In this document: positions 1 to 39,340 of the stretch, piece by piece
How the letters are laid out: every line of letters starts with the position of its first letter
How positions within the stretch are numbered: position 1 is the stretch's first letter
Virus record (IMG/VR): IMGVR_UViG_3300049783_000516
Coordinates: 1-39,340 of that record
Source of the DNA: a virus
Direction: 5' to 3' (one strand)
DNA length: 39,340 nt
Notes under the pieces: model-generated
Seen by the model: the letters and a program-made list of their open reading frames with translations, nothing else
Database searches by the model: none
Told to the model about the DNA's origin: nothing
Translations under genes and position numbers: made by a program

Positions 1-32
1 GGACGGCGGCAACCCCACAGATGCCGCCGTCC
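1..32. other. Perfect 11-bp inverted repeat at the window edge
   Basis: GGACGGCGGCA (1-11) is exactly repeated in inverted form as TGCCGCCGTCC (22-32) around a 10-nt loop. The very GC-rich stem would form a strong hairpin. No T-tract follows on the plus strand, and the minus-strand side runs off the window, so a terminator reading leftward cannot be tested. It lies in the gap between the small-terminase-like gene and whatever is to the left. Confidence 0.5.
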
Positions 33-212
33 GTGGGAGAAGTGGATCAGCCCCAAATAGTAGAGTTACCCTCAATGAGGGGCAAAAAATTCTCGAAAAA
101 AATTTCCCAAAAAATATTTCTTCGTCACACAGAGGGTGGTCGAAATAAAACTGCCCCTTTATATAAGGCGGGGGTGGGGGGTCATTTTGTGAACGCTGTT
201 CACAGTGGGAGA

Positions 213-291
213 TAGTTTAACGTTAAACTACTTTGATGAATGTAGTTTAACGTTAAACTATAATGAGGTGAGATAGTTTAACGTTAAACTA
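213..291. promoter_or_regulatory. Three tandem copies of a perfect 18-bp palindrome (operator array)
   Basis: TAGTTTAACGTTAAACTA occurs without a mismatch at 213-230, 243-260 and 274-291. Starts are 30 and 31 bp apart, about three helical turns, so dimeric proteins would bind on one face of the DNA. The second copy runs into a TATAAT at 259-264 on the plus strand, though no good -35 box precedes it. A 14-bp palindrome (tattacatgtaata, 293-306) follows directly. Repeated perfect dyads with helical phasing are typical of repressor or initiator binding sites. No cognate regulator gene was recognised in the window. Confidence 0.7.
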
Positions 292-292
292 T

Positions 293-306
293 TATTACAT
301 GTAATA
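293..306. promoter_or_regulatory. 14-bp palindrome next to the operator array
   Basis: Tattacatgtaata is a perfect dyad directly beyond the third 18-bp palindrome. Its core ACATGT is shared with the TAACATGT sites at 883-1088 and 3143-3152, so it may be a variant site of that second family. A short inverted repeat AGGTA...TACCT (315-333) lies just beyond it. Confidence 0.35.
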
Positions 307-369
307 TAGGATTAGGTACTGTTGTGATACCTATGCCCCTCACGCTCGATATTAGGCCCGCCACGTGGG

Positions 370-747
370 TCACTTGGATTTGGTAGGGTTTGGGTCACGA
401 ACGGGCTGACTTGCCCCCTTGCCGCGCATTTCTGGCAGGTCAACGGATGCCAGACGCCCAAGGCTTTCCGCTACTGCGTCGGACACGGTGCCAGACAATT
501 GCAGGGACATTTCACGTTTGATTGGTGGCCCGTATGCTCGGTCTAGCGCCAATTGAATCAAGCGGGTTTGGTCTCCCACCTTCAAACGTTCGAAGGCTTT
601 GCCGTGCAATAGGTCTGAGAGACGCTGAGCAGCCATCGAGCCACTGTCTTGCAACGTTTGCCATACGTGAGCAGGGATTGTGTCGGGCTTGCCTTCTAAC
701 GGGTTGGTTGCGTCGTCGTCGCGGTTCGTGAACGGTAAGATATCCAT
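370..747 (-). CDS. Putative terminase small subunit (125 aa)
   Basis: A 125-aa minus-strand protein with a strong ribosome binding site (AAGGAAAG about 8 nt before the ATG at 747). The central part, around residues 30-75, is predicted helical. It includes the segment FERLKVGDQTRLIQLALDRA followed by YGPPIKRE, which resembles the helix and DRAYGKP-type motif of small phage proteins that act with the large terminase in DNA recognition for packaging. The C-terminus is Pro/Lys-rich and probably disordered. It is on the same strand as the packaging and virion arm, whose large terminase is cut by the right window edge, which would make the two neighbours on a circular or permuted map. The family match is from memory of short motifs, so a different DNA-binding protein is possible. 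Confidence 0.5.
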   Translation of the reverse strand: MDILPFTNRDDDATNPLEGKPDTIPAHVWQTLQDSGSMAAQRLSDLLHGKAFERLKVGDQTRLIQLALDRAYGPPIKREMSLQLSGTVSDAVAESLGRLASVDLPEMRGKGASQPVRDPNPTKSK

Positions 748-773
748 GCAGCGCTTTCCTTCTTCAAATTGAG

Positions 774-851
774 CGGCCCCGAAAAGGGTCAGCTTACTCC
801 CAATTTACCACCCCGAAAGGGGTAAATGGGAAAGCCCCAACGGGGGAGTAA
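774..851. other. Cluster of nested C-run/G-run hairpins upstream of the terminase-like gene
   Basis: Three C/G hairpins lie in 78 bp: CCCC-GAAAA-GGG near 776-788, CCCC-GAAA-GGGG at 811-822 (a GNRA-type tetraloop, extended by ATTTA/TAAAT at 803-807/823-827), and GCCCC-AAC-GGGG at 834-845. TTACTCCC (794-801) and GGGAGTAA (844-851) form an outer 8-bp stem around the last two. The outer stem and the third hairpin compete for two bases, so they are alternatives. In a leftward transcript this would be the leader of the gene at 747-370. Confidence 0.5.
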
Positions 852-882
852 CTTATTCAATGTTTTCAATGACTTAGCAGTT

Positions 883-1088
883 TAACATGTCAAGGTAGAT
901 CTAACATGTAACTGACTACCTTAAGCCTTTGATTTCATTCACATTTATCATACCACATGGGCTAACATGTTAAAAGAATTATGTTTTCTTAACATGTATT
1001 CCAGAAAATCTAACTCATTCCTGTAACCCATTGAAATCGTTACATATTATCCACCTTATAACATGTTAACTAAGAGCACATAACATGT
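883..1088. repeat. Six TAACATGT sites (operator-like)
   Basis: TAACATGT occurs at 883-890, 902-909, 963-970, 990-997, 1059-1066 and 1081-1088. At 963-972 and 1059-1068 it extends to the full palindrome TAACATGTTA. The same 10-mer sits inside the promoter spacer at 3143-3152. Recurrence of one palindrome at two control regions suggests a binding site for a single regulator or initiator. Confidence 0.6.
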
Positions 1089-1112
1089 AAGTTCCTGTAA
1101 CCCATTGAAATC
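1018..1112 (+). repeat. 21-bp perfect direct repeat pair (1018-1038 and 1092-1112)
   Basis: Both copies read TTCCTGTAACCCATTGAAAT plus a final C, and start 74 bp apart. Between them lie the DnaA-like box (1047-1055), one full TAACATGTTA palindrome and one TAACATGT. The repeat is too long to be chance and is not part of a coding sequence. Iteron-like function in replication initiation is an inference. Confidence 0.7.
1047..1055 (+). promoter_or_regulatory. DnaA-box-like 9-mer
   Basis: TTATCCACC differs from the consensus DnaA box TTATCCACA at the last base only. It lies between the two 21-bp direct repeats in AT-rich DNA. A single near-match can occur by chance, so the weight comes from context. 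Confidence 0.35.
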
Positions 1113-1142
1113 ATTGAACAATATATTCCCCTCATTTAGGGG

Positions 1143-1170
1143 TTGTGTTCTCAATTCTTGCCCCTATATT
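1143..1170 (+). promoter_or_regulatory. Possible promoter for the first rightward gene
   Basis: TTGTGT (1143-1148) and TATATT (1165-1170) are separated by 16 nt. The -35 box is poor and the -10 box good. It would give a leader of about 200 nt carrying a dispersed palindrome (1305-1325) and the hairpin at 1333-1351. No better candidate was found for the gene at 1377. Confidence 0.3.
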
Positions 1171-1332
1171 GTACGGCATGGGCTTGCTATGCCCACGCTC
1201 TTTGAAACCGCCTGACCCTACCCGACTAGGTGAGACTAGCTTAAGACAGCGTTACCGAGAATGTCGAAACATCCTGTTGCTTTGTTCGCTCGTCCCTTCA
1301 ATATGTTACCCTCTCTTAGGGTAATATATAAG

Positions 1333-1351
1333 AGGGGCGACAATCGCCCCT
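1333..1351 (+). other. Leader hairpin before the 447-aa early gene
   Basis: AGGGGCGA (1333-1340) pairs perfectly with TCGCCCCT (1344-1351) around a CAA loop. Only two T residues follow, so it is a weak terminator at best. Its position 25 nt before the start codon suggests an attenuator or mRNA-stabilising hairpin. Confidence 0.45.
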
Positions 1352-1376
1352 TTCAACTGGCTTGAAAGGCTATGAT

Positions 1377-2720
1377 ATGACAAAGACAACAACAACGACA
1401 GCTACCACAAACCCCGAAACTGTCACGAACGATATCACTTGGCACAATGACGCCACTGTTATCACGGTCGCGCCAAAGGACGACGCGCCGGACGCAATGA
1501 CTAGCGTGGAACTTTCTTTGACAGCAGGTCGCACAATCAAGGGCGGCATGTTGGAAGGCAAAGAAGTGAAGCGCGCTGGTTGGTACATCAAGGGCATGTG
1601 CGACAATGCTGAGTATCAGAACAAGAATGTCGCTCTGGTAATCAACGCCATTGTGCGCGACAAGTTCGGTGGCACCAAATTCCATGATGTAGCGAAAGCT
1701 GTTTCTGAGTTTGCCTTTCCTGATATTCAGGATGAAGCAAACGATGAACCCGCCGAAAATACTGACTGGACAACATTCGAGAACGCGGAAGAACTCGCAC
1801 AAGAGCGTGACGCCGCAAGCGAGAGCGCTTCTATTTTCTTCAAAGGCGAAAGCGATATGCGTCGCGGTCTGAAAAGCCTCGGGCAGCATATCGCCAACGT
1901 TGCGCTATCACTTGAAAAGCCTAAAGCGTTCAAAGCGTGGATGGAAAGCGGTAGCGCTGACCTGCAAACAGCCTTGGCAAACAAGAACGCAAAGGGCGAA
2001 TTGATCTTTGTGGGCAAACTGCCGAATGACTGGTTTGACGCGCAACCGGAAAGCTCTAACAGTGCTAAGTCCTATCAACGCAACTTCAACAACGATAAGA
2101 ACGAGATTGCGTTCGAAGCTGCGGCGCAGTGTTGGGGTAAGAAGTCGAAAATGCCAAAGGCAACGGTGGCGCAAAAAGATATGTTGGAAATGCTGAGCGA
2201 TTATGCAGCATTACCAACGTCCAAAGGCGCTTTGGCCGTGGCAATGCTGGCCCATATCAACGCCGCATCTGAGGACGGTTCTATTCTGCTACTCGCCGAC
2301 GGCGAAAGCGGACTTGAAGCAGCCAAGGACGGCGCGGGCGAGTACATTGCAACAACTCAGTTTGGCACGGGCAACCGCGCACACGAACTGGTTTTGGCGT
2401 TCTGCAAGGCAATGTCAGCAGCGACACCGGAAGCAAAAGCAGAAGCGGAAGAACGTGAAAGCGACAACAAAGCGTCAGCCGCGTTGAAGCCGCGCGTTTT
2501 TGCAGACTATGGTGTCAGTGAAGCAGCTATGCACCTTGGGCGTATCCTTTCTGCTCGTGACGACTGGGCAGACGTTCTGGACGCATTGAATGGCATGGCC
2601 GATCGCGCGGACAAGGAAACTTGGTCGCAAGTGCTGGCCGATATCAAAGATGGTATCGACAAGGACGCAGCGGAAGCGGAAGCGGAAGCAGCCGAAACGG
2701 ACGCTGACGACGAGGCGTAA
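1377..2720 (+). CDS. Hypothetical early protein, 447 aa
   Basis: This is the first gene of the rightward arm. The ATG at 1377 is chosen because GAAAGG lies 8 nt upstream; a TTG at 1362 is also in frame but has no ribosome binding site. The protein starts with a Thr-rich stretch, has a mixed alpha/beta N-terminal half, and ends in a strongly acidic Ala/Glu/Asp tail (about residues 425-447), as in proteins that contact basic partners or mimic nucleic acid. No catalytic motif was recognised. It stands alone between the putative origin region and a terminator, so a role in early takeover, replication initiation or regulation is plausible but unproven. Expression is probably high, given the good ribosome binding site and isolated transcription unit. 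Confidence 0.85.
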   Translation: MTKTTTTTATTNPETVTNDITWHNDATVITVAPKDDAPDAMTSVELSLTAGRTIKGGMLEGKEVKRAGWYIKGMCDNAEYQNKNVALVINAIVRDKFGGTKFHDVAKAVSEFAFPDIQDEANDEPAENTDWTTFENAEELAQERDAASESASIFFKGESDMRRGLKSLGQHIANVALSLEKPKAFKAWMESGSADLQTALANKNAKGELIFVGKLPNDWFDAQPESSNSAKSYQRNFNNDKNEIAFEAAAQCWGKKSKMPKATVAQKDMLEMLSDYAALPTSKGALAVAMLAHINAASEDGSILLLADGESGLEAAKDGAGEYIATTQFGTGNRAHELVLAFCKAMSAATPEAKAEAEERESDNKASAALKPRVFADYGVSEAAMHLGRILSARDDWADVLDALNGMADRADKETWSQVLADIKDGIDKDAAEAEAEAAETDADDEA

Positions 2721-2726
2721 AACAAC

Positions 2727-2753
2727 GGCTTTCCCCCTTGTGAGGGGAAAGCC
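2727..2753 (+). terminator. Perfect 10-bp stem-loop after the first early gene
   Basis: GGCTTTCCCC (2727-2736) pairs with GGGGAAAGCC (2744-2753) around a 7-nt loop, 7 nt after the stop codon at 2720. It is an extended copy of the dispersed palindrome. No T-tract follows and the next small gene begins 70 nt later, so it may protect the mRNA 3' end or only partly terminate. Confidence 0.5.
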
Positions 2754-2824
2754 ACACCACTTGTGAGGGACGAGCGAACAAAACAACAGGATGCTAACAA
2801 CTGAAAATTGAAAAGGTGAATGAT

Positions 2825-2956
2825 ATGACCCATGCAGAGTTCTTCCCGCAGTGGCTTTTCTTGGTAGGGCGCGACCTGCTCGCACTTTCCATCGCTGCAG
2901 CGATTGCTTACTTTGTTGTTATCCTGCTCTATAGCTTGGCGATTAAGTACAAATGA
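2825..2956 (+). CDS. Small single-span membrane protein, 43 aa
   Basis: An ATG at 2825 with AAAAGGTGA upstream opens a 43-aa frame ending at a TGA at 2954-2956. Residues about 15-38 are almost entirely hydrophobic (LFLVGRD then LLALSIAAAIAYFVVILL), followed by a short basic C-terminus (AIKYK). This predicts one transmembrane helix with a cytoplasmic positive end. It lies between the 447-aa gene and a strong terminator, so the two probably share a transcript. Function is unknown; small early membrane proteins in phages are often involved in superinfection exclusion or host inhibition. Confidence 0.7.
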   Translation: MTHAEFFPQWLFLVGRDLLALSIAAAIAYFVVILLYSLAIKYK

Positions 2957-2962
2957 AATTGG

Positions 2963-2996
2963 CCCCGCGTCTTTATTGGCGCGGGGAATTTTTTTG
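2963..2996 (+). terminator. Rho-independent terminator
   Basis: CCCCGCG (2963-2969) pairs with CGCGGGG (2980-2986), with a 10-nt loop, and is followed by AATTTTTTTG. It starts 7 nt after the stop codon of the 43-aa gene and closes the first early transcription unit. Confidence 0.9.
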
Positions 2997-3014
2997 TCCA
3001 GATTTTCTTATTGC

Positions 3015-3040
3015 TATATACGTGTGCGCGCGCGCATACA
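3015..3040. other. 26-bp alternating purine-pyrimidine tract (Z-DNA prone)
   Basis: Every base from 3015 to 3040 alternates pyrimidine and purine, with TATATA, CGTGTG and a (CG)n core of nine bases. Such tracts can flip to Z-DNA under negative supercoiling. It lies between the terminator at 2963 and the promoter at 3130, in otherwise non-coding DNA. Confidence 0.5.
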
Positions 3041-3129
3041 ATCTCACCTAGTAGGTTAATCCCAAAACTACCCCTAATCGGGGGGAAATCCGACCTCGAA
3101 AAATAACTGTAATTTATATAAGAAAACGG

Positions 3130-3158
3130 TTGACATTCGGTCTAACATGTTATAAGGT
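3130..3158 (+). promoter_or_regulatory. Early promoter with embedded operator
   Basis: A perfect TTGACA (3130-3135) is followed by TATAAG at 3151-3156 (15-nt spacer) or TAAGGT at 3153-3158 (17-nt spacer). The palindrome TAACATGTTA (3143-3152) occupies the spacer and touches the -10 box, so a protein bound there should block polymerase. The promoter lies 55 bp upstream of the small-gene operon beginning at 3213. Confidence 0.65.
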
Positions 3159-3212
3159 ATATACAACGGTCGGAAAGATCGGATGAAATGAGAAATGTGA
3201 AAGGCTAAGATT

Positions 3213-3398
3213 ATGAGAGACCGCGTAAAAACTGTTAAGGAGTATCAGGGGGCGTTCCATAACGCATCATGGTACGACTGCATCATGGCAGTGGCAGATG
3301 TGTGCGATTTGGACAACGACGAACTGGCCGCGCTCGACGCTGACGTTTCGTTCGGGCCAAGCGCTCGTGAATTTACCCTGACTGAGGGGAAAGTATAA
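3213..3398 (+). CDS. Hypothetical protein, 61 aa
   Basis: First gene of the small-gene operon. GAAAGG lies 9 nt before the ATG, in a leader nearly identical to that of the gene at 1377. The protein is mildly acidic with a conserved-looking stretch WYDCIMAVADVCDLDNDELA and no recognised domain. Its last residues, LTEGKV, are encoded by a copy of the dispersed palindrome, whose GAGGGGAAA also serves as ribosome binding site for the next gene (ATG at 3398, sharing one base with this stop). Confidence 0.7.
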   Translation: MRDRVKTVKEYQGAFHNASWYDCIMAVADVCDLDNDELAALDADVSFGPSAREFTLTEGKV

Positions 3399-3610
3399 TG
3401 GATATTAGCACACAACGCGCAATCCACCGCGATGTCTGGGCGCAGCTTTGGGAGCGCGGCGTGGTGCCACTGCGGTTATCTGCCGCCTCGACCTACTGCG
3501 TCGAAGTGCTTACGTTGGATGGTAAGTTTACTGCATACTTTACCCGCATCGAGGGGAAGTATAAGGTGACTGACGTAGTATCCGCGCAAACAGAAAGTGA
3601 GTGTGAATAA
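3398..3610 (+). CDS. Hypothetical protein, 70 aa
   Basis: Its start overlaps the previous stop by one base (TAATG) and it ends with TAATG into the next gene, so translation is coupled on both sides. The 70-aa product has short beta-strand-like segments (TYCVEVLTLDGKFTAYFTRI) and no recognised domain. A degenerate copy of the dispersed palindrome (about 3538-3559) encodes RIEGKY. Confidence 0.7.
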   Translation: MDISTQRAIHRDVWAQLWERGVVPLRLSAASTYCVEVLTLDGKFTAYFTRIEGKYKVTDVVSAQTESECE

Positions 3611-4368
3611 TGGCCGACATTAAAAAGATCAAAGACCGCTTGTCGTCGCTTCTATCACGGGCACAGGATGCTGGCAGTTCTGAGAGCGAGGTCGCCGCAT
3701 GTATGGCGCGGGCGCAAAAGCTGATGGAAGAATTTGGCATCACAGAAGCCGACCTCGACAGCGCTGACGGGGTGACATTCCGCGACTACGAAATCAACGT
3801 CCCTGATGGACGCACCAAGCACGATCCGGTTGTGCGCTATTGCGCGGCAGCGGTAGGACGTTTGACATCTGTGACGTTCTACATCAACAATAAGTATTCC
3901 CCTCACAAAGGGGATGCTTGTGGGATTGTCGCAATCGGAATTGATGCCGATGTAGAATATGCGATGTGGATTTTGAAAAGTCTGCGGGCGTTCATGGACG
4001 ATCAGTGGATCGCATATCGTGACTGGCAGCTTGAGGCTTGTACGCGCAACGAATTGAAGGCTGAGCGTATCGGCTTTATCCGTGGCTATACGGCGCGGGT
4101 AGTAGATCGGATCAACGATATGGTGCGCAAGTACAAAGCCACCGTATCAGGCGGGGTTGGTACTGGCACTGACTTGATCGTGCGCAAGAGTGATCTTGTC
4201 GCGGCTGAAATGGACCGTCGTGGGATTAGTCTGGGTGGCACGGGCAAGTCGATGAGTGGGCGTGGCTATGGATCAGATCATGGCTCTATGGCTGGCGCAC
4301 AAGCGGGCAACAGCGCAGCCTTAGGCCGTGGCGTCGGTCACTCACATGCAGCAATCGGGAGCCGCTAA
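3610..4368 (+). CDS. DUF2786-like protein, 252 aa
   Basis: Residues about 3-45 (IKKIKDRLSSLLSRAQDAGS onward, ending EEFGITEADLD) match the N-terminal helical DUF2786 signature, in which a Lys-rich helix is followed by a conserved KLMEEFGI-type turn. The middle (residues 60-175) is alpha/beta, with the loop PHKGDACG encoded across a copy of the dispersed palindrome. The C-terminus is Gly/Ser-rich and probably disordered. DUF2786 proteins are widespread in phages and bacteria without assigned biochemistry. The gene is coupled to the 70-aa gene by a TAATG overlap. Confidence 0.75.
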   Translation: MADIKKIKDRLSSLLSRAQDAGSSESEVAACMARAQKLMEEFGITEADLDSADGVTFRDYEINVPDGRTKHDPVVRYCAAAVGRLTSVTFYINNKYSPHKGDACGIVAIGIDADVEYAMWILKSLRAFMDDQWIAYRDWQLEACTRNELKAERIGFIRGYTARVVDRINDMVRKYKATVSGGVGTGTDLIVRKSDLVAAEMDRRGISLGGTGKSMSGRGYGSDHGSMAGAQAGNSAALGRGVGHSHAAIGSR

Positions 4369-4396
4369 CGCGGTTCCCCCCACTGAGGGTAAAAAT

Positions 4397-4675
4397 ATGA
4401 CATATGTAATTGAGTTTGACGAGCACAGCCTTGAAGCGACAGCGCTGGCATTGAAAACCATAAATCCTGCGCGCAGCAGTAGCGTGGCGCATATCCGTGA
4501 CATGGTAAACGCTAACATGCACGACGGGTCAACCTCTATGGGCACTGGTGGCTGGGAAGCGGCTGGCTTCTTTCCAAAGGGGCGGGAAGGCGTTATGGTG
4601 GTACGGTTTGCCGTGCAAGCGTATAGCGTTAACAAGTATCTGGAAACGCTTTCCCCTAAGCAAGGGGAAAGCTAA
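4397..4675 (+). CDS. Hypothetical protein, 92 aa
   Basis: The start at 4397 is preferred over an in-frame ATG at 4328 because the latter overlaps the previous gene, while GAGGG from a dispersed palindrome (4373-4393) lies just before 4397. The product is alpha/beta with no recognised domain. It ends in LSPKQGES, encoded by another palindrome copy (4648-4672) whose AAGGGGAAA is the ribosome binding site of the next gene. Start and stop of adjacent genes overlap as TAATG. Confidence 0.7.
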   Translation: MTYVIEFDEHSLEATALALKTINPARSSSVAHIRDMVNANMHDGSTSMGTGGWEAAGFFPKGREGVMVVRFAVQAYSVNKYLETLSPKQGES

Positions 4676-4893
4676 TGAAGCGCAAGCATCGCGTCGTCGT
4701 AGAGATTACTACCAACAAGCCGATCACCGCACGAGCAGCAAGAATAGCGGTGGACCTGCTCCTAGAGCGCGTAGATACGCAAGTCGCGCCGATCTGGGCA
4801 AATGGCAGCAACATCTACGCAGACAAGCTAACCTGCAAAGAGTTTGACAGAGTAATGCGCAAACTTTCCCCGCAGCAAGGGGAAAAACAATGA
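4675..4893 (+). CDS. Hypothetical protein, 72 aa
   Basis: A basic 72-aa protein beginning MKRKHRVVVEITTNKPITAR, with a likely beta-alpha-beta core. It starts within the upstream stop (TAATG) and its last residues LSPQQGEKQ are encoded by a palindrome copy at 4864-4886. The next gene overlaps by 4 bp. No family recognised. Confidence 0.65.
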   Translation: MKRKHRVVVEITTNKPITARAARIAVDLLLERVDTQVAPIWANGSNIYADKLTCKEFDRVMRKLSPQQGEKQ

Positions 4894-5168
4894 CCAGCAG
4901 ACACACGCGCATCAACGAGCGCACCGCCGTCCGTAACACTGAGCCAAAAGCAAGTGAAGCAGCCTTAGCAAGAGCGCACCGCGCCTATGACAGGCACTTT
5001 AAGTCTAACGGCTTTGTATTAGGTCCAGCAGCAGCGGCAATGTATCAGGCAGGAGGCGACGCTCTGATGATTTGGTTGGCAAAGAATACGCCTGAGGGCG
5101 GGACAATTTTAGAAACGCTGTCCGCTATAGCGCTGGACGCCATGCACGAAGAAGGAGAAAAGCAATGA
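4890..5168 (+). CDS. Hypothetical protein, 92 aa
   Basis: ATGA overlap with both neighbours shows tight translational coupling. The ribosome binding site AAGGGGAAAA comes from the palindrome at 4864-4886. The product is helical and Ala-rich (residues 20-75) with a basic N-terminus (TSRHTRINERTA). No recognised domain. Confidence 0.65.
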   Translation: MTSRHTRINERTAVRNTEPKASEAALARAHRAYDRHFKSNGFVLGPAAAAMYQAGGDALMIWLAKNTPEGGTILETLSAIALDAMHEEGEKQ

Positions 5169-5455
5169 CCGAGCGTTTGCACTATAGCACAGTGCGTCCC
5201 ATATGTGGGCGCATCAACATGCAGCTTGGCATATCTAAGACAGGTGCGCCACTGGCAGGGCGACGCAACTGGCTTGCGGGAGCGTTGACGCTGGAGAATA
5301 GCGGCTACGGTACTTGGGCAGTAGGACGCGTGACATGCAAGGCTGGCGGCGTCACGGACATATACCGTGGCAAGCTGCGCGACTGCAAAGCGTATCTGGA
5401 CGGTATCGAACACGGCTTGAAACTTACCCTAAAGGAGGGGAAAAATGGGAACTGA
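5165..5455 (+). CDS. Hypothetical protein, 96 aa
   Basis: It starts by ATGA overlap after GAAGGAGAAA, an excellent ribosome binding site. The protein is basic and beta-rich, with GRRNWLAGALTLENSGYGTW in the middle. It ends in LTLKEGKNGN, encoded by a palindrome copy (5422-5444) and running 11 bp into the next gene. Function unknown. Confidence 0.65.
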   Translation: MTERLHYSTVRPICGRINMQLGISKTGAPLAGRRNWLAGALTLENSGYGTWAVGRVTCKAGGVTDIYRGKLRDCKAYLDGIEHGLKLTLKEGKNGN

Positions 5456-5645
5456 ATTACCTCAGAGGTGGTTAAAGGTAGACGAACCGGAGGCAGGTAC
5501 TTACACGCTTGTTATGCTGGCAGGGTACACCCCTATAGGTGGGGGTATGGAAGCACATGTCGCTTGTTACGTTTGCACAAGCGACGACGGATACTTAAAC
5601 GAAGCGTTCGCCTTTAACGATCCCGCATGGCGACCAGCACCTTAA
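5445..5645 (+). CDS. Hypothetical protein, 66 aa
   Basis: AAGGAGGGGAAAA from the palindrome copy at 5422-5444 is its ribosome binding site. The protein is acidic with a beta-rich core (TYTLVMLAGYTPIGGG, then HVACYVCTSDDG). A divergent palindrome (5527-5547) encodes TPIGGG. The composition resembles small phage proteins that describe field-like beta sandwiches, but no family was recognised. Confidence 0.6.
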   Translation: MGTELPQRWLKVDEPEAGTYTLVMLAGYTPIGGGMEAHVACYVCTSDDGYLNEAFAFNDPAWRPAP

Positions 5646-5679
5646 CGCGGTTTACAACTTACCCTAAAGGAGGGGAATA

Positions 5680-5865
5680 ATGATTAAGCTAACTCACTAT
5701 GACGCAGGAGGCCGCAAGAGCGCTGACCTGTATCTAATCGTCGCCCACATCGTGTCGTTTCAATCGGCCAACCCATCCGGTACGCTGATTGATACGACAC
5801 GCGGGGGGTATCACGTCGCACAAAGCAGCGACCAACTTTTGAAGATGGTAAGGGATAACCTATGA
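5680..5865 (+). CDS. Hypothetical protein, 61 aa
   Basis: Preceded by an almost exact copy of the strong AAGGAGGGGAATA ribosome-binding palindrome (5657-5679). The short beta-rich product (SADLYLIVAHIVSFQSANPS, then VAQSSDQLLKMV) ends with an ATGA overlap into the next gene. No recognised domain. Confidence 0.65.
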   Translation: MIKLTHYDAGGRKSADLYLIVAHIVSFQSANPSGTLIDTTRGGYHVAQSSDQLLKMVRDNL

Positions 5866-6140
5866 CGGAAGGCACATTCGCAGACCGAAAAGTAGGGCGC
5901 TTAACACGTACCGACATGGCGGCAGAGCGCGGAATGATTTACAACGGACAGGGGGATGTCCCGCCGTCTACTGTTTTTATTCCGCGCATATTTCCAGACG
6001 GCAACTCATGGTGCGCACTCTACGGAGACAACCTGCAAGAGGGAGTGGCGGGCTTCGGCCCAACACCGCACAAAGCAATCCTAGATTTTGACTGGAACTT
6101 TGTCAGCCAAACTCTTAATTTTAGAAAGACACCCCTATGA
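5862..6140 (+). CDS. Hypothetical protein, 92 aa
   Basis: Coupled by ATGA overlap at both ends. The middle (FIPRIFPDGNSWCALYGDNL, then GVAGFGPTPHKAILDFD) looks like a small beta fold followed by the GFGxTP-hAixDF pattern. That pattern is common to short phage proteins with a predicted alpha/beta fold. Function unknown. Confidence 0.65.
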   Translation: MTEGTFADRKVGRLTRTDMAAERGMIYNGQGDVPPSTVFIPRIFPDGNSWCALYGDNLQEGVAGFGPTPHKAILDFDWNFVSQTLNFRKTPL

Positions 6141-6655
6141 AAACGGAAACACAAACACGGGCCGACGCCGCAGCCTACATGCGAGAGCATAGGCAAGCGT
6201 GGCGGGCGTCAGGGTTCGCACCTATGTCGTCTATGGTACATGAGGACGACAAGCCTAAGCTGGCGGCGTTTGCTGACGTGACAAAATTTGAAAAATTGTT
6301 GTCGCTCATCAACGCTGACGATAGCGAAGCGATTGACTTGGCCGCAACGCGCAACACACCACGCTTGCCAACCTTCGATATGGTGGAGGACGTAAAAGAC
6401 TTGGCTGAAAAGCAACTACTACTCAACACCACCAAAGGCACGGCAGCGCACGCGCAGTCATTGCTTGGTACGGTGAAAAACTATAGCTCTAAGGCACGCA
6501 AGCACAAGGCTGCTAGTGATGTTGACGAGATGGACGACAAGTCACGCGCCTTGGCTGTAGTGTATGGCAACCTTACGGTGGCGACGTTCAAGCTGGCTGA
6601 CGCCCTAGCGAGGTTTTCCCCTAACTTGGGGGAGGTTTCTGATGGCGGTACATAG
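6137..6655 (+). CDS. Hypothetical protein, 172 aa
   Basis: A predominantly helical protein with a charged Lys/Asp-rich middle (residues 115-140) and no recognised motif. It starts by ATGA overlap. Near the C-terminus a palindrome copy (6613-6638) encodes FSPNLGEV and gives the next gene its GGGGGAGG ribosome binding site. The 14-bp overlap with the next gene indicates coupling. Confidence 0.65.
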   Translation: MKTETQTRADAAAYMREHRQAWRASGFAPMSSMVHEDDKPKLAAFADVTKFEKLLSLINADDSEAIDLAATRNTPRLPTFDMVEDVKDLAEKQLLLNTTKGTAAHAQSLLGTVKNYSSKARKHKAASDVDEMDDKSRALAVVYGNLTVATFKLADALARFSPNLGEVSDGGT

Positions 6656-7004
6656 ACTGAACTACGAAGAAGTGATAGAACTATTTGCAAGACAACAACA
6701 GAAAGAGAGACATGCTATGAACAACGATAAATATGATGGTGCGGAAGTAAGTGGGCTGGTGGGCGATCTAGGCCGCGCTATCAAAAAGCAGGCGGAGCTA
6801 TGCCATCAGGCAGAGTACTTGGTAGACCGAGCGCGTGTCATCGCAAACAGAATGTACAGTGAGGAGGCCGTTGCTGCCCCTGAGTCAGGTCATTCGAGCG
6901 GCATAGATGTCGGCGAGGTAGCCACGCTAAGCAAGCAGCAGAACCTGATGGAGCGTATTCTTGATGGGCTTAGTACGCAGATAGCACGGCTAGAAAATCT
7001 GTAA
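6642..7004 (+). CDS. Hypothetical coiled-coil-like protein, 120 aa
   Basis: ATG at 6642 with GGGGGAGG 6-8 nt upstream. An internal ATG at 6717 is also in frame (MNNDKYDG) and is preceded by AGAGAGA, so a shorter 95-aa form is possible. The sequence is almost wholly helical with heptad-like stretches (GRAIKKQAELCHQAEYLVDR and KQQNLMERILDGLSTQIARL). No catalytic motif recognised. Confidence 0.6.
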   Translation: MAVHRLNYEEVIELFARQQQKERHAMNNDKYDGAEVSGLVGDLGRAIKKQAELCHQAEYLVDRARVIANRMYSEEAVAAPESGHSSGIDVGEVATLSKQQNLMERILDGLSTQIARLENL

Positions 7005-7063
7005 ATAGTACGCCTACCCCGAAATAATCCCCCCATTGAGGGTAAAGAATTGGAGTATGAGAA

Positions 7064-7366
7064 ATGACAGATAAGAATGTAAACGAAGCACCGGAGCCAA
7101 CAGGAATTTGTTGTGTTAAAGGGTGCGCTAGTGAGGCACAGGAACTATGGTTGCCTGACCACTGCGCCCTGAGAGAGGCTGGCGTAGAACCAGAGTGGAA
7201 GCACATATGCTTAGGGCATGACCTAGCGCTGAACAAATACGTCACTCGCCTGTTCTTTGGCAACAAGTACGATGACGTGCTGGACGCGTACACGGAACGC
7301 AAATATGACCGCGCCAAGCTTATAGCGCAAGCCAAAGCACTTGGGATGAGGGTAGTAGAGCTATGA
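7064..7366 (+). CDS. Hypothetical Cys-containing protein, 100 aa
   Basis: It follows a 59-bp gap holding a palindrome copy (7026-7047). GGAGTATGAGAA precedes the ATG. The N-terminal part has a Cys/His set (CCVKGC near residues 16-21, DHC near residue 38, HICLGH near residues 48-53) that could bind one zinc ion. The C-terminal half is helical and basic. It ends in an ATGATG overlap with the next gene. Function unknown. Confidence 0.65.
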   Translation: MTDKNVNEAPEPTGICCVKGCASEAQELWLPDHCALREAGVEPEWKHICLGHDLALNKYVTRLFFGNKYDDVLDAYTERKYDRAKLIAQAKALGMRVVEL

Positions 7367-7665
7367 TGATAATTAACTTGGACGCATTCGGGCTAATTCC
7401 TAGCTTTATTACCAGCTTGGACGACCCTCTTTGGGAGCAGATTGATCACGGCTACACGCACGGCGGCTGGCGGGACTTCGATGGGTTCAAGGTGCTGAGC
7501 GGTGGCGCTGACGAGCCGTACTCTATCCAGTACACAGGCGATCCAGTTTATGAGGAACTGGGGCGCATCCAAACAGACGACCAAGTGTTGATCATGTTTG
7601 AACATGAGTGGGTGCTGTGGCAGAACCTTACGAGTAAGGAAACCAAGATAGCGAGGATAGACTGA
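7363..7665 (+). CDS. Hypothetical acidic protein, 100 aa
   Basis: Starts by 4-bp overlap with the upstream stop and ends sharing one base with the next start. The Trp/Asp-rich product (DDPLWEQIDHGYTHGGWRDF) looks like a compact soluble alpha/beta protein. No family recognised. Confidence 0.65.
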   Translation: MMIINLDAFGLIPSFITSLDDPLWEQIDHGYTHGGWRDFDGFKVLSGGADEPYSIQYTGDPVYEELGRIQTDDQVLIMFEHEWVLWQNLTSKETKIARID

Positions 7666-7925
7666 TGGTTAAGTACGTCAACAAAAGGACGGGCAAGGAG
7701 GTGAAGCTAACGCCAAAGGCGGAGGCCCGCTTCTTTGACAACCGAGACCCTAGCGCATGGCACGCAACAGAACCAGTGCGGACCACCATAGAGCCACCAT
7801 ATACCAACCGCTACGGGTGTGTGCCTACGGCTTCGTTTGTGCGGTGCCGAGCTACAACAAAAGCAGGAGAGCAATGCCGAGCTTGTGCGCAAAAAGGCAC
7901 GGACTTCTGCGTCTCCCACACATAA
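7665..7925 (+). CDS. DUF5763-like zinc-motif protein, 86 aa
   Basis: The last 30 residues, RCRATTKAGEQCRACAQKGT and FCVSHT, match the CxxxTxxGxxCxxxxxxGxxxCxxH pattern of the small DUF5763-type zinc motif found at the ends of many phage and bacterial proteins. The N-terminal half is basic (KRTGKEVKLTPKAEARFF). It is translationally coupled to the 100-aa gene upstream. A nucleic-acid contact role would fit but is inference. Confidence 0.65.
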   Translation: MVKYVNKRTGKEVKLTPKAEARFFDNRDPSAWHATEPVRTTIEPPYTNRYGCVPTASFVRCRATTKAGEQCRACAQKGTDFCVSHT

Positions 7926-7961
7926 TCCCCTCACTTAGGGTAAGTCTTGAAAGGACAAACT

Positions 7962-8360
7962 ATGAATAAGCTAGATCACTTCGACACGCAGCTACAAGGG
8001 CTAGTCAATGCTGACCGCATGAAAGACTACGGCCACCCCGCCGACCACTTCGCCAAGAGCGCCGCGCTCAAAGCTGAGTTGTTCAAAGACTACACTGGCG
8101 ACGCATCTGTCAGGCACGCTATGGAAATGATTGTGGACAAGTTGGTGCGGCTATCTCACAGCCCGTTCCACCTTGATAGCTGGATTGATGTGGCTGGCTA
8201 TGCCCGCACCGCAGTGATGGTCATTGACAGGAACGAGGCGATGTTGCTCAACCCCGACTTAAAAACTCGTAATGGAGCGTGGTCGCCGATAGTAAGCGGG
8301 GTCACAAACCTTGCTTTCGACTACGTTGACCCATATGACATTGGTGGAGACAAGGGTTGA
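7962..8360 (+). CDS. DUF6378-like protein, 132 aa
   Basis: GAAAGGA before the ATG at 7962 decides the start over an in-frame TTG at 7947. The sequence DYGHPADHFAKSAALKAELF, then KLVRLSHSPFHLDSWIDVAG, matches a widespread phage family (DUF6378) with conserved YGHPxDHF and HxDSWxDxAGYA motifs. The conserved His/Asp residues recall the helical MazG/HD-type nucleotide pyrophosphohydrolases, but enzymatic activity is not established. A palindrome copy (7924-7944) lies in the leader. Confidence 0.7.
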   Translation: MNKLDHFDTQLQGLVNADRMKDYGHPADHFAKSAALKAELFKDYTGDASVRHAMEMIVDKLVRLSHSPFHLDSWIDVAGYARTAVMVIDRNEAMLLNPDLKTRNGAWSPIVSGVTNLAFDYVDPYDIGGDKG

Positions 8361-8491
8361 TGGACGCGTACCTAAAAACCAAATCGAAAGCGCAGTTGGA
8401 GGCGCTGCACCGAGTAGCAAAGACGCGCTTGCGTCCGTGGTTTACTGATGCCAAAACCATGATTAAATTGCGGGAGGCGAAAGACAAGTGA
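8360..8491 (+). CDS. Small basic protein, 43 aa
   Basis: A short frame beginning MDAYLKTKSKAQLEALHRVA and ending LREAKDK. Its ATG overlaps the upstream TGA (TGATG) and its TGA overlaps the helicase GTG start (GTGA), so it is exactly framed by two genes. The product is strongly basic and probably one long helix plus a short one, which would suit a nucleic-acid-binding or helicase-partner peptide. Its size and position are the only evidence that it is real. Confidence 0.6.
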   Translation: MDAYLKTKSKAQLEALHRVAKTRLRPWFTDAKTMIKLREAKDK

Positions 8492-9828
8492 AGACGCTTA
8501 TGGATATTCAAGCGGAAGATAGTGGTCTAATGTCACAAGGCGGCGACTTGCCTAACTTCTCGTTGGCTGGGACAGGTAAGACCTTGACAGCGCTTGAGGC
8601 GTTCAAGAAGTCTGGTCATAGCCGTGGTCTAGTGCTTGGTCCAGTTATCTCGTTGCAAATGTGGAAAGAGGAAAGCGAGGAATGGCTTGGGTGCAAAACC
8701 CAAGTCCTTCGCTCTGGCCGCGACATCGTTGATCCAAGTGCTGACTTGATAGTAGCTCCTTACGACCTAGCAAGTGGGTCGCAGCGCAGCGCTCTATACA
8801 AGACATTTACCCCCACTGAGGGGAAGACGTCAGCGCTGATCTTGGACGAGAGCGACCGACTGCGCAGGGCTACATCGAAGCGGGCTTGCGCGGTCTACGG
8901 CAACCATACTGACGGGCGCGGTGGGTTTATGGAGAACCACGATCAGGTGTGGCACATGACAGGCAACCCTGTGTACCGCTTCCACGACGACCTGTGGCCT
9001 ATGCTGCGGGCTATGTATCCCGAAGTGCTTGAGAAGTATTCATCGCTAGAGTTTGAGCAGTTTGTGCGTAACTTTTGCGTCACTAAGCTAAAGCAATTCA
9101 ACAAGCGGATGCAGCCTAAGCTGACTATCGTACGTTCGCAAAGCGAGGCGGTGATCTATCACATTCTGTATAAAGAGATTGGCGCTATTCGGCGACACGA
9201 AGCACCAGACCTGCCTGAGTTGGTCGAGAGTACGTTGCAGCCTAAGCTAGGCGCAGTGCCAGCGGAATACGGCAAGCTAGTCAACAAGATGACCGAGCAA
9301 GCCTTGCTCAAAGCATTGGTGACAAGCAACGACGATGGCGAGATAGATATGCAACACGTATGGCAAGCCGTGGCGCTAGCTAAAGTGAAGGGCGCTGCCG
9401 AGTACATCGAAGACTGCTGCAAGCAATCGCCTGTCCTAATAGGGGTGTGGCACAATAGCGTAGGTCAGGCGTACTATGAGGAACTGACTAAGGCTGGTCT
9501 CAAGGTGCGGCGGGTCTATGGTGCAACACCGGACAGGGAGCGAGAGGAAATCAGAGACCTCTTTAACGCTGCCGAAATAGATGTTATTGTCGGGCAGATG
9601 CAAGCGATGGGTGTTAGCTGGAACTTGCAAAAATCGTCACACCGTGTTATCATAGCACAAGACCATTTCAGCCCGTCAGTCATTGAGCAATTCTATAAGC
9701 GGGTATGGCGTAAGGGGCAAGAGAGTAAGACCTACCTAGACTTCCTATCATCAGAGCATCCGCTCGACCGTATCATAGCGAAGGTACGGAAATCTCGTCA
9801 ACGCTCGCAGGAGAAATCACTTGGCTAA
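8488..9828 (+). CDS. SF2 DNA helicase / SNF2-like ATPase, 446 aa
   Basis: Superfamily 2 helicase of about the size seen in podovirus replication modules. Walker A is LAGTGKT at residues 26-32 and motif II is LILDESDR with D120-E121. The C-terminal RecA-like domain has Q-AMGVSWN (motif V region) and motif VI RVWRKGQ near residue 415, which is the SNF2-type arginine finger. The N-terminus is short, starting just before motif I, at a GTG that overlaps the 43-aa gene. A palindrome copy (8806-8826) encodes TPTEGK directly before motif II. It probably unwinds or remodels DNA during replication or recombination. Confidence 0.9.
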   Translation: MKTLMDIQAEDSGLMSQGGDLPNFSLAGTGKTLTALEAFKKSGHSRGLVLGPVISLQMWKEESEEWLGCKTQVLRSGRDIVDPSADLIVAPYDLASGSQRSALYKTFTPTEGKTSALILDESDRLRRATSKRACAVYGNHTDGRGGFMENHDQVWHMTGNPVYRFHDDLWPMLRAMYPEVLEKYSSLEFEQFVRNFCVTKLKQFNKRMQPKLTIVRSQSEAVIYHILYKEIGAIRRHEAPDLPELVESTLQPKLGAVPAEYGKLVNKMTEQALLKALVTSNDDGEIDMQHVWQAVALAKVKGAAEYIEDCCKQSPVLIGVWHNSVGQAYYEELTKAGLKVRRVYGATPDREREEIRDLFNAAEIDVIVGQMQAMGVSWNLQKSSHRVIIAQDHFSPSVIEQFYKRVWRKGQESKTYLDFLSSEHPLDRIIAKVRKSRQRSQEKSLG

Positions 9829-9991
9829 GTTTAGGGTTATGATAACGGACAACTTTATAGATGTTGAGGCTGCTAACGAGGCCGAAGCAGAACTAATTGT
9901 TACGGCGCACATAGTGGCGGTTCCACCTAGTCACGAGGATAGCCTGATTAACTTTATTACGTGGGAAACTTACCCTAAAGGAGGGGAATAA
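9821..9991 (+). CDS. Hypothetical protein, 56 aa
   Basis: A TTG at 9821 is preceded by AGGAGA with a 6-nt spacer, an excellent ribosome binding site, and opens a frame MAKFRVMITDNFIDVEAANE ending at 9991. An in-frame ATG at 9839 would give a shorter product. The last residues TYPKGGE and the stop come from a palindrome copy (9968-9991). The protein is a small acidic alpha/beta peptide of unknown function. Confidence 0.55.
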   Translation: MAKFRVMITDNFIDVEAANEAEAELIVTAHIVAVPPSHEDSLINFITWETYPKGGE

Positions 9992-9992
9992 C

Positions 9993-10169
9993 ATGTCTGA
10001 TACATGCTGCAAAAAATTTGAAGATGCTTTAGAAGACAGCACGCTAGAGCGGGATGCTGACGGTAGTTATAACGTGAACGGCTGTTGCGGTGGCGGCTGC
10101 TATGTGCTGTCTGAGGTTAACTATTGCCCGTACTGCGGTACTAAACTTACCCTAATGGAGGGGGAATAA
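9993..10169 (+). CDS. Small zinc-ribbon-like protein, 58 aa
   Basis: The ribosome binding site is AAGGAGGGGAATAA of the palindrome copy just upstream. The product has six Cys plus CPYCGTKL near the C-terminus, the classic knuckle of a zinc ribbon. The partner Cys residues are CC at 5-6 and the CCGGGC cluster in the middle. Small CPYCG proteins are common in phages and often of unknown function. The last residues LTLMEGE are encoded by the next palindrome copy (10145-10168). Confidence 0.65.
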   Translation: MSDTCCKKFEDALEDSTLERDADGSYNVNGCCGGGCYVLSEVNYCPYCGTKLTLMEGE

Positions 10170-10170
10170 A

Positions 10171-10602
10171 ATGACAGTTTCACGACGCGGATTTATGCAG
10201 TTACTAGCGGGTGCAATGATCGCTCCTGTAGCTACGCAAGCAGCAGCTATACTACCTACCGTACCCCTAATCGTAGGCGACGGAGTGCATCCCGATGGCG
10301 CAGGGCTAAACGCTCTCCTGCGCGGGGAAGTCGTAGAGTTTGCTGATGCACGCATGGCCGAGGGCGTGGGTTGGATAACGCCCCATGATTTCAGGATGCC
10401 AGCAGGACGCTTTCTCATGGAAGAACCGATGTACGTGAAGGGCACTGAAAACATTACGCGCATAGATGGAAGCGGTAGCCACTTTATACTAGACAACGAC
10501 GACACATGCCTCCGAGTGGAAGGCGGCGACTTCCACATCAACACCCTATACGGTAGCAGCAGACAACCGCCGCGCCTGTTGTTCGAGGGGGAGGGAGAAT
10601 AG
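10171..10602 (+). CDS. Tat-signal protein with beta-helix-like fragment, 143 aa
   Basis: The N-terminus MTVSRRGFMQLLAGAMIAPV followed by ATQAAA is a textbook twin-arginine signal peptide: SRRGFM motif, hydrophobic stretch and AxA cleavage region near residue 25. The mature part has GDGVHPDGAGLNALL, like the DGVxDDTxALNxAL turn that opens pectate-lyase-type beta-helices. It also has spaced short beta strands (FRMPAGRFLMEEPMYV, ITRIDGSGSHFILDN, CLRVEGGDFHINTL). It would be exported folded to the periplasm. It is too short for a full beta-helix enzyme. It lies just before a two-span membrane protein gene. Confidence 0.7.
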   Translation: MTVSRRGFMQLLAGAMIAPVATQAAAILPTVPLIVGDGVHPDGAGLNALLRGEVVEFADARMAEGVGWITPHDFRMPAGRFLMEEPMYVKGTENITRIDGSGSHFILDNDDTCLRVEGGDFHINTLYGSSRQPPRLLFEGEGE

Positions 10603-10788
10603 ATGGGCTGGGTAATTTACTGCATGATGGGGTTTGGTTATGGCTTTGCAGCCCATGACCGCGAGCCAAGCGAATGGGCTTGGGTGGGCATATGTTCTGG
10701 GGTGCTGTTTCCATTTTGGTTGGGCGTTGGATTGGCAAACTGGTTTTACATTGTTTCAAAACAAAAGAAGGGGAATAAAGATGTCTGA
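10603..10788 (+). CDS. Two-span membrane protein, 61 aa
   Basis: Starts immediately after the previous stop with a GAGGGGGAGGGAGAA ribosome binding region. Two hydrophobic helices are visible (about residues 2-18 and 27-51), separated by the charged loop HDREPSEWAW, with a Lys-rich C-terminus (SKQKKGNK). It is probably inserted in the inner membrane with both ends in the cytoplasm. Its role is unknown; the neighbouring Tat protein suggests an envelope-related function. Confidence 0.65.
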   Translation: MGWVIYCMMGFGYGFAAHDREPSEWAWVGICSGVLFPFWLGVGLANWFYIVSKQKKGNKDV

Positions 10789-11050
10789 TCATTCAAAGCA
10801 CGATGTAAGCGACTTGGTTGCCAAGCATCTTAAAGCGCTATACGAGGAAGCGGAAAAAGGCGGTAGTTGTGACCTGTGCGTTACGCACTCTATAGCCATG
10901 TCTGCCGTGGGTACGGTGCTAGAGCACACACAAAGCACTGACGACACAAAGAGCTTTCTGCAATCGGTGTTTGGTTTAGCTTTGCGTTGCCACTTGTCGG
11001 GCCATGTTGCGCATCTGGACGCCGACGAGCGCAAAAAACGGATGAATTAA
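10781..11050 (+). CDS. Hypothetical helical protein, 89 aa
   Basis: The ATG at 10781 with AAGAAGGGGAATAAAG upstream is chosen over an in-frame ATG at 10634 that lies wholly within the membrane-protein gene. The sequence is helical, with CDLCVTHS and a second Cys/His group CHLSGHVAH that could bind metal. It is the last gene before the promoter at 11065. No family recognised. Confidence 0.65.
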   Translation: MSDHSKHDVSDLVAKHLKALYEEAEKGGSCDLCVTHSIAMSAVGTVLEHTQSTDDTKSFLQSVFGLALRCHLSGHVAHLDADERKKRMN

Positions 11051-11064
11051 CAGTAAAAAAGTGC

Positions 11065-11093
11065 TTGACAACCGTTTAGCGCTGTGCTATGAT
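11065..11093 (+). promoter_or_regulatory. Near-consensus sigma70-type promoter for the replication operon
   Basis: TTGACA (11065-11070), a 17-nt spacer and TATGAT (11088-11093) match the housekeeping promoter consensus at 11 of 12 positions. Transcription would begin near 11100, about 20 nt before the nuclease start codon. It would drive nuclease, ssDNA-binding protein, DNA polymerase, resolvase and primase-helicase. No operator-like palindrome overlaps it. Confidence 0.85.
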
Positions 11094-11120
11094 AAAGGTC
11101 TAAAGAGGACAACCGCTGTA

Positions 11121-11903
11121 ATGACTGTAATGTATGAAAAAGTAAACATCCTAGCGCCTATGCTTGACCAAGCTATGTCTCAGCGGGTGGTGACGTGGCC
11201 GACTTATGACGGTAAGTTCCTCAACCGCGCCGACTTCGTGTCGTCGTCTGAGGTGGGCAAGTGCGCTCGGCAAATCTGGTTCAGCAAGAACCTTCCCCCC
11301 GTTGAGGGTATGTTTAAGTGGGGGTTTGCACAGCGCGGGCATGGGCACGAAGCGTGGGTAGTGGAGAAGCTGCGCACACTGGACAACGAGTTCGAGTACA
11401 TGCACGTAGGGGATGAGCAAGTCTCATTTCACGCTGGCTATCAGAGCGGAACTCCTGACGGGGTGTTTGTGAAAGGCATCAGCCAGTGGTGGCTGTTCGA
11501 GCATAAGAGCTATGACCCGCGCTCCAAAGTAAGTAACTTCCCGAAGCCTGAGCATATCAAGCAGACGGTACAGAATATGGACTTAGTAGAAGAATGCCTC
11601 GGCGTCACGTTCGATGGCGCACTGCTAGTCTACAGTAACGCATCCGACTTCTCATTGACATATGAGTTTTGGATTGACCGACGTTCCCCTGAGGTAGGGG
11701 AAATGATGATGGCCTTAGAAACGCGCGCAGAGGCCATTATGAAAGCAACCAGCGCAGATGAAGTTGAGCCTGAGGGTCTGCATACTGGGGGTTGTAAGCT
11801 ATGTGCTTATGGTTCTCAGTGTTCTGCGGCGATGACGGCAAGCAAAAATGAAAGAGACCGCTATGACAAAATCGCAAGGCACGGCTCCAAATTCTTTGGA
11901 TAA
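11121..11903 (+). CDS. Cas4/RecB-like PD-(D/E)XK nuclease with Fe-S cysteines, 260 aa
   Basis: The nuclease core is GTPDGVFV (D113) followed by LFEHKSYD (E127-x-K129), with Q148 in the next helix, the PD-(D/E)XK pattern. RGHGHE near residue 75 is the upstream conserved His region. C48 and the triad C225, C228, C234 (GGCKLCAYGSQC) reproduce the 4Fe-4S arrangement of Cas4 and AddB-type exonucleases. It probably resects DNA ends in phage recombination and replication. The start at 11121 is set by the promoter at 11065-11093, which rules out the upstream GTG at 11061. Two palindrome copies encode LPPVEGM and RSPEVGE. Confidence 0.85.
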   Translation: MTVMYEKVNILAPMLDQAMSQRVVTWPTYDGKFLNRADFVSSSEVGKCARQIWFSKNLPPVEGMFKWGFAQRGHGHEAWVVEKLRTLDNEFEYMHVGDEQVSFHAGYQSGTPDGVFVKGISQWWLFEHKSYDPRSKVSNFPKPEHIKQTVQNMDLVEECLGVTFDGALLVYSNASDFSLTYEFWIDRRSPEVGEMMMALETRAEAIMKATSADEVEPEGLHTGGCKLCAYGSQCSAAMTASKNERDRYDKIARHGSKFFG

Positions 11904-12192
11904 CATGAAGCCGCTTATCAAAAAGCTGCTCGAACTGCGCATGGACAAGCGCGACATTGACGCCGAGATCAAAGAGATCGAAGGCATGGTCAAAGAAGCG
12001 ACTGCGGACAAGGGCAAGATGCAGCTTGATAACTACATCTTTGAATGCAAGACAATGGCTGGCCGCAATACCGTGGACAAGCCAGCGCTCGAAGCGTTCC
12101 TTGCTGAACATGGCAAGACCTACGACGAGTTCACCAAGCAGGGTGCGCCGTTCTTGCAGTTGAGCGTTAACGAGGCGGCGAAGCAACTATGA
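11863..12192 (+). CDS. Hypothetical helical protein, 109 aa
   Basis: The ATG at 11863 follows AAAGAGA, and an in-frame ATG at 11848 is also possible. Both lie inside the 3' end of the nuclease gene, so translation is coupled. The N-terminal half is a Lys/Glu-rich helix pair (LLELRMDKRDIDAEIKEIEG). The second half has the pattern GRNTVDKPALEAFLAEHGKT then FTKQGAPFLQLSV, a recurring arrangement in small phage proteins next to nuclease genes. A partner or modulator of the nuclease is an inference. Confidence 0.65.
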   Translation: MTKSQGTAPNSLDNMKPLIKKLLELRMDKRDIDAEIKEIEGMVKEATADKGKMQLDNYIFECKTMAGRNTVDKPALEAFLAEHGKTYDEFTKQGAPFLQLSVNEAAKQL

Positions 12193-12356
12193 AAGTTGTT
12201 GTTAGCAGCGCCAATGAGGGCAGCATCAATGAGGTTATCCTTACTAAGGAGACCAGAGCTTCCCTTGTTAGTGTGACGCTAGGTGAGATAACTGTTACCG
12301 TGCGTCACCATGAGCTAGAGGCAGCGCTGGTCGCTGTAAGACATTCCCCTCACTAA
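12189..12356 (+). CDS. Hypothetical protein, 55 aa
   Basis: The ATG overlaps the previous stop (ATGA). The frame runs to a TAA at 12354-12356 that is itself part of a palindrome copy (12342-12364), giving the end RHSPH. The product is a beta-rich peptide (MKVVVSSANEGSINEVILTK). It is short, so its reality rests on the overlap and the coupled start. Confidence 0.5.
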   Translation: MKVVVSSANEGSINEVILTKETRASLVSVTLGEITVTVRHHELEAALVAVRHSPH

Positions 12357-12445
12357 GGGGGAAACATATACCCAACGACTGCGCGGCTAACTGCGGTTAT
12401 TTGGGTTACTGGCTTTAGGGGACGGGTCAGGGCCGACAGGTTTAA

Positions 12446-12473
12446 AGGAAGTCTTAGCCTCTAGTGACTTCCT
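12446..12473 (+). other. Hairpin in the 5' leader of the ssDNA-binding-protein gene
   Basis: AGGAAGTC (12446-12453) pairs exactly with GACTTCCT (12466-12473) around a 12-nt loop, 40 nt before the ATG at 12513. The whole 156-nt stretch from 12357 has no gene. Structured leaders before ssDNA-binding-protein genes can serve translational autoregulation, as for T4 gp32. That role here is inference. Confidence 0.4.
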
Positions 12474-12512
12474 CAGTCCCTTCTAATACTAACCCATAAG
12501 GAAAAATGACAA

Positions 12513-13304
12513 ATGGGAAATGAAGTAGCAAATCCATTCGGTGCTGGCACCAACATGGCAAACCGTCAAGACATGGCTAAGCGGGCGCAAGAGAGCGCTC
12601 AGAATAGCTCACGTTCTGGCGCACCAGACGGCTCAGACTACATGAACTTTTCTGGTAAGCGCGGTGCGTTCACTATCGGCCAAGACAAGCGCAAAGTCGA
12701 GAACGATGAGCTTTGGCTGCTGAACGTCGGGTCGTTTGAAGATGGCTATGTGTGCTGGAAGGGCGGCAAGCCCGCATCAACCCGCATGTATAACATCTAC
12801 ACTGGCGTGCCGATCAACCAGCCTAGCGATGATGAGCTTGGTCCGTTCGACACTAACCGTGGAGAAGGTTGGCACCAAGCTAAAGGTTGGGTCGCTAAGT
12901 CGATTGATCATGACCAGCAAGGGTACTTCAAGATCAACAGCATTTCTGGCGTTGCTGAGATGGCTGATATGGTCGAAGAATGCTCACGCCGCATGGCTGT
13001 CGGTCAACCCTGCTGGCCCGTCTTCCAATACGACATGGAAGAATTTGAGGCCCAAGGCTACAAAAACTTCAAGCCACTCTTTAATGTGTATGGCTGGCTT
13101 GATGACGAAAATCTCGCACTGACCGCTGAGGACGAGTTTGACATTGATGAGTTGATTGCCAACTCAGGCGAAGTCGAACCTGAGCCAGCACCAGCGAAGG
13201 TCGAGAAAAAGGCTTCCAAGGCTGCTGCCCCAGCCAAGGAAGAACCTCAGGAAGCAGAGCCTGAGAAGCCAACTCGCAGCCGCCGCCGCCGCAGCGCTGT
13301 TTGA
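12513..13304 (+). CDS. Putative ssDNA-binding protein, 263 aa
   Basis: A highly expressed-looking protein with its own 156-nt leader and AAGGA ribosome binding site. The N-terminal 45 residues are Ala/Ser/Asn-rich and disordered. Residues 48-215 form an aromatic-rich domain (DELWLLNVGSFEDGYVCWKG, then WVAKSIDHDQQGYFKINSIS and PLFNVYGWLDDENL). The C-terminal 45 residues alternate acidic and Lys/Pro/Ala-rich segments and end in RSRRRRSAV. Its place between the nuclease and the DNA polymerase, in the position of T7 gp2.5, suggests ssDNA binding. An acidic tail like gp2.5 or SSB is missing at the very end, so the call is tentative. Confidence 0.45.
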   Translation: MGNEVANPFGAGTNMANRQDMAKRAQESAQNSSRSGAPDGSDYMNFSGKRGAFTIGQDKRKVENDELWLLNVGSFEDGYVCWKGGKPASTRMYNIYTGVPINQPSDDELGPFDTNRGEGWHQAKGWVAKSIDHDQQGYFKINSISGVAEMADMVEECSRRMAVGQPCWPVFQYDMEEFEAQGYKNFKPLFNVYGWLDDENLALTAEDEFDIDELIANSGEVEPEPAPAKVEKKASKAAAPAKEEPQEAEPEKPTRSRRRRSAV

Positions 13305-13310
13305 GTGAGT

Positions 13311-13338
13311 GTGCAGGGGGTTTGCCCTCCCCCTGCAC
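13311..13338 (+). terminator. Strong 10-bp stem-loop after the ssDNA-binding-protein gene
   Basis: GTGCAGGGGG (13311-13320) pairs perfectly with CCCCCTGCAC (13329-13338) around an 8-nt loop, 6 nt after the stop. No T-run follows, and a palindrome copy (13341-13363) comes next. It may be a partial terminator or an mRNA 3' protector that lets the ssDNA-binding protein be made in excess over the polymerase. Confidence 0.55.
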
Positions 13339-13382
13339 ATACTACCCCCCACTGAGGGTAACTTTAACCAACGAGGTACACC

Positions 13383-13610
13383 ATGACAAAGAAACCGCAA
13401 CAAGAACCATCTAAGCTAGAACTCCTTGACGAGATCGCAGAAGCCTTTGACGGGGGCTACAAGACAGCGTACGGTGCCTTGGCGGCGCTACCTGACAGCC
13501 GCGGTAAGGCTATGGCTACTACACATCTCGACACCGGCGCTCTCTGGGCGCAACAAACGCTCAATGACACCCGCGCCGCTATCGAAGCAGAAGAAGCCGA
13601 TGCCTCCTAA
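13383..13610 (+). CDS. Hypothetical protein, 75 aa
   Basis: Starts after AACGAGGTACACC and ends 11 bp inside the polymerase gene, so the two are coupled. The product is helical, with a basic N-terminus (MTKKPQQEPSKLELLDEIAE) and an acidic C-terminus (EAEEADAS). It has the size of a small polymerase-associated factor, but no family was recognised. Confidence 0.6.
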   Translation: MTKKPQQEPSKLELLDEIAEAFDGGYKTAYGALAALPDSRGKAMATTHLDTGALWAQQTLNDTRAAIEAEEADAS

Positions 13611-15453
13611 CTACGCCTCCACCGAAGAAGCGTTCGAGCTATCGAACAAGAACTATAGCCTTATCAGTATTGATGAGGCTGTAGTTCTTCTTGCCGGTAT
13701 GGATGAGTTTGCCCTAGATTTTGAAACTACGGCACTCTTTCCTGAGCACGGGGAAATCCGCATCACGAGTATCTGCAATGATGAACACCACTTTATTATC
13801 GACCATAAGATCAGCGGCCACTTCAAGCAGTTGTTACCCTCACTTAGGGGAAAGCGTATCTGGGTTTACAGCGCCACCTTTGAAACAAGATGGTGTGATT
13901 ACTACTGCGAAGACTGGGCCTTTGACGATCTGCTCGACATCTGTGATGTTGACTACCTAGCTAAGTCCAAAATTGGCGGTTATCCTTCCAGCCTCGCAAG
14001 AATGGCGGGACGCGATCTTAGTATCATTCTAAACAAGGATGAGCAGAACAGCGATTGGGGCCGACTTAACCTGACGCAATCGCAGCTAGACTACGCTGCC
14101 TTCGATAGCCATGTGACATGGGAACTATACAAGCACTGGGATGATCAGTTATCAGATGAGCAATTTGACGCGGCGCTGTTCGTGTTCAACGCCGCTGTGC
14201 GTGGTACGGTAGAAGCGCAGAAGACAGGACTGTATCTCAACTCGGAGTACCACGAAGGCACTGTTGCGTTGTGGGAACTCAAGAGAGCTACCTTTGAGCG
14301 CTACCTGCGTAAGTACACGCCAGAGAGCGTCATCCAGAATTTACGCAGTGATCAGCAAATCGGGAATTATCTTACGAAACTGCTAGACCAATCTATCCTA
14401 GACAACTGGCCCAAAACGCCTAAGACAAAGCGTATGCAATTCGAGGGCAAGTACCTTAGGTCCATATCGCGCCAGTTCGCTTACCCGTTCAACCGCTGGC
14501 TTGCGGCGCTGGCTGGCTATAAATACTATAACAAGTACCTCTCAACGTATGGCGACAATCTTCTCAACACTGCTGCACTTGCGGGTAAGATACACTCACG
14601 GTTCAACATCGGCCAAGCTAAGACGGGGCGCTATAGTTCTTCGTCCCACAACCTACAAAACATACCGCGCAAAGTAGTAGTACGCAAAGCGTTTTATTCC
14701 CCTGATGTAGGGGAACTTTTGATGTGCTTGGCTGACTACAAAGGCATTGAGATTAGAGTGCTGGCTGAGATTAGCGGCGACAAACAACTCTTGCAAGACG
14801 CAATCTATTCCGATGTCCACGCGGCCTCTGCTGCGGCTATTTACGGCCACGAGCTAGCTTACGTGTTGGAAGTTCTGGCTAGTGGCGGCGAAGGCAAGTA
14901 CGCAAACATCTATCCGATCATCAAAGATCAGCGCACCAAAGCCAAAGGCTTTACGTTCCAGCTACTCTACGGTGCTGGGCCAGCGGCTCTATCTGACGTG
15001 CTACGTTGTACGTTCGATGAGGCGGTAGAGGCTATCTTGGCTTGGGAACGGCGTTATCCAGACGCCTACAACTATAGGAACATTGCTTATGACCATATGG
15101 TTAATAATAATGGTTATCTCCCTGTATGGGATGGACGTACTGTTAAGGTCTTTAAAGATGACCAGTCACTCCCCGTCGCGGCCAACTATGGGGTACAAGG
15201 CGCTGCTGCGTCAGTTATGTATCGTGCTATGTATCGTTGTCACAGGAGATTTTATGAAGCTGATCTTCCTGCTTATGTGGCCGCTACAGTACACGACGAG
15301 ATGCTTAGCTACGCTGAGACTGCGTTTGCTGAGGAGGCTATGAACGAACAAATCGCCGGTATGGTAGAGGCTTGGACCGACATTTTCCCGAACTCGAATA
15401 CCGATAACCTAGTAGACTACGCAATCGGTGCTGATTGGAGTGCAAAACCATGA
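13600..15453 (+). CDS. Family A DNA polymerase with 3'-5' exonuclease domain, 617 aa
   Basis: The exonuclease domain shows ExoI FALDFETTA (D40, E42), ExoII SATFETRW (E95 where Asp is usual) and ExoIII YAAFDSHVTW (Y165, D169). The polymerase domain shows motif A LADYKGIEIR (D379, E384), motif B RTKAKGFTFQLLYG (R445, K449, F453, Y457) and motif C TVHDEML (D566, E567). Phe at 453, the E. coli F762 position, predicts discrimination against dideoxynucleotides. The ATG at 13600 follows AAGAAG; in-frame codons upstream lie inside the previous gene. No inserted DnaJ-like domain is seen. Palindrome copies encode LPSLRGK in the exonuclease and SPDVGE just before motif A. Confidence 0.95.
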   Translation: MPPNYASTEEAFELSNKNYSLISIDEAVVLLAGMDEFALDFETTALFPEHGEIRITSICNDEHHFIIDHKISGHFKQLLPSLRGKRIWVYSATFETRWCDYYCEDWAFDDLLDICDVDYLAKSKIGGYPSSLARMAGRDLSIILNKDEQNSDWGRLNLTQSQLDYAAFDSHVTWELYKHWDDQLSDEQFDAALFVFNAAVRGTVEAQKTGLYLNSEYHEGTVALWELKRATFERYLRKYTPESVIQNLRSDQQIGNYLTKLLDQSILDNWPKTPKTKRMQFEGKYLRSISRQFAYPFNRWLAALAGYKYYNKYLSTYGDNLLNTAALAGKIHSRFNIGQAKTGRYSSSSHNLQNIPRKVVVRKAFYSPDVGELLMCLADYKGIEIRVLAEISGDKQLLQDAIYSDVHAASAAAIYGHELAYVLEVLASGGEGKYANIYPIIKDQRTKAKGFTFQLLYGAGPAALSDVLRCTFDEAVEAILAWERRYPDAYNYRNIAYDHMVNNNGYLPVWDGRTVKVFKDDQSLPVAANYGVQGAAASVMYRAMYRCHRRFYEADLPAYVAATVHDEMLSYAETAFAEEAMNEQIAGMVEAWTDIFPNSNTDNLVDYAIGADWSAKP

Positions 15454-15935
15454 CGACGCCTAAAATAGATGAGCTAGTCTTTAGTATGTCGGGGCAACTG
15501 AAAGCTATATCTAAGCAACGCCCACGGACAGGTAAGGCTGGTCACTTCTTTACGCCTAAGCGCACACGAGACTACGAACGGGCCGTGCGTGATATGGCAG
15601 AGGCGTCAGTATGGGGGCCACCAGTAGACTTCCCTGTGCGAATGGACATTGAGATAATACACAAGGTGCCTAAAAGCTGGCCTAAGTGGAAAGTGTGGGC
15701 GGCACTGAACGGGCTAATCTTCCCCTCAGTAGGGGATTTAGACAACAAAGTAAAGGCCATTAGCGACGCGTTCAATGGCGTAGTGTATCTGGACGACGTG
15801 CAGATATGCCGAGATGAAAACAGTCAAGTGTATGGGGCAAAAGAACTCTTGACTGTCAAAGTAACTAGGGCTGGTTACACACTCACAGAAGCAAGGCGGC
15901 TATACGATGAAAACTTTAGTAGAGGCGGCGCTTGA
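15450..15935 (+). CDS. RusA-type Holliday junction resolvase, 161 aa
   Basis: GDLDNKVKAISDAFNGVVYL followed by DDVQICR is the signature of RusA-family endodeoxyribonucleases: DxDN on the first helix, then a DD pair after the NG turn. The upstream half (KQRPRTGKAGHFFTPKRTRD) supplies the basic DNA-binding region. The length fits the family. It would cut branched DNA before packaging. ATGA overlap with the polymerase stop marks the start and coupling; TTG at 15435 is rejected. A shortened palindrome copy (15719-15738) encodes FPSVGD, so its final Asp is the first catalytic Asp. Confidence 0.9.
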   Translation: MTTPKIDELVFSMSGQLKAISKQRPRTGKAGHFFTPKRTRDYERAVRDMAEASVWGPPVDFPVRMDIEIIHKVPKSWPKWKVWAALNGLIFPSVGDLDNKVKAISDAFNGVVYLDDVQICRDENSQVYGAKELLTVKVTRAGYTLTEARRLYDENFSRGGA

Positions 15936-17910
15936 GTGGGCAGCAGACGGGATACCAGTATTTCCTTGCGCACCAACTAAGCGACCAATGACCCAGAACG
16001 GGTTCTACGACGCTAGCACTGATCCTGTGGTAGTCAAACAGATGTTCTCTTTGGCAGGAGAGAACGCTCTGATTGGTGCGCGTATGGGTGAGGCTAGCGG
16101 CCTGTTTGCAGTAGACCTAGACATCTACAAGAGCGGTGCGGAGGGCGAGGCGGCACAGCAGTACATGGCGCAGCTAATCGCTGACGGCCTACTGCCCGAC
16201 ACTCAGCGTCACCGGACCATGAGCGGCGGTCTGCACCTGATCTATCAGTCCAAGCACGGCTACCCTAACTGTAATCCTAGCAAGGGTGTCGAAATCAAGG
16301 GCGAAGGCGGCTATGTGATATTACCCCCATCGAGGGGATATTCTATAGAAGATGACGCTGGGTTCCGTATGGCACCTAAGGCACTGGTAGAGGCGCTGCT
16401 GCACGCTAAGAGACAGCACACAGAAAAGGACGTAGACACCCATGTTAACTCCATCACCGCAGGACACGACCTTCACGACAGCATCACTTCAATCGCTGCT
16501 AAAATGTTTAGACAAGGACGATCTTCTGGAGAAGTGGCAGATAGAATTTTTGGCGCGTTGGATGGGTCCGTCGCCAGTTCAACAGGCCACCCTAGACATG
16601 AGCGGTGGAAGACGCTACGGGAAGACAGCGATGGTGAAGTATCTCGCATCCTTAACAGCGGACGAGAGAAGTATGATCAAAAGGCCAAAACCGCAAAGGC
16701 TAGAGACAGGGCCGACGCAGAAGCCGTTAACAGGGTACACAGCGCTGCTGCTGCCGCTGGTTTTGCGCCGTCACCAACAGGACGAGATGAGGTTCATGGT
16801 AAGCAAGAAGAAGCTAAACCGTCGGCTGCTGACTACAACGGTGAGTGGCCTTTTGCTAACGAGGGATACTTCGCGCACGAAGACCTCGACGTGGCCGATC
16901 AACGCTTCAACCTCTACCCACTCTTTGCTGAGCAAGAAAGCGTTGTCATCGCCGCTGACCCAAAAGCCGGTAAGACAGCAATATCGCTCAAACTGGCAAC
17001 GCATGTTGCACTGGGCCGAGACTTAGGGCCGTTCAAGGTAACGCACCCACGGGGCGTGCTGTACTATGCCCTAGAGGGTACGCGGGCTATCAAGCTACGC
17101 CTAGAAGCCGAGAAGCGGCACCAGAAAGAGCAGGGCAACGCCTTCCCTGATGAGTTGCCGTTGTTCGTCGTAGAGCGCCCCACCAACTTCGTCAAGGCAC
17201 GAGATGAGAACGTGGCTAAGGTTGTCGCTGCTGACCTATACATGAAAGAGAAGTTCGGCTATGGATTAGGGTTGGTTGTTGTTGACACCTTAACCAAGGC
17301 CATGCCAGGATCAGACCAGAATAGTGTTGATGATACTAGTGCAGTATTCGACTTCACCAGCCAACTGCGCGGTGCTGGGGTTAAGGCTACGGTTGTCTAC
17401 GTCCACCACACAGGCAAGGACGGTAAGACCCGTGGCTCTAGCAACATTGAGGCCGAGGTTGATGTGGTACTAAAGATGAAGAAGCAAGAAGACGGTAGCA
17501 CGATGATGTTTGTTCACATGGCCCGCAGCATTGATGACAACTCTATGTACCGCTTCGAGTTGACTAGCTATGATCTGGGAGAGACCGAACAGGGTATCCG
17601 CCAAGCTGCACCACTTGTTACCCTCACTGAGGGGAACGCTAATGCGGCCAACGAAAGCGTTAGCGAGGATGCCAAACGCGCGCACAAGATAGCGCCGTAC
17701 TTGAAGGCTATCATGGTGCTAGGTAGCGGTCATCATACGATTAAGGACCTATTCCAGCACTTCCGTGATAGCGGGCTGCTGACAGGGCGCTTGCGTCGCA
17801 GGGCCGTAGAGGAAATGCTGGCGCTAATCTTCGACCGAGAGAATGAAGTAACCTATCAGGGCCACATCATTCGCAAGGAAGAAGATGGTGTTACTGTTCG
17901 CTCTCCGTAG
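15907..17910 (+). CDS. Prim-Pol / AAA (RepA-like) primase-helicase, 667 aa
   Basis: The N-terminal bifunctional primase-polymerase domain (residues 1-160) has LFAVDLDIY (D70, D72), SGGLHLIY (H111) and VEIKGEGGYVILPPS. A charged linker (about 165-310) follows. The C-terminal RecA-like domain has Walker A ADPKAGKT (351-358), Walker B GLVVVDT (D461) and VYVHHTGKDGKTRGSSN near residue 508, typical of RepA/AAA_25 helicases. This makes it a single-chain primase and replicative helicase, as T7 gp4 is with different domains. The gene starts 29 bp inside the resolvase gene after AAGGCGG. Copies of the palindrome encode LPPSRGY and TLTEGN. Its 3' end overlaps the convergent structural arm. Confidence 0.9.
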   Translation: MKTLVEAALEWAADGIPVFPCAPTKRPMTQNGFYDASTDPVVVKQMFSLAGENALIGARMGEASGLFAVDLDIYKSGAEGEAAQQYMAQLIADGLLPDTQRHRTMSGGLHLIYQSKHGYPNCNPSKGVEIKGEGGYVILPPSRGYSIEDDAGFRMAPKALVEALLHAKRQHTEKDVDTHVNSITAGHDLHDSITSIAAKMFRQGRSSGEVADRIFGALDGSVASSTGHPRHERWKTLREDSDGEVSRILNSGREKYDQKAKTAKARDRADAEAVNRVHSAAAAAGFAPSPTGRDEVHGKQEEAKPSAADYNGEWPFANEGYFAHEDLDVADQRFNLYPLFAEQESVVIAADPKAGKTAISLKLATHVALGRDLGPFKVTHPRGVLYYALEGTRAIKLRLEAEKRHQKEQGNAFPDELPLFVVERPTNFVKARDENVAKVVAADLYMKEKFGYGLGLVVVDTLTKAMPGSDQNSVDDTSAVFDFTSQLRGAGVKATVVYVHHTGKDGKTRGSSNIEAEVDVVLKMKKQEDGSTMMFVHMARSIDDNSMYRFELTSYDLGETEQGIRQAAPLVTLTEGNANAANESVSEDAKRAHKIAPYLKAIMVLGSGHHTIKDLFQHFRDSGLLTGRLRRRAVEEMLALIFDRENEVTYQGHIIRKEEDGVTVRSP

Positions 17911-19993
17911 CAACAGGGGCGAAGCCGCCCAACCCGCGCAGTAGCGCAGGAACACCAGACATAAGGTTTTCGTTTACGGCTGCGGCTGCTTGTGGAGCAG
18001 GCAGTCTTAGCAGGCTATCTTGAATACCGGCCATAGCCGCAGGACCGCTCGCATTCTCTGCACCAATCGCGGCTAACTGACGCCGACCAGCACCAGCACC
18101 AAGGGCCAGCGATAGTTGATTACCTAGCGCACCACCCATAAGCAAGTAGTCACCAAGGCTACCTAGACCAGCGCCGCCATCACTAAAGTTGCTAGGTGCC
18201 TGAGTAGTAACACCTTTTGCAATATCACGAACAACTGAGAGCCGCTGTGCTTGCTGCAACAGTTCCATAGTTACGTCTGGGCCTAGTATTTGTGAGATTA
18301 GCTCCATCTTGCCTTGGCCCGTTGCCCTCGCCATGTAGTTTTGTACTTGGGTAGCTGTCTTACCTTGCATGTCTTCAATCATACGCGCCTTGACACCCTC
18401 AGCAAAGTTCGCCATTTGCGCTGGGGTCCGCTGTGCAGACATCACAAACCTGTCTAGCAGGTCTGTGCCGTCGCGTACTCGCATCGCCTCAACGCCAGCC
18501 TCGAACGCATGTCGGTTGACAATCTCGTCGCCGTACAGGTTATCAAGTCGCTGAATGTCTGGCACAAACTCGTGCAGCATCTCGTTAACCTTCTCCCGCA
18601 TAGGCTGGATAATGTTTCTGATAGCTGCTTTGTTGACAGGCAGTACGCTGTCCATATCACCTGCCGCGTCGAACCGTCCGCTGTATATCACGCCGTCTAG
18701 CTCTTGGCGTAACTGCAACAATTCCCGCGAGGTCATTTGGGTAGGCATACCACGAGGGTTTGTGGCTGGCTTCATCAAGCTGTTCATGCGCCGCTCTAGC
18801 GCCCGATTAGTTCCGTACAGGTCCTCGGGCAAGCCGCTAAGCATACGCGCATTGACGCCACTGGTGGTTAGCGATCTTACCCTCCCTGAGGGTAATCTTG
18901 CTGTGTTGTCGAGCGCTGCGTCGTACTCTGGCTGTAGCTCTTGACGCGCTACTCTGCCCTCGTTCTCAATCTGACGAAGGGTCCTAACGTCGCCGCCCAG
19001 AACAGTGGCTAGACGCTCCTGCATCTCTGGCATAGCCCTACGCTCCATGTTGTCCACATGGTTCGAGAGGCCGCGTGTTGCTGCGGCAACGGCTTGGTTT
19101 TTAGAGCTAGTTAGCGACCGTACCTGCTGTATTAGCGCGTCTGGGAACAACTCTGTGAGCGTAGCATCATCACGACCTAGCTCTGCCATACGGTCTGCGA
19201 TTGCGTCTGCGTCAAACAGGTTGTTGCCAAACAACCGCTCAGTAAACTCGTCACCGTAGGCTGTCTGCATAAGCTGCACAAGGTCTTCTGAGCTACGCAA
19301 GTCTGAGGCGTTACCGAATACTGGTCCAAGAAGGCGAGAAAGCCCTATGACGCCCTCAGCAGTGGGCTGTAGCACACCACCGAACAGCGCGCCGTACAGG
19401 GCGTCTGCCCCAGCTTCGTCTAGCGTGCCGCCTTCTGCAAGACCATAGACGACAGCCTCGGTAGCGCCTACCGTGCCTGCGGCACCTGTTCTGGCACCTA
19501 CGCCTTTGAGACCACGGGTCATTAGCAACTGCCCTAGCATGGGTAGCCGCTTGAGACCTTCTTCTGCCGCTGTGACAGCCATTCGCGGCAAACCCGCAAT
19601 AGCGCCAACCATCTCACCACCAAGGTTCGAGTTCTCATTGATAGCGTTGTTGTTTCTCTCAAGGCGGTCGGCAAAAGACATATCGTTAGTACCGCCGACA
19701 AACTCTCCTACTTCTTCGCCCATAGCACCGATAGTACCCATGAGGCCGAAGCTAGCGCCCTTGGCCGCACCAAGAGTAGTGCGGTCTCCCATACCTCTGG
19801 CTGGGTTTTCTTCTAGGCGCTCTCCGATACCACCAAACGGCATACCTCTACCAATGCCCTCACCAAGCTCTGCGCGCCAACCACGGTCTTCCCCTTCCTG
19901 AGGGGAAGGCTCTCTGTCGGCTACTCGTGCGGCGGCTGCGTCCACCTCCGCGCTGTCAAGCTCTGCAAGCTGCTCTCTAAGGGTCTTAGCCAT
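17891..19993 (-). CDS. Internal virion (DNA ejection) protein, 700 aa
   Basis: The last gene of the leftward arm, following the lysozyme-bearing protein with stop and start sharing one base. The N-terminus is acidic and Gly-rich, then a hydrophobic Gly/Ala stretch (TLGAAKGASFGLMGTIGAMG, and AGAAGTVGATEAVVYGLAEG) that could cross or insert in the membrane. Most of the rest is helical. Its size, position and composition match the podovirus ejection proteins that enter the cell with the DNA. A specific family was not recognised. Palindrome copies encode PSPQEGE near the N-terminus and LPSGRV in the middle. The C-terminus overlaps the convergent primase gene by 20 bp. Confidence 0.7.
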   Translation of the reverse strand: MAKTLREQLAELDSAEVDAAAARVADREPSPQEGEDRGWRAELGEGIGRGMPFGGIGERLEENPARGMGDRTTLGAAKGASFGLMGTIGAMGEEVGEFVGGTNDMSFADRLERNNNAINENSNLGGEMVGAIAGLPRMAVTAAEEGLKRLPMLGQLLMTRGLKGVGARTGAAGTVGATEAVVYGLAEGGTLDEAGADALYGALFGGVLQPTAEGVIGLSRLLGPVFGNASDLRSSEDLVQLMQTAYGDEFTERLFGNNLFDADAIADRMAELGRDDATLTELFPDALIQQVRSLTSSKNQAVAAATRGLSNHVDNMERRAMPEMQERLATVLGGDVRTLRQIENEGRVARQELQPEYDAALDNTARLPSGRVRSLTTSGVNARMLSGLPEDLYGTNRALERRMNSLMKPATNPRGMPTQMTSRELLQLRQELDGVIYSGRFDAAGDMDSVLPVNKAAIRNIIQPMREKVNEMLHEFVPDIQRLDNLYGDEIVNRHAFEAGVEAMRVRDGTDLLDRFVMSAQRTPAQMANFAEGVKARMIEDMQGKTATQVQNYMARATGQGKMELISQILGPDVTMELLQQAQRLSVVRDIAKGVTTQAPSNFSDGGAGLGSLGDYLLMGGALGNQLSLALGAGAGRRQLAAIGAENASGPAAMAGIQDSLLRLPAPQAAAAVNENLMSGVPALLRGLGGFAPVATESEQ

Positions 19994-22716
19994 TACAGTT
20001 CCAATCCTAATTCGTTGGCTAGATCGCCAAACATTACAAAGCGCGGCTCGCTGCCGTCCGCTGGTGTATAACGAATAACAGTGTCTCTAGCGATGTTGCC
20101 GCTATCAAAGCTATCAGCCACACTATCTACCCAGCTTTCCGCTGTCAGGTCTACTACTGGATACAACTCTTTAGCTTCTGAGGCAACGCCATCACGGACA
20201 AACTCTGCCCGCGCTCGTGGGTCGAGCAGCATGTTGGGATCGTCGCTGTGCATGTTGACCCACTCTTGGTCAAGCTGTAGCGCAAGCGTGTCACGCTCAT
20301 TCATCCGAATGATCCGCTGCGCCAAACCAAGGCGCTTCAAGTTCTCGTCGCGAATGTTAGGCATCGCGTTCATGTAGTTTTTGGCCTCCATGTCTGATGT
20401 TGCACCAGAGCCTTCCAAGCGGAAGTTCTGGAAGAACTCACCTGTGTACGCCTCCATGATACGCGCCATGTAGTTTTCCATAGGCTCCTGCGCACCTATG
20501 TCTAGCCCTAGCTGAGCACCGATGTTCTGCATCCCAGTGAGCGCTGTTGTGAGTGGTCCGCCTTCACTGCGGTCTACGTTAGGGTCGGCAAGTAGAGTGA
20601 CTAGCTCACGCATAGCACTTACCATTGGCTCACGAGTAGTGAGGTTGTTCAGCTTAGTCTGCTGAGCGTCGAGTAGGTTAGTAGCTTGGATAGTCTGTAC
20701 GTCGTTAAAGCCGTCAGTACCAGCGTCCGCGCTACGCAACCGTAGCTCGGTGCGCATAGCAGTCTCATTACCGGCAAGCTCCTCCAAGAACCTGATGCGT
20801 TCTGGTGGTACGTTCTGCATAACGTCCTGTTGGGCTTGTGCGATAGCGCCTTTCTCAAGCGCTTCGCCACCAGCATTACGGATTTGCTCGGCAAGTGTTG
20901 CGTCTTCCATAGCTGCTGCTATTTGGTCTGGTGTTGCAATCTTGCTATAGAACGTAGCTTGCACCTCATTGAGGGGAACAGGTGCCTCTGACGCGGACGC
21001 GGCTAGCTCAGCCTCGCTAGCACCAGCCGCAGCCAGCGCCTCACGTAGGGCGGTAGCGTTAGCTTGGGTAGGGTTTCTGCTCGCACTCGTGAACGCGGTA
21101 CGCACTGCTGGGTCGTTAGCGTAGTCGCTACCGATACCAGCGAGACCAAGGATTTCCCGCTCAACGCCAGCCTGATCTGCCGCCGCCGCGTCTGCTGTCG
21201 GGTCCGGTAGAGTGTTTGTTCTGATAGCGTCGATAGCTAAATCTTCCATCCCATTCTGAGAAAAGAAGGTTACGTCCTGTTCGTCAAGGCCAGCATAGCG
21301 CAGGGCTGCTCTGCGATCCCCTACGCTCAGGCCCTCAAACCCCGTACTAGTGGCGGGTGCTCGGCCTTGGATTTGTCCCAATGTGTCTAGCGCTTGGCCT
21401 AGTCCGTCAGGCCCAGACATAGCAATACGTGCCATACCGTCCATACCCATAGCGGAAAGCTCTTGAGCGACAGTGAACGCTTGCTGCTGCTGCTGTTGCT
21501 GCGCTTGCTGCGCTGCCGCAGCCTCGCGATCCATCTCGTCGCGTGCCATACCACGGTTTTGCTGGCTGTTGAGCACATCTCCAAGGTTGACAGCCTGTCC
21601 CGTGCTCATCTGCCCTAGCCCTACTGAAAGGGTTTGCAGCATGTCTGCTGCTAGGAGCCGACGATTGCGCCGCCGTTCAGCGTCTTCGCTGTTGTCTTCT
21701 GGATCAGGCTCAGGTGCGTTAGCTGCCGCAGCGATGCCCGACGGAGTAGTAGGCGCGTCCTCTACAGGAACACCTAATTTATACGCGGATGCCTCAGCGA
21801 CAGGCCACATCAGCGAGCTAAGCTCCTCGCTAGTGCTGGGTTCGCCTTCGGCTGCTGGAAACTGCTCGTTGATCATTGCGTCATAATCAGGAAGCTCACC
21901 ACTGCCAGAAACTTCCCCTAACTGAGGGGCAGTTGACGTAACCATGCGGTCCTCTGCTGCGCTTTGTAGGCCCTGCAAGTCGGGAGGTCCGCTATTTATG
22001 GTGTCCAGAGTAGGTTGACGCCTCCCTGTTATTGGCGGTACTGGTCCGGTGGTCATGGCCTCTGGGCCTTGGCCAGCTTGCTCGATAAACATGCGTGAGA
22101 AGTTTGCCGCAATCTCGTTACGGCTAGCACCTACACGAGCGCCAGTGCGTTCGTCCATGGCTGGCATATCTTCGCCAAAGCTGAGCCTAGAGGCAGGCTC
22201 TCGTGACATTCGTTCGGCTTGATCTGCGTCATACGCCAAGCCAGCGCCGTATCCGTCGGGGTTGCCGTTGGCAAAAATGTCGTACATCATATCGCCGTAA
22301 GCAGCACGTTGCGGGATATGCTGGGCTGCTGGTCGAATGAACCCGCTAGCAAAGCCTAGAGCGCTCTCTGCGGGGGTCTGGCCAGCCATCCCTTGATTCC
22401 ACCCCCGCTGCTCTGATCCTGTAGTACCTTCGTTGTAGTGGAAACCAGCCTGCGCTAATAGGTCATTGGCAGTGACACCCCGCTCAGCGGCAAAGTTGCG
22501 TAGGCCAACTGCTCTGTCAGCATTGGCTTGGAAGATACCGATACTGTCAGACCCATCGGACCCATCGTTAGGGTTGAGTGACATAGGGTTGCCACGGCTT
22601 TCCGCATACACATTGGCTAGTAGCCCTGCGTTCTGCACATCTCCCACACCCTTAGAGGCGAAGAAGTTCCACAGTTGTTGGAAGTTGTCGTGATTAGGAA
22701 GTCGTTCCTGAGCCAT
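19993..22716 (-). CDS. Ejection protein with N-terminal phage tail lysozyme domain, 907 aa
   Basis: Residues 7-150 carry a lysozyme fold of the Phage_lysozyme2 type: NVYAESRGNP with the probable catalytic E39, then SIGIFQANADRAVGL (58-72) and FHYNEG. It probably cleaves peptidoglycan locally as DNA enters the cell. The remainder is a long, Ala/Gln-rich helical region, including a poly-Gln run near residue 410, as in internal virion proteins of podoviruses. It directly abuts the 254-aa gene (TAAATG). A palindrome copy at 21912-21932 encodes PQLGEVS and a partial one lies at 20961-20979. Confidence 0.85.
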   Translation of the reverse strand: MAQERLPNHDNFQQLWNFFASKGVGDVQNAGLLANVYAESRGNPMSLNPNDGSDGSDSIGIFQANADRAVGLRNFAAERGVTANDLLAQAGFHYNEGTTGSEQRGWNQGMAGQTPAESALGFASGFIRPAAQHIPQRAAYGDMMYDIFANGNPDGYGAGLAYDADQAERMSREPASRLSFGEDMPAMDERTGARVGASRNEIAANFSRMFIEQAGQGPEAMTTGPVPPITGRRQPTLDTINSGPPDLQGLQSAAEDRMVTSTAPQLGEVSGSGELPDYDAMINEQFPAAEGEPSTSEELSSLMWPVAEASAYKLGVPVEDAPTTPSGIAAAANAPEPDPEDNSEDAERRRNRRLLAADMLQTLSVGLGQMSTGQAVNLGDVLNSQQNRGMARDEMDREAAAAQQAQQQQQQQAFTVAQELSAMGMDGMARIAMSGPDGLGQALDTLGQIQGRAPATSTGFEGLSVGDRRAALRYAGLDEQDVTFFSQNGMEDLAIDAIRTNTLPDPTADAAAADQAGVEREILGLAGIGSDYANDPAVRTAFTSASRNPTQANATALREALAAAGASEAELAASASEAPVPLNEVQATFYSKIATPDQIAAAMEDATLAEQIRNAGGEALEKGAIAQAQQDVMQNVPPERIRFLEELAGNETAMRTELRLRSADAGTDGFNDVQTIQATNLLDAQQTKLNNLTTREPMVSAMRELVTLLADPNVDRSEGGPLTTALTGMQNIGAQLGLDIGAQEPMENYMARIMEAYTGEFFQNFRLEGSGATSDMEAKNYMNAMPNIRDENLKRLGLAQRIIRMNERDTLALQLDQEWVNMHSDDPNMLLDPRARAEFVRDGVASEAKELYPVVDLTAESWVDSVADSFDSGNIARDTVIRYTPADGSEPRFVMFGDLANELGLEL
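21482..21512 (-). repeat. Poly-glutamine codon run
   Basis: A CAG/CAA run in the 907-aa ejection protein encodes AAAQQAQQQQQQQAF. Simple codon repeats of this type vary in length by slippage and here lie in a linker between helical segments. Confidence 0.7.
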
Positions 22717-23481
22717 TTACTTGCCTCCGAGATAGGAGCTACCCATACCTGCACCTAAGCTGAGATAGTCAAACAAGCCTGGATTAGTCTTGTTAGTAGT
22801 GGTTCCAGCGCCTCCGAGTGGGTTGCCTTGTACGCCAGCCAACGCTGTCGCCAACGAGGACTGCGGGTACTGCTGGTAGGTGTCATACTGGTGCGTACCT
22901 TGATCCAGAATTTGCTGCATAAGCCCTTGCTGCTGCATACCGGCTTGCTGTTGTCCAGCGGTTGCCGCTTGGCCCATATTGAAGCCTACTGGCGCTGCGC
23001 CAATTAGCCCTTGTGCTGCGTTCTGATTTTGTCCGATGCGGTTCTGGCCGAACTGCGCAGCCGTGTTAAAGCCTTGCTGGTTCATACCAGTAACGCCCTC
23101 CATCATATTGCGGTTGGAGTTGTTCATGACCTGACTTTCAACAAGACCATGCCGCGCACCACCGAAAGCGTTTTGTTGAGCGGCTTGTCCCTGTACCATA
23201 TTCAGGTCCATCGCCTGCTGATCATTCATTCGACCTACAGTATTGTTAATCACCTGATCTTGATACGGATTTAGGTACTGGTTCATGCTCCGCTGCGTTG
23301 CGCCAGCGCCCATAGTATTTTGCATACCGCTAACGCCGCCAGAGTATGCTCCTGCCGACTGCTGAAAAATGTTCCCCTGTTGAGGGGAAGGTCCGCCGAC
23401 TTGTCCTCCTTTACCCGATCCTCCGCCTGTGCTGCCGCCCATGCTGCCGCCCATGCCTGTGTTACCAACATTCCCGCCCAT
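22717..23481 (-). CDS. Gln/Asn/Gly-rich virion protein, 254 aa
   Basis: Begins MGGNVGNTGMGGSMGGS and has a conserved-looking core, residues about 70-125: QYLNPYQDQVINNTVGRMND, then QQNAFGGARHGLVESQVMNN. The YxNPY...V...FGGxR pattern recurs in podovirus proteins encoded next to the ejection proteins. The C-terminus ends in a hydrophobic Gly-rich stretch (GLFDYLSLGAGMGSSYLGG). It is directly adjacent to genes on both sides (TAAATG), showing coupled translation. A role as internal virion protein is inferred from position. A palindrome copy encodes PQQGNIF. Confidence 0.6.
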   Translation of the reverse strand: MGGNVGNTGMGGSMGGSTGGGSGKGGQVGGPSPQQGNIFQQSAGAYSGGVSGMQNTMGAGATQRSMNQYLNPYQDQVINNTVGRMNDQQAMDLNMVQGQAAQQNAFGGARHGLVESQVMNNSNRNMMEGVTGMNQQGFNTAAQFGQNRIGQNQNAAQGLIGAAPVGFNMGQAATAGQQQAGMQQQGLMQQILDQGTHQYDTYQQYPQSSLATALAGVQGNPLGGAGTTTNKTNPGLFDYLSLGAGMGSSYLGGK

Positions 23482-24192
23482 TTACTTGCCTCCTGCTGAG
23501 CTACGTGGCTTCGCACCAACTCTGTTGAGTGTGCCGCTAATTGGGCCACCTTGGAACGTACCACCGCTGGTCCCAGCGCCACCACCGTTAAGCATATCCG
23601 CAAGACCAGTGTAACCGCCACCCCCGCTAGTCGGCCTAGCCTGTGGTCGTGTAGGCCCACCGTTACCGCTGTTGCCGCTGCGAGGCGCTGATGCACCACC
23701 TCCACCGCCACCACCGCCACCGCCGCCGCTGCTGGGTGCTGGAGCACCACCTGTAGGGGCATTAGAGGATGGTGCGCCCCACAGATTTACGCCGCCGAGC
23801 GTACCACCACTCAAAATTGTGTTACCAATCATGCCGTAGTTCCGCAACAGTTGCTCCCTACTTAGTCTATCAGCGGCACCCATAGACCGATTTACGTTCT
23901 CGTCATATAGTGCCCCAGTGCTGTAGCCGCGTACCCCGCCAGCGCCGGTCTCTTGCTGAGGCATGTAGTCTTGACCTCCAGCAGCCAAGCCAAACGCGCT
24001 AGCCGCAGCGTCCGCGTTCTGGAAACCGGCCTCTTGCTGAGGCGAGAACCCTGCGATAGTTACCCCTCGGTTAGGGGAATATGGCAGAGCAGCACTTTGT
24101 AGCGCTGCTCCTAGAGTGCCTACAGCGCCTTGCTCAAGCTCCTGAGGTAGGTCTATTGTCGATGTGCTGGTTGAACCTTTACCGCCACCCAT
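23482..24192 (-). CDS. Gly-rich virion protein, 236 aa
   Basis: Starts MGGGKGSTSTSTIDLPQELE, with a helical, Ala-rich N-terminal third and a low-complexity C-terminal half that includes a run of 12 Gly. The motif GFSPQQEAGFQNADAAASAF resembles a repeat unit in the neighbouring 254-aa protein's family, so the two may be related or act together. A palindrome copy (24060-24080) encodes SPNRGVT. Stop and start of neighbours overlap. Probably an internal virion or ejection accessory protein. Confidence 0.6.
   Translation of the reverse strand: MGGGKGSTSTSTIDLPQELEQGAVGTLGAALQSAALPYSPNRGVTIAGFSPQQEAGFQNADAAASAFGLAAGGQDYMPQQETGAGGVRGYSTGALYDENVNRSMGAADRLSREQLLRNYGMIGNTILSGGTLGGVNLWGAPSSNAPTGGAPAPSSGGGGGGGGGGGASAPRSGNSGNGGPTRPQARPTSGGGGYTGLADMLNGGGAGTSGGTFQGGPISGTLNRVGAKPRSSAGGK
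23694..23735 (-). repeat. Poly-glycine codon run
   Basis: A run of GGN codons (mostly GGC/GGT/GGA) encodes 12 consecutive Gly residues in the 236-aa protein, flanked by PAPSS and ASAPRSG. It is a flexible linker; the varied third bases show it is not a recent pure expansion. Confidence 0.7.
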
Positions 24193-24626
24193 TAGTAAGT
24201 CTCCTTATACATGACGGAGATTACGTGCTTCCAACCGTCGTTTTTCAGCGCCCTCGGCCAGCCTGTGCGGCCAGAAATAGCCATGTACTTGCAGCCGAAG
24301 TTCTTAGCGAGTTTGTTGATTTCTTTTTCTGCGTCCTTGATCGCCTGCATCTCTCCGCAGGCAACGAAGCAGTGGTAGATGCTGTAGTGCGGAAACTGCT
24401 CGAACTGCATGATAACCGCGCAGCCCTCAAACTTATAGAAGTGTCGCTCTCCACGAAGGATGCTAGCTACAATATCGTTGAACGAATACTGGTTGTCTAC
24501 GTGCGCCATAGCCGCCTCAATGTGTACTTGCCATTCCAGCAAGTCACGCATCAACTCGATAACGCTTCCCGCGACGTTTGCGGTATCAGCAGTTTTACCC
24601 TCACTGGGGGGATTATGGGCATTCAT
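24192..24626 (-). CDS. T7 gp13-like / GNAT-fold virion assembly protein, 144 aa
   Basis: The C-terminal 80 residues (CAVIMQFEQFPHYSIYHCFV, then AEKEINKLAKNFGCKYMAIS, GRTGWPRAL and DGWKHV) match the phage family often annotated as acetyltransferase-like or internal virion protein A. Its hallmark is GRxGWxRxL...GWK after an alpha/beta GNAT-type core. In T7 the gp13 protein is needed for virion assembly near the ejection proteins, which fits its location here. Acetyl-CoA binding is not evident. The gene has its own probable promoter at 24720-24692. A palindrome copy directly after the start encodes PPSEGK. Confidence 0.7.
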   Translation of the reverse strand: MNAHNPPSEGKTADTANVAGSVIELMRDLLEWQVHIEAAMAHVDNQYSFNDIVASILRGERHFYKFEGCAVIMQFEQFPHYSIYHCFVACGEMQAIKDAEKEINKLAKNFGCKYMAISGRTGWPRALKNDGWKHVISVMYKETY

Positions 24627-24691
24627 TGCACGGTTCCTTGAAATAGGGCCATCTCACTAAGCGCTAAGCTCCGTGGTCGTTGGCTGAGTAA

Positions 24692-24720
24692 ACTGTAGCT
24701 GAAAACTTCTATCATGTCAA
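24692..24720 (-). promoter_or_regulatory. Internal leftward promoter for the ejection-protein genes
   Basis: On the minus strand a perfect TTGACA (24720-24715) is followed after 17 nt by TACAGT (24697-24692), a 10/12 match to the sigma70 consensus. It lies in a 97-bp gap just after the 354-aa gene and 66 bp before the gp13-like start, so it could boost the internal virion proteins. Confidence 0.55.
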
Positions 24721-24723
24721 GCC

Positions 24724-25788
24724 CTAAATAATCTTAGCGAGATAGCCTTGGAAAGAGCCAGAAACAACGCTAGCGTTGGTATCTGTGTTGGCTACTAACC
24801 GAATGTCAGAGTTAGGAGGAACAATTAAGTACGGCTCGAAATGTTCTTCAAACACACTTGTTTGACTGGTTAGCGAGTATTTACCGATAAGAGGTCGGAA
24901 AACACCACCGAGTTTCCGCACCTCTAAGCTAAAGTCTGCCGCAACCGCTGGCGGCGAAGCTCGGGTAACTGCAAAGCTGGCCTTCGTTATGAAAAAATAG
25001 TCGTCGTTGCTGATAGTAGCCGCAGCCTTAAAGCTCTGTGTCTCGCCGTTAGTGCCTTCTATGCTGATAACCGCTTTGGTGATGTCCGTAGGCTTCCCCC
25101 CAGTGAGGGGAGTATTCTGATAGACGAAGACATCGCCAGCAATCGTTGAGCCGTTGTTGTCATAAGCCTGCGATACACGAGCGCACGGCACTGGCAGAGG
25201 TACGCGGGTCTGCCCTTGTAGCGTCACTAACTGGACCCCAAAGGTAAACCGCTCGTCATAACCAGTCAGTCCGTTTGACGTATGGTACTCTACGGCAAGC
25301 TCTTGTGTATCTGCGGCGTCTGTACTAGAGATGCTGTCGATGGAGTTAGTACCGCTTACGGGATACACCTCATTCTCTAAACCAGCTTCTTTGCCAAGCT
25401 GCCACACAGTAGCGAACCCATCAGTGATGTCTAAGTCGGCGTGGTTGCCAAACTCAAACAGGGTCTTAGCTTTTTGAACAATAGACACTGTGTCGCCAAA
25501 CTCTTTGAGGACTTCTTGCTCTGCCATAAATGCTGCAAAATCCATACCAATCGGCCTCCATACGCCATCTTCTGAGTAGACTACTGATTTCTGTACTGGG
25601 TCATAGAGCAAGACGCCGCTCTGCGCGGCCCGCTCCATCGCGTTAAGGCTCTTGTGCGGCAACAGGACCGGCTGCGGATTAGTGATACCAGATATGGCTA
25701 CGTTAGCTAGCGAATACTCATAGAACTGAGCAGCCCATTGATTGATGTCTCTGAACCCTGATGGGTTTGGTGGTACGCGGTTAGCCAT
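24724..25788 (-). CDS. Tail/virion structural protein, 354 aa
   Basis: Starts MANRVPPNPSGFRDINQWAA, ATG sharing a base with the upstream stop. The N-terminal half is helical and the C-terminal half beta-rich with regular strands (residues 190-354, including YFFITKASFAVTRASPPAVA and FEPYLIVPPNSDIRLVANTD), which suggests a jelly-roll or receptor-proximal beta domain. It lies between the gp10-like tail protein and the ejection proteins. I did not recognise a named family; homologues are expected in HMO-2011-like phages. A palindrome copy (25093-25114) encodes TPLTGGK. Confidence 0.65.
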   Translation of the reverse strand: MANRVPPNPSGFRDINQWAAQFYEYSLANVAISGITNPQPVLLPHKSLNAMERAAQSGVLLYDPVQKSVVYSEDGVWRPIGMDFAAFMAEQEVLKEFGDTVSIVQKAKTLFEFGNHADLDITDGFATVWQLGKEAGLENEVYPVSGTNSIDSISSTDAADTQELAVEYHTSNGLTGYDERFTFGVQLVTLQGQTRVPLPVPCARVSQAYDNNGSTIAGDVFVYQNTPLTGGKPTDITKAVISIEGTNGETQSFKAAATISNDDYFFITKASFAVTRASPPAVAADFSLEVRKLGGVFRPLIGKYSLTSQTSVFEEHFEPYLIVPPNSDIRLVANTDTNASVVSGSFQGYLAKII

Positions 25789-27332
25789 TAGCGGCCCCCT
25801 GTCCCCGTTGGCACAACGTCTATACGAATAGTGCCTAACTCTGAGGCGTTTGAGACAAAGTCAATTCTGACGGCTATCTCACGCCCTAACGCCCGCGTTG
25901 GTATAGGGTTATTTTGCTGATAAGCGTATGGCCCATAAGCGTATTCGGTGGCGTTAGGGAGTTGTCTACCAAACAAGGTAAAGGATATGCCACTAGTCAC
26001 CTCGGTGTCTGGATAGATGTATTTGACGGCCATGTTCTTATCGCCGTTACCTAGCTCCAGAGGACCGCTCTTGATATACACGTCACCTTCGTCCGCTGGT
26101 ATTACGTTGTCTAGTTCGTGATTATAAATCAGACCAGAAGAAGTTGTCATCATCTGGGTAAGCGAGATACCCTTGTCAATACCAGCGGTACGGTCCAGAC
26201 GGCCTGTCTGCCACGTGTTATCGACATAGTTCCACATCACGTAGCTATCAACCTCAGTAGTGATTGTCTCTTGTGACTGATAGAGCCACCACACCTCAGA
26301 ATAGTCTGTGTTGGTAAAGGCGCAGATTTTTGGGGTTTGGTTAGGGTTTATGTCTCGGTAAAGGAAGTCGATGACCGCACACTCAAGTTTTTGCAACGTA
26401 CCGTCAAATAACCAGAACCCGCGCCCGCCCCACCAAATAACAAAGCGGTCAGTAGCAGCAGCCGCTTCCGCAGCGATAGGACCGCAGTTCTCGCCTACTA
26501 GGTCGATGCTGTAGACGTAAGGCGGACCAATATACCGCGCTACGTTGACATCATTCTCGCCCAAGATCAAGACTGAGTTCAGGACGTTGTATAAGTTAAG
26601 CAGCTTACCAGTGCCAGCCACCACGCGGTCTACTGCTTGGTTAGCTATGGTAGGTGTCCAGTCGTTACGATCCTCTAAGTCGCTGGCTTGAAAACGCCGT
26701 GATGTGCCGCCGCCGCCTATAACAACTACTTGCCGTTGGTCAGTGACTACAAGAGCCTGAACATCAGTAGGAGCACCAGTTACTAAGCTAAGAGTGAGAG
26801 TAGGTATATCAAGCTCATAAACGCCCCCATTGCTGCGAGACCCTGTGAGTAGGACTTCTCCAAAATTGTCAAAGTACCATCTGCTAGGTGGGACAGGAGG
26901 GGTGCCTGCGAGGTTATTGCCGACACCATACGCACCCGTACCGTAGTTATTCTTCCCGTAACCTTGGTCTATCTCCGCATTTTTGCCGTCTGCGGCGGGA
27001 TTTTGGGCGTAGCCAGCGTAGGTGATGTCGGTAATGATGCCGACCTGATCCATATGGTAGAGCGCGAGGTTTGACCCAAAGACGGTGTTGCGGCCCCCAT
27101 CGTTTTCGCGCCACGCGTAAATGTCACGCACCGCCTCTAAGCTAGAGTTAGCAATAAGCGCAGGAATGTCTGTTAATGCAGCAGCGGAAACTCGCCGCAA
27201 CCACCCGCCTATGGGACGCGTAGACCCGTCGTGATAGCGCACCAAGTTACCGTCCACCCATTGATTTTTGCGGGTGTACGGTGTGCCGTTCTTGTTCAAA
27301 CCAGCAGGAATAGGTAGTGGGATCAGTGGCAT
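25788..27332 (-). CDS. Putative tail protein, P22 gp10-like stabilisation protein, 514 aa
   Basis: The N-terminus LIPLPIPAGLNKNGTPYTRK, then QWVDGNLVRYHDGSTRPIGG, is the opening common to podovirus proteins of the packaged-DNA stabilisation (gp10) type. The remainder is beta-propeller-like, with repeated W/Y-rich strands (WWGGRGFWLFDGTLQ, EVWWLYQSQ, SYVMWNYVDNTWQTGRLD). Such proteins close the portal and connect it to the tail needle or spikes. Length and location after the tail fibre fit. A palindrome copy (27335-27356) just before the start provides GAGGG as ribosome binding site. Confidence 0.65.
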   Translation of the reverse strand: MPLIPLPIPAGLNKNGTPYTRKNQWVDGNLVRYHDGSTRPIGGWLRRVSAAALTDIPALIANSSLEAVRDIYAWRENDGGRNTVFGSNLALYHMDQVGIITDITYAGYAQNPAADGKNAEIDQGYGKNNYGTGAYGVGNNLAGTPPVPPSRWYFDNFGEVLLTGSRSNGGVYELDIPTLTLSLVTGAPTDVQALVVTDQRQVVVIGGGGTSRRFQASDLEDRNDWTPTIANQAVDRVVAGTGKLLNLYNVLNSVLILGENDVNVARYIGPPYVYSIDLVGENCGPIAAEAAAATDRFVIWWGGRGFWLFDGTLQKLECAVIDFLYRDINPNQTPKICAFTNTDYSEVWWLYQSQETITTEVDSYVMWNYVDNTWQTGRLDRTAGIDKGISLTQMMTTSSGLIYNHELDNVIPADEGDVYIKSGPLELGNGDKNMAVKYIYPDTEVTSGISFTLFGRQLPNATEYAYGPYAYQQNNPIPTRALGREIAVRIDFVSNASELGTIRIDVVPTGTGGR

Positions 27333-27401
27333 TTTGTACCCTCAGTTAGGGGAAGTTTTACAGCCGGTATTAGTCCGACCCTTTATGTCGCATCGTTTCG
27401 C

Positions 27402-30400
27402 TTACGTCACCACAACAGTTCCGCCGTTTGCGATTGTCAGTACGTACACAGTCCCATCTGGGCTACGCATTTTTATGCCTTGGCCAGTCGTCAGCAGTTC
27501 AACGTCACCTGTAACAGCGACCCCATCAGTTTTAGTGTTGAACTTCTGAATGCCGTAGAAATAAGCGCGAAACTCTCCCGACGAGCCGTGCGCTACAAAG
27601 TAGTTTGTGACCCCACCAGAACCATTGTCGGACTGAAACGCCATGTTCCCGTTGTCACTTAGGTTTCGTAGGGTGAAGTTACCTGTCAGGTTGTCTATAA
27701 GGGCTGCGCCGCCAGAGTGACCTAGCTGAAGATCGTCGTCAGTACCGAGGTAGATGTTGTCACCGTCAGTCAACGTAATGTTGCCGATCACGTCCATTCC
27801 CGCATCTGTGACGGTCACGACACTACCTGTCTGGCGCTTCCATATCGTTCCGGTCGGCGTAATTTCTCGCACTTGCCAGCCCGATAGCGTACCTGTCCCA
27901 GCTTCTTCAACGATCTTACCAGTCGCGCCAAGATCAGTCGTGTAACCATCGACGTAGCAGCCCGCGAGATCATTCGAACCCACGTTGCGAAAGATGATGT
28001 CTGTCGTGTTTGTACGTGCGTTGTAACCAATGACTTGAGCGCCACAAGTGGTGTCAGCACCTGCTGTGCCGCCTTCAAACGCAAGTCCGTTGACGTTTAA
28101 GTCGGCGTAAAGGCCATTTATAATAAGCTGACCTGACGTTTGCGTGGTTGGCATGACAACACAAAGACCGTCACCATCTGAGCGCTCTGTATGAACATTC
28201 GTCAGCACATTACCTGCGGCCCATATCCTCGCACCAAGTCCGTCCGAGAAGTAAGCATTTGTGAAGTAGCTGTCCGACCCACCAAAGTCGCAGGAGTAGC
28301 CGCCCTCCGCTTGCCAGTGACAGTCGGTAAAAGAATTGCTCCAAGCGACATCTGAGCCACCTCCACCAGCAACCTTCTGGACCCTGAAAGCGTGCTTTGT
28401 GGCTAACGGGTTTCTGTGGTGCCAGTGTACGTTTTGAAAGTTAGATAACAGCATGTCCGTGCCATCAAACAAATGCGTCACAGTGTTAGTCGCCGTCGCT
28501 ATGATGTTGAGGTCCCGCATATTGTGACGGCCCGCGTTAAGAGAAGTCATACCAGCCGTGCCAGCAAAGAGAAGTGTTGAACCTCTGCTGTTGTTCACGT
28601 CAGTGTTTGCGGAAGATGTGCCGATAATATCTGCACCATCGGGCACGACTACATCAGTCGAGCAGAGGTAAATCTTGTTTCTTAAATAGATTGCTGCCTG
28701 CCCGTAGTCTAAAGCAGCCTGAACAGCGAGACCCATTTCCGTGGTGCCTGGAGTAGTGTTCGTTTTGTAGTGATCAGGGAACACCTCATCAAGTGGAACC
28801 AGCCCTAGAAGGTCCACAATTGTCGTCTCTGTAGAGTTAGCAAGGTACTGATACCCGTCCAGTGAGTAGACCTCAGAGCCTTTCAAAACAGTCTTGTGCG
28901 CATTGTCCCCAGCAATCGCTGTGACCATGCCCGCACGCGTCAGCGGGTGACTGTCGATAAAGTTGGATGCGTTCGTGTTGTTGAACTTGACCACGCCAAA
29001 GAGGTTTGCAGGCCCGATGCCGAAGTTTTCGGCCTGACAGTCAGTGATAATCAGGCTTGCCGCATCGTCGTCCACTTGGACCAGACCTACGTTCCAAGCT
29101 ACATTCTCTTTAATGAATGTGGTGCCGCTAAGAATGGCCTGACCTGTTGTGTGAACATGCACAGCGCGGCGGTTGAGCGATGTCTGACGGATACGACCGC
29201 CGAGCAAGCGGAACTCGCCGCCAATAATTTCGACTTGTGCCAGCGCGTCACCAACCAACGACATCTGGCCCACGGTAAGATACCCGCTTTCCAGTTTTAC
29301 TTTGTGCAACTCGTTTGGAGAAGCTACGTTCTCCGTCCCGTAGAGCAGTCCGATCTGCGTGCGCCCCGATATCTGTCGGAAAGAGCAACCGTCACCATCC
29401 AGTTGGATTGCGCCGATCTGGTCAGTGATAGCCGCGTCTTGACCTTTATCCATGACAATCTGACAAGCGCCGAACGCTCCGATAAAGTCCACAAGAAGGT
29501 TATCTACCCGCCCAATCTGAATGCCTACTCGCTTGACGCCTGCCGTAATGTCGCGATCACGGTATTCTTGCGCACGAGCGTCTAGATCAATAACCCAATC
29601 ATCGACGCGCCCTAGCTTGAGGAAGTGGAACCCGTTTTCAATCAGCAGAGTTTTGTTGAAGCCTGACAGTTGCAGGTTCTGGATTTCCCAGCCACCGATA
29701 TTATCCGGCGTGTTTCCTGAGATAAAGCTAGGCGCTGTCCATGTAGCAGGTTTCGTCGCGCCAGTAATGCGTGCAGTTTCAAGCAATCCAAACGCTTCCT
29801 TGCCGAGCAACGGGATAGGGTAGTCAATAATTGCCCCTGCGAAAGCGGGGATACCAGCAGCTTTACCAGCGACGATGCCAGCGGCGACAGACGCGGCGAT
29901 ACCAGCAGCAATACCAGCAGTGTCTGCCTCACCGACAGTGTCTCCTGCGAGGATGGCTGCGTCATAGGCGATTGTGTACGCATCAGAGTATATAGTACCG
30001 TTTAGCGCGTTAGTATAGGCTACCCCGTAGGCAACGTCATACGCCGCCTGCGCGGCGTCTTCCGCTGGTTGTTGGTCAAAGGAGATGGACAGGGCCTTGA
30101 TATACGGAGCATACGACCCTACACCAGTAGCCCCAGCCGTCACCACGCTGTTAGCAGACAAGTTCATACGAGTACCGACACAGCAAAGCCCGCCGAGCAG
30201 CGCTTCCCCCGCGATACCACCGATGAGGTCAGGAGTACACGCGTTACCCACAATAACTTCGTCAATAGCTTCTGCCCAACCGTCAACAAGCAGTACGCCC
30301 ACAGTGTCAGCGAACGCCGCCGCTAACGCCGCTTGGTTCGCTGTCTGCTCACCGCCAGACATCGCTGCTAGCGCCGCAAAAGCAAGGGTGCGCGTGCTGT

Positions 30401-30992
30401 AAGTCTCTACGCCGTAATGCTGCAAGTACGTGTCAAACGCACGTGCTGGTCGCCACGTCTGAGCGTCAGCCGTCGTTAAGGCTGTGGCCGTACCGTCTCC
30501 CTCGTAGACAAGGTATGAACCAGCGGCAGTTCCGACCCAAATTACCTTGGCAGCAGGGTCCGGTGTTCCAGCCACAGCCGCCGCATAGGTGTCAAAAACG
30601 TACCCAACAAACGAGGGCACCCACTCTCCCGCCGTACCTGCAGCGTTCACCGTGAGCACTTGCTTGGCCGTACCGAAAGCAGCAGGAATTGCTTCCGCGA
30701 TATTCACCCCGTCAACAGTTCCGCCTACCGTGATGTCGCCTGTAATGCCCAAGTCTGTAAACGTCGGGCTAACGGCGGTTAGGGTAGTAAACGCACCAGT
30801 AGATGCGGCAGCAGCGCCAATCGGCGTACCGTCAATGCTACCACTGTTGATGTCGATACCCGTAACTGGCGTAGTGCCGTCAAATAGGTCTTCAAATGCC
30901 TGAATGTTCGTGTTCAGGTAGCCTCCCCACAGGTTAGTATCACCCCCAACAGTTGGAAGAAGAAAGCTGTATGTCGCTGTGTTCGTGGCCAT
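27402..30992 (-). CDS. Tail fibre / tailspike with beta-helix, 1196 aa
   Basis: The N-terminal 90 residues (TYSFLLPTVGGDTNLWGGYL, then NTNIQAFEDLFDGTTPVTGI) are the virion-attachment segment shared by many phage fibres. A long Ala/Gly/Tyr-rich helical segment (about 315-375) follows, then a region with many short repeated beta turns (about 430-1060; for example GGWEIQNLQLSGFNKTLLIE and HNMRDLNIIATATNTVTHLF) typical of right-handed beta-helices that bind or cleave surface sugars. The last 100 residues have ITLTDGDNIYLGTDDDLQLG and end in GTVYVLTIANGGTVVVT. A catalytic pair could not be assigned. It is the likely host-range determinant. Confidence 0.85.
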   Translation of the reverse strand: MATNTATYSFLLPTVGGDTNLWGGYLNTNIQAFEDLFDGTTPVTGIDINSGSIDGTPIGAAAASTGAFTTLTAVSPTFTDLGITGDITVGGTVDGVNIAEAIPAAFGTAKQVLTVNAAGTAGEWVPSFVGYVFDTYAAAVAGTPDPAAKVIWVGTAAGSYLVYEGDGTATALTTADAQTWRPARAFDTYLQHYGVETYSTRTLAFAALAAMSGGEQTANQAALAAAFADTVGVLLVDGWAEAIDEVIVGNACTPDLIGGIAGEALLGGLCCVGTRMNLSANSVVTAGATGVGSYAPYIKALSISFDQQPAEDAAQAAYDVAYGVAYTNALNGTIYSDAYTIAYDAAILAGDTVGEADTAGIAAGIAASVAAGIVAGKAAGIPAFAGAIIDYPIPLLGKEAFGLLETARITGATKPATWTAPSFISGNTPDNIGGWEIQNLQLSGFNKTLLIENGFHFLKLGRVDDWVIDLDARAQEYRDRDITAGVKRVGIQIGRVDNLLVDFIGAFGACQIVMDKGQDAAITDQIGAIQLDGDGCSFRQISGRTQIGLLYGTENVASPNELHKVKLESGYLTVGQMSLVGDALAQVEIIGGEFRLLGGRIRQTSLNRRAVHVHTTGQAILSGTTFIKENVAWNVGLVQVDDDAASLIITDCQAENFGIGPANLFGVVKFNNTNASNFIDSHPLTRAGMVTAIAGDNAHKTVLKGSEVYSLDGYQYLANSTETTIVDLLGLVPLDEVFPDHYKTNTTPGTTEMGLAVQAALDYGQAAIYLRNKIYLCSTDVVVPDGADIIGTSSANTDVNNSRGSTLLFAGTAGMTSLNAGRHNMRDLNIIATATNTVTHLFDGTDMLLSNFQNVHWHHRNPLATKHAFRVQKVAGGGGSDVAWSNSFTDCHWQAEGGYSCDFGGSDSYFTNAYFSDGLGARIWAAGNVLTNVHTERSDGDGLCVVMPTTQTSGQLIINGLYADLNVNGLAFEGGTAGADTTCGAQVIGYNARTNTTDIIFRNVGSNDLAGCYVDGYTTDLGATGKIVEEAGTGTLSGWQVREITPTGTIWKRQTGSVVTVTDAGMDVIGNITLTDGDNIYLGTDDDLQLGHSGGAALIDNLTGNFTLRNLSDNGNMAFQSDNGSGGVTNYFVAHGSSGEFRAYFYGIQKFNTKTDGVAVTGDVELLTTGQGIKMRSPDGTVYVLTIANGGTVVVT

Positions 30993-31002
30993 TTTATTAC
31001 CC

Positions 31003-31230
31003 TCAGTTAGGGGAAGCTGCCGCGCAGCCCCGCTCTAGTTGTCCAAGCAGCATAGCCCCCACCAACCGTGAGGACCGTCCACCATCAAGAAGCAGAGCCT
31101 TTGGAAGCTCTGCCCGTGTTTCTATCGTACCGTCACAAACCGCCGCATTCAGGGGCCTCTGGTTCAAAGCCTGCCAAGCGGCACAACTCGGCAGTAACAG
31201 CAGCGTCATCGCTAAGATCAACATTTTCAT
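31003..31230 (-). CDS. Outer-membrane spanin (Rz1-like lipoprotein), 75 aa
   Basis: MKMLILAMTLLLLPSCAAWQ is a lipoprotein signal peptide with lipobox LPSC, cleaved before Cys16. The mature peptide is about 60 residues with further Cys residues and an Ala-rich end. It overlaps the upstream inner-membrane spanin gene by 98 bp in another frame, the partly embedded layout of Rz/Rz1 pairs. The two proteins would fuse inner and outer membranes at the end of lysis. The last codons and stop (SPN-stop) are part of a palindrome copy (30996-31017) that then acts as ribosome binding site of the tail fibre. Confidence 0.75.
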   Translation of the reverse strand: MKMLILAMTLLLLPSCAAWQALNQRPLNAAVCDGTIETRAELPKALLLDGGRSSRLVGAMLLGQLERGCAAASPN

Positions 31231-31393
31231 TGCGCATACTCTCCATAACTTCGATGTATGTTGTGAGGCCCTGAGCCTCTAGCTCTGAGGTAGCGTTTAC
31301 ACGCCCCTGATTGTAGGCAAGCCCACTGACTACGGACAGCACCCCAGCAGCAGCTACTAGGACAATGATGGGTGTAGTAAGCTCTCCCATCAT
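31133..31393 (-). CDS. Inner-membrane spanin (Rz-like), 86 aa
   Basis: MMGELTTPIIVLVAAAGVLS then VVSGLAYNQG gives one N-terminal transmembrane helix (residues 7-28). A periplasmic part with a helix follows (NATSELEAQGLTTYIEVMES, then MRNENVDL) and a Cys-containing tail. It starts 4 bp inside the amidase gene (ATGA) and overlaps the lipoprotein gene by 98 bp. Topology and context identify it as the i-spanin. The periplasmic helix is shorter than in lambda Rz. Confidence 0.7.
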   Translation of the reverse strand: MMGELTTPIIVLVAAAGVLSVVSGLAYNQGRVNATSELEAQGLTTYIEVMESMRNENVDLSDDAAVTAELCRLAGFEPEAPECGGL

Positions 31394-32061
31394 TTTCTCC
31401 CGTTTGCCCAGTCGGTGATGCGCGACCGGAACACAATAAACAACCCGACAGCCATAAGGGCCATGAGACAGATTACCACGATTTGCGCTGCCCCGTCAAG
31501 CTGAGAAACAGCAGCACCACCAGTACCGACAGCACCGACGGCAGTAGTTACGGCACCTTGGATTGTCTTAGACGACGCAATAGTGCGCACCGGCGTAGAT
31601 GCGTACCAAGGCCGCACTTGGAAGCATGGACACGCCTTATTGGCTACCTCGTTGTGTCCGATGACCCGCATGTCGCGACCAGCCAACGCTTGAATATGGT
31701 CAATCGTCGTGCGCAGGGATGCCATCTGCTCTGGCGAGTAGTGATCAGAGGGCAGGTCGTTTGCATCTCCACCGTATCCCCCAGTAAGTGCGAGGTGTAC
31801 CCACTCGCGGTTGAACCCCCTAGCGCCTGCACCAGTTTCTTCCCAAACGTCGCCGTCACTGTCCAAATCCCGACCATTAGCCCAAAGCCCTGTCCCGTCG
31901 ATGATGCCAGCGTAGGCGATGTCTCGCCACCCGCGCTCATTGATGTGCCAGTCACGCACCTCCGTGACTGCGCCTTCTGCATCATCATGGAAAGCCCAAT
32001 TAGGCTTAGTCGCCAACGCGTGAACCATGATGCCGACTTTGTGGTCAGGTATTCTTGTCAT
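31390..32061 (-). CDS. Endolysin: T7-lysozyme-type amidase with C-terminal membrane helix, 223 aa
   Basis: N-acetylmuramoyl-L-alanine amidase (Amidase_2) related to T7 gp3.5. Zinc ligands are H14 (IMVHALAT), H136 and C144 (IGHNEVANKACPCFQV), with Y50 (WHINERGWRDIAY) and K142 in the T7 catalytic positions. Unlike T7 lysozyme (about 150 aa) it has an extra 70-residue C-terminus: a Gly/Ala-rich amphipathic stretch (168-190) and a transmembrane helix (about 193-212, IVVICLMALMAVGLFIVF) ending in basic residues. The enzyme is therefore probably membrane-tethered. It overlaps the holin-like gene by 17 bp. Confidence 0.85.
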   Translation of the reverse strand: MTRIPDHKVGIMVHALATKPNWAFHDDAEGAVTEVRDWHINERGWRDIAYAGIIDGTGLWANGRDLDSDGDVWEETGAGARGFNREWVHLALTGGYGGDANDLPSDHYSPEQMASLRTTIDHIQALAGRDMRVIGHNEVANKACPCFQVRPWYASTPVRTIASSKTIQGAVTTAVGAVGTGGAAVSQLDGAAQIVVICLMALMAVGLFIVFRSRITDWANGRK

Positions 32062-32212
32062 GTTTTCTCACCTTATAATTGCCCCACTGAGCTATGCCCT
32101 CACGGAGAACTCGCTCCAATAAAAGAATGATGATGAACAGCGCGGGGACTGTTTCGTCCATCGTCCACTCCATGAAGTCTCCTAAGACCCCCCAGATATT
32201 TTCGTCTTTCAT
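32045..32212 (-). CDS. Holin-like small membrane protein, 55 aa
   Basis: The ATG at 32212 is chosen because GGAGG lies 9 nt upstream; the GTG at 32227 is in frame but without a site. Residues 22-40 (VPALFIIILLLERVLREG) form one hydrophobic helix after an acidic N-terminus, followed by a basic end (YKVRKHDKNT). This charge pattern is like T7 gp17.5 class II holins but with one span. It directly precedes the amidase, the usual place for a holin. Confidence 0.6.
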   Translation of the reverse strand: MKDENIWGVLGDFMEWTMDETVPALFIIILLLERVLREGIAQWGNYKVRKHDKNT

Positions 32213-32216
32213 GTCC

Positions 32217-32573
32217 TCAACCTCCACGACCTAGCGCCCCCACCTCTACCAGCAACTCTCGCAGTAGGTCATTATTGGTTTTGACTTCTGTTTCTAGCAC
32301 GCTTAGTTGCTGCTGAACTACCGTGTTAAGAGTGTCAACGCGGGATAGTGTTGTCTCTAACGCGCTGATCCGCTCCCACTGTCGCAGTTGCCCGTTATCT
32401 ACATATATAGCGCGTGCGGTAGCGTCCGTCTGTATGTCGGCAGCAGTGACAACAAACGTGTTTAGTTGCGCTGTCGTCTGCGCAGCCCACCAAATAGCCG
32501 CTCCTGTCTGAACTACCAGAAAGATACATACCGTAACTACAGTACCGAGATTTAAGTCTTTCGTCACAGTCAT
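32217..32573 (-). CDS. Membrane-anchored coiled-coil protein of the lysis cassette, 118 aa
   Basis: Residues 9-32 (LGTVVTVCIFLVVQTGAAIW) form a transmembrane helix near the N-terminus. Residues 65-110 are a coiled coil (LSRVDTLNTVVQQQLSVLET, EVKTNNDLLRELLVEVG). It lies just before the holin-like gene. The start follows AGGGGAAAGGAAAG supplied by a palindrome copy (32582-32604). It could be a second holin or antiholin, or a spanin-like protein; the true spanin pair is downstream. Confidence 0.6.
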   Translation of the reverse strand: MTVTKDLNLGTVVTVCIFLVVQTGAAIWWAAQTTAQLNTFVVTAADIQTDATARAIYVDNGQLRQWERISALETTLSRVDTLNTVVQQQLSVLETEVKTNNDLLRELLVEVGALGRGG

Positions 32574-32601
32574 GCGCTTTCCTTTCCCCTAACTGGGGGG
32601 A

Positions 32602-33276
32602 TTATTTACGTCGAGTTTGTGGTACGTGGTGGTGTGGCTGCATCTGTAAGGGCGATCCGCCAAAGCGGAGCAGGTGTTTGTCCTCGTACCCAGCGCTCTC
32701 TAAAGCATCTGCCATGAGGCTATTGTATGACTGCAAGCGGTCATCTTCTCTCAAGAAGATCGCGCAGTGTTTGAACACTGCGTACACGTACAGATCAAGG
32801 AAGTCCGCCTCTAACCACGAGGTATCGTCTGTTTGAAAGTCTGGTACTGCGGCACGGTATTCCAGAGCAAACGCGCCAGCGTTAGTGGCGCTGAACGGCC
32901 CGACCAAGTACAGCGTATTAGCGGCGGCGCTACGCTGAGCGTAGTAGACCGGCTCAATGTAGACGCTTTTAGTAGCTACGCGGGTGCTTTGAACGGCGCT
33001 AAAAGTGCTGTTCTTCATACTGCCTTGACGTACCTGACGTTCTGGCTGTTGATTAGTCAGAGAGATCATCTGGTAGAAGTCGGTGGGCAACACAAAGTCC
33101 TCGACCTCTGGGGCAATGACAGCAGTGGCCTCCCGCCGCTGAATATCCAGCTTACGGTTTAGCTCACTGTCGGCCATACGGATCAGATTATCGAGGTTGT
33201 TCGCCAGATCAGTGTCGTTCTGACGCCACAGCATACCAGTCAGATACGTCTTAAATTCTGAGTATGTCTGTGCCAT
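32602..33276 (-). CDS. Head-tail adaptor (SU10-type), 224 aa
   Basis: AQTYSEFKTYLTGMLWRQND, then LIRMADSELNRKLDIQRREA, and VLPTDFYQMISLT are the conserved helical head and beta segment of the small adaptors that bind the portal in SU10/phiEco32-type podoviruses (gp4/gp6-like). YVYAVFKHCAIFLREDDRLQ near residue 170 is the conserved C-terminal helix. The C-terminal 15 residues are basic/His-rich. It starts one base into the upstream stop codon. Confidence 0.75.
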   Translation of the reverse strand: MAQTYSEFKTYLTGMLWRQNDTDLANNLDNLIRMADSELNRKLDIQRREATAVIAPEVEDFVLPTDFYQMISLTNQQPERQVRQGSMKNSTFSAVQSTRVATKSVYIEPVYYAQRSAAANTLYLVGPFSATNAGAFALEYRAAVPDFQTDDTSWLEADFLDLYVYAVFKHCAIFLREDDRLQSYNSLMADALESAGYEDKHLLRFGGSPLQMQPHHHVPQTRRK

Positions 33277-33695
33277 CAGTGACCTAACCTAAACCCACGA
33301 TAGTCGCTATCGTTCTGAATACGTTTCTTGGCAAACTGAGCGAACTCTCGTGTGCCAACTTTTAAGCCGCTCTCTTTGGCCCAGTTTTGGGCTGTCAGAG
33401 GGTCAATAGCGCCGATCATTTTGGCACCAGCCATCTTGTCGTTTCGCTTGTAACCGATGATGTCGCCATAGTCTTTCATCGCTTCGATGATCGGCGTCAC
33501 GTTTATAGTACGAGAAATGTGGATGCGACCTGTCGCATCCACCTTAGTAACCGACTTCTCTTGGCTATAGTACCGACGATAGCACTCAGCCAGTAGCTCG
33601 TTTTCTGCGACGGTTAGAGGTACGTTCGCCGCCCGCTTTTGCTTCACCAGTTCCAGCGTCAGCTTGAGCATCTTCGCCTGCTTCGCCTGCGTCAT
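33276..33695 (-). CDS. Hypothetical virion-module protein, about 139 aa
   Basis: The open frame extends to 33854, but the upstream part overlaps the 126-aa gene in another frame and reads as unconstrained. The likely start is ATG 33695 (GGAACGG upstream) or ATG 33671. The core (LVKQKRAANVPLTVAENELL, then YYSQEKSVTKVDATGRIHIS, INVTPIIEAMKDYGDIIGYK) looks like a compact helical and beta protein of a head completion or decoration kind. Function not recognised. Confidence 0.6.
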   Translation of the reverse strand: MTQAKQAKMLKLTLELVKQKRAANVPLTVAENELLAECYRRYYSQEKSVTKVDATGRIHISRTINVTPIIEAMKDYGDIIGYKRNDKMAGAKMIGAIDPLTAQNWAKESGLKVGTREFAQFAKKRIQNDSDYRGFRLGH

Positions 33696-33966
33696 CCGTT
33701 CCAGAGCCAGCAGCGGGCTGAGCGTCGCTGGGTCCACTTGGGTCCTGCGCTCCGTCTGGGCTTGTGTTAGCCCCGTCGTCTGGGTCAGATTTTTCATTGA
33801 ACAAGTCATCCATTGTGACCTTAATGTAGCCAAGCGCGTGATAGTGTTCCGCAAGGGGTTTAGTCAGTCTGCAGGTCTCCCCGCGCTTAACGTAGTTGCC
33901 TTCACTATCTTTGATCTTCGGCGTGCGCACGACTTCAAAGGATTTGAGTTTATCAGAGTTTGCCAT
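33586..33966 (-). CDS. Hypothetical small virion-module protein, 126 aa
   Basis: ATG at 33966 with AGGATGA about 9 nt upstream. The N-terminal 50 residues are ordered (FEVVRTPKIKDSEGNYVKRG, then AEHYHALGYIKVTMDDLF), a beta-rich fold like those of small head proteins. Residues 55-115 are acidic and Gly/Ala/Asp-rich and the end is basic (SNRRRKRATG). The last 110-270 bp overlap the next gene in a different frame. It follows the capsid gene, so a decoration or minor capsid role is plausible. Confidence 0.6.
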   Translation of the reverse strand: MANSDKLKSFEVVRTPKIKDSEGNYVKRGETCRLTKPLAEHYHALGYIKVTMDDLFNEKSDPDDGANTSPDGAQDPSGPSDAQPAAGSGTDDAGEAGEDAQADAGTGEAKAGGERTSNRRRKRATG

Positions 33967-34011
33967 CTAGGTTCATCCTGTCGATGTGTGGTTGCGGTTT
34001 GTTGAAGAAGA

Positions 34012-34032
34012 CTTCCCCTCATGGAGGGGAAG
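34012..34032 (-). terminator. Hairpin after the major capsid gene
   Basis: CTTCCCCT (34012-34019) pairs with AGGGGAAG (34025-34032) around a 5-nt loop, 18 nt after the capsid stop. It is a perfect-stem member of the dispersed palindrome family. In the minus-strand transcript it is followed by TCTTCTTC rather than a pure U-tract. It may partly terminate or stabilise the capsid message. Confidence 0.5.
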
Positions 34033-34049
34033 CCTACTATCATGGTAGC

Positions 34050-35057
34050 TTAGGTCAGAAGGTTCGTGGTGTCACGAATGACGCCGTGTGCCTTCTCGTT
34101 GTCGATCTGGAGGCCATACTCACACCAGATAAGTGTGCGCATAGAGTGACCAGTTTCGGCCAACGGCTTTTGCTGCACTTCGTCCAAGTATGTAATCGCA
34201 GCGTACTCAGGGTCGAGGACAAAGACGTTGTAGTTATTGTCCGCACCGCCAGCGTTGTTGGTTGGCTGGAAACGGTTTGGAACAATAGTCAACTCGCCAA
34301 AATCGCTATCATAGAAGTCGATAGAGTTGATGACTTTCTTGTCCACCGTGTCTTTGTAGCGTGTCGCATTGCCAGCGAAGGCAGTAGAGATACGACGTTT
34401 GTTGCCAGCGTTAACCATGATCAAGGTTGGGTTGCCGCCGTCTGTCCAGATGTCTTCAATAAGCTGGTTCAGGTCAGCCTCAGCAAAGACGACAGGCGTA
34501 GTGCCGACAGTCGCCGCCGCGTTTGGGAAGCCTTCGGTTGTACCAGACAACGTAGGGTCAGCGCCACCAGCCTCAAAGATAGAGTTGGAGGACAACCAAG
34601 CCGGTAGACCAGCAGTTGTGCGGGCGTTGCCAGATGAGCCAGCGACAGCAGCGACGTTAGAAAGCAACATGACTTCTTTGTCACGCTTCATTTCTTTCAT
34701 CTTGATGACGACCTGCTCAGACAAACGCTGGACGTTTGCGGCAGCAGCATCGACGGCCTGCGCAGTGTGGGAAACTTCGGCCACTTTGTCCGAAATCTGC
34801 GTATAGTTCGAGAACCGCAGTGGCAAAGTTGGTGCGTCATTTCCTGGAGCGCTATCGCCTTCAATCACGCGGTTAGCGCTGTCTGTCGCAGCAAGCTCAA
34901 CAACAGGCCATTCAAACAAAGTGTTTGAGCAGCTTTCGGTTCGGATTGCCATTTGAAACGGTGTTTCCTCTGGGGAAATCATCGTGTAGCTCTCTTGGAG
35001 GTCTTCCCGAATGACATTGTTGTCATAGGTCTCCGAGGTGTTTGCGGTAACAGCCAT
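34050..35057 (-). CDS. Major capsid protein (SU10-type, DUF5309 fold), 335 aa
   Basis: The opening TSETYDNNVIREDLQESYTM, then ISPEETPFQMAIRTES and LFEWPVVELAA, matches the SU10/phiEco32-type capsid family. The body has the expected helix region (AVDAAAANVQRLSEQVVIKM, KEMKRDKEVMLLSN) and C-terminal beta-rich domain (ELTIVPNRFQPTN, YNVFVLDPEYAAITYLDE). AAAGG precedes the ATG. Its place after the scaffold gene and before the adaptor genes is standard. No palindrome copy lies inside this gene. Confidence 0.9.
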   Translation of the reverse strand: MAVTANTSETYDNNVIREDLQESYTMISPEETPFQMAIRTESCSNTLFEWPVVELAATDSANRVIEGDSAPGNDAPTLPLRFSNYTQISDKVAEVSHTAQAVDAAAANVQRLSEQVVIKMKEMKRDKEVMLLSNVAAVAGSSGNARTTAGLPAWLSSNSIFEAGGADPTLSGTTEGFPNAAATVGTTPVVFAEADLNQLIEDIWTDGGNPTLIMVNAGNKRRISTAFAGNATRYKDTVDKKVINSIDFYDSDFGELTIVPNRFQPTNNAGGADNNYNVFVLDPEYAAITYLDEVQQKPLAETGHSMRTLIWCEYGLQIDNEKAHGVIRDTTNLLT

Positions 35058-35070
35058 TTTACTAGCCTTT

Positions 35071-36213
35071 CTACTTAATCAGGGTTCTAGCGATGTCTTT
35101 TGTCTTGCCCGATGCACGGGCATTGTCCATCACTGCTCGTTGCGCATCAGCGGTTTTGCGAGCCGTAGTTTTCAAAGCCGTCGCGCCTGAGCGCAACTTA
35201 CGTGGACGTTTGGAGGCTTGGTTGTCCAAGTTTTTCACAGTGTTCGCCTTCCGGTCCTTGGGTGTTCGTGCTGTTTTGAACTTAGCGAGGTCGTAGATCA
35301 TACGATACAAACGGTGATCGCTAGCGTTCTGAATTTCTTCGGCTGAGTACCCGTATTCTTCCATAGCCAATGTGGCCATAGATTTGAGCAGCGCTGGGGC
35401 GATTTCTCGGTCCTGTAGCTCAGGTATGGCAGCGACTAGCGCTGTCGTCTGTTGCTCTCGGTACGTCTTAATGTCTTCGGATAGGGCCTCTTGCTGTTGT
35501 TGCACCAACTTTCGTATTGCCGCCCTGCCCTCAGTTACTCGGTGCTGATCTGCTTCATAAGCGTCAATCTGCGCGAGGTACTGTTGCGGGTTGCTCTTGC
35601 GTAGAGCGGCGTCTGGCTTTGCGACGGCTGGCTGAAAAACAACGCTTTCCATGCCGTTGACCGTCTTAATAAGGCTATTATGAGCAACGCTGAATTGCTC
35701 AAGAAGCATAGTGTGATCCGCTTGCGCTTGCTTGCGGCTCTCAGTGGCTTCCTTTAGGCGCTTTTCGATTGCGCCCTCTCCTGACAAGGCTTTTTTGGCG
35801 TCAGCAATACTGCGTAGAACAATCTCACCGTCAATTTTAACTTCTATCTGGTCATCATCGTTGACCTGAAAGAAACCATCTTCGTCGGCTTCTTGTTCGT
35901 CGGCGTCGTCATTGCCTGCATCGTCTTCCTCGTCTGCTTCGTCTACTTCGGCTACTTCGCTACCGTCCTCAGTTTCGAGTTCGGCGGCGTCGCCATCAAC
36001 TTCTTCAAGATCGTTATCGTCGGCCTCGTCAACGCTGTTCTCGCCTTCTTCGGAGTTACCCTCATCAAGGGGAAGTTCTTCGTGCTGAGAGCGTGGTTCA
36101 CGCGCGGTGGGACCGCTAGCGTTTGGCGCTGTTTGGTCTGCTGGGTCATTGGGCTGAACGAGCAGCTTTGCAATGTCATGCAGCGATTTAGCGGTTTGTT
36201 GTGTTCCGGCCAT
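35071..36213 (-). CDS. Capsid assembly scaffold protein, 380 aa
   Basis: Residues 40-125 are extremely acidic (VDEADDNDLEEVDGDAAELE and similar), followed by long coiled-coil helices (residues 160-260), a helical C-terminus, and a basic end rich in Lys and Arg (KASKRPRKLRS then KTTARKTADA). This polarity (acidic N-terminus, basic C-terminus that contacts the shell) is typical of phage scaffolds. It lies between portal-proximal genes and the capsid. A palindrome copy (36055-36075) encodes PLDEGNS. Confidence 0.8.
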   Translation of the reverse strand: MAGTQQTAKSLHDIAKLLVQPNDPADQTAPNASGPTAREPRSQHEELPLDEGNSEEGENSVDEADDNDLEEVDGDAAELETEDGSEVAEVDEADEEDDAGNDDADEQEADEDGFFQVNDDDQIEVKIDGEIVLRSIADAKKALSGEGAIEKRLKEATESRKQAQADHTMLLEQFSVAHNSLIKTVNGMESVVFQPAVAKPDAALRKSNPQQYLAQIDAYEADQHRVTEGRAAIRKLVQQQQEALSEDIKTYREQQTTALVAAIPELQDREIAPALLKSMATLAMEEYGYSAEEIQNASDHRLYRMIYDLAKFKTARTPKDRKANTVKNLDNQASKRPRKLRSGATALKTTARKTADAQRAVMDNARASGKTKDIARTLIK

Positions 36214-36415
36214 AGGTTTTGATCCTGTGTTCTAGTTCATCTGCTATCAAGTAGCGTTGATGGGCTTCGCAAATCTGCTCGTTAGTAGCGTCAACCTGCT
36301 TAAAGTCTTGAATACACTCATTTTTAAGCGATGTCAAGACAATTTTGAAGTCATTCCCCCGTAGCAGTCTTTGGCTCGCTGCTCGGAGTTCCGTTTCGTC
36401 TTGTGGCGTCATCAT
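36188..36415 (-). CDS. Small protein between portal and scaffold, about 75 aa
   Basis: The open frame begins at a TTG (36436), but ATG 36415 or 36412 (MMTPQDETELRAASQRLL) is more likely. It overlaps the 3' end of the portal gene and runs 26 bp into the scaffold gene. The helical, charged sequence (LRGNDFKIVLTSLKNECIQD, then ELEHRIKTYG) is the type of short portal-adjacent protein found in podoviruses, of unknown function. Confidence 0.55.
   Translation of the reverse strand: MMTPQDETELRAASQRLLRGNDFKIVLTSLKNECIQDFKQVDATNEQICEAHQRYLIADELEHRIKTYGRNTTNR
36309..36337 (-). promoter_or_regulatory. Possible leftward promoter upstream of scaffold and capsid
   Basis: Minus-strand TTGACA (36337-36332), 17-nt spacer, TATTCA (36314-36309). 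The -35 box is perfect but the -10 box is poor. It lies inside the 75-aa gene, about 95 bp before the scaffold start, where a boost for scaffold and capsid would be useful. Confidence 0.3.
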
Positions 36416-38456
36416 TGGCGGCTTGCTTTCTCTCAATGAGTTTGTTTAAGCGGTCTTCGCCCATAGCCCGTAGCTCGATAACACGGTCTTGAGCCATCTG
36501 GTCCCGCTTAATATCCATCTCCTCGGCATCCTTGATTGCTTTGTATTGCAAGTCAAGCTCCTTCATCCGAGCAGTGCTCATAATCTCAGTCTGTCGCAGC
36601 TTGCCCTTGCCTTGCTCGATCTGCAAGAGTGCAGTAGTTGGGTCTGGTGGCGCGTTCTTTTGTGCAGCTTGTTGCTCTGCTGCACGAGCCTCTGCCAACT
36701 TCGCCTCCATAGGCGGAGTGATGATGCTAAAGTACCGGCCTGGGTCTCTCATGCCACCGAGTTCAACAAGGTCTTCCAAGGTGTTATACATCTGAGAGAG
36801 ACTTGTGAACGGGTTGTCAAGGCCCATAGTTTGAATGATTTGCTCTTGTTTTGACAAGATGAAGCCAAGTGTTGCCTGCTTTTGTTCATGGCTAGCAGTA
36901 CCAAGTCCCACATTAGGCTCACACGCCAAGTTAGGATCAAACATACTGATGTCAATAGGAATGATAGCACCTTTGGTCCTCACAATCTGGATACGATCCA
37001 TATGACGAATTGACAGGCGAAGAACTTTTCTAAACACCCCCATGAGACCAGTTTCGACAATGTTGCGCGCCATAAGCTCGACTTGCCCTTGGCTCATCTG
37101 GATAGTATTCATCACCGCGTTCTTATCGGTGGATTGCAACGCATCAGGGTCCAAGCCTGTAGCGGCCTTGGTAATGCCAACACGCTGCTCTGTGTCGTTC
37201 TCAAGGTACTCTAGGAACGGGATTAAGGCCCCACCAGTAAACGGAATGTCTATGATCTGAATAGCAGGAGTGCCGCGTGTCTTAATTGGGGCACCGACGG
37301 CGTTATTCATCAAGTCTGAGAAGTCTGTGTTCTGCGGATCGCTCGCCATGCGCGGGTTGTTAGCCATGTGCGCATTGTCGATGATAGCACGCAGAATAGA
37401 TGTCTCGTTGTCCTGCATTTCGATAGTGATATCAGCCAGAGAGCGCCCAATGACCGTATATGGCAATGGGTCTTGCTGCACTAGGTCTATGCAGTAGTCT
37501 TCAATCTCATAATGGTCGATATAGTCGTATGAGGTCCCGCCCAGATAGAAGCAGTAGCGGCGCTCTTGGCCGTCACCCTCTAAATCGAACTTGCAATAGA
37601 CCTCAGTGAGCAAAATCTCCTTTTGCAGCAGGTCATCGCTATCAGTATCGCTCGCGTCAACCGCGTAGCCACGGCGGGAGCGGGATTGGTCGCTGGCGTT
37701 CTTGCTTTCGGGATCAGTCCCAACAAGTTCCCCCCAGTTAGGGTAATCTAGGCCCATTTCGATGGCCTGCGCCACCTTGATAGACCTATGATGTCCATGC
37801 ACCTTAGCAAGCTCTAGGGTAGACGCGTTACGAGAACAGAAAAACTCATAGACAGGAAAGTCTTCTATCTGAATAGTACCGTTACGCTCGTACTTATAGC
37901 CTTCTACCTCGTAGAGATCAGCAAACTCGTCGCCATCATCACCAGCTTCGACCTCTGTGACCTCGATATCTGGTGCGTTTTTGTAACCTTCGACTTCTTC
38001 CTCAGTCAGCCCAGTTGCTTTGAAATAGACGGGCATCGGTTCTTCTTCCCACCACGTCTTGATAGGGCCGATCTTCAATTTCAGCGCTTGGTCAACAGCG
38101 TTAGAGAGGATGCGGTAGCCGCCAGAAGCCGTAAACTGTTGGTTGACGAACAACGCCTGCTGTTCTAGGAACGCGGCGTGCTTAATGTCATTAGGAATGT
38201 ACTCTACGGGCTTGCGTGCTTGCAGCAGTACCCGCATGATGTTAGGTTTAGCGGCGCGGATGATGTCCCGCACTTCCGTCTTAACCGCATTAGACCGCCC
38301 CTCCTCGGTAGGAAGGTCGCAGCCGCCAGCGTAGTACCGCTCGGCCCGCGCCCAGTCGTCCTCGAACTCAGACCACATGAAGTTGATAGCTTCTTCGACC
38401 TCGGATTGAAGCTCCGCTACTGCGTCGTCTAGCGTGATGCCAAATTCGTTTGCCAT
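36351..38456 (-). CDS. Portal protein, 701 aa
   Basis: N-terminal FGITLDDAVAELQSEVEEAI, then EDDWARAERYYAGGCDLPTE and NAVKTEVRDIIRAAKPNIMR, is the wing and stem opening of podovirus portals. DLVQQDPLPYTVIGRSLADI near residue 335 and the helix RGTPAIQIIDIPFTGGALIP near 415 fit the crown/clip region. The C-terminal 130 residues are a long charged coiled coil (barrel). Size is close to the P22-type portals. It would form the dodecameric DNA entry channel. A palindrome copy (37727-37747) encodes PNWGEL. Confidence 0.85.
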   Translation of the reverse strand: MANEFGITLDDAVAELQSEVEEAINFMWSEFEDDWARAERYYAGGCDLPTEEGRSNAVKTEVRDIIRAAKPNIMRVLLQARKPVEYIPNDIKHAAFLEQQALFVNQQFTASGGYRILSNAVDQALKLKIGPIKTWWEEEPMPVYFKATGLTEEEVEGYKNAPDIEVTEVEAGDDGDEFADLYEVEGYKYERNGTIQIEDFPVYEFFCSRNASTLELAKVHGHHRSIKVAQAIEMGLDYPNWGELVGTDPESKNASDQSRSRRGYAVDASDTDSDDLLQKEILLTEVYCKFDLEGDGQERRYCFYLGGTSYDYIDHYEIEDYCIDLVQQDPLPYTVIGRSLADITIEMQDNETSILRAIIDNAHMANNPRMASDPQNTDFSDLMNNAVGAPIKTRGTPAIQIIDIPFTGGALIPFLEYLENDTEQRVGITKAATGLDPDALQSTDKNAVMNTIQMSQGQVELMARNIVETGLMGVFRKVLRLSIRHMDRIQIVRTKGAIIPIDISMFDPNLACEPNVGLGTASHEQKQATLGFILSKQEQIIQTMGLDNPFTSLSQMYNTLEDLVELGGMRDPGRYFSIITPPMEAKLAEARAAEQQAAQKNAPPDPTTALLQIEQGKGKLRQTEIMSTARMKELDLQYKAIKDAEEMDIKRDQMAQDRVIELRAMGEDRLNKLIERKQAANDDATRRNGTPSSEPKTATGE

Positions 38457-38459
38457 GTG

Positions 38460-38651
38460 TTACCCGATCTTTGAGTTTTTCCGAGTAACATTCAGCGCTG
38501 AGCGGCCCGTCGCCGTTTGCTTCGGCTCCATCTTACCAGCAATGTCGCGGTTCATATCGACCCGCGCTTTGTTATTCATGTAGCCGCCGTTGCCGCCGTT
38601 CGTCGTGGAGTTATCAGGCACGTCTTCGCGTGTCATCATGCTACGCTTCAT
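38460..38651 (-). CDS. Small virion-module protein, 63 aa
   Basis: A low-complexity, Asn/Gly/Lys-rich basic protein (TTNGGNGGYMNNKARVDMNR, end LNVTRKNSKIG). It starts by 4-bp overlap with the 75-aa gene and ends 3 bp before the portal gene, so it is part of one tightly packed unit. Function unknown; it and its neighbour share the same basic, disordered character. Confidence 0.6.
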   Translation of the reverse strand: MKRSMMTREDVPDNSTTNGGNGGYMNNKARVDMNRDIAGKMEPKQTATGRSALNVTRKNSKIG

Positions 38652-38875
38652 TGTGCTGTTCCTCGCTTCAAGCCGCCGTTGGTGTAGTGAGATGCACCAG
38701 AGGAAGTACCGCTATTGCGGCCTCCTGAGGGGCCTTTGCGATCCGACTTCATGGCGGCAGACATAACGTCGCCGTGCATGTTGGCACCAGATGAGCCGCT
38801 TTGCTTGAATACGCCGCTAGGTCCCGCTTCCGGTGTTGCAGGCATAGGATTTTTAATCCCTCTAATTCCGGCCAT
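38648..38875 (-). CDS. Small virion-module protein, 75 aa
   Basis: Excellent ribosome binding site AAGGAGA before the ATG at 38875. A Gly/Ser/Lys-rich disordered protein (FKQSGSSGANMHGDVMSAAM then KGPSGGRNSGTSSGASHYTN). First gene after the large terminase and just downstream of the hairpin at 38888-38931. Function unknown. Confidence 0.6.
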   Translation of the reverse strand: MAGIRGIKNPMPATPEAGPSGVFKQSGSSGANMHGDVMSAAMKSDRKGPSGGRNSGTSSGASHYTNGGLKRGTAQ

Positions 38876-38887
38876 TATTTTCTCCTT

Positions 38888-38931
38888 AAAAATCCCCTAC
38901 TCGTCCCCTCAGTGAGGGTAAAAGCAGGGGA
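38888..38931 (-). terminator. Nested hairpin with U-tract after the large terminase gene
   Basis: On the minus strand TCCCCT (38931-38926) pairs with AGGGGA (38898-38893). Inside lies a palindrome copy (38902-38923) forming a second hairpin, and TTTTT (38892-38888) follows directly. This is a credible intrinsic terminator or attenuator; the next ribosome binding site starts a few bases further. It would limit transcription from the terminase into the portal unit. Confidence 0.5.
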
Positions 38932-38992
38932 GTTAGTATCAACATCAATCAGGCAGGGATATGACTAACCCAAGATCAATAGGCACGCCTAG

Positions 38993-39021
38993 CGTGTATC
39001 AGCAATTAAGCGACCTGTCAA
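38993..39021 (-). promoter_or_regulatory. Leftward promoter candidate upstream of the portal unit
   Basis: Minus-strand TTGACA (39021-39016), 17-nt spacer, TACACG (38998-38993). The -35 box is perfect, the -10 box weak. A short hairpin CACGC/GCGTG (38984-38996) overlaps the -10 region. The promoter lies between the terminase stop and the nested hairpin. Confidence 0.4.
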
Positions 39022-39036
39022 GTTATTTGTTAATAA

Positions 39037-39340
39037 TTACCGAAATCCTGGAGCACGGTAGGCTTTAGTATCAACGTCACCCCATTTTGAATGCTTAAAG
39101 CTACCCGCGCCAATAGCACCATCGCGGCCAAAGGTTAAGATAAAAGCGTCAGCGAGGTTAGGCGACTTCATACCACGGCGCTTCATCTGTATTTTGCTCT
39201 CAACATCTACCCGCCCAGACGACAGGATTATCTGCTCTACTGAGCACAGTTCTTCGACAAACTGCCCAAGCAAAGGCAACTGTGAGGGAATTGTCTTGTC
39301 CATCGCTTCAAACCACTCTCGCCCTGAGTACCATAGCTCA
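39037..39340 (-). CDS. Terminase large subunit, C-terminal end (cut by window edge)
   Basis: The frame is open to the right edge and reads ELWYSGREWFEA before the first Met. The end of the nuclease domain is visible: VDVESKIQMKRRGMKSPNLA then DAFILTF, the hallmark RxxGxxSPDxADAxxLTF of large terminases. About 100 C-terminal residues are present and the ATPase domain lies outside. The enzyme cuts and pumps concatemeric DNA into the prohead through the portal. Confidence 0.9.
   Translation of the reverse strand, partial: ELWYSGREWFEAMDKTIPSQLPLLGQFVEELCSVEQIILSSGRVDVESKIQMKRRGMKSPNLADAFILTFGRDGAIGAGSFKHSKWGDVDTKAYRAPGFR

Follow-up and report, generated by a model that had tools for sequence, protein, structure and literature searches.

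A genome-wide family of palindromic, operator-like sites in uncultured podovirus-like phages, with many sites retuned in place

The window (W) is the whole 39,340-nt record IMGVR_UViG_3300049783_000516, a podovirus-like virus record whose ends fall within the terminase gene. Short palindromes occupy both arms, gene junctions and gene interiors of W, a distribution that had been claimed from the sequence-only reading and is confirmed here. The sites were located by a pattern search with TTMCCCTCANTGAGGGKAA (≤3 mismatches), controlled by 100 dinucleotide shuffles, and by a profile search with a symmetric weight matrix, in which overlapping registers were merged for the site count. In the following list, 'pattern' denotes a TTMCCCTCANTGAGGGKAA match, 'matrix' the symmetric profile and 'aligned' a site kept at the homologous position in the relatives named; the dot indicates that no strand is assigned.

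66..84,., palindrome TTACCCTCAATGAGGGGCA (pattern, matrix)
806..824,., weak palindrome, more probably a non-member, namely the C-run/G-run hairpin on the TerS side (matrix, six-genome comparison)
1126..1144,., palindrome at putative early promoter, operator candidate (pattern; counterpart in 6/6 genomes)
1306..1324,., palindrome in putative early leader (pattern; counterpart in 6/6 genomes)
2731..2749,., palindrome, intergenic (pattern, matrix)
3069..3087,., palindrome, intergenic, weaker (matrix)
3373..3391,., palindrome, centre 16 nt upstream of start 3398 (pattern, matrix; aligned G006, G001)
3540..3558,., palindrome, intragenic (pattern; aligned G006)
3897..3915,., palindrome, intragenic (pattern; aligned G006, G001)
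4374..4392,., palindrome, gene junction (pattern, matrix)
4651..4669,., palindrome, centre 15 nt upstream of start 4675 (pattern, matrix)
4866..4884,., palindrome, centre 15 nt upstream of start 4890 (pattern, matrix)
5424..5442,., palindrome, centre 12 nt upstream of start 5445 (pattern, matrix; aligned G006, G001)
5659..5677,., palindrome, centre 12 nt upstream of start 5680 (pattern, matrix)
6616..6634,., palindrome, gene junction (matrix; aligned G006)
7027..7045,., palindrome, intergenic (pattern, matrix)
7925..7943,., palindrome, gene junction (pattern, matrix)
8807..8825,., palindrome in SNF2-like helicase gene (pattern; aligned L109)
9970..9988,., palindrome, centre 14 nt upstream of start 9993 (pattern, matrix)
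10147..10165,., palindrome, centre 15 nt upstream of start 10171 (pattern, matrix; aligned L109)
11293..11311,., palindrome, intragenic (pattern; aligned L109, G001, G002)
11684..11702,., palindrome, intragenic (pattern; aligned L109, G001)
12344..12362,., palindrome, gene end (pattern, matrix)
13343..13361,., palindrome, intergenic (pattern, matrix)
13834..13852,., palindrome in DNA polymerase gene (pattern; aligned L109, G001, G002, 18 bp version there)
14697..14715,., palindrome in DNA polymerase gene (pattern; aligned L109, G001, G003)
15720..15738,., palindrome in RusA gene, register off by one (matrix; aligned L109, G001, G003, G004)
16321..16339,., palindrome in primase gene (pattern; aligned L109, G001, G002, G003)
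17618..17636,., palindrome in primase gene, consensus copy (pattern; aligned L109, G001)
18877..18895,., palindrome, intragenic, late arm (pattern; aligned L109)
19889..19907,., palindrome, intragenic (pattern; aligned L109, G001, G002)
20960..20978,., palindrome, intragenic (pattern, matrix)
21913..21931,., palindrome, intragenic (pattern; aligned L109)
23371..23389,., palindrome, intragenic, register off by one (matrix; aligned L109, G004)
24061..24079,., palindrome, intragenic (pattern; aligned L109, G001, G002)
24595..24613,., palindrome near gene start (pattern; aligned L109, G001)
25094..25112,., palindrome, intragenic (pattern, matrix)
27336..27354,., palindrome, centre 13 nt upstream of start 27332 (- strand) (pattern, matrix)
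30997..31015,., palindrome, centre 14 nt upstream of start 30992 (- strand) (pattern, matrix)
32584..32602,., palindrome, centre 20 nt upstream of start 32573 (- strand) (pattern, matrix)
34013..34031,., palindrome downstream of capsid gene (pattern, matrix)
36056..36074,., palindrome, intragenic (pattern; aligned G006)
37728..37746,., palindrome in portal gene (pattern; aligned G006)
38903..38921,., palindrome upstream of start 38875 (- strand) (pattern, matrix)

The pattern matched W 39 times, against a shuffle mean of 0.01 and a maximum of 1. The weight matrix gave 50 positions, or 44 sites after register merging, compared with a mean of 0.53 unmerged positions (at most 3) over 100 shuffles. 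Chance is thus ruled out as the source of the palindromes; the earlier figure of about 44 copies holds, and the family stands against the shuffled-genome control that had been proposed to refute it. A safer count is 43, because the weak palindrome at 806–824 probably does not belong to the family: a C-run/G-run hairpin beside the small-terminase-like gene can be made out by eye in the six genomes compared, and this is the likely identity of the copy. The members at 15720 and 23371 are off by one base in register. When spacers of 3–12 bp were permitted, 21 of the 25 zero-mismatch TTMCCC/GGGKAA pairs in W were separated by 7 bp. The arms are the part most strictly kept, as first described, but the centre is not free to vary, since positions 7 and 9 and their mirrors each carry approximately 0.7–1 bit. 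The W version of the site is TTACCCTCACTGAGGGGAA, and G002 and G004 have versions of their own. The W consensus is two-fold symmetric, unlike asymmetric, oriented sites.

The description of roughly one copy per gene is correct as an average only, as the early arm has 1.63 sites/kb and the remainder of W 0.72/kb. This early-arm enrichment reached p<0.05 in W and G003 only, among five genomes. Upstream of start codons, sites showed roughly twofold enrichment in W, G001 and G004 and hardly any in G002 and G003. Spacing between sites was more even than random in all five genomes, with coefficients of variation of 0.49–0.73 against 0.96–0.98 for random placement.

Palindrome families were also found in four near-complete relatives, with 53 (G001), 45 (G002), 42 (G003) and 52 (G004) sites by matrix, and in three partial records, with merged counts of 36 (G015), 30 (G016) and 10 (G017). 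Per-genome consensus counts compared with shuffles were unmerged over overlapping registers, and the merged counts were computed separately; the reversed-sequence control was used with a fixed pattern or matrix, for which it is valid. A capsid-protein search of genome contigs yielded seven loci with 37–52% identity and a fragment at 62%. The half-site is TTMCCC, TTCCCC, AGTCCCC or AGTCCCT depending on the lineage, with a spacer of 5, 6 or 7 bp, and at least five consensus versions exist inside one clade. L018 probably has a 5-bp-spacer version, as TCCCC-N5-GGGGA (≤2 mismatches) occurs 10 times there and once in the reversed sequence. No palindrome family was found in G007. The repeats GCCAG-N7-CTGGC, GCCAG-N6-CTGGC and TAGGC-N3-GCCTA in L029, L030, L047 and L033 were set aside, as they cluster near one locus end and are not dispersed.

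In aligned genes, a site lies at the same place as the W site in 7/7 cases in G006 and 15/16 in L109, and in 13/20, 5/14, 3/15 and 2/11 cases in G001, G002, G003 and G004 respectively, where chance predicts fewer than one in each relative. Homologous sites carry the consensus of their own lineage, so that the sequence has been altered in place. The fourfold-degenerate third bases indicate that intragenic arms are subject to strong purifying selection at the DNA level. Between W and G006 and L109, 46 of 47 such bases were kept in the arms, compared with 946 of 2094 at the remaining positions of the same genes, which served as background (p=6e-15). Similarly, the G001 comparison gave 19/28 in the arms and 509/1549 elsewhere (p=0.0003); for G002 the test was not significant (8/20 and 406/1285, p=0.47).

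These results bear on several rival origins for the family. Codon usage or a conserved protein motif would account for the TEGK and similar peptides that recur at some copies, and is practically negligible as an explanation: intragenic sites use all three frames (4, 11 and 9 of the 24 compared), other copies are intergenic, and the degenerate positions are frozen. The earlier argument against codon use is thereby upheld, and the copies are not the protein motifs that had been named as its possible refutation. Tiny mobile or recombination elements, suggested earlier and in keeping with the genome-wide scatter, are extremely improbable, because 22 of the 23 compared intragenic W sites are kept in G006 or L109 and retuned where they stand; nothing supports a role as a recombination signal. 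RNA stem-loops, acting in RNA processing or in translational control with the right arm doubling as a Shine–Dalgarno sequence, are very improbable as well. The right-arm GAGGGG does lie at ribosome-binding distance from many starts, and the four individual copies that were folded gave -6.1 to -8.8 kcal/mol, values also reached by 7 to 30 of 200 shuffles. However, Watson–Crick matches between the arms are fewer than independence predicts in 7/7 genomes (z -0.8 to -2.7), and at position 3 the arms are unpaired in 24 of the 44 W sites. Arm covariation is therefore absent and an RNA hairpin is not the selected feature; in addition, intragenic copies are strongly conserved and Rfam gave zero matches in W.

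Two further alternatives, like the operator reading, place a protein on the DNA. Exploitation by the phage of sites for a host DNA-binding protein is improbable. The consensus does vary between phages with possibly different hosts, but relatives whose capsid proteins are 67–84% identical differ in spacer and flank, and a factor common to related hosts would be expected to change less. A lesser but real possibility is that the palindromes anchor a genome-organising phage protein (nucleoid-like, bridging, partition or packaging), so that even spacing and not transcription is what matters. The evenness of spacing in 5/5 genomes, the many sites deep within genes, the coverage of both arms and the failure of two family searches to find a lysogeny module would all suit such a protein. 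Against it, positions and not density alone are conserved among relatives, three of the five genomes show enrichment of sites just ahead of start codons, the early arm is denser in W and G003, and the putative early promoter has a site in 6/6 genomes.

With chance, protein motifs and mobile elements excluded, dispersed operators for a dimer fit the data on selection, spacing, conservation and the promoter site. The palindromes are, somewhat more probably than not, double-stranded DNA recognition sites for a phage-encoded symmetric dimer, serving as an operator and as dispersed, stoperator-like roadblocks; a regulatory role had been among the possibilities first raised. Each subunit would read one half-site around TCCC, and a single trans-acting factor encoded by the phage would drive the whole site family. 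The bound protein may block or gate host RNA polymerase, with the early-promoter site serving as its operator and the other sites as 'stoperator'-like roadblocks, and the palindromes may silence transcription. The roadblocks would perhaps be opposed by an antitermination element in the early leader. Put broadly, this little-known group of bacterial viruses has 40 to 50 copies of the palindrome scattered along each genome, most likely docking places for a paired DNA-binding protein that governs how viral genes are read, with retuned versions in different lineages.

In all six genomes compared (6/6), the putative early promoter has a site and the leader has another. Candidate promoter elements beside the leader site are weak predictions whose geometry varies between genomes. 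Three further features are relevant to the proposed mechanism:

1180..1207, +, early-leader inverted repeat GGGC..GCCC with boxA-like CGCTCTTTGAAA behind it, candidate antitermination element
1362..2720, +, first early gene, adjoining both leader palindromes, alternative binder candidate
6137..6655, +, gene for a 172-aa early protein, binding-protein candidate, with homologues in nine palindrome-bearing records

The boxA consensus is given as GYTCTTTAANA (PMC5725501). The best guess for the site-binding protein is the 172-aa product of 6137–6655, which has no significant match in Pfam, among PDB sequences or among PDB folds. It was considered as a ribbon-helix-helix (RHH) protein and rejected as such, with no match to PF11455 or PF01402 and no fold match for its AlphaFold model; a PF11455 search of four bacterial genomes gave no match anywhere and carries no weight on this point. 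A weak homologue is present in G007, the record in which no palindrome family was found; we take this homologue to resemble RHH sequences. Small RHH-like proteins occur in G002 (two) and G004 (one, below the cut-off) and had no match in W, G001 or G003, and are therefore unlikely as the common binder. The product of the first early gene gave a low-confidence model and no fold match. The DUF2786/DUF7168 protein (3610–4368) was also rejected as binder, being conserved but belonging to a phage-wide family; it has no convincing solved relative. In searches covering two families, tyrosine integrase (PF00589) was found in 0/7 genomes and HTH_3 (PF01381) exceeded the cut-off in 0/7, with one weak match in G010. 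From these two families, a lysogenic repressor is not evident.

A fuller account is put forward tentatively and is rather doubtful as a whole. It would describe a phage clade without a recognisable lysogeny module, in which a dimer of an undescribed family acts through a palindromic stoperator network made up of an early-promoter operator and 40–50 roadblocks, an rrn-like boxA leader opposes them, and specificity, including spacing, has switched several times with the sites following in place. No printed description of the element was found in a literature search for which subscription papers were mostly out of reach; the accessible part of PMC4490671 holds nothing on it, and the searchable text of PMC10386132 has no mention of it under the terms used. 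A palindromic, operator-like network in uncultured podovirus-like phages, with many sites retuned in place, would be a natural record of a regulator and some 45 sites changing specificity together. How such joint change comes about has long been asked in the study of regulatory evolution. The protein that binds the sites may represent a family not yet described.

The T-even promoter stem-loops are RNA structures and the Rickettsia palindromic elements are mobile insertions. Both are likewise palindromic and repeated, and were offered as analogues from sequence alone; they are poor ones, as neither fits the absence of covariation, the fixed positions or the degenerate-site results. The C1 operators of phage P1 are repressor sites scattered over the phage genome, as are the W sites, but they are asymmetric, fewer and tied to promoters. 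To our knowledge, genome-wide operator networks of phages are known from the cluster A mycobacteriophages, with asymmetric sites. The SPBRE element of the Bacillus prophage SPbeta came to light in silico and was afterwards demonstrated to be the target of the master repressor MrpR, a recombinase-like protein, with about ten promoter-region sites of a 15-bp motif (PMC10516654). The present family is similarly a repeated phage element first detected in silico, but is larger, palindromic and often intragenic. In the cluster A phages L5 and Bxb1, there are twenty to thirty short sites per genome, a minority of them in promoters; these are asymmetric 13-mers to which a monomer binds, they follow the direction of transcription and lie in promoters and short intergenic gaps, and their consensus varies between related phages and correlates with the repressor (PMC6550527, PMC9283540). 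The W-type sites differ in being palindromes of 18–20 bp, often intragenic, and neither a tyrosine integrase nor an HTH_3 repressor was detected in the phages that carry them. As with the cluster A stoperators, a family (44 in W, 42–53 in the four near-complete relatives) with one consensus in each phage extends over the genome, and that consensus diverges between relatives in concert across the genome.

The sequence-only reading had proposed a genome-wide family of short palindromes, and the family proved real. With up to three mismatches, TTMCCCTCANTGAGGGKAA occurs 39 times in the window as against 0.01 times in shuffled sequence (100 shuffles), and a symmetric matrix finds 50 positions (44 once overlaps are merged) as against 0.53 unmerged positions in the shuffled window. 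When gaps of 3-12 were allowed, TTMCCC and GGGKAA stood 7 bp apart in 21 of 25 perfect pairs. One of the 44, that at 806-824, probably represents a distinct hairpin adjoining the small-terminase-like gene, some version of which was recognized by eye in all six genomes compared.

The 39,340 bases make up the complete IMG/VR virus record, in which two arms converge at about 17.9 kb, the left (+) carrying early and replication genes and the right (-) virion proteins.

Genes of the window
Left arm, +: SNF2-like helicase
Left arm, +: Cas4-like nuclease
Left arm, +: family A DNA polymerase
Left arm, +: RusA
Left arm, +: Prim-Pol/AAA protein
Right arm, -: portal, scaffold and major head proteins
Right arm, -: other virion proteins and amidase

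Positions 39037-39303 match the C-terminal end of a terminase-like protein (478 aa) in the related virus G001, and the record is cut inside the large terminase gene (39037-39340), with at least about 1.2 kb absent relative to G001. At 213-304, in the stretch that separates the small-terminase-like gene from the window start, lie three copies of TAGTTTAACGTTAAACTA in tandem, 30-31 bp apart, which resemble iterons or a packaging site.

The major head protein matched 319 phage records, all less than 60% identical (best listed, Sinorhizobium phage phiM5, 43%). Among relatives found by capsid protein search (best 80 of 468 loci retained), the pattern of the window is dense in the nearest and absent or nearly absent elsewhere, and a search open to every over-represented inverted repeat revealed that several close relatives without it carry their own version. 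A TCCC core is common to all versions; the flanking bases vary, as does the gap (5, 6 or 7).

Palindrome consensus and sites in the window and related records (G) or loci (L)
Window, near-complete: TTMCCCTCANTGAGGGKAA, 44 sites
G001, near-complete: similar to TTMCCCTCANTGAGGGKAA, 53 sites
G002, near-complete: TTCCCCTAATTAGGGGAA, 45 sites
G003, near-complete: AGTCCCCACTAGTGGGGACT, 42 sites
G004, near-complete: TAGTCCCTANCGNTAGGGACTA, 52 sites
G005, partial: AAGTCCCC(CG)NN(CG)GGGGACTT, 11 sites
G006, partial: TTMCCCTCANTGAGGGKAA, 23 sites
L109, partial: 25 sites
L016: TGTCCCCCANTGGGGGACA, 7 sites
G015 and G016, partial: TTCCCCTCTAGAGGGGAA, 36 and 30 merged sites respectively
G017, partial: 10 merged sites

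By pattern, locus L111 has 12 sites as against 0 in its reversed sequence. Neither the search with the pattern of the window nor that for any inverted repeat found a family in L018 (7.1 kb, capsid 70% identical); TCCCC-N5-GGGGA, with up to two mismatches, occurs there 10 times as against once in reversed sequence. TCCCCN5-8GGGGA matched six of 10 records searched and had zero matches in G007-G010, and in more distant relatives exact inverted 5-mers gave only local repeats and no dispersed family. In the palindrome-less sister group, comprising G007 (L103-L105) and loci L022-L046, the 8-mer CGCTGACT is dispersed over the genome. G007 has 39 copies on both strands (8 or 18 expected under order-3 or order-4 Markov models), 27 sense, 8 antisense and 4 outside large genes; 12 of 16 loci tested have 7-24 copies (1.3-3.7 expected), the other four 0-2 and the window none. 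This 8-mer is possibly an oriented counterpart of the palindromes, or a Chi-like or codon effect. Clustered inverted repeats of other kinds lie near one end of sister loci L029, L030, L033 and L047.

Intragenic sites of the window with an aligned orthologue were scored as kept when the matrix of the orthologue's own genome placed a site no more than three codons away. This held for 7/7 sites in G006, 15/16 in L109, 13/20 in G001, 5/14 in G002, 3/15 in G003 and 2/11 in G004, where chance predicts fewer than one in every genome. Because orthologues carry sites of their own type at matching places above chance, the sites are inherited and retuned, turnover rising with distance while half-site and spacing track each genome's consensus. 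The polymerase site at 13834, for example, is TTACCCTCACTTAGGGGAA in the window and TTCCCCTCATTAGGGGAA in G002.

Such conservation does not come from protein motifs, the alternative on which the original claim might have fallen. At fourfold-degenerate third bases, with sites picked on the window only and codons counted only if their first two bases were identical, 46 of 47 arm positions are identical in G006 and L109 as against 946 of 2094 elsewhere in the same genes (Fisher p=6e-15), and 19 of 28 as against 509 of 1549 in G001 (p=0.0003). No such difference is seen for G002, whose consensus has shifted (8/20 and 406/1285, p=0.47). Intragenic sites also occupy all three reading frames. Selection on the arms acts at the DNA level. 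Selection for an RNA hairpin would give covariation between arms, so the absence of compensation argues against it: position 3 pairs in only 20 of 44 window sites, and Watson-Crick matches at mirrored positions fall below shuffled expectation in the window, G001-G004, L109 and G006 (z -0.8 to -2.7), a deficit partly expected because total score selects the sites. Weak folding is possible in the four single copies tested, and an Rfam search of the window gave zero matches. The pairing pattern looks like that of two independent half-sites of a dimer.

The sites are spaced more evenly than random placement would give in the five near-complete genomes (CV 0.73, 0.52, 0.59, 0.57 and 0.49; about 0.97 at random), with p 0.02 in the window and 0/5000 simulations in the other four. 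Density in the early arm exceeds the rest in the window (p=0.009) and G003 (p=0.04), and not significantly in G001, G002 and G004. An ATG opens a frame 9-24 nt downstream from the centre at 14/44 sites in the window (7.6 expected), 15/53 in G001 (8.3), 8/45 in G002 (6.8), 9/42 in G003 (6.3) and 19/52 in G004 (8.1); at these start-proximal sites the arm with GAGGGG can act as a Shine-Dalgarno sequence. Three identical 19-mers, TTACCCTAAAGGAGGGGAA, at 5424, 5659 and 9970 (and 10147) contain AAGGAGG, their centre 12-14 nt upstream of the start, and merge palindrome and Shine-Dalgarno sequence.

In 6/6 genomes (window, G001-G004, G006), the region that runs from the small-terminase-like gene to the first large early gene holds two palindromes, the first at the putative early promoter and the second farther downstream, with a small open frame separating them in G002 and G003. 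Predicted promoter-like hexamers of modest score abut the first palindrome in the window, G002 and G006, and lie on either side of it in G003 and G004; a standard promoter scan of the window leader gave one site as against 1.8 in shuffles. Downstream of the first palindrome, a boxA-like GYTYTTTGA occurs in five of the six genomes and not in G002, preceded by a G-run/C-run inverted repeat (by pattern match in the window, G001 and G003; by eye in G004 and G006).

Leader element
1180-1207 of the window, and relatives: inverted repeat and boxA-like CGCTCTTTGA, early leader

From the gamma-proteobacterial boxA consensus, GYTCTTTAANA (PMC5725501), it differs at one fixed base in the window, G001 and G004, two in G003 and three in G006. 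For the two leader hairpins that were tested, folding was no more stable than that of shuffled sequence (z -1.0 and -0.4). The leader element hints, at most, at antitermination of early transcription by host RNA polymerase, and may be a phage-borne antitermination leader of the rrn type. In the divergent non-coding region at 880-1124, palindromes like TAACATGTTA recur and a direct repeat of 33 nt is present at 1018-1050 and 1092-1124, possibly an origin or a second regulator site.

Homologues of a 172-aa protein (6137-6655), a candidate for the binding protein, occur in the window, G001-G004, G006, G015, G016 and L111, all of them palindrome-bearing. Beyond these, its profile, run against 243 sequences, matched only G007, weakly (E 0.004), a record where palindromes were not found. 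Several replication proteins are likewise conserved across the clade, so being conserved does not by itself mark this protein out. Its AlphaFold model is helical (mean pLDDT 82; residues 25-38 extended and less certain) and had no PDB match. A suggested likeness to ribbon-helix-helix antitoxins failed when tested. Small ribbon-helix-helix-like proteins are encoded in G002 (18780-19122) and G004 (6373-6597). The first of the early genes, which follows immediately on the leader palindromes, encodes an alternative candidate binder, a protein whose structure model is poor.

The most economical account has a phage protein bind DNA as a dimer, both at an operator in the early promoter region and at dozens of other, dispersed sites, a network that may serve either transcription silencing or genome organisation. 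A comparable arrangement is described for cluster A mycobacteriophages, whose stoperators block elongation and vary in consensus from phage to phage with the repressor (PMC6550527, PMC9283540). Unlike stoperators, the present sites are symmetric and often intragenic, and no lysogeny module was detected in a search for two families, tyrosine integrase (PF00589, 0/7 records) and HTH_3 (none over cut-off in the seven); for these reasons the palindromes are not classed as stoperators. The repeated element of SPbeta, first recognized in silico and later tied to the master repressor (PMC10516654), offers a precedent for a repeat of this kind.
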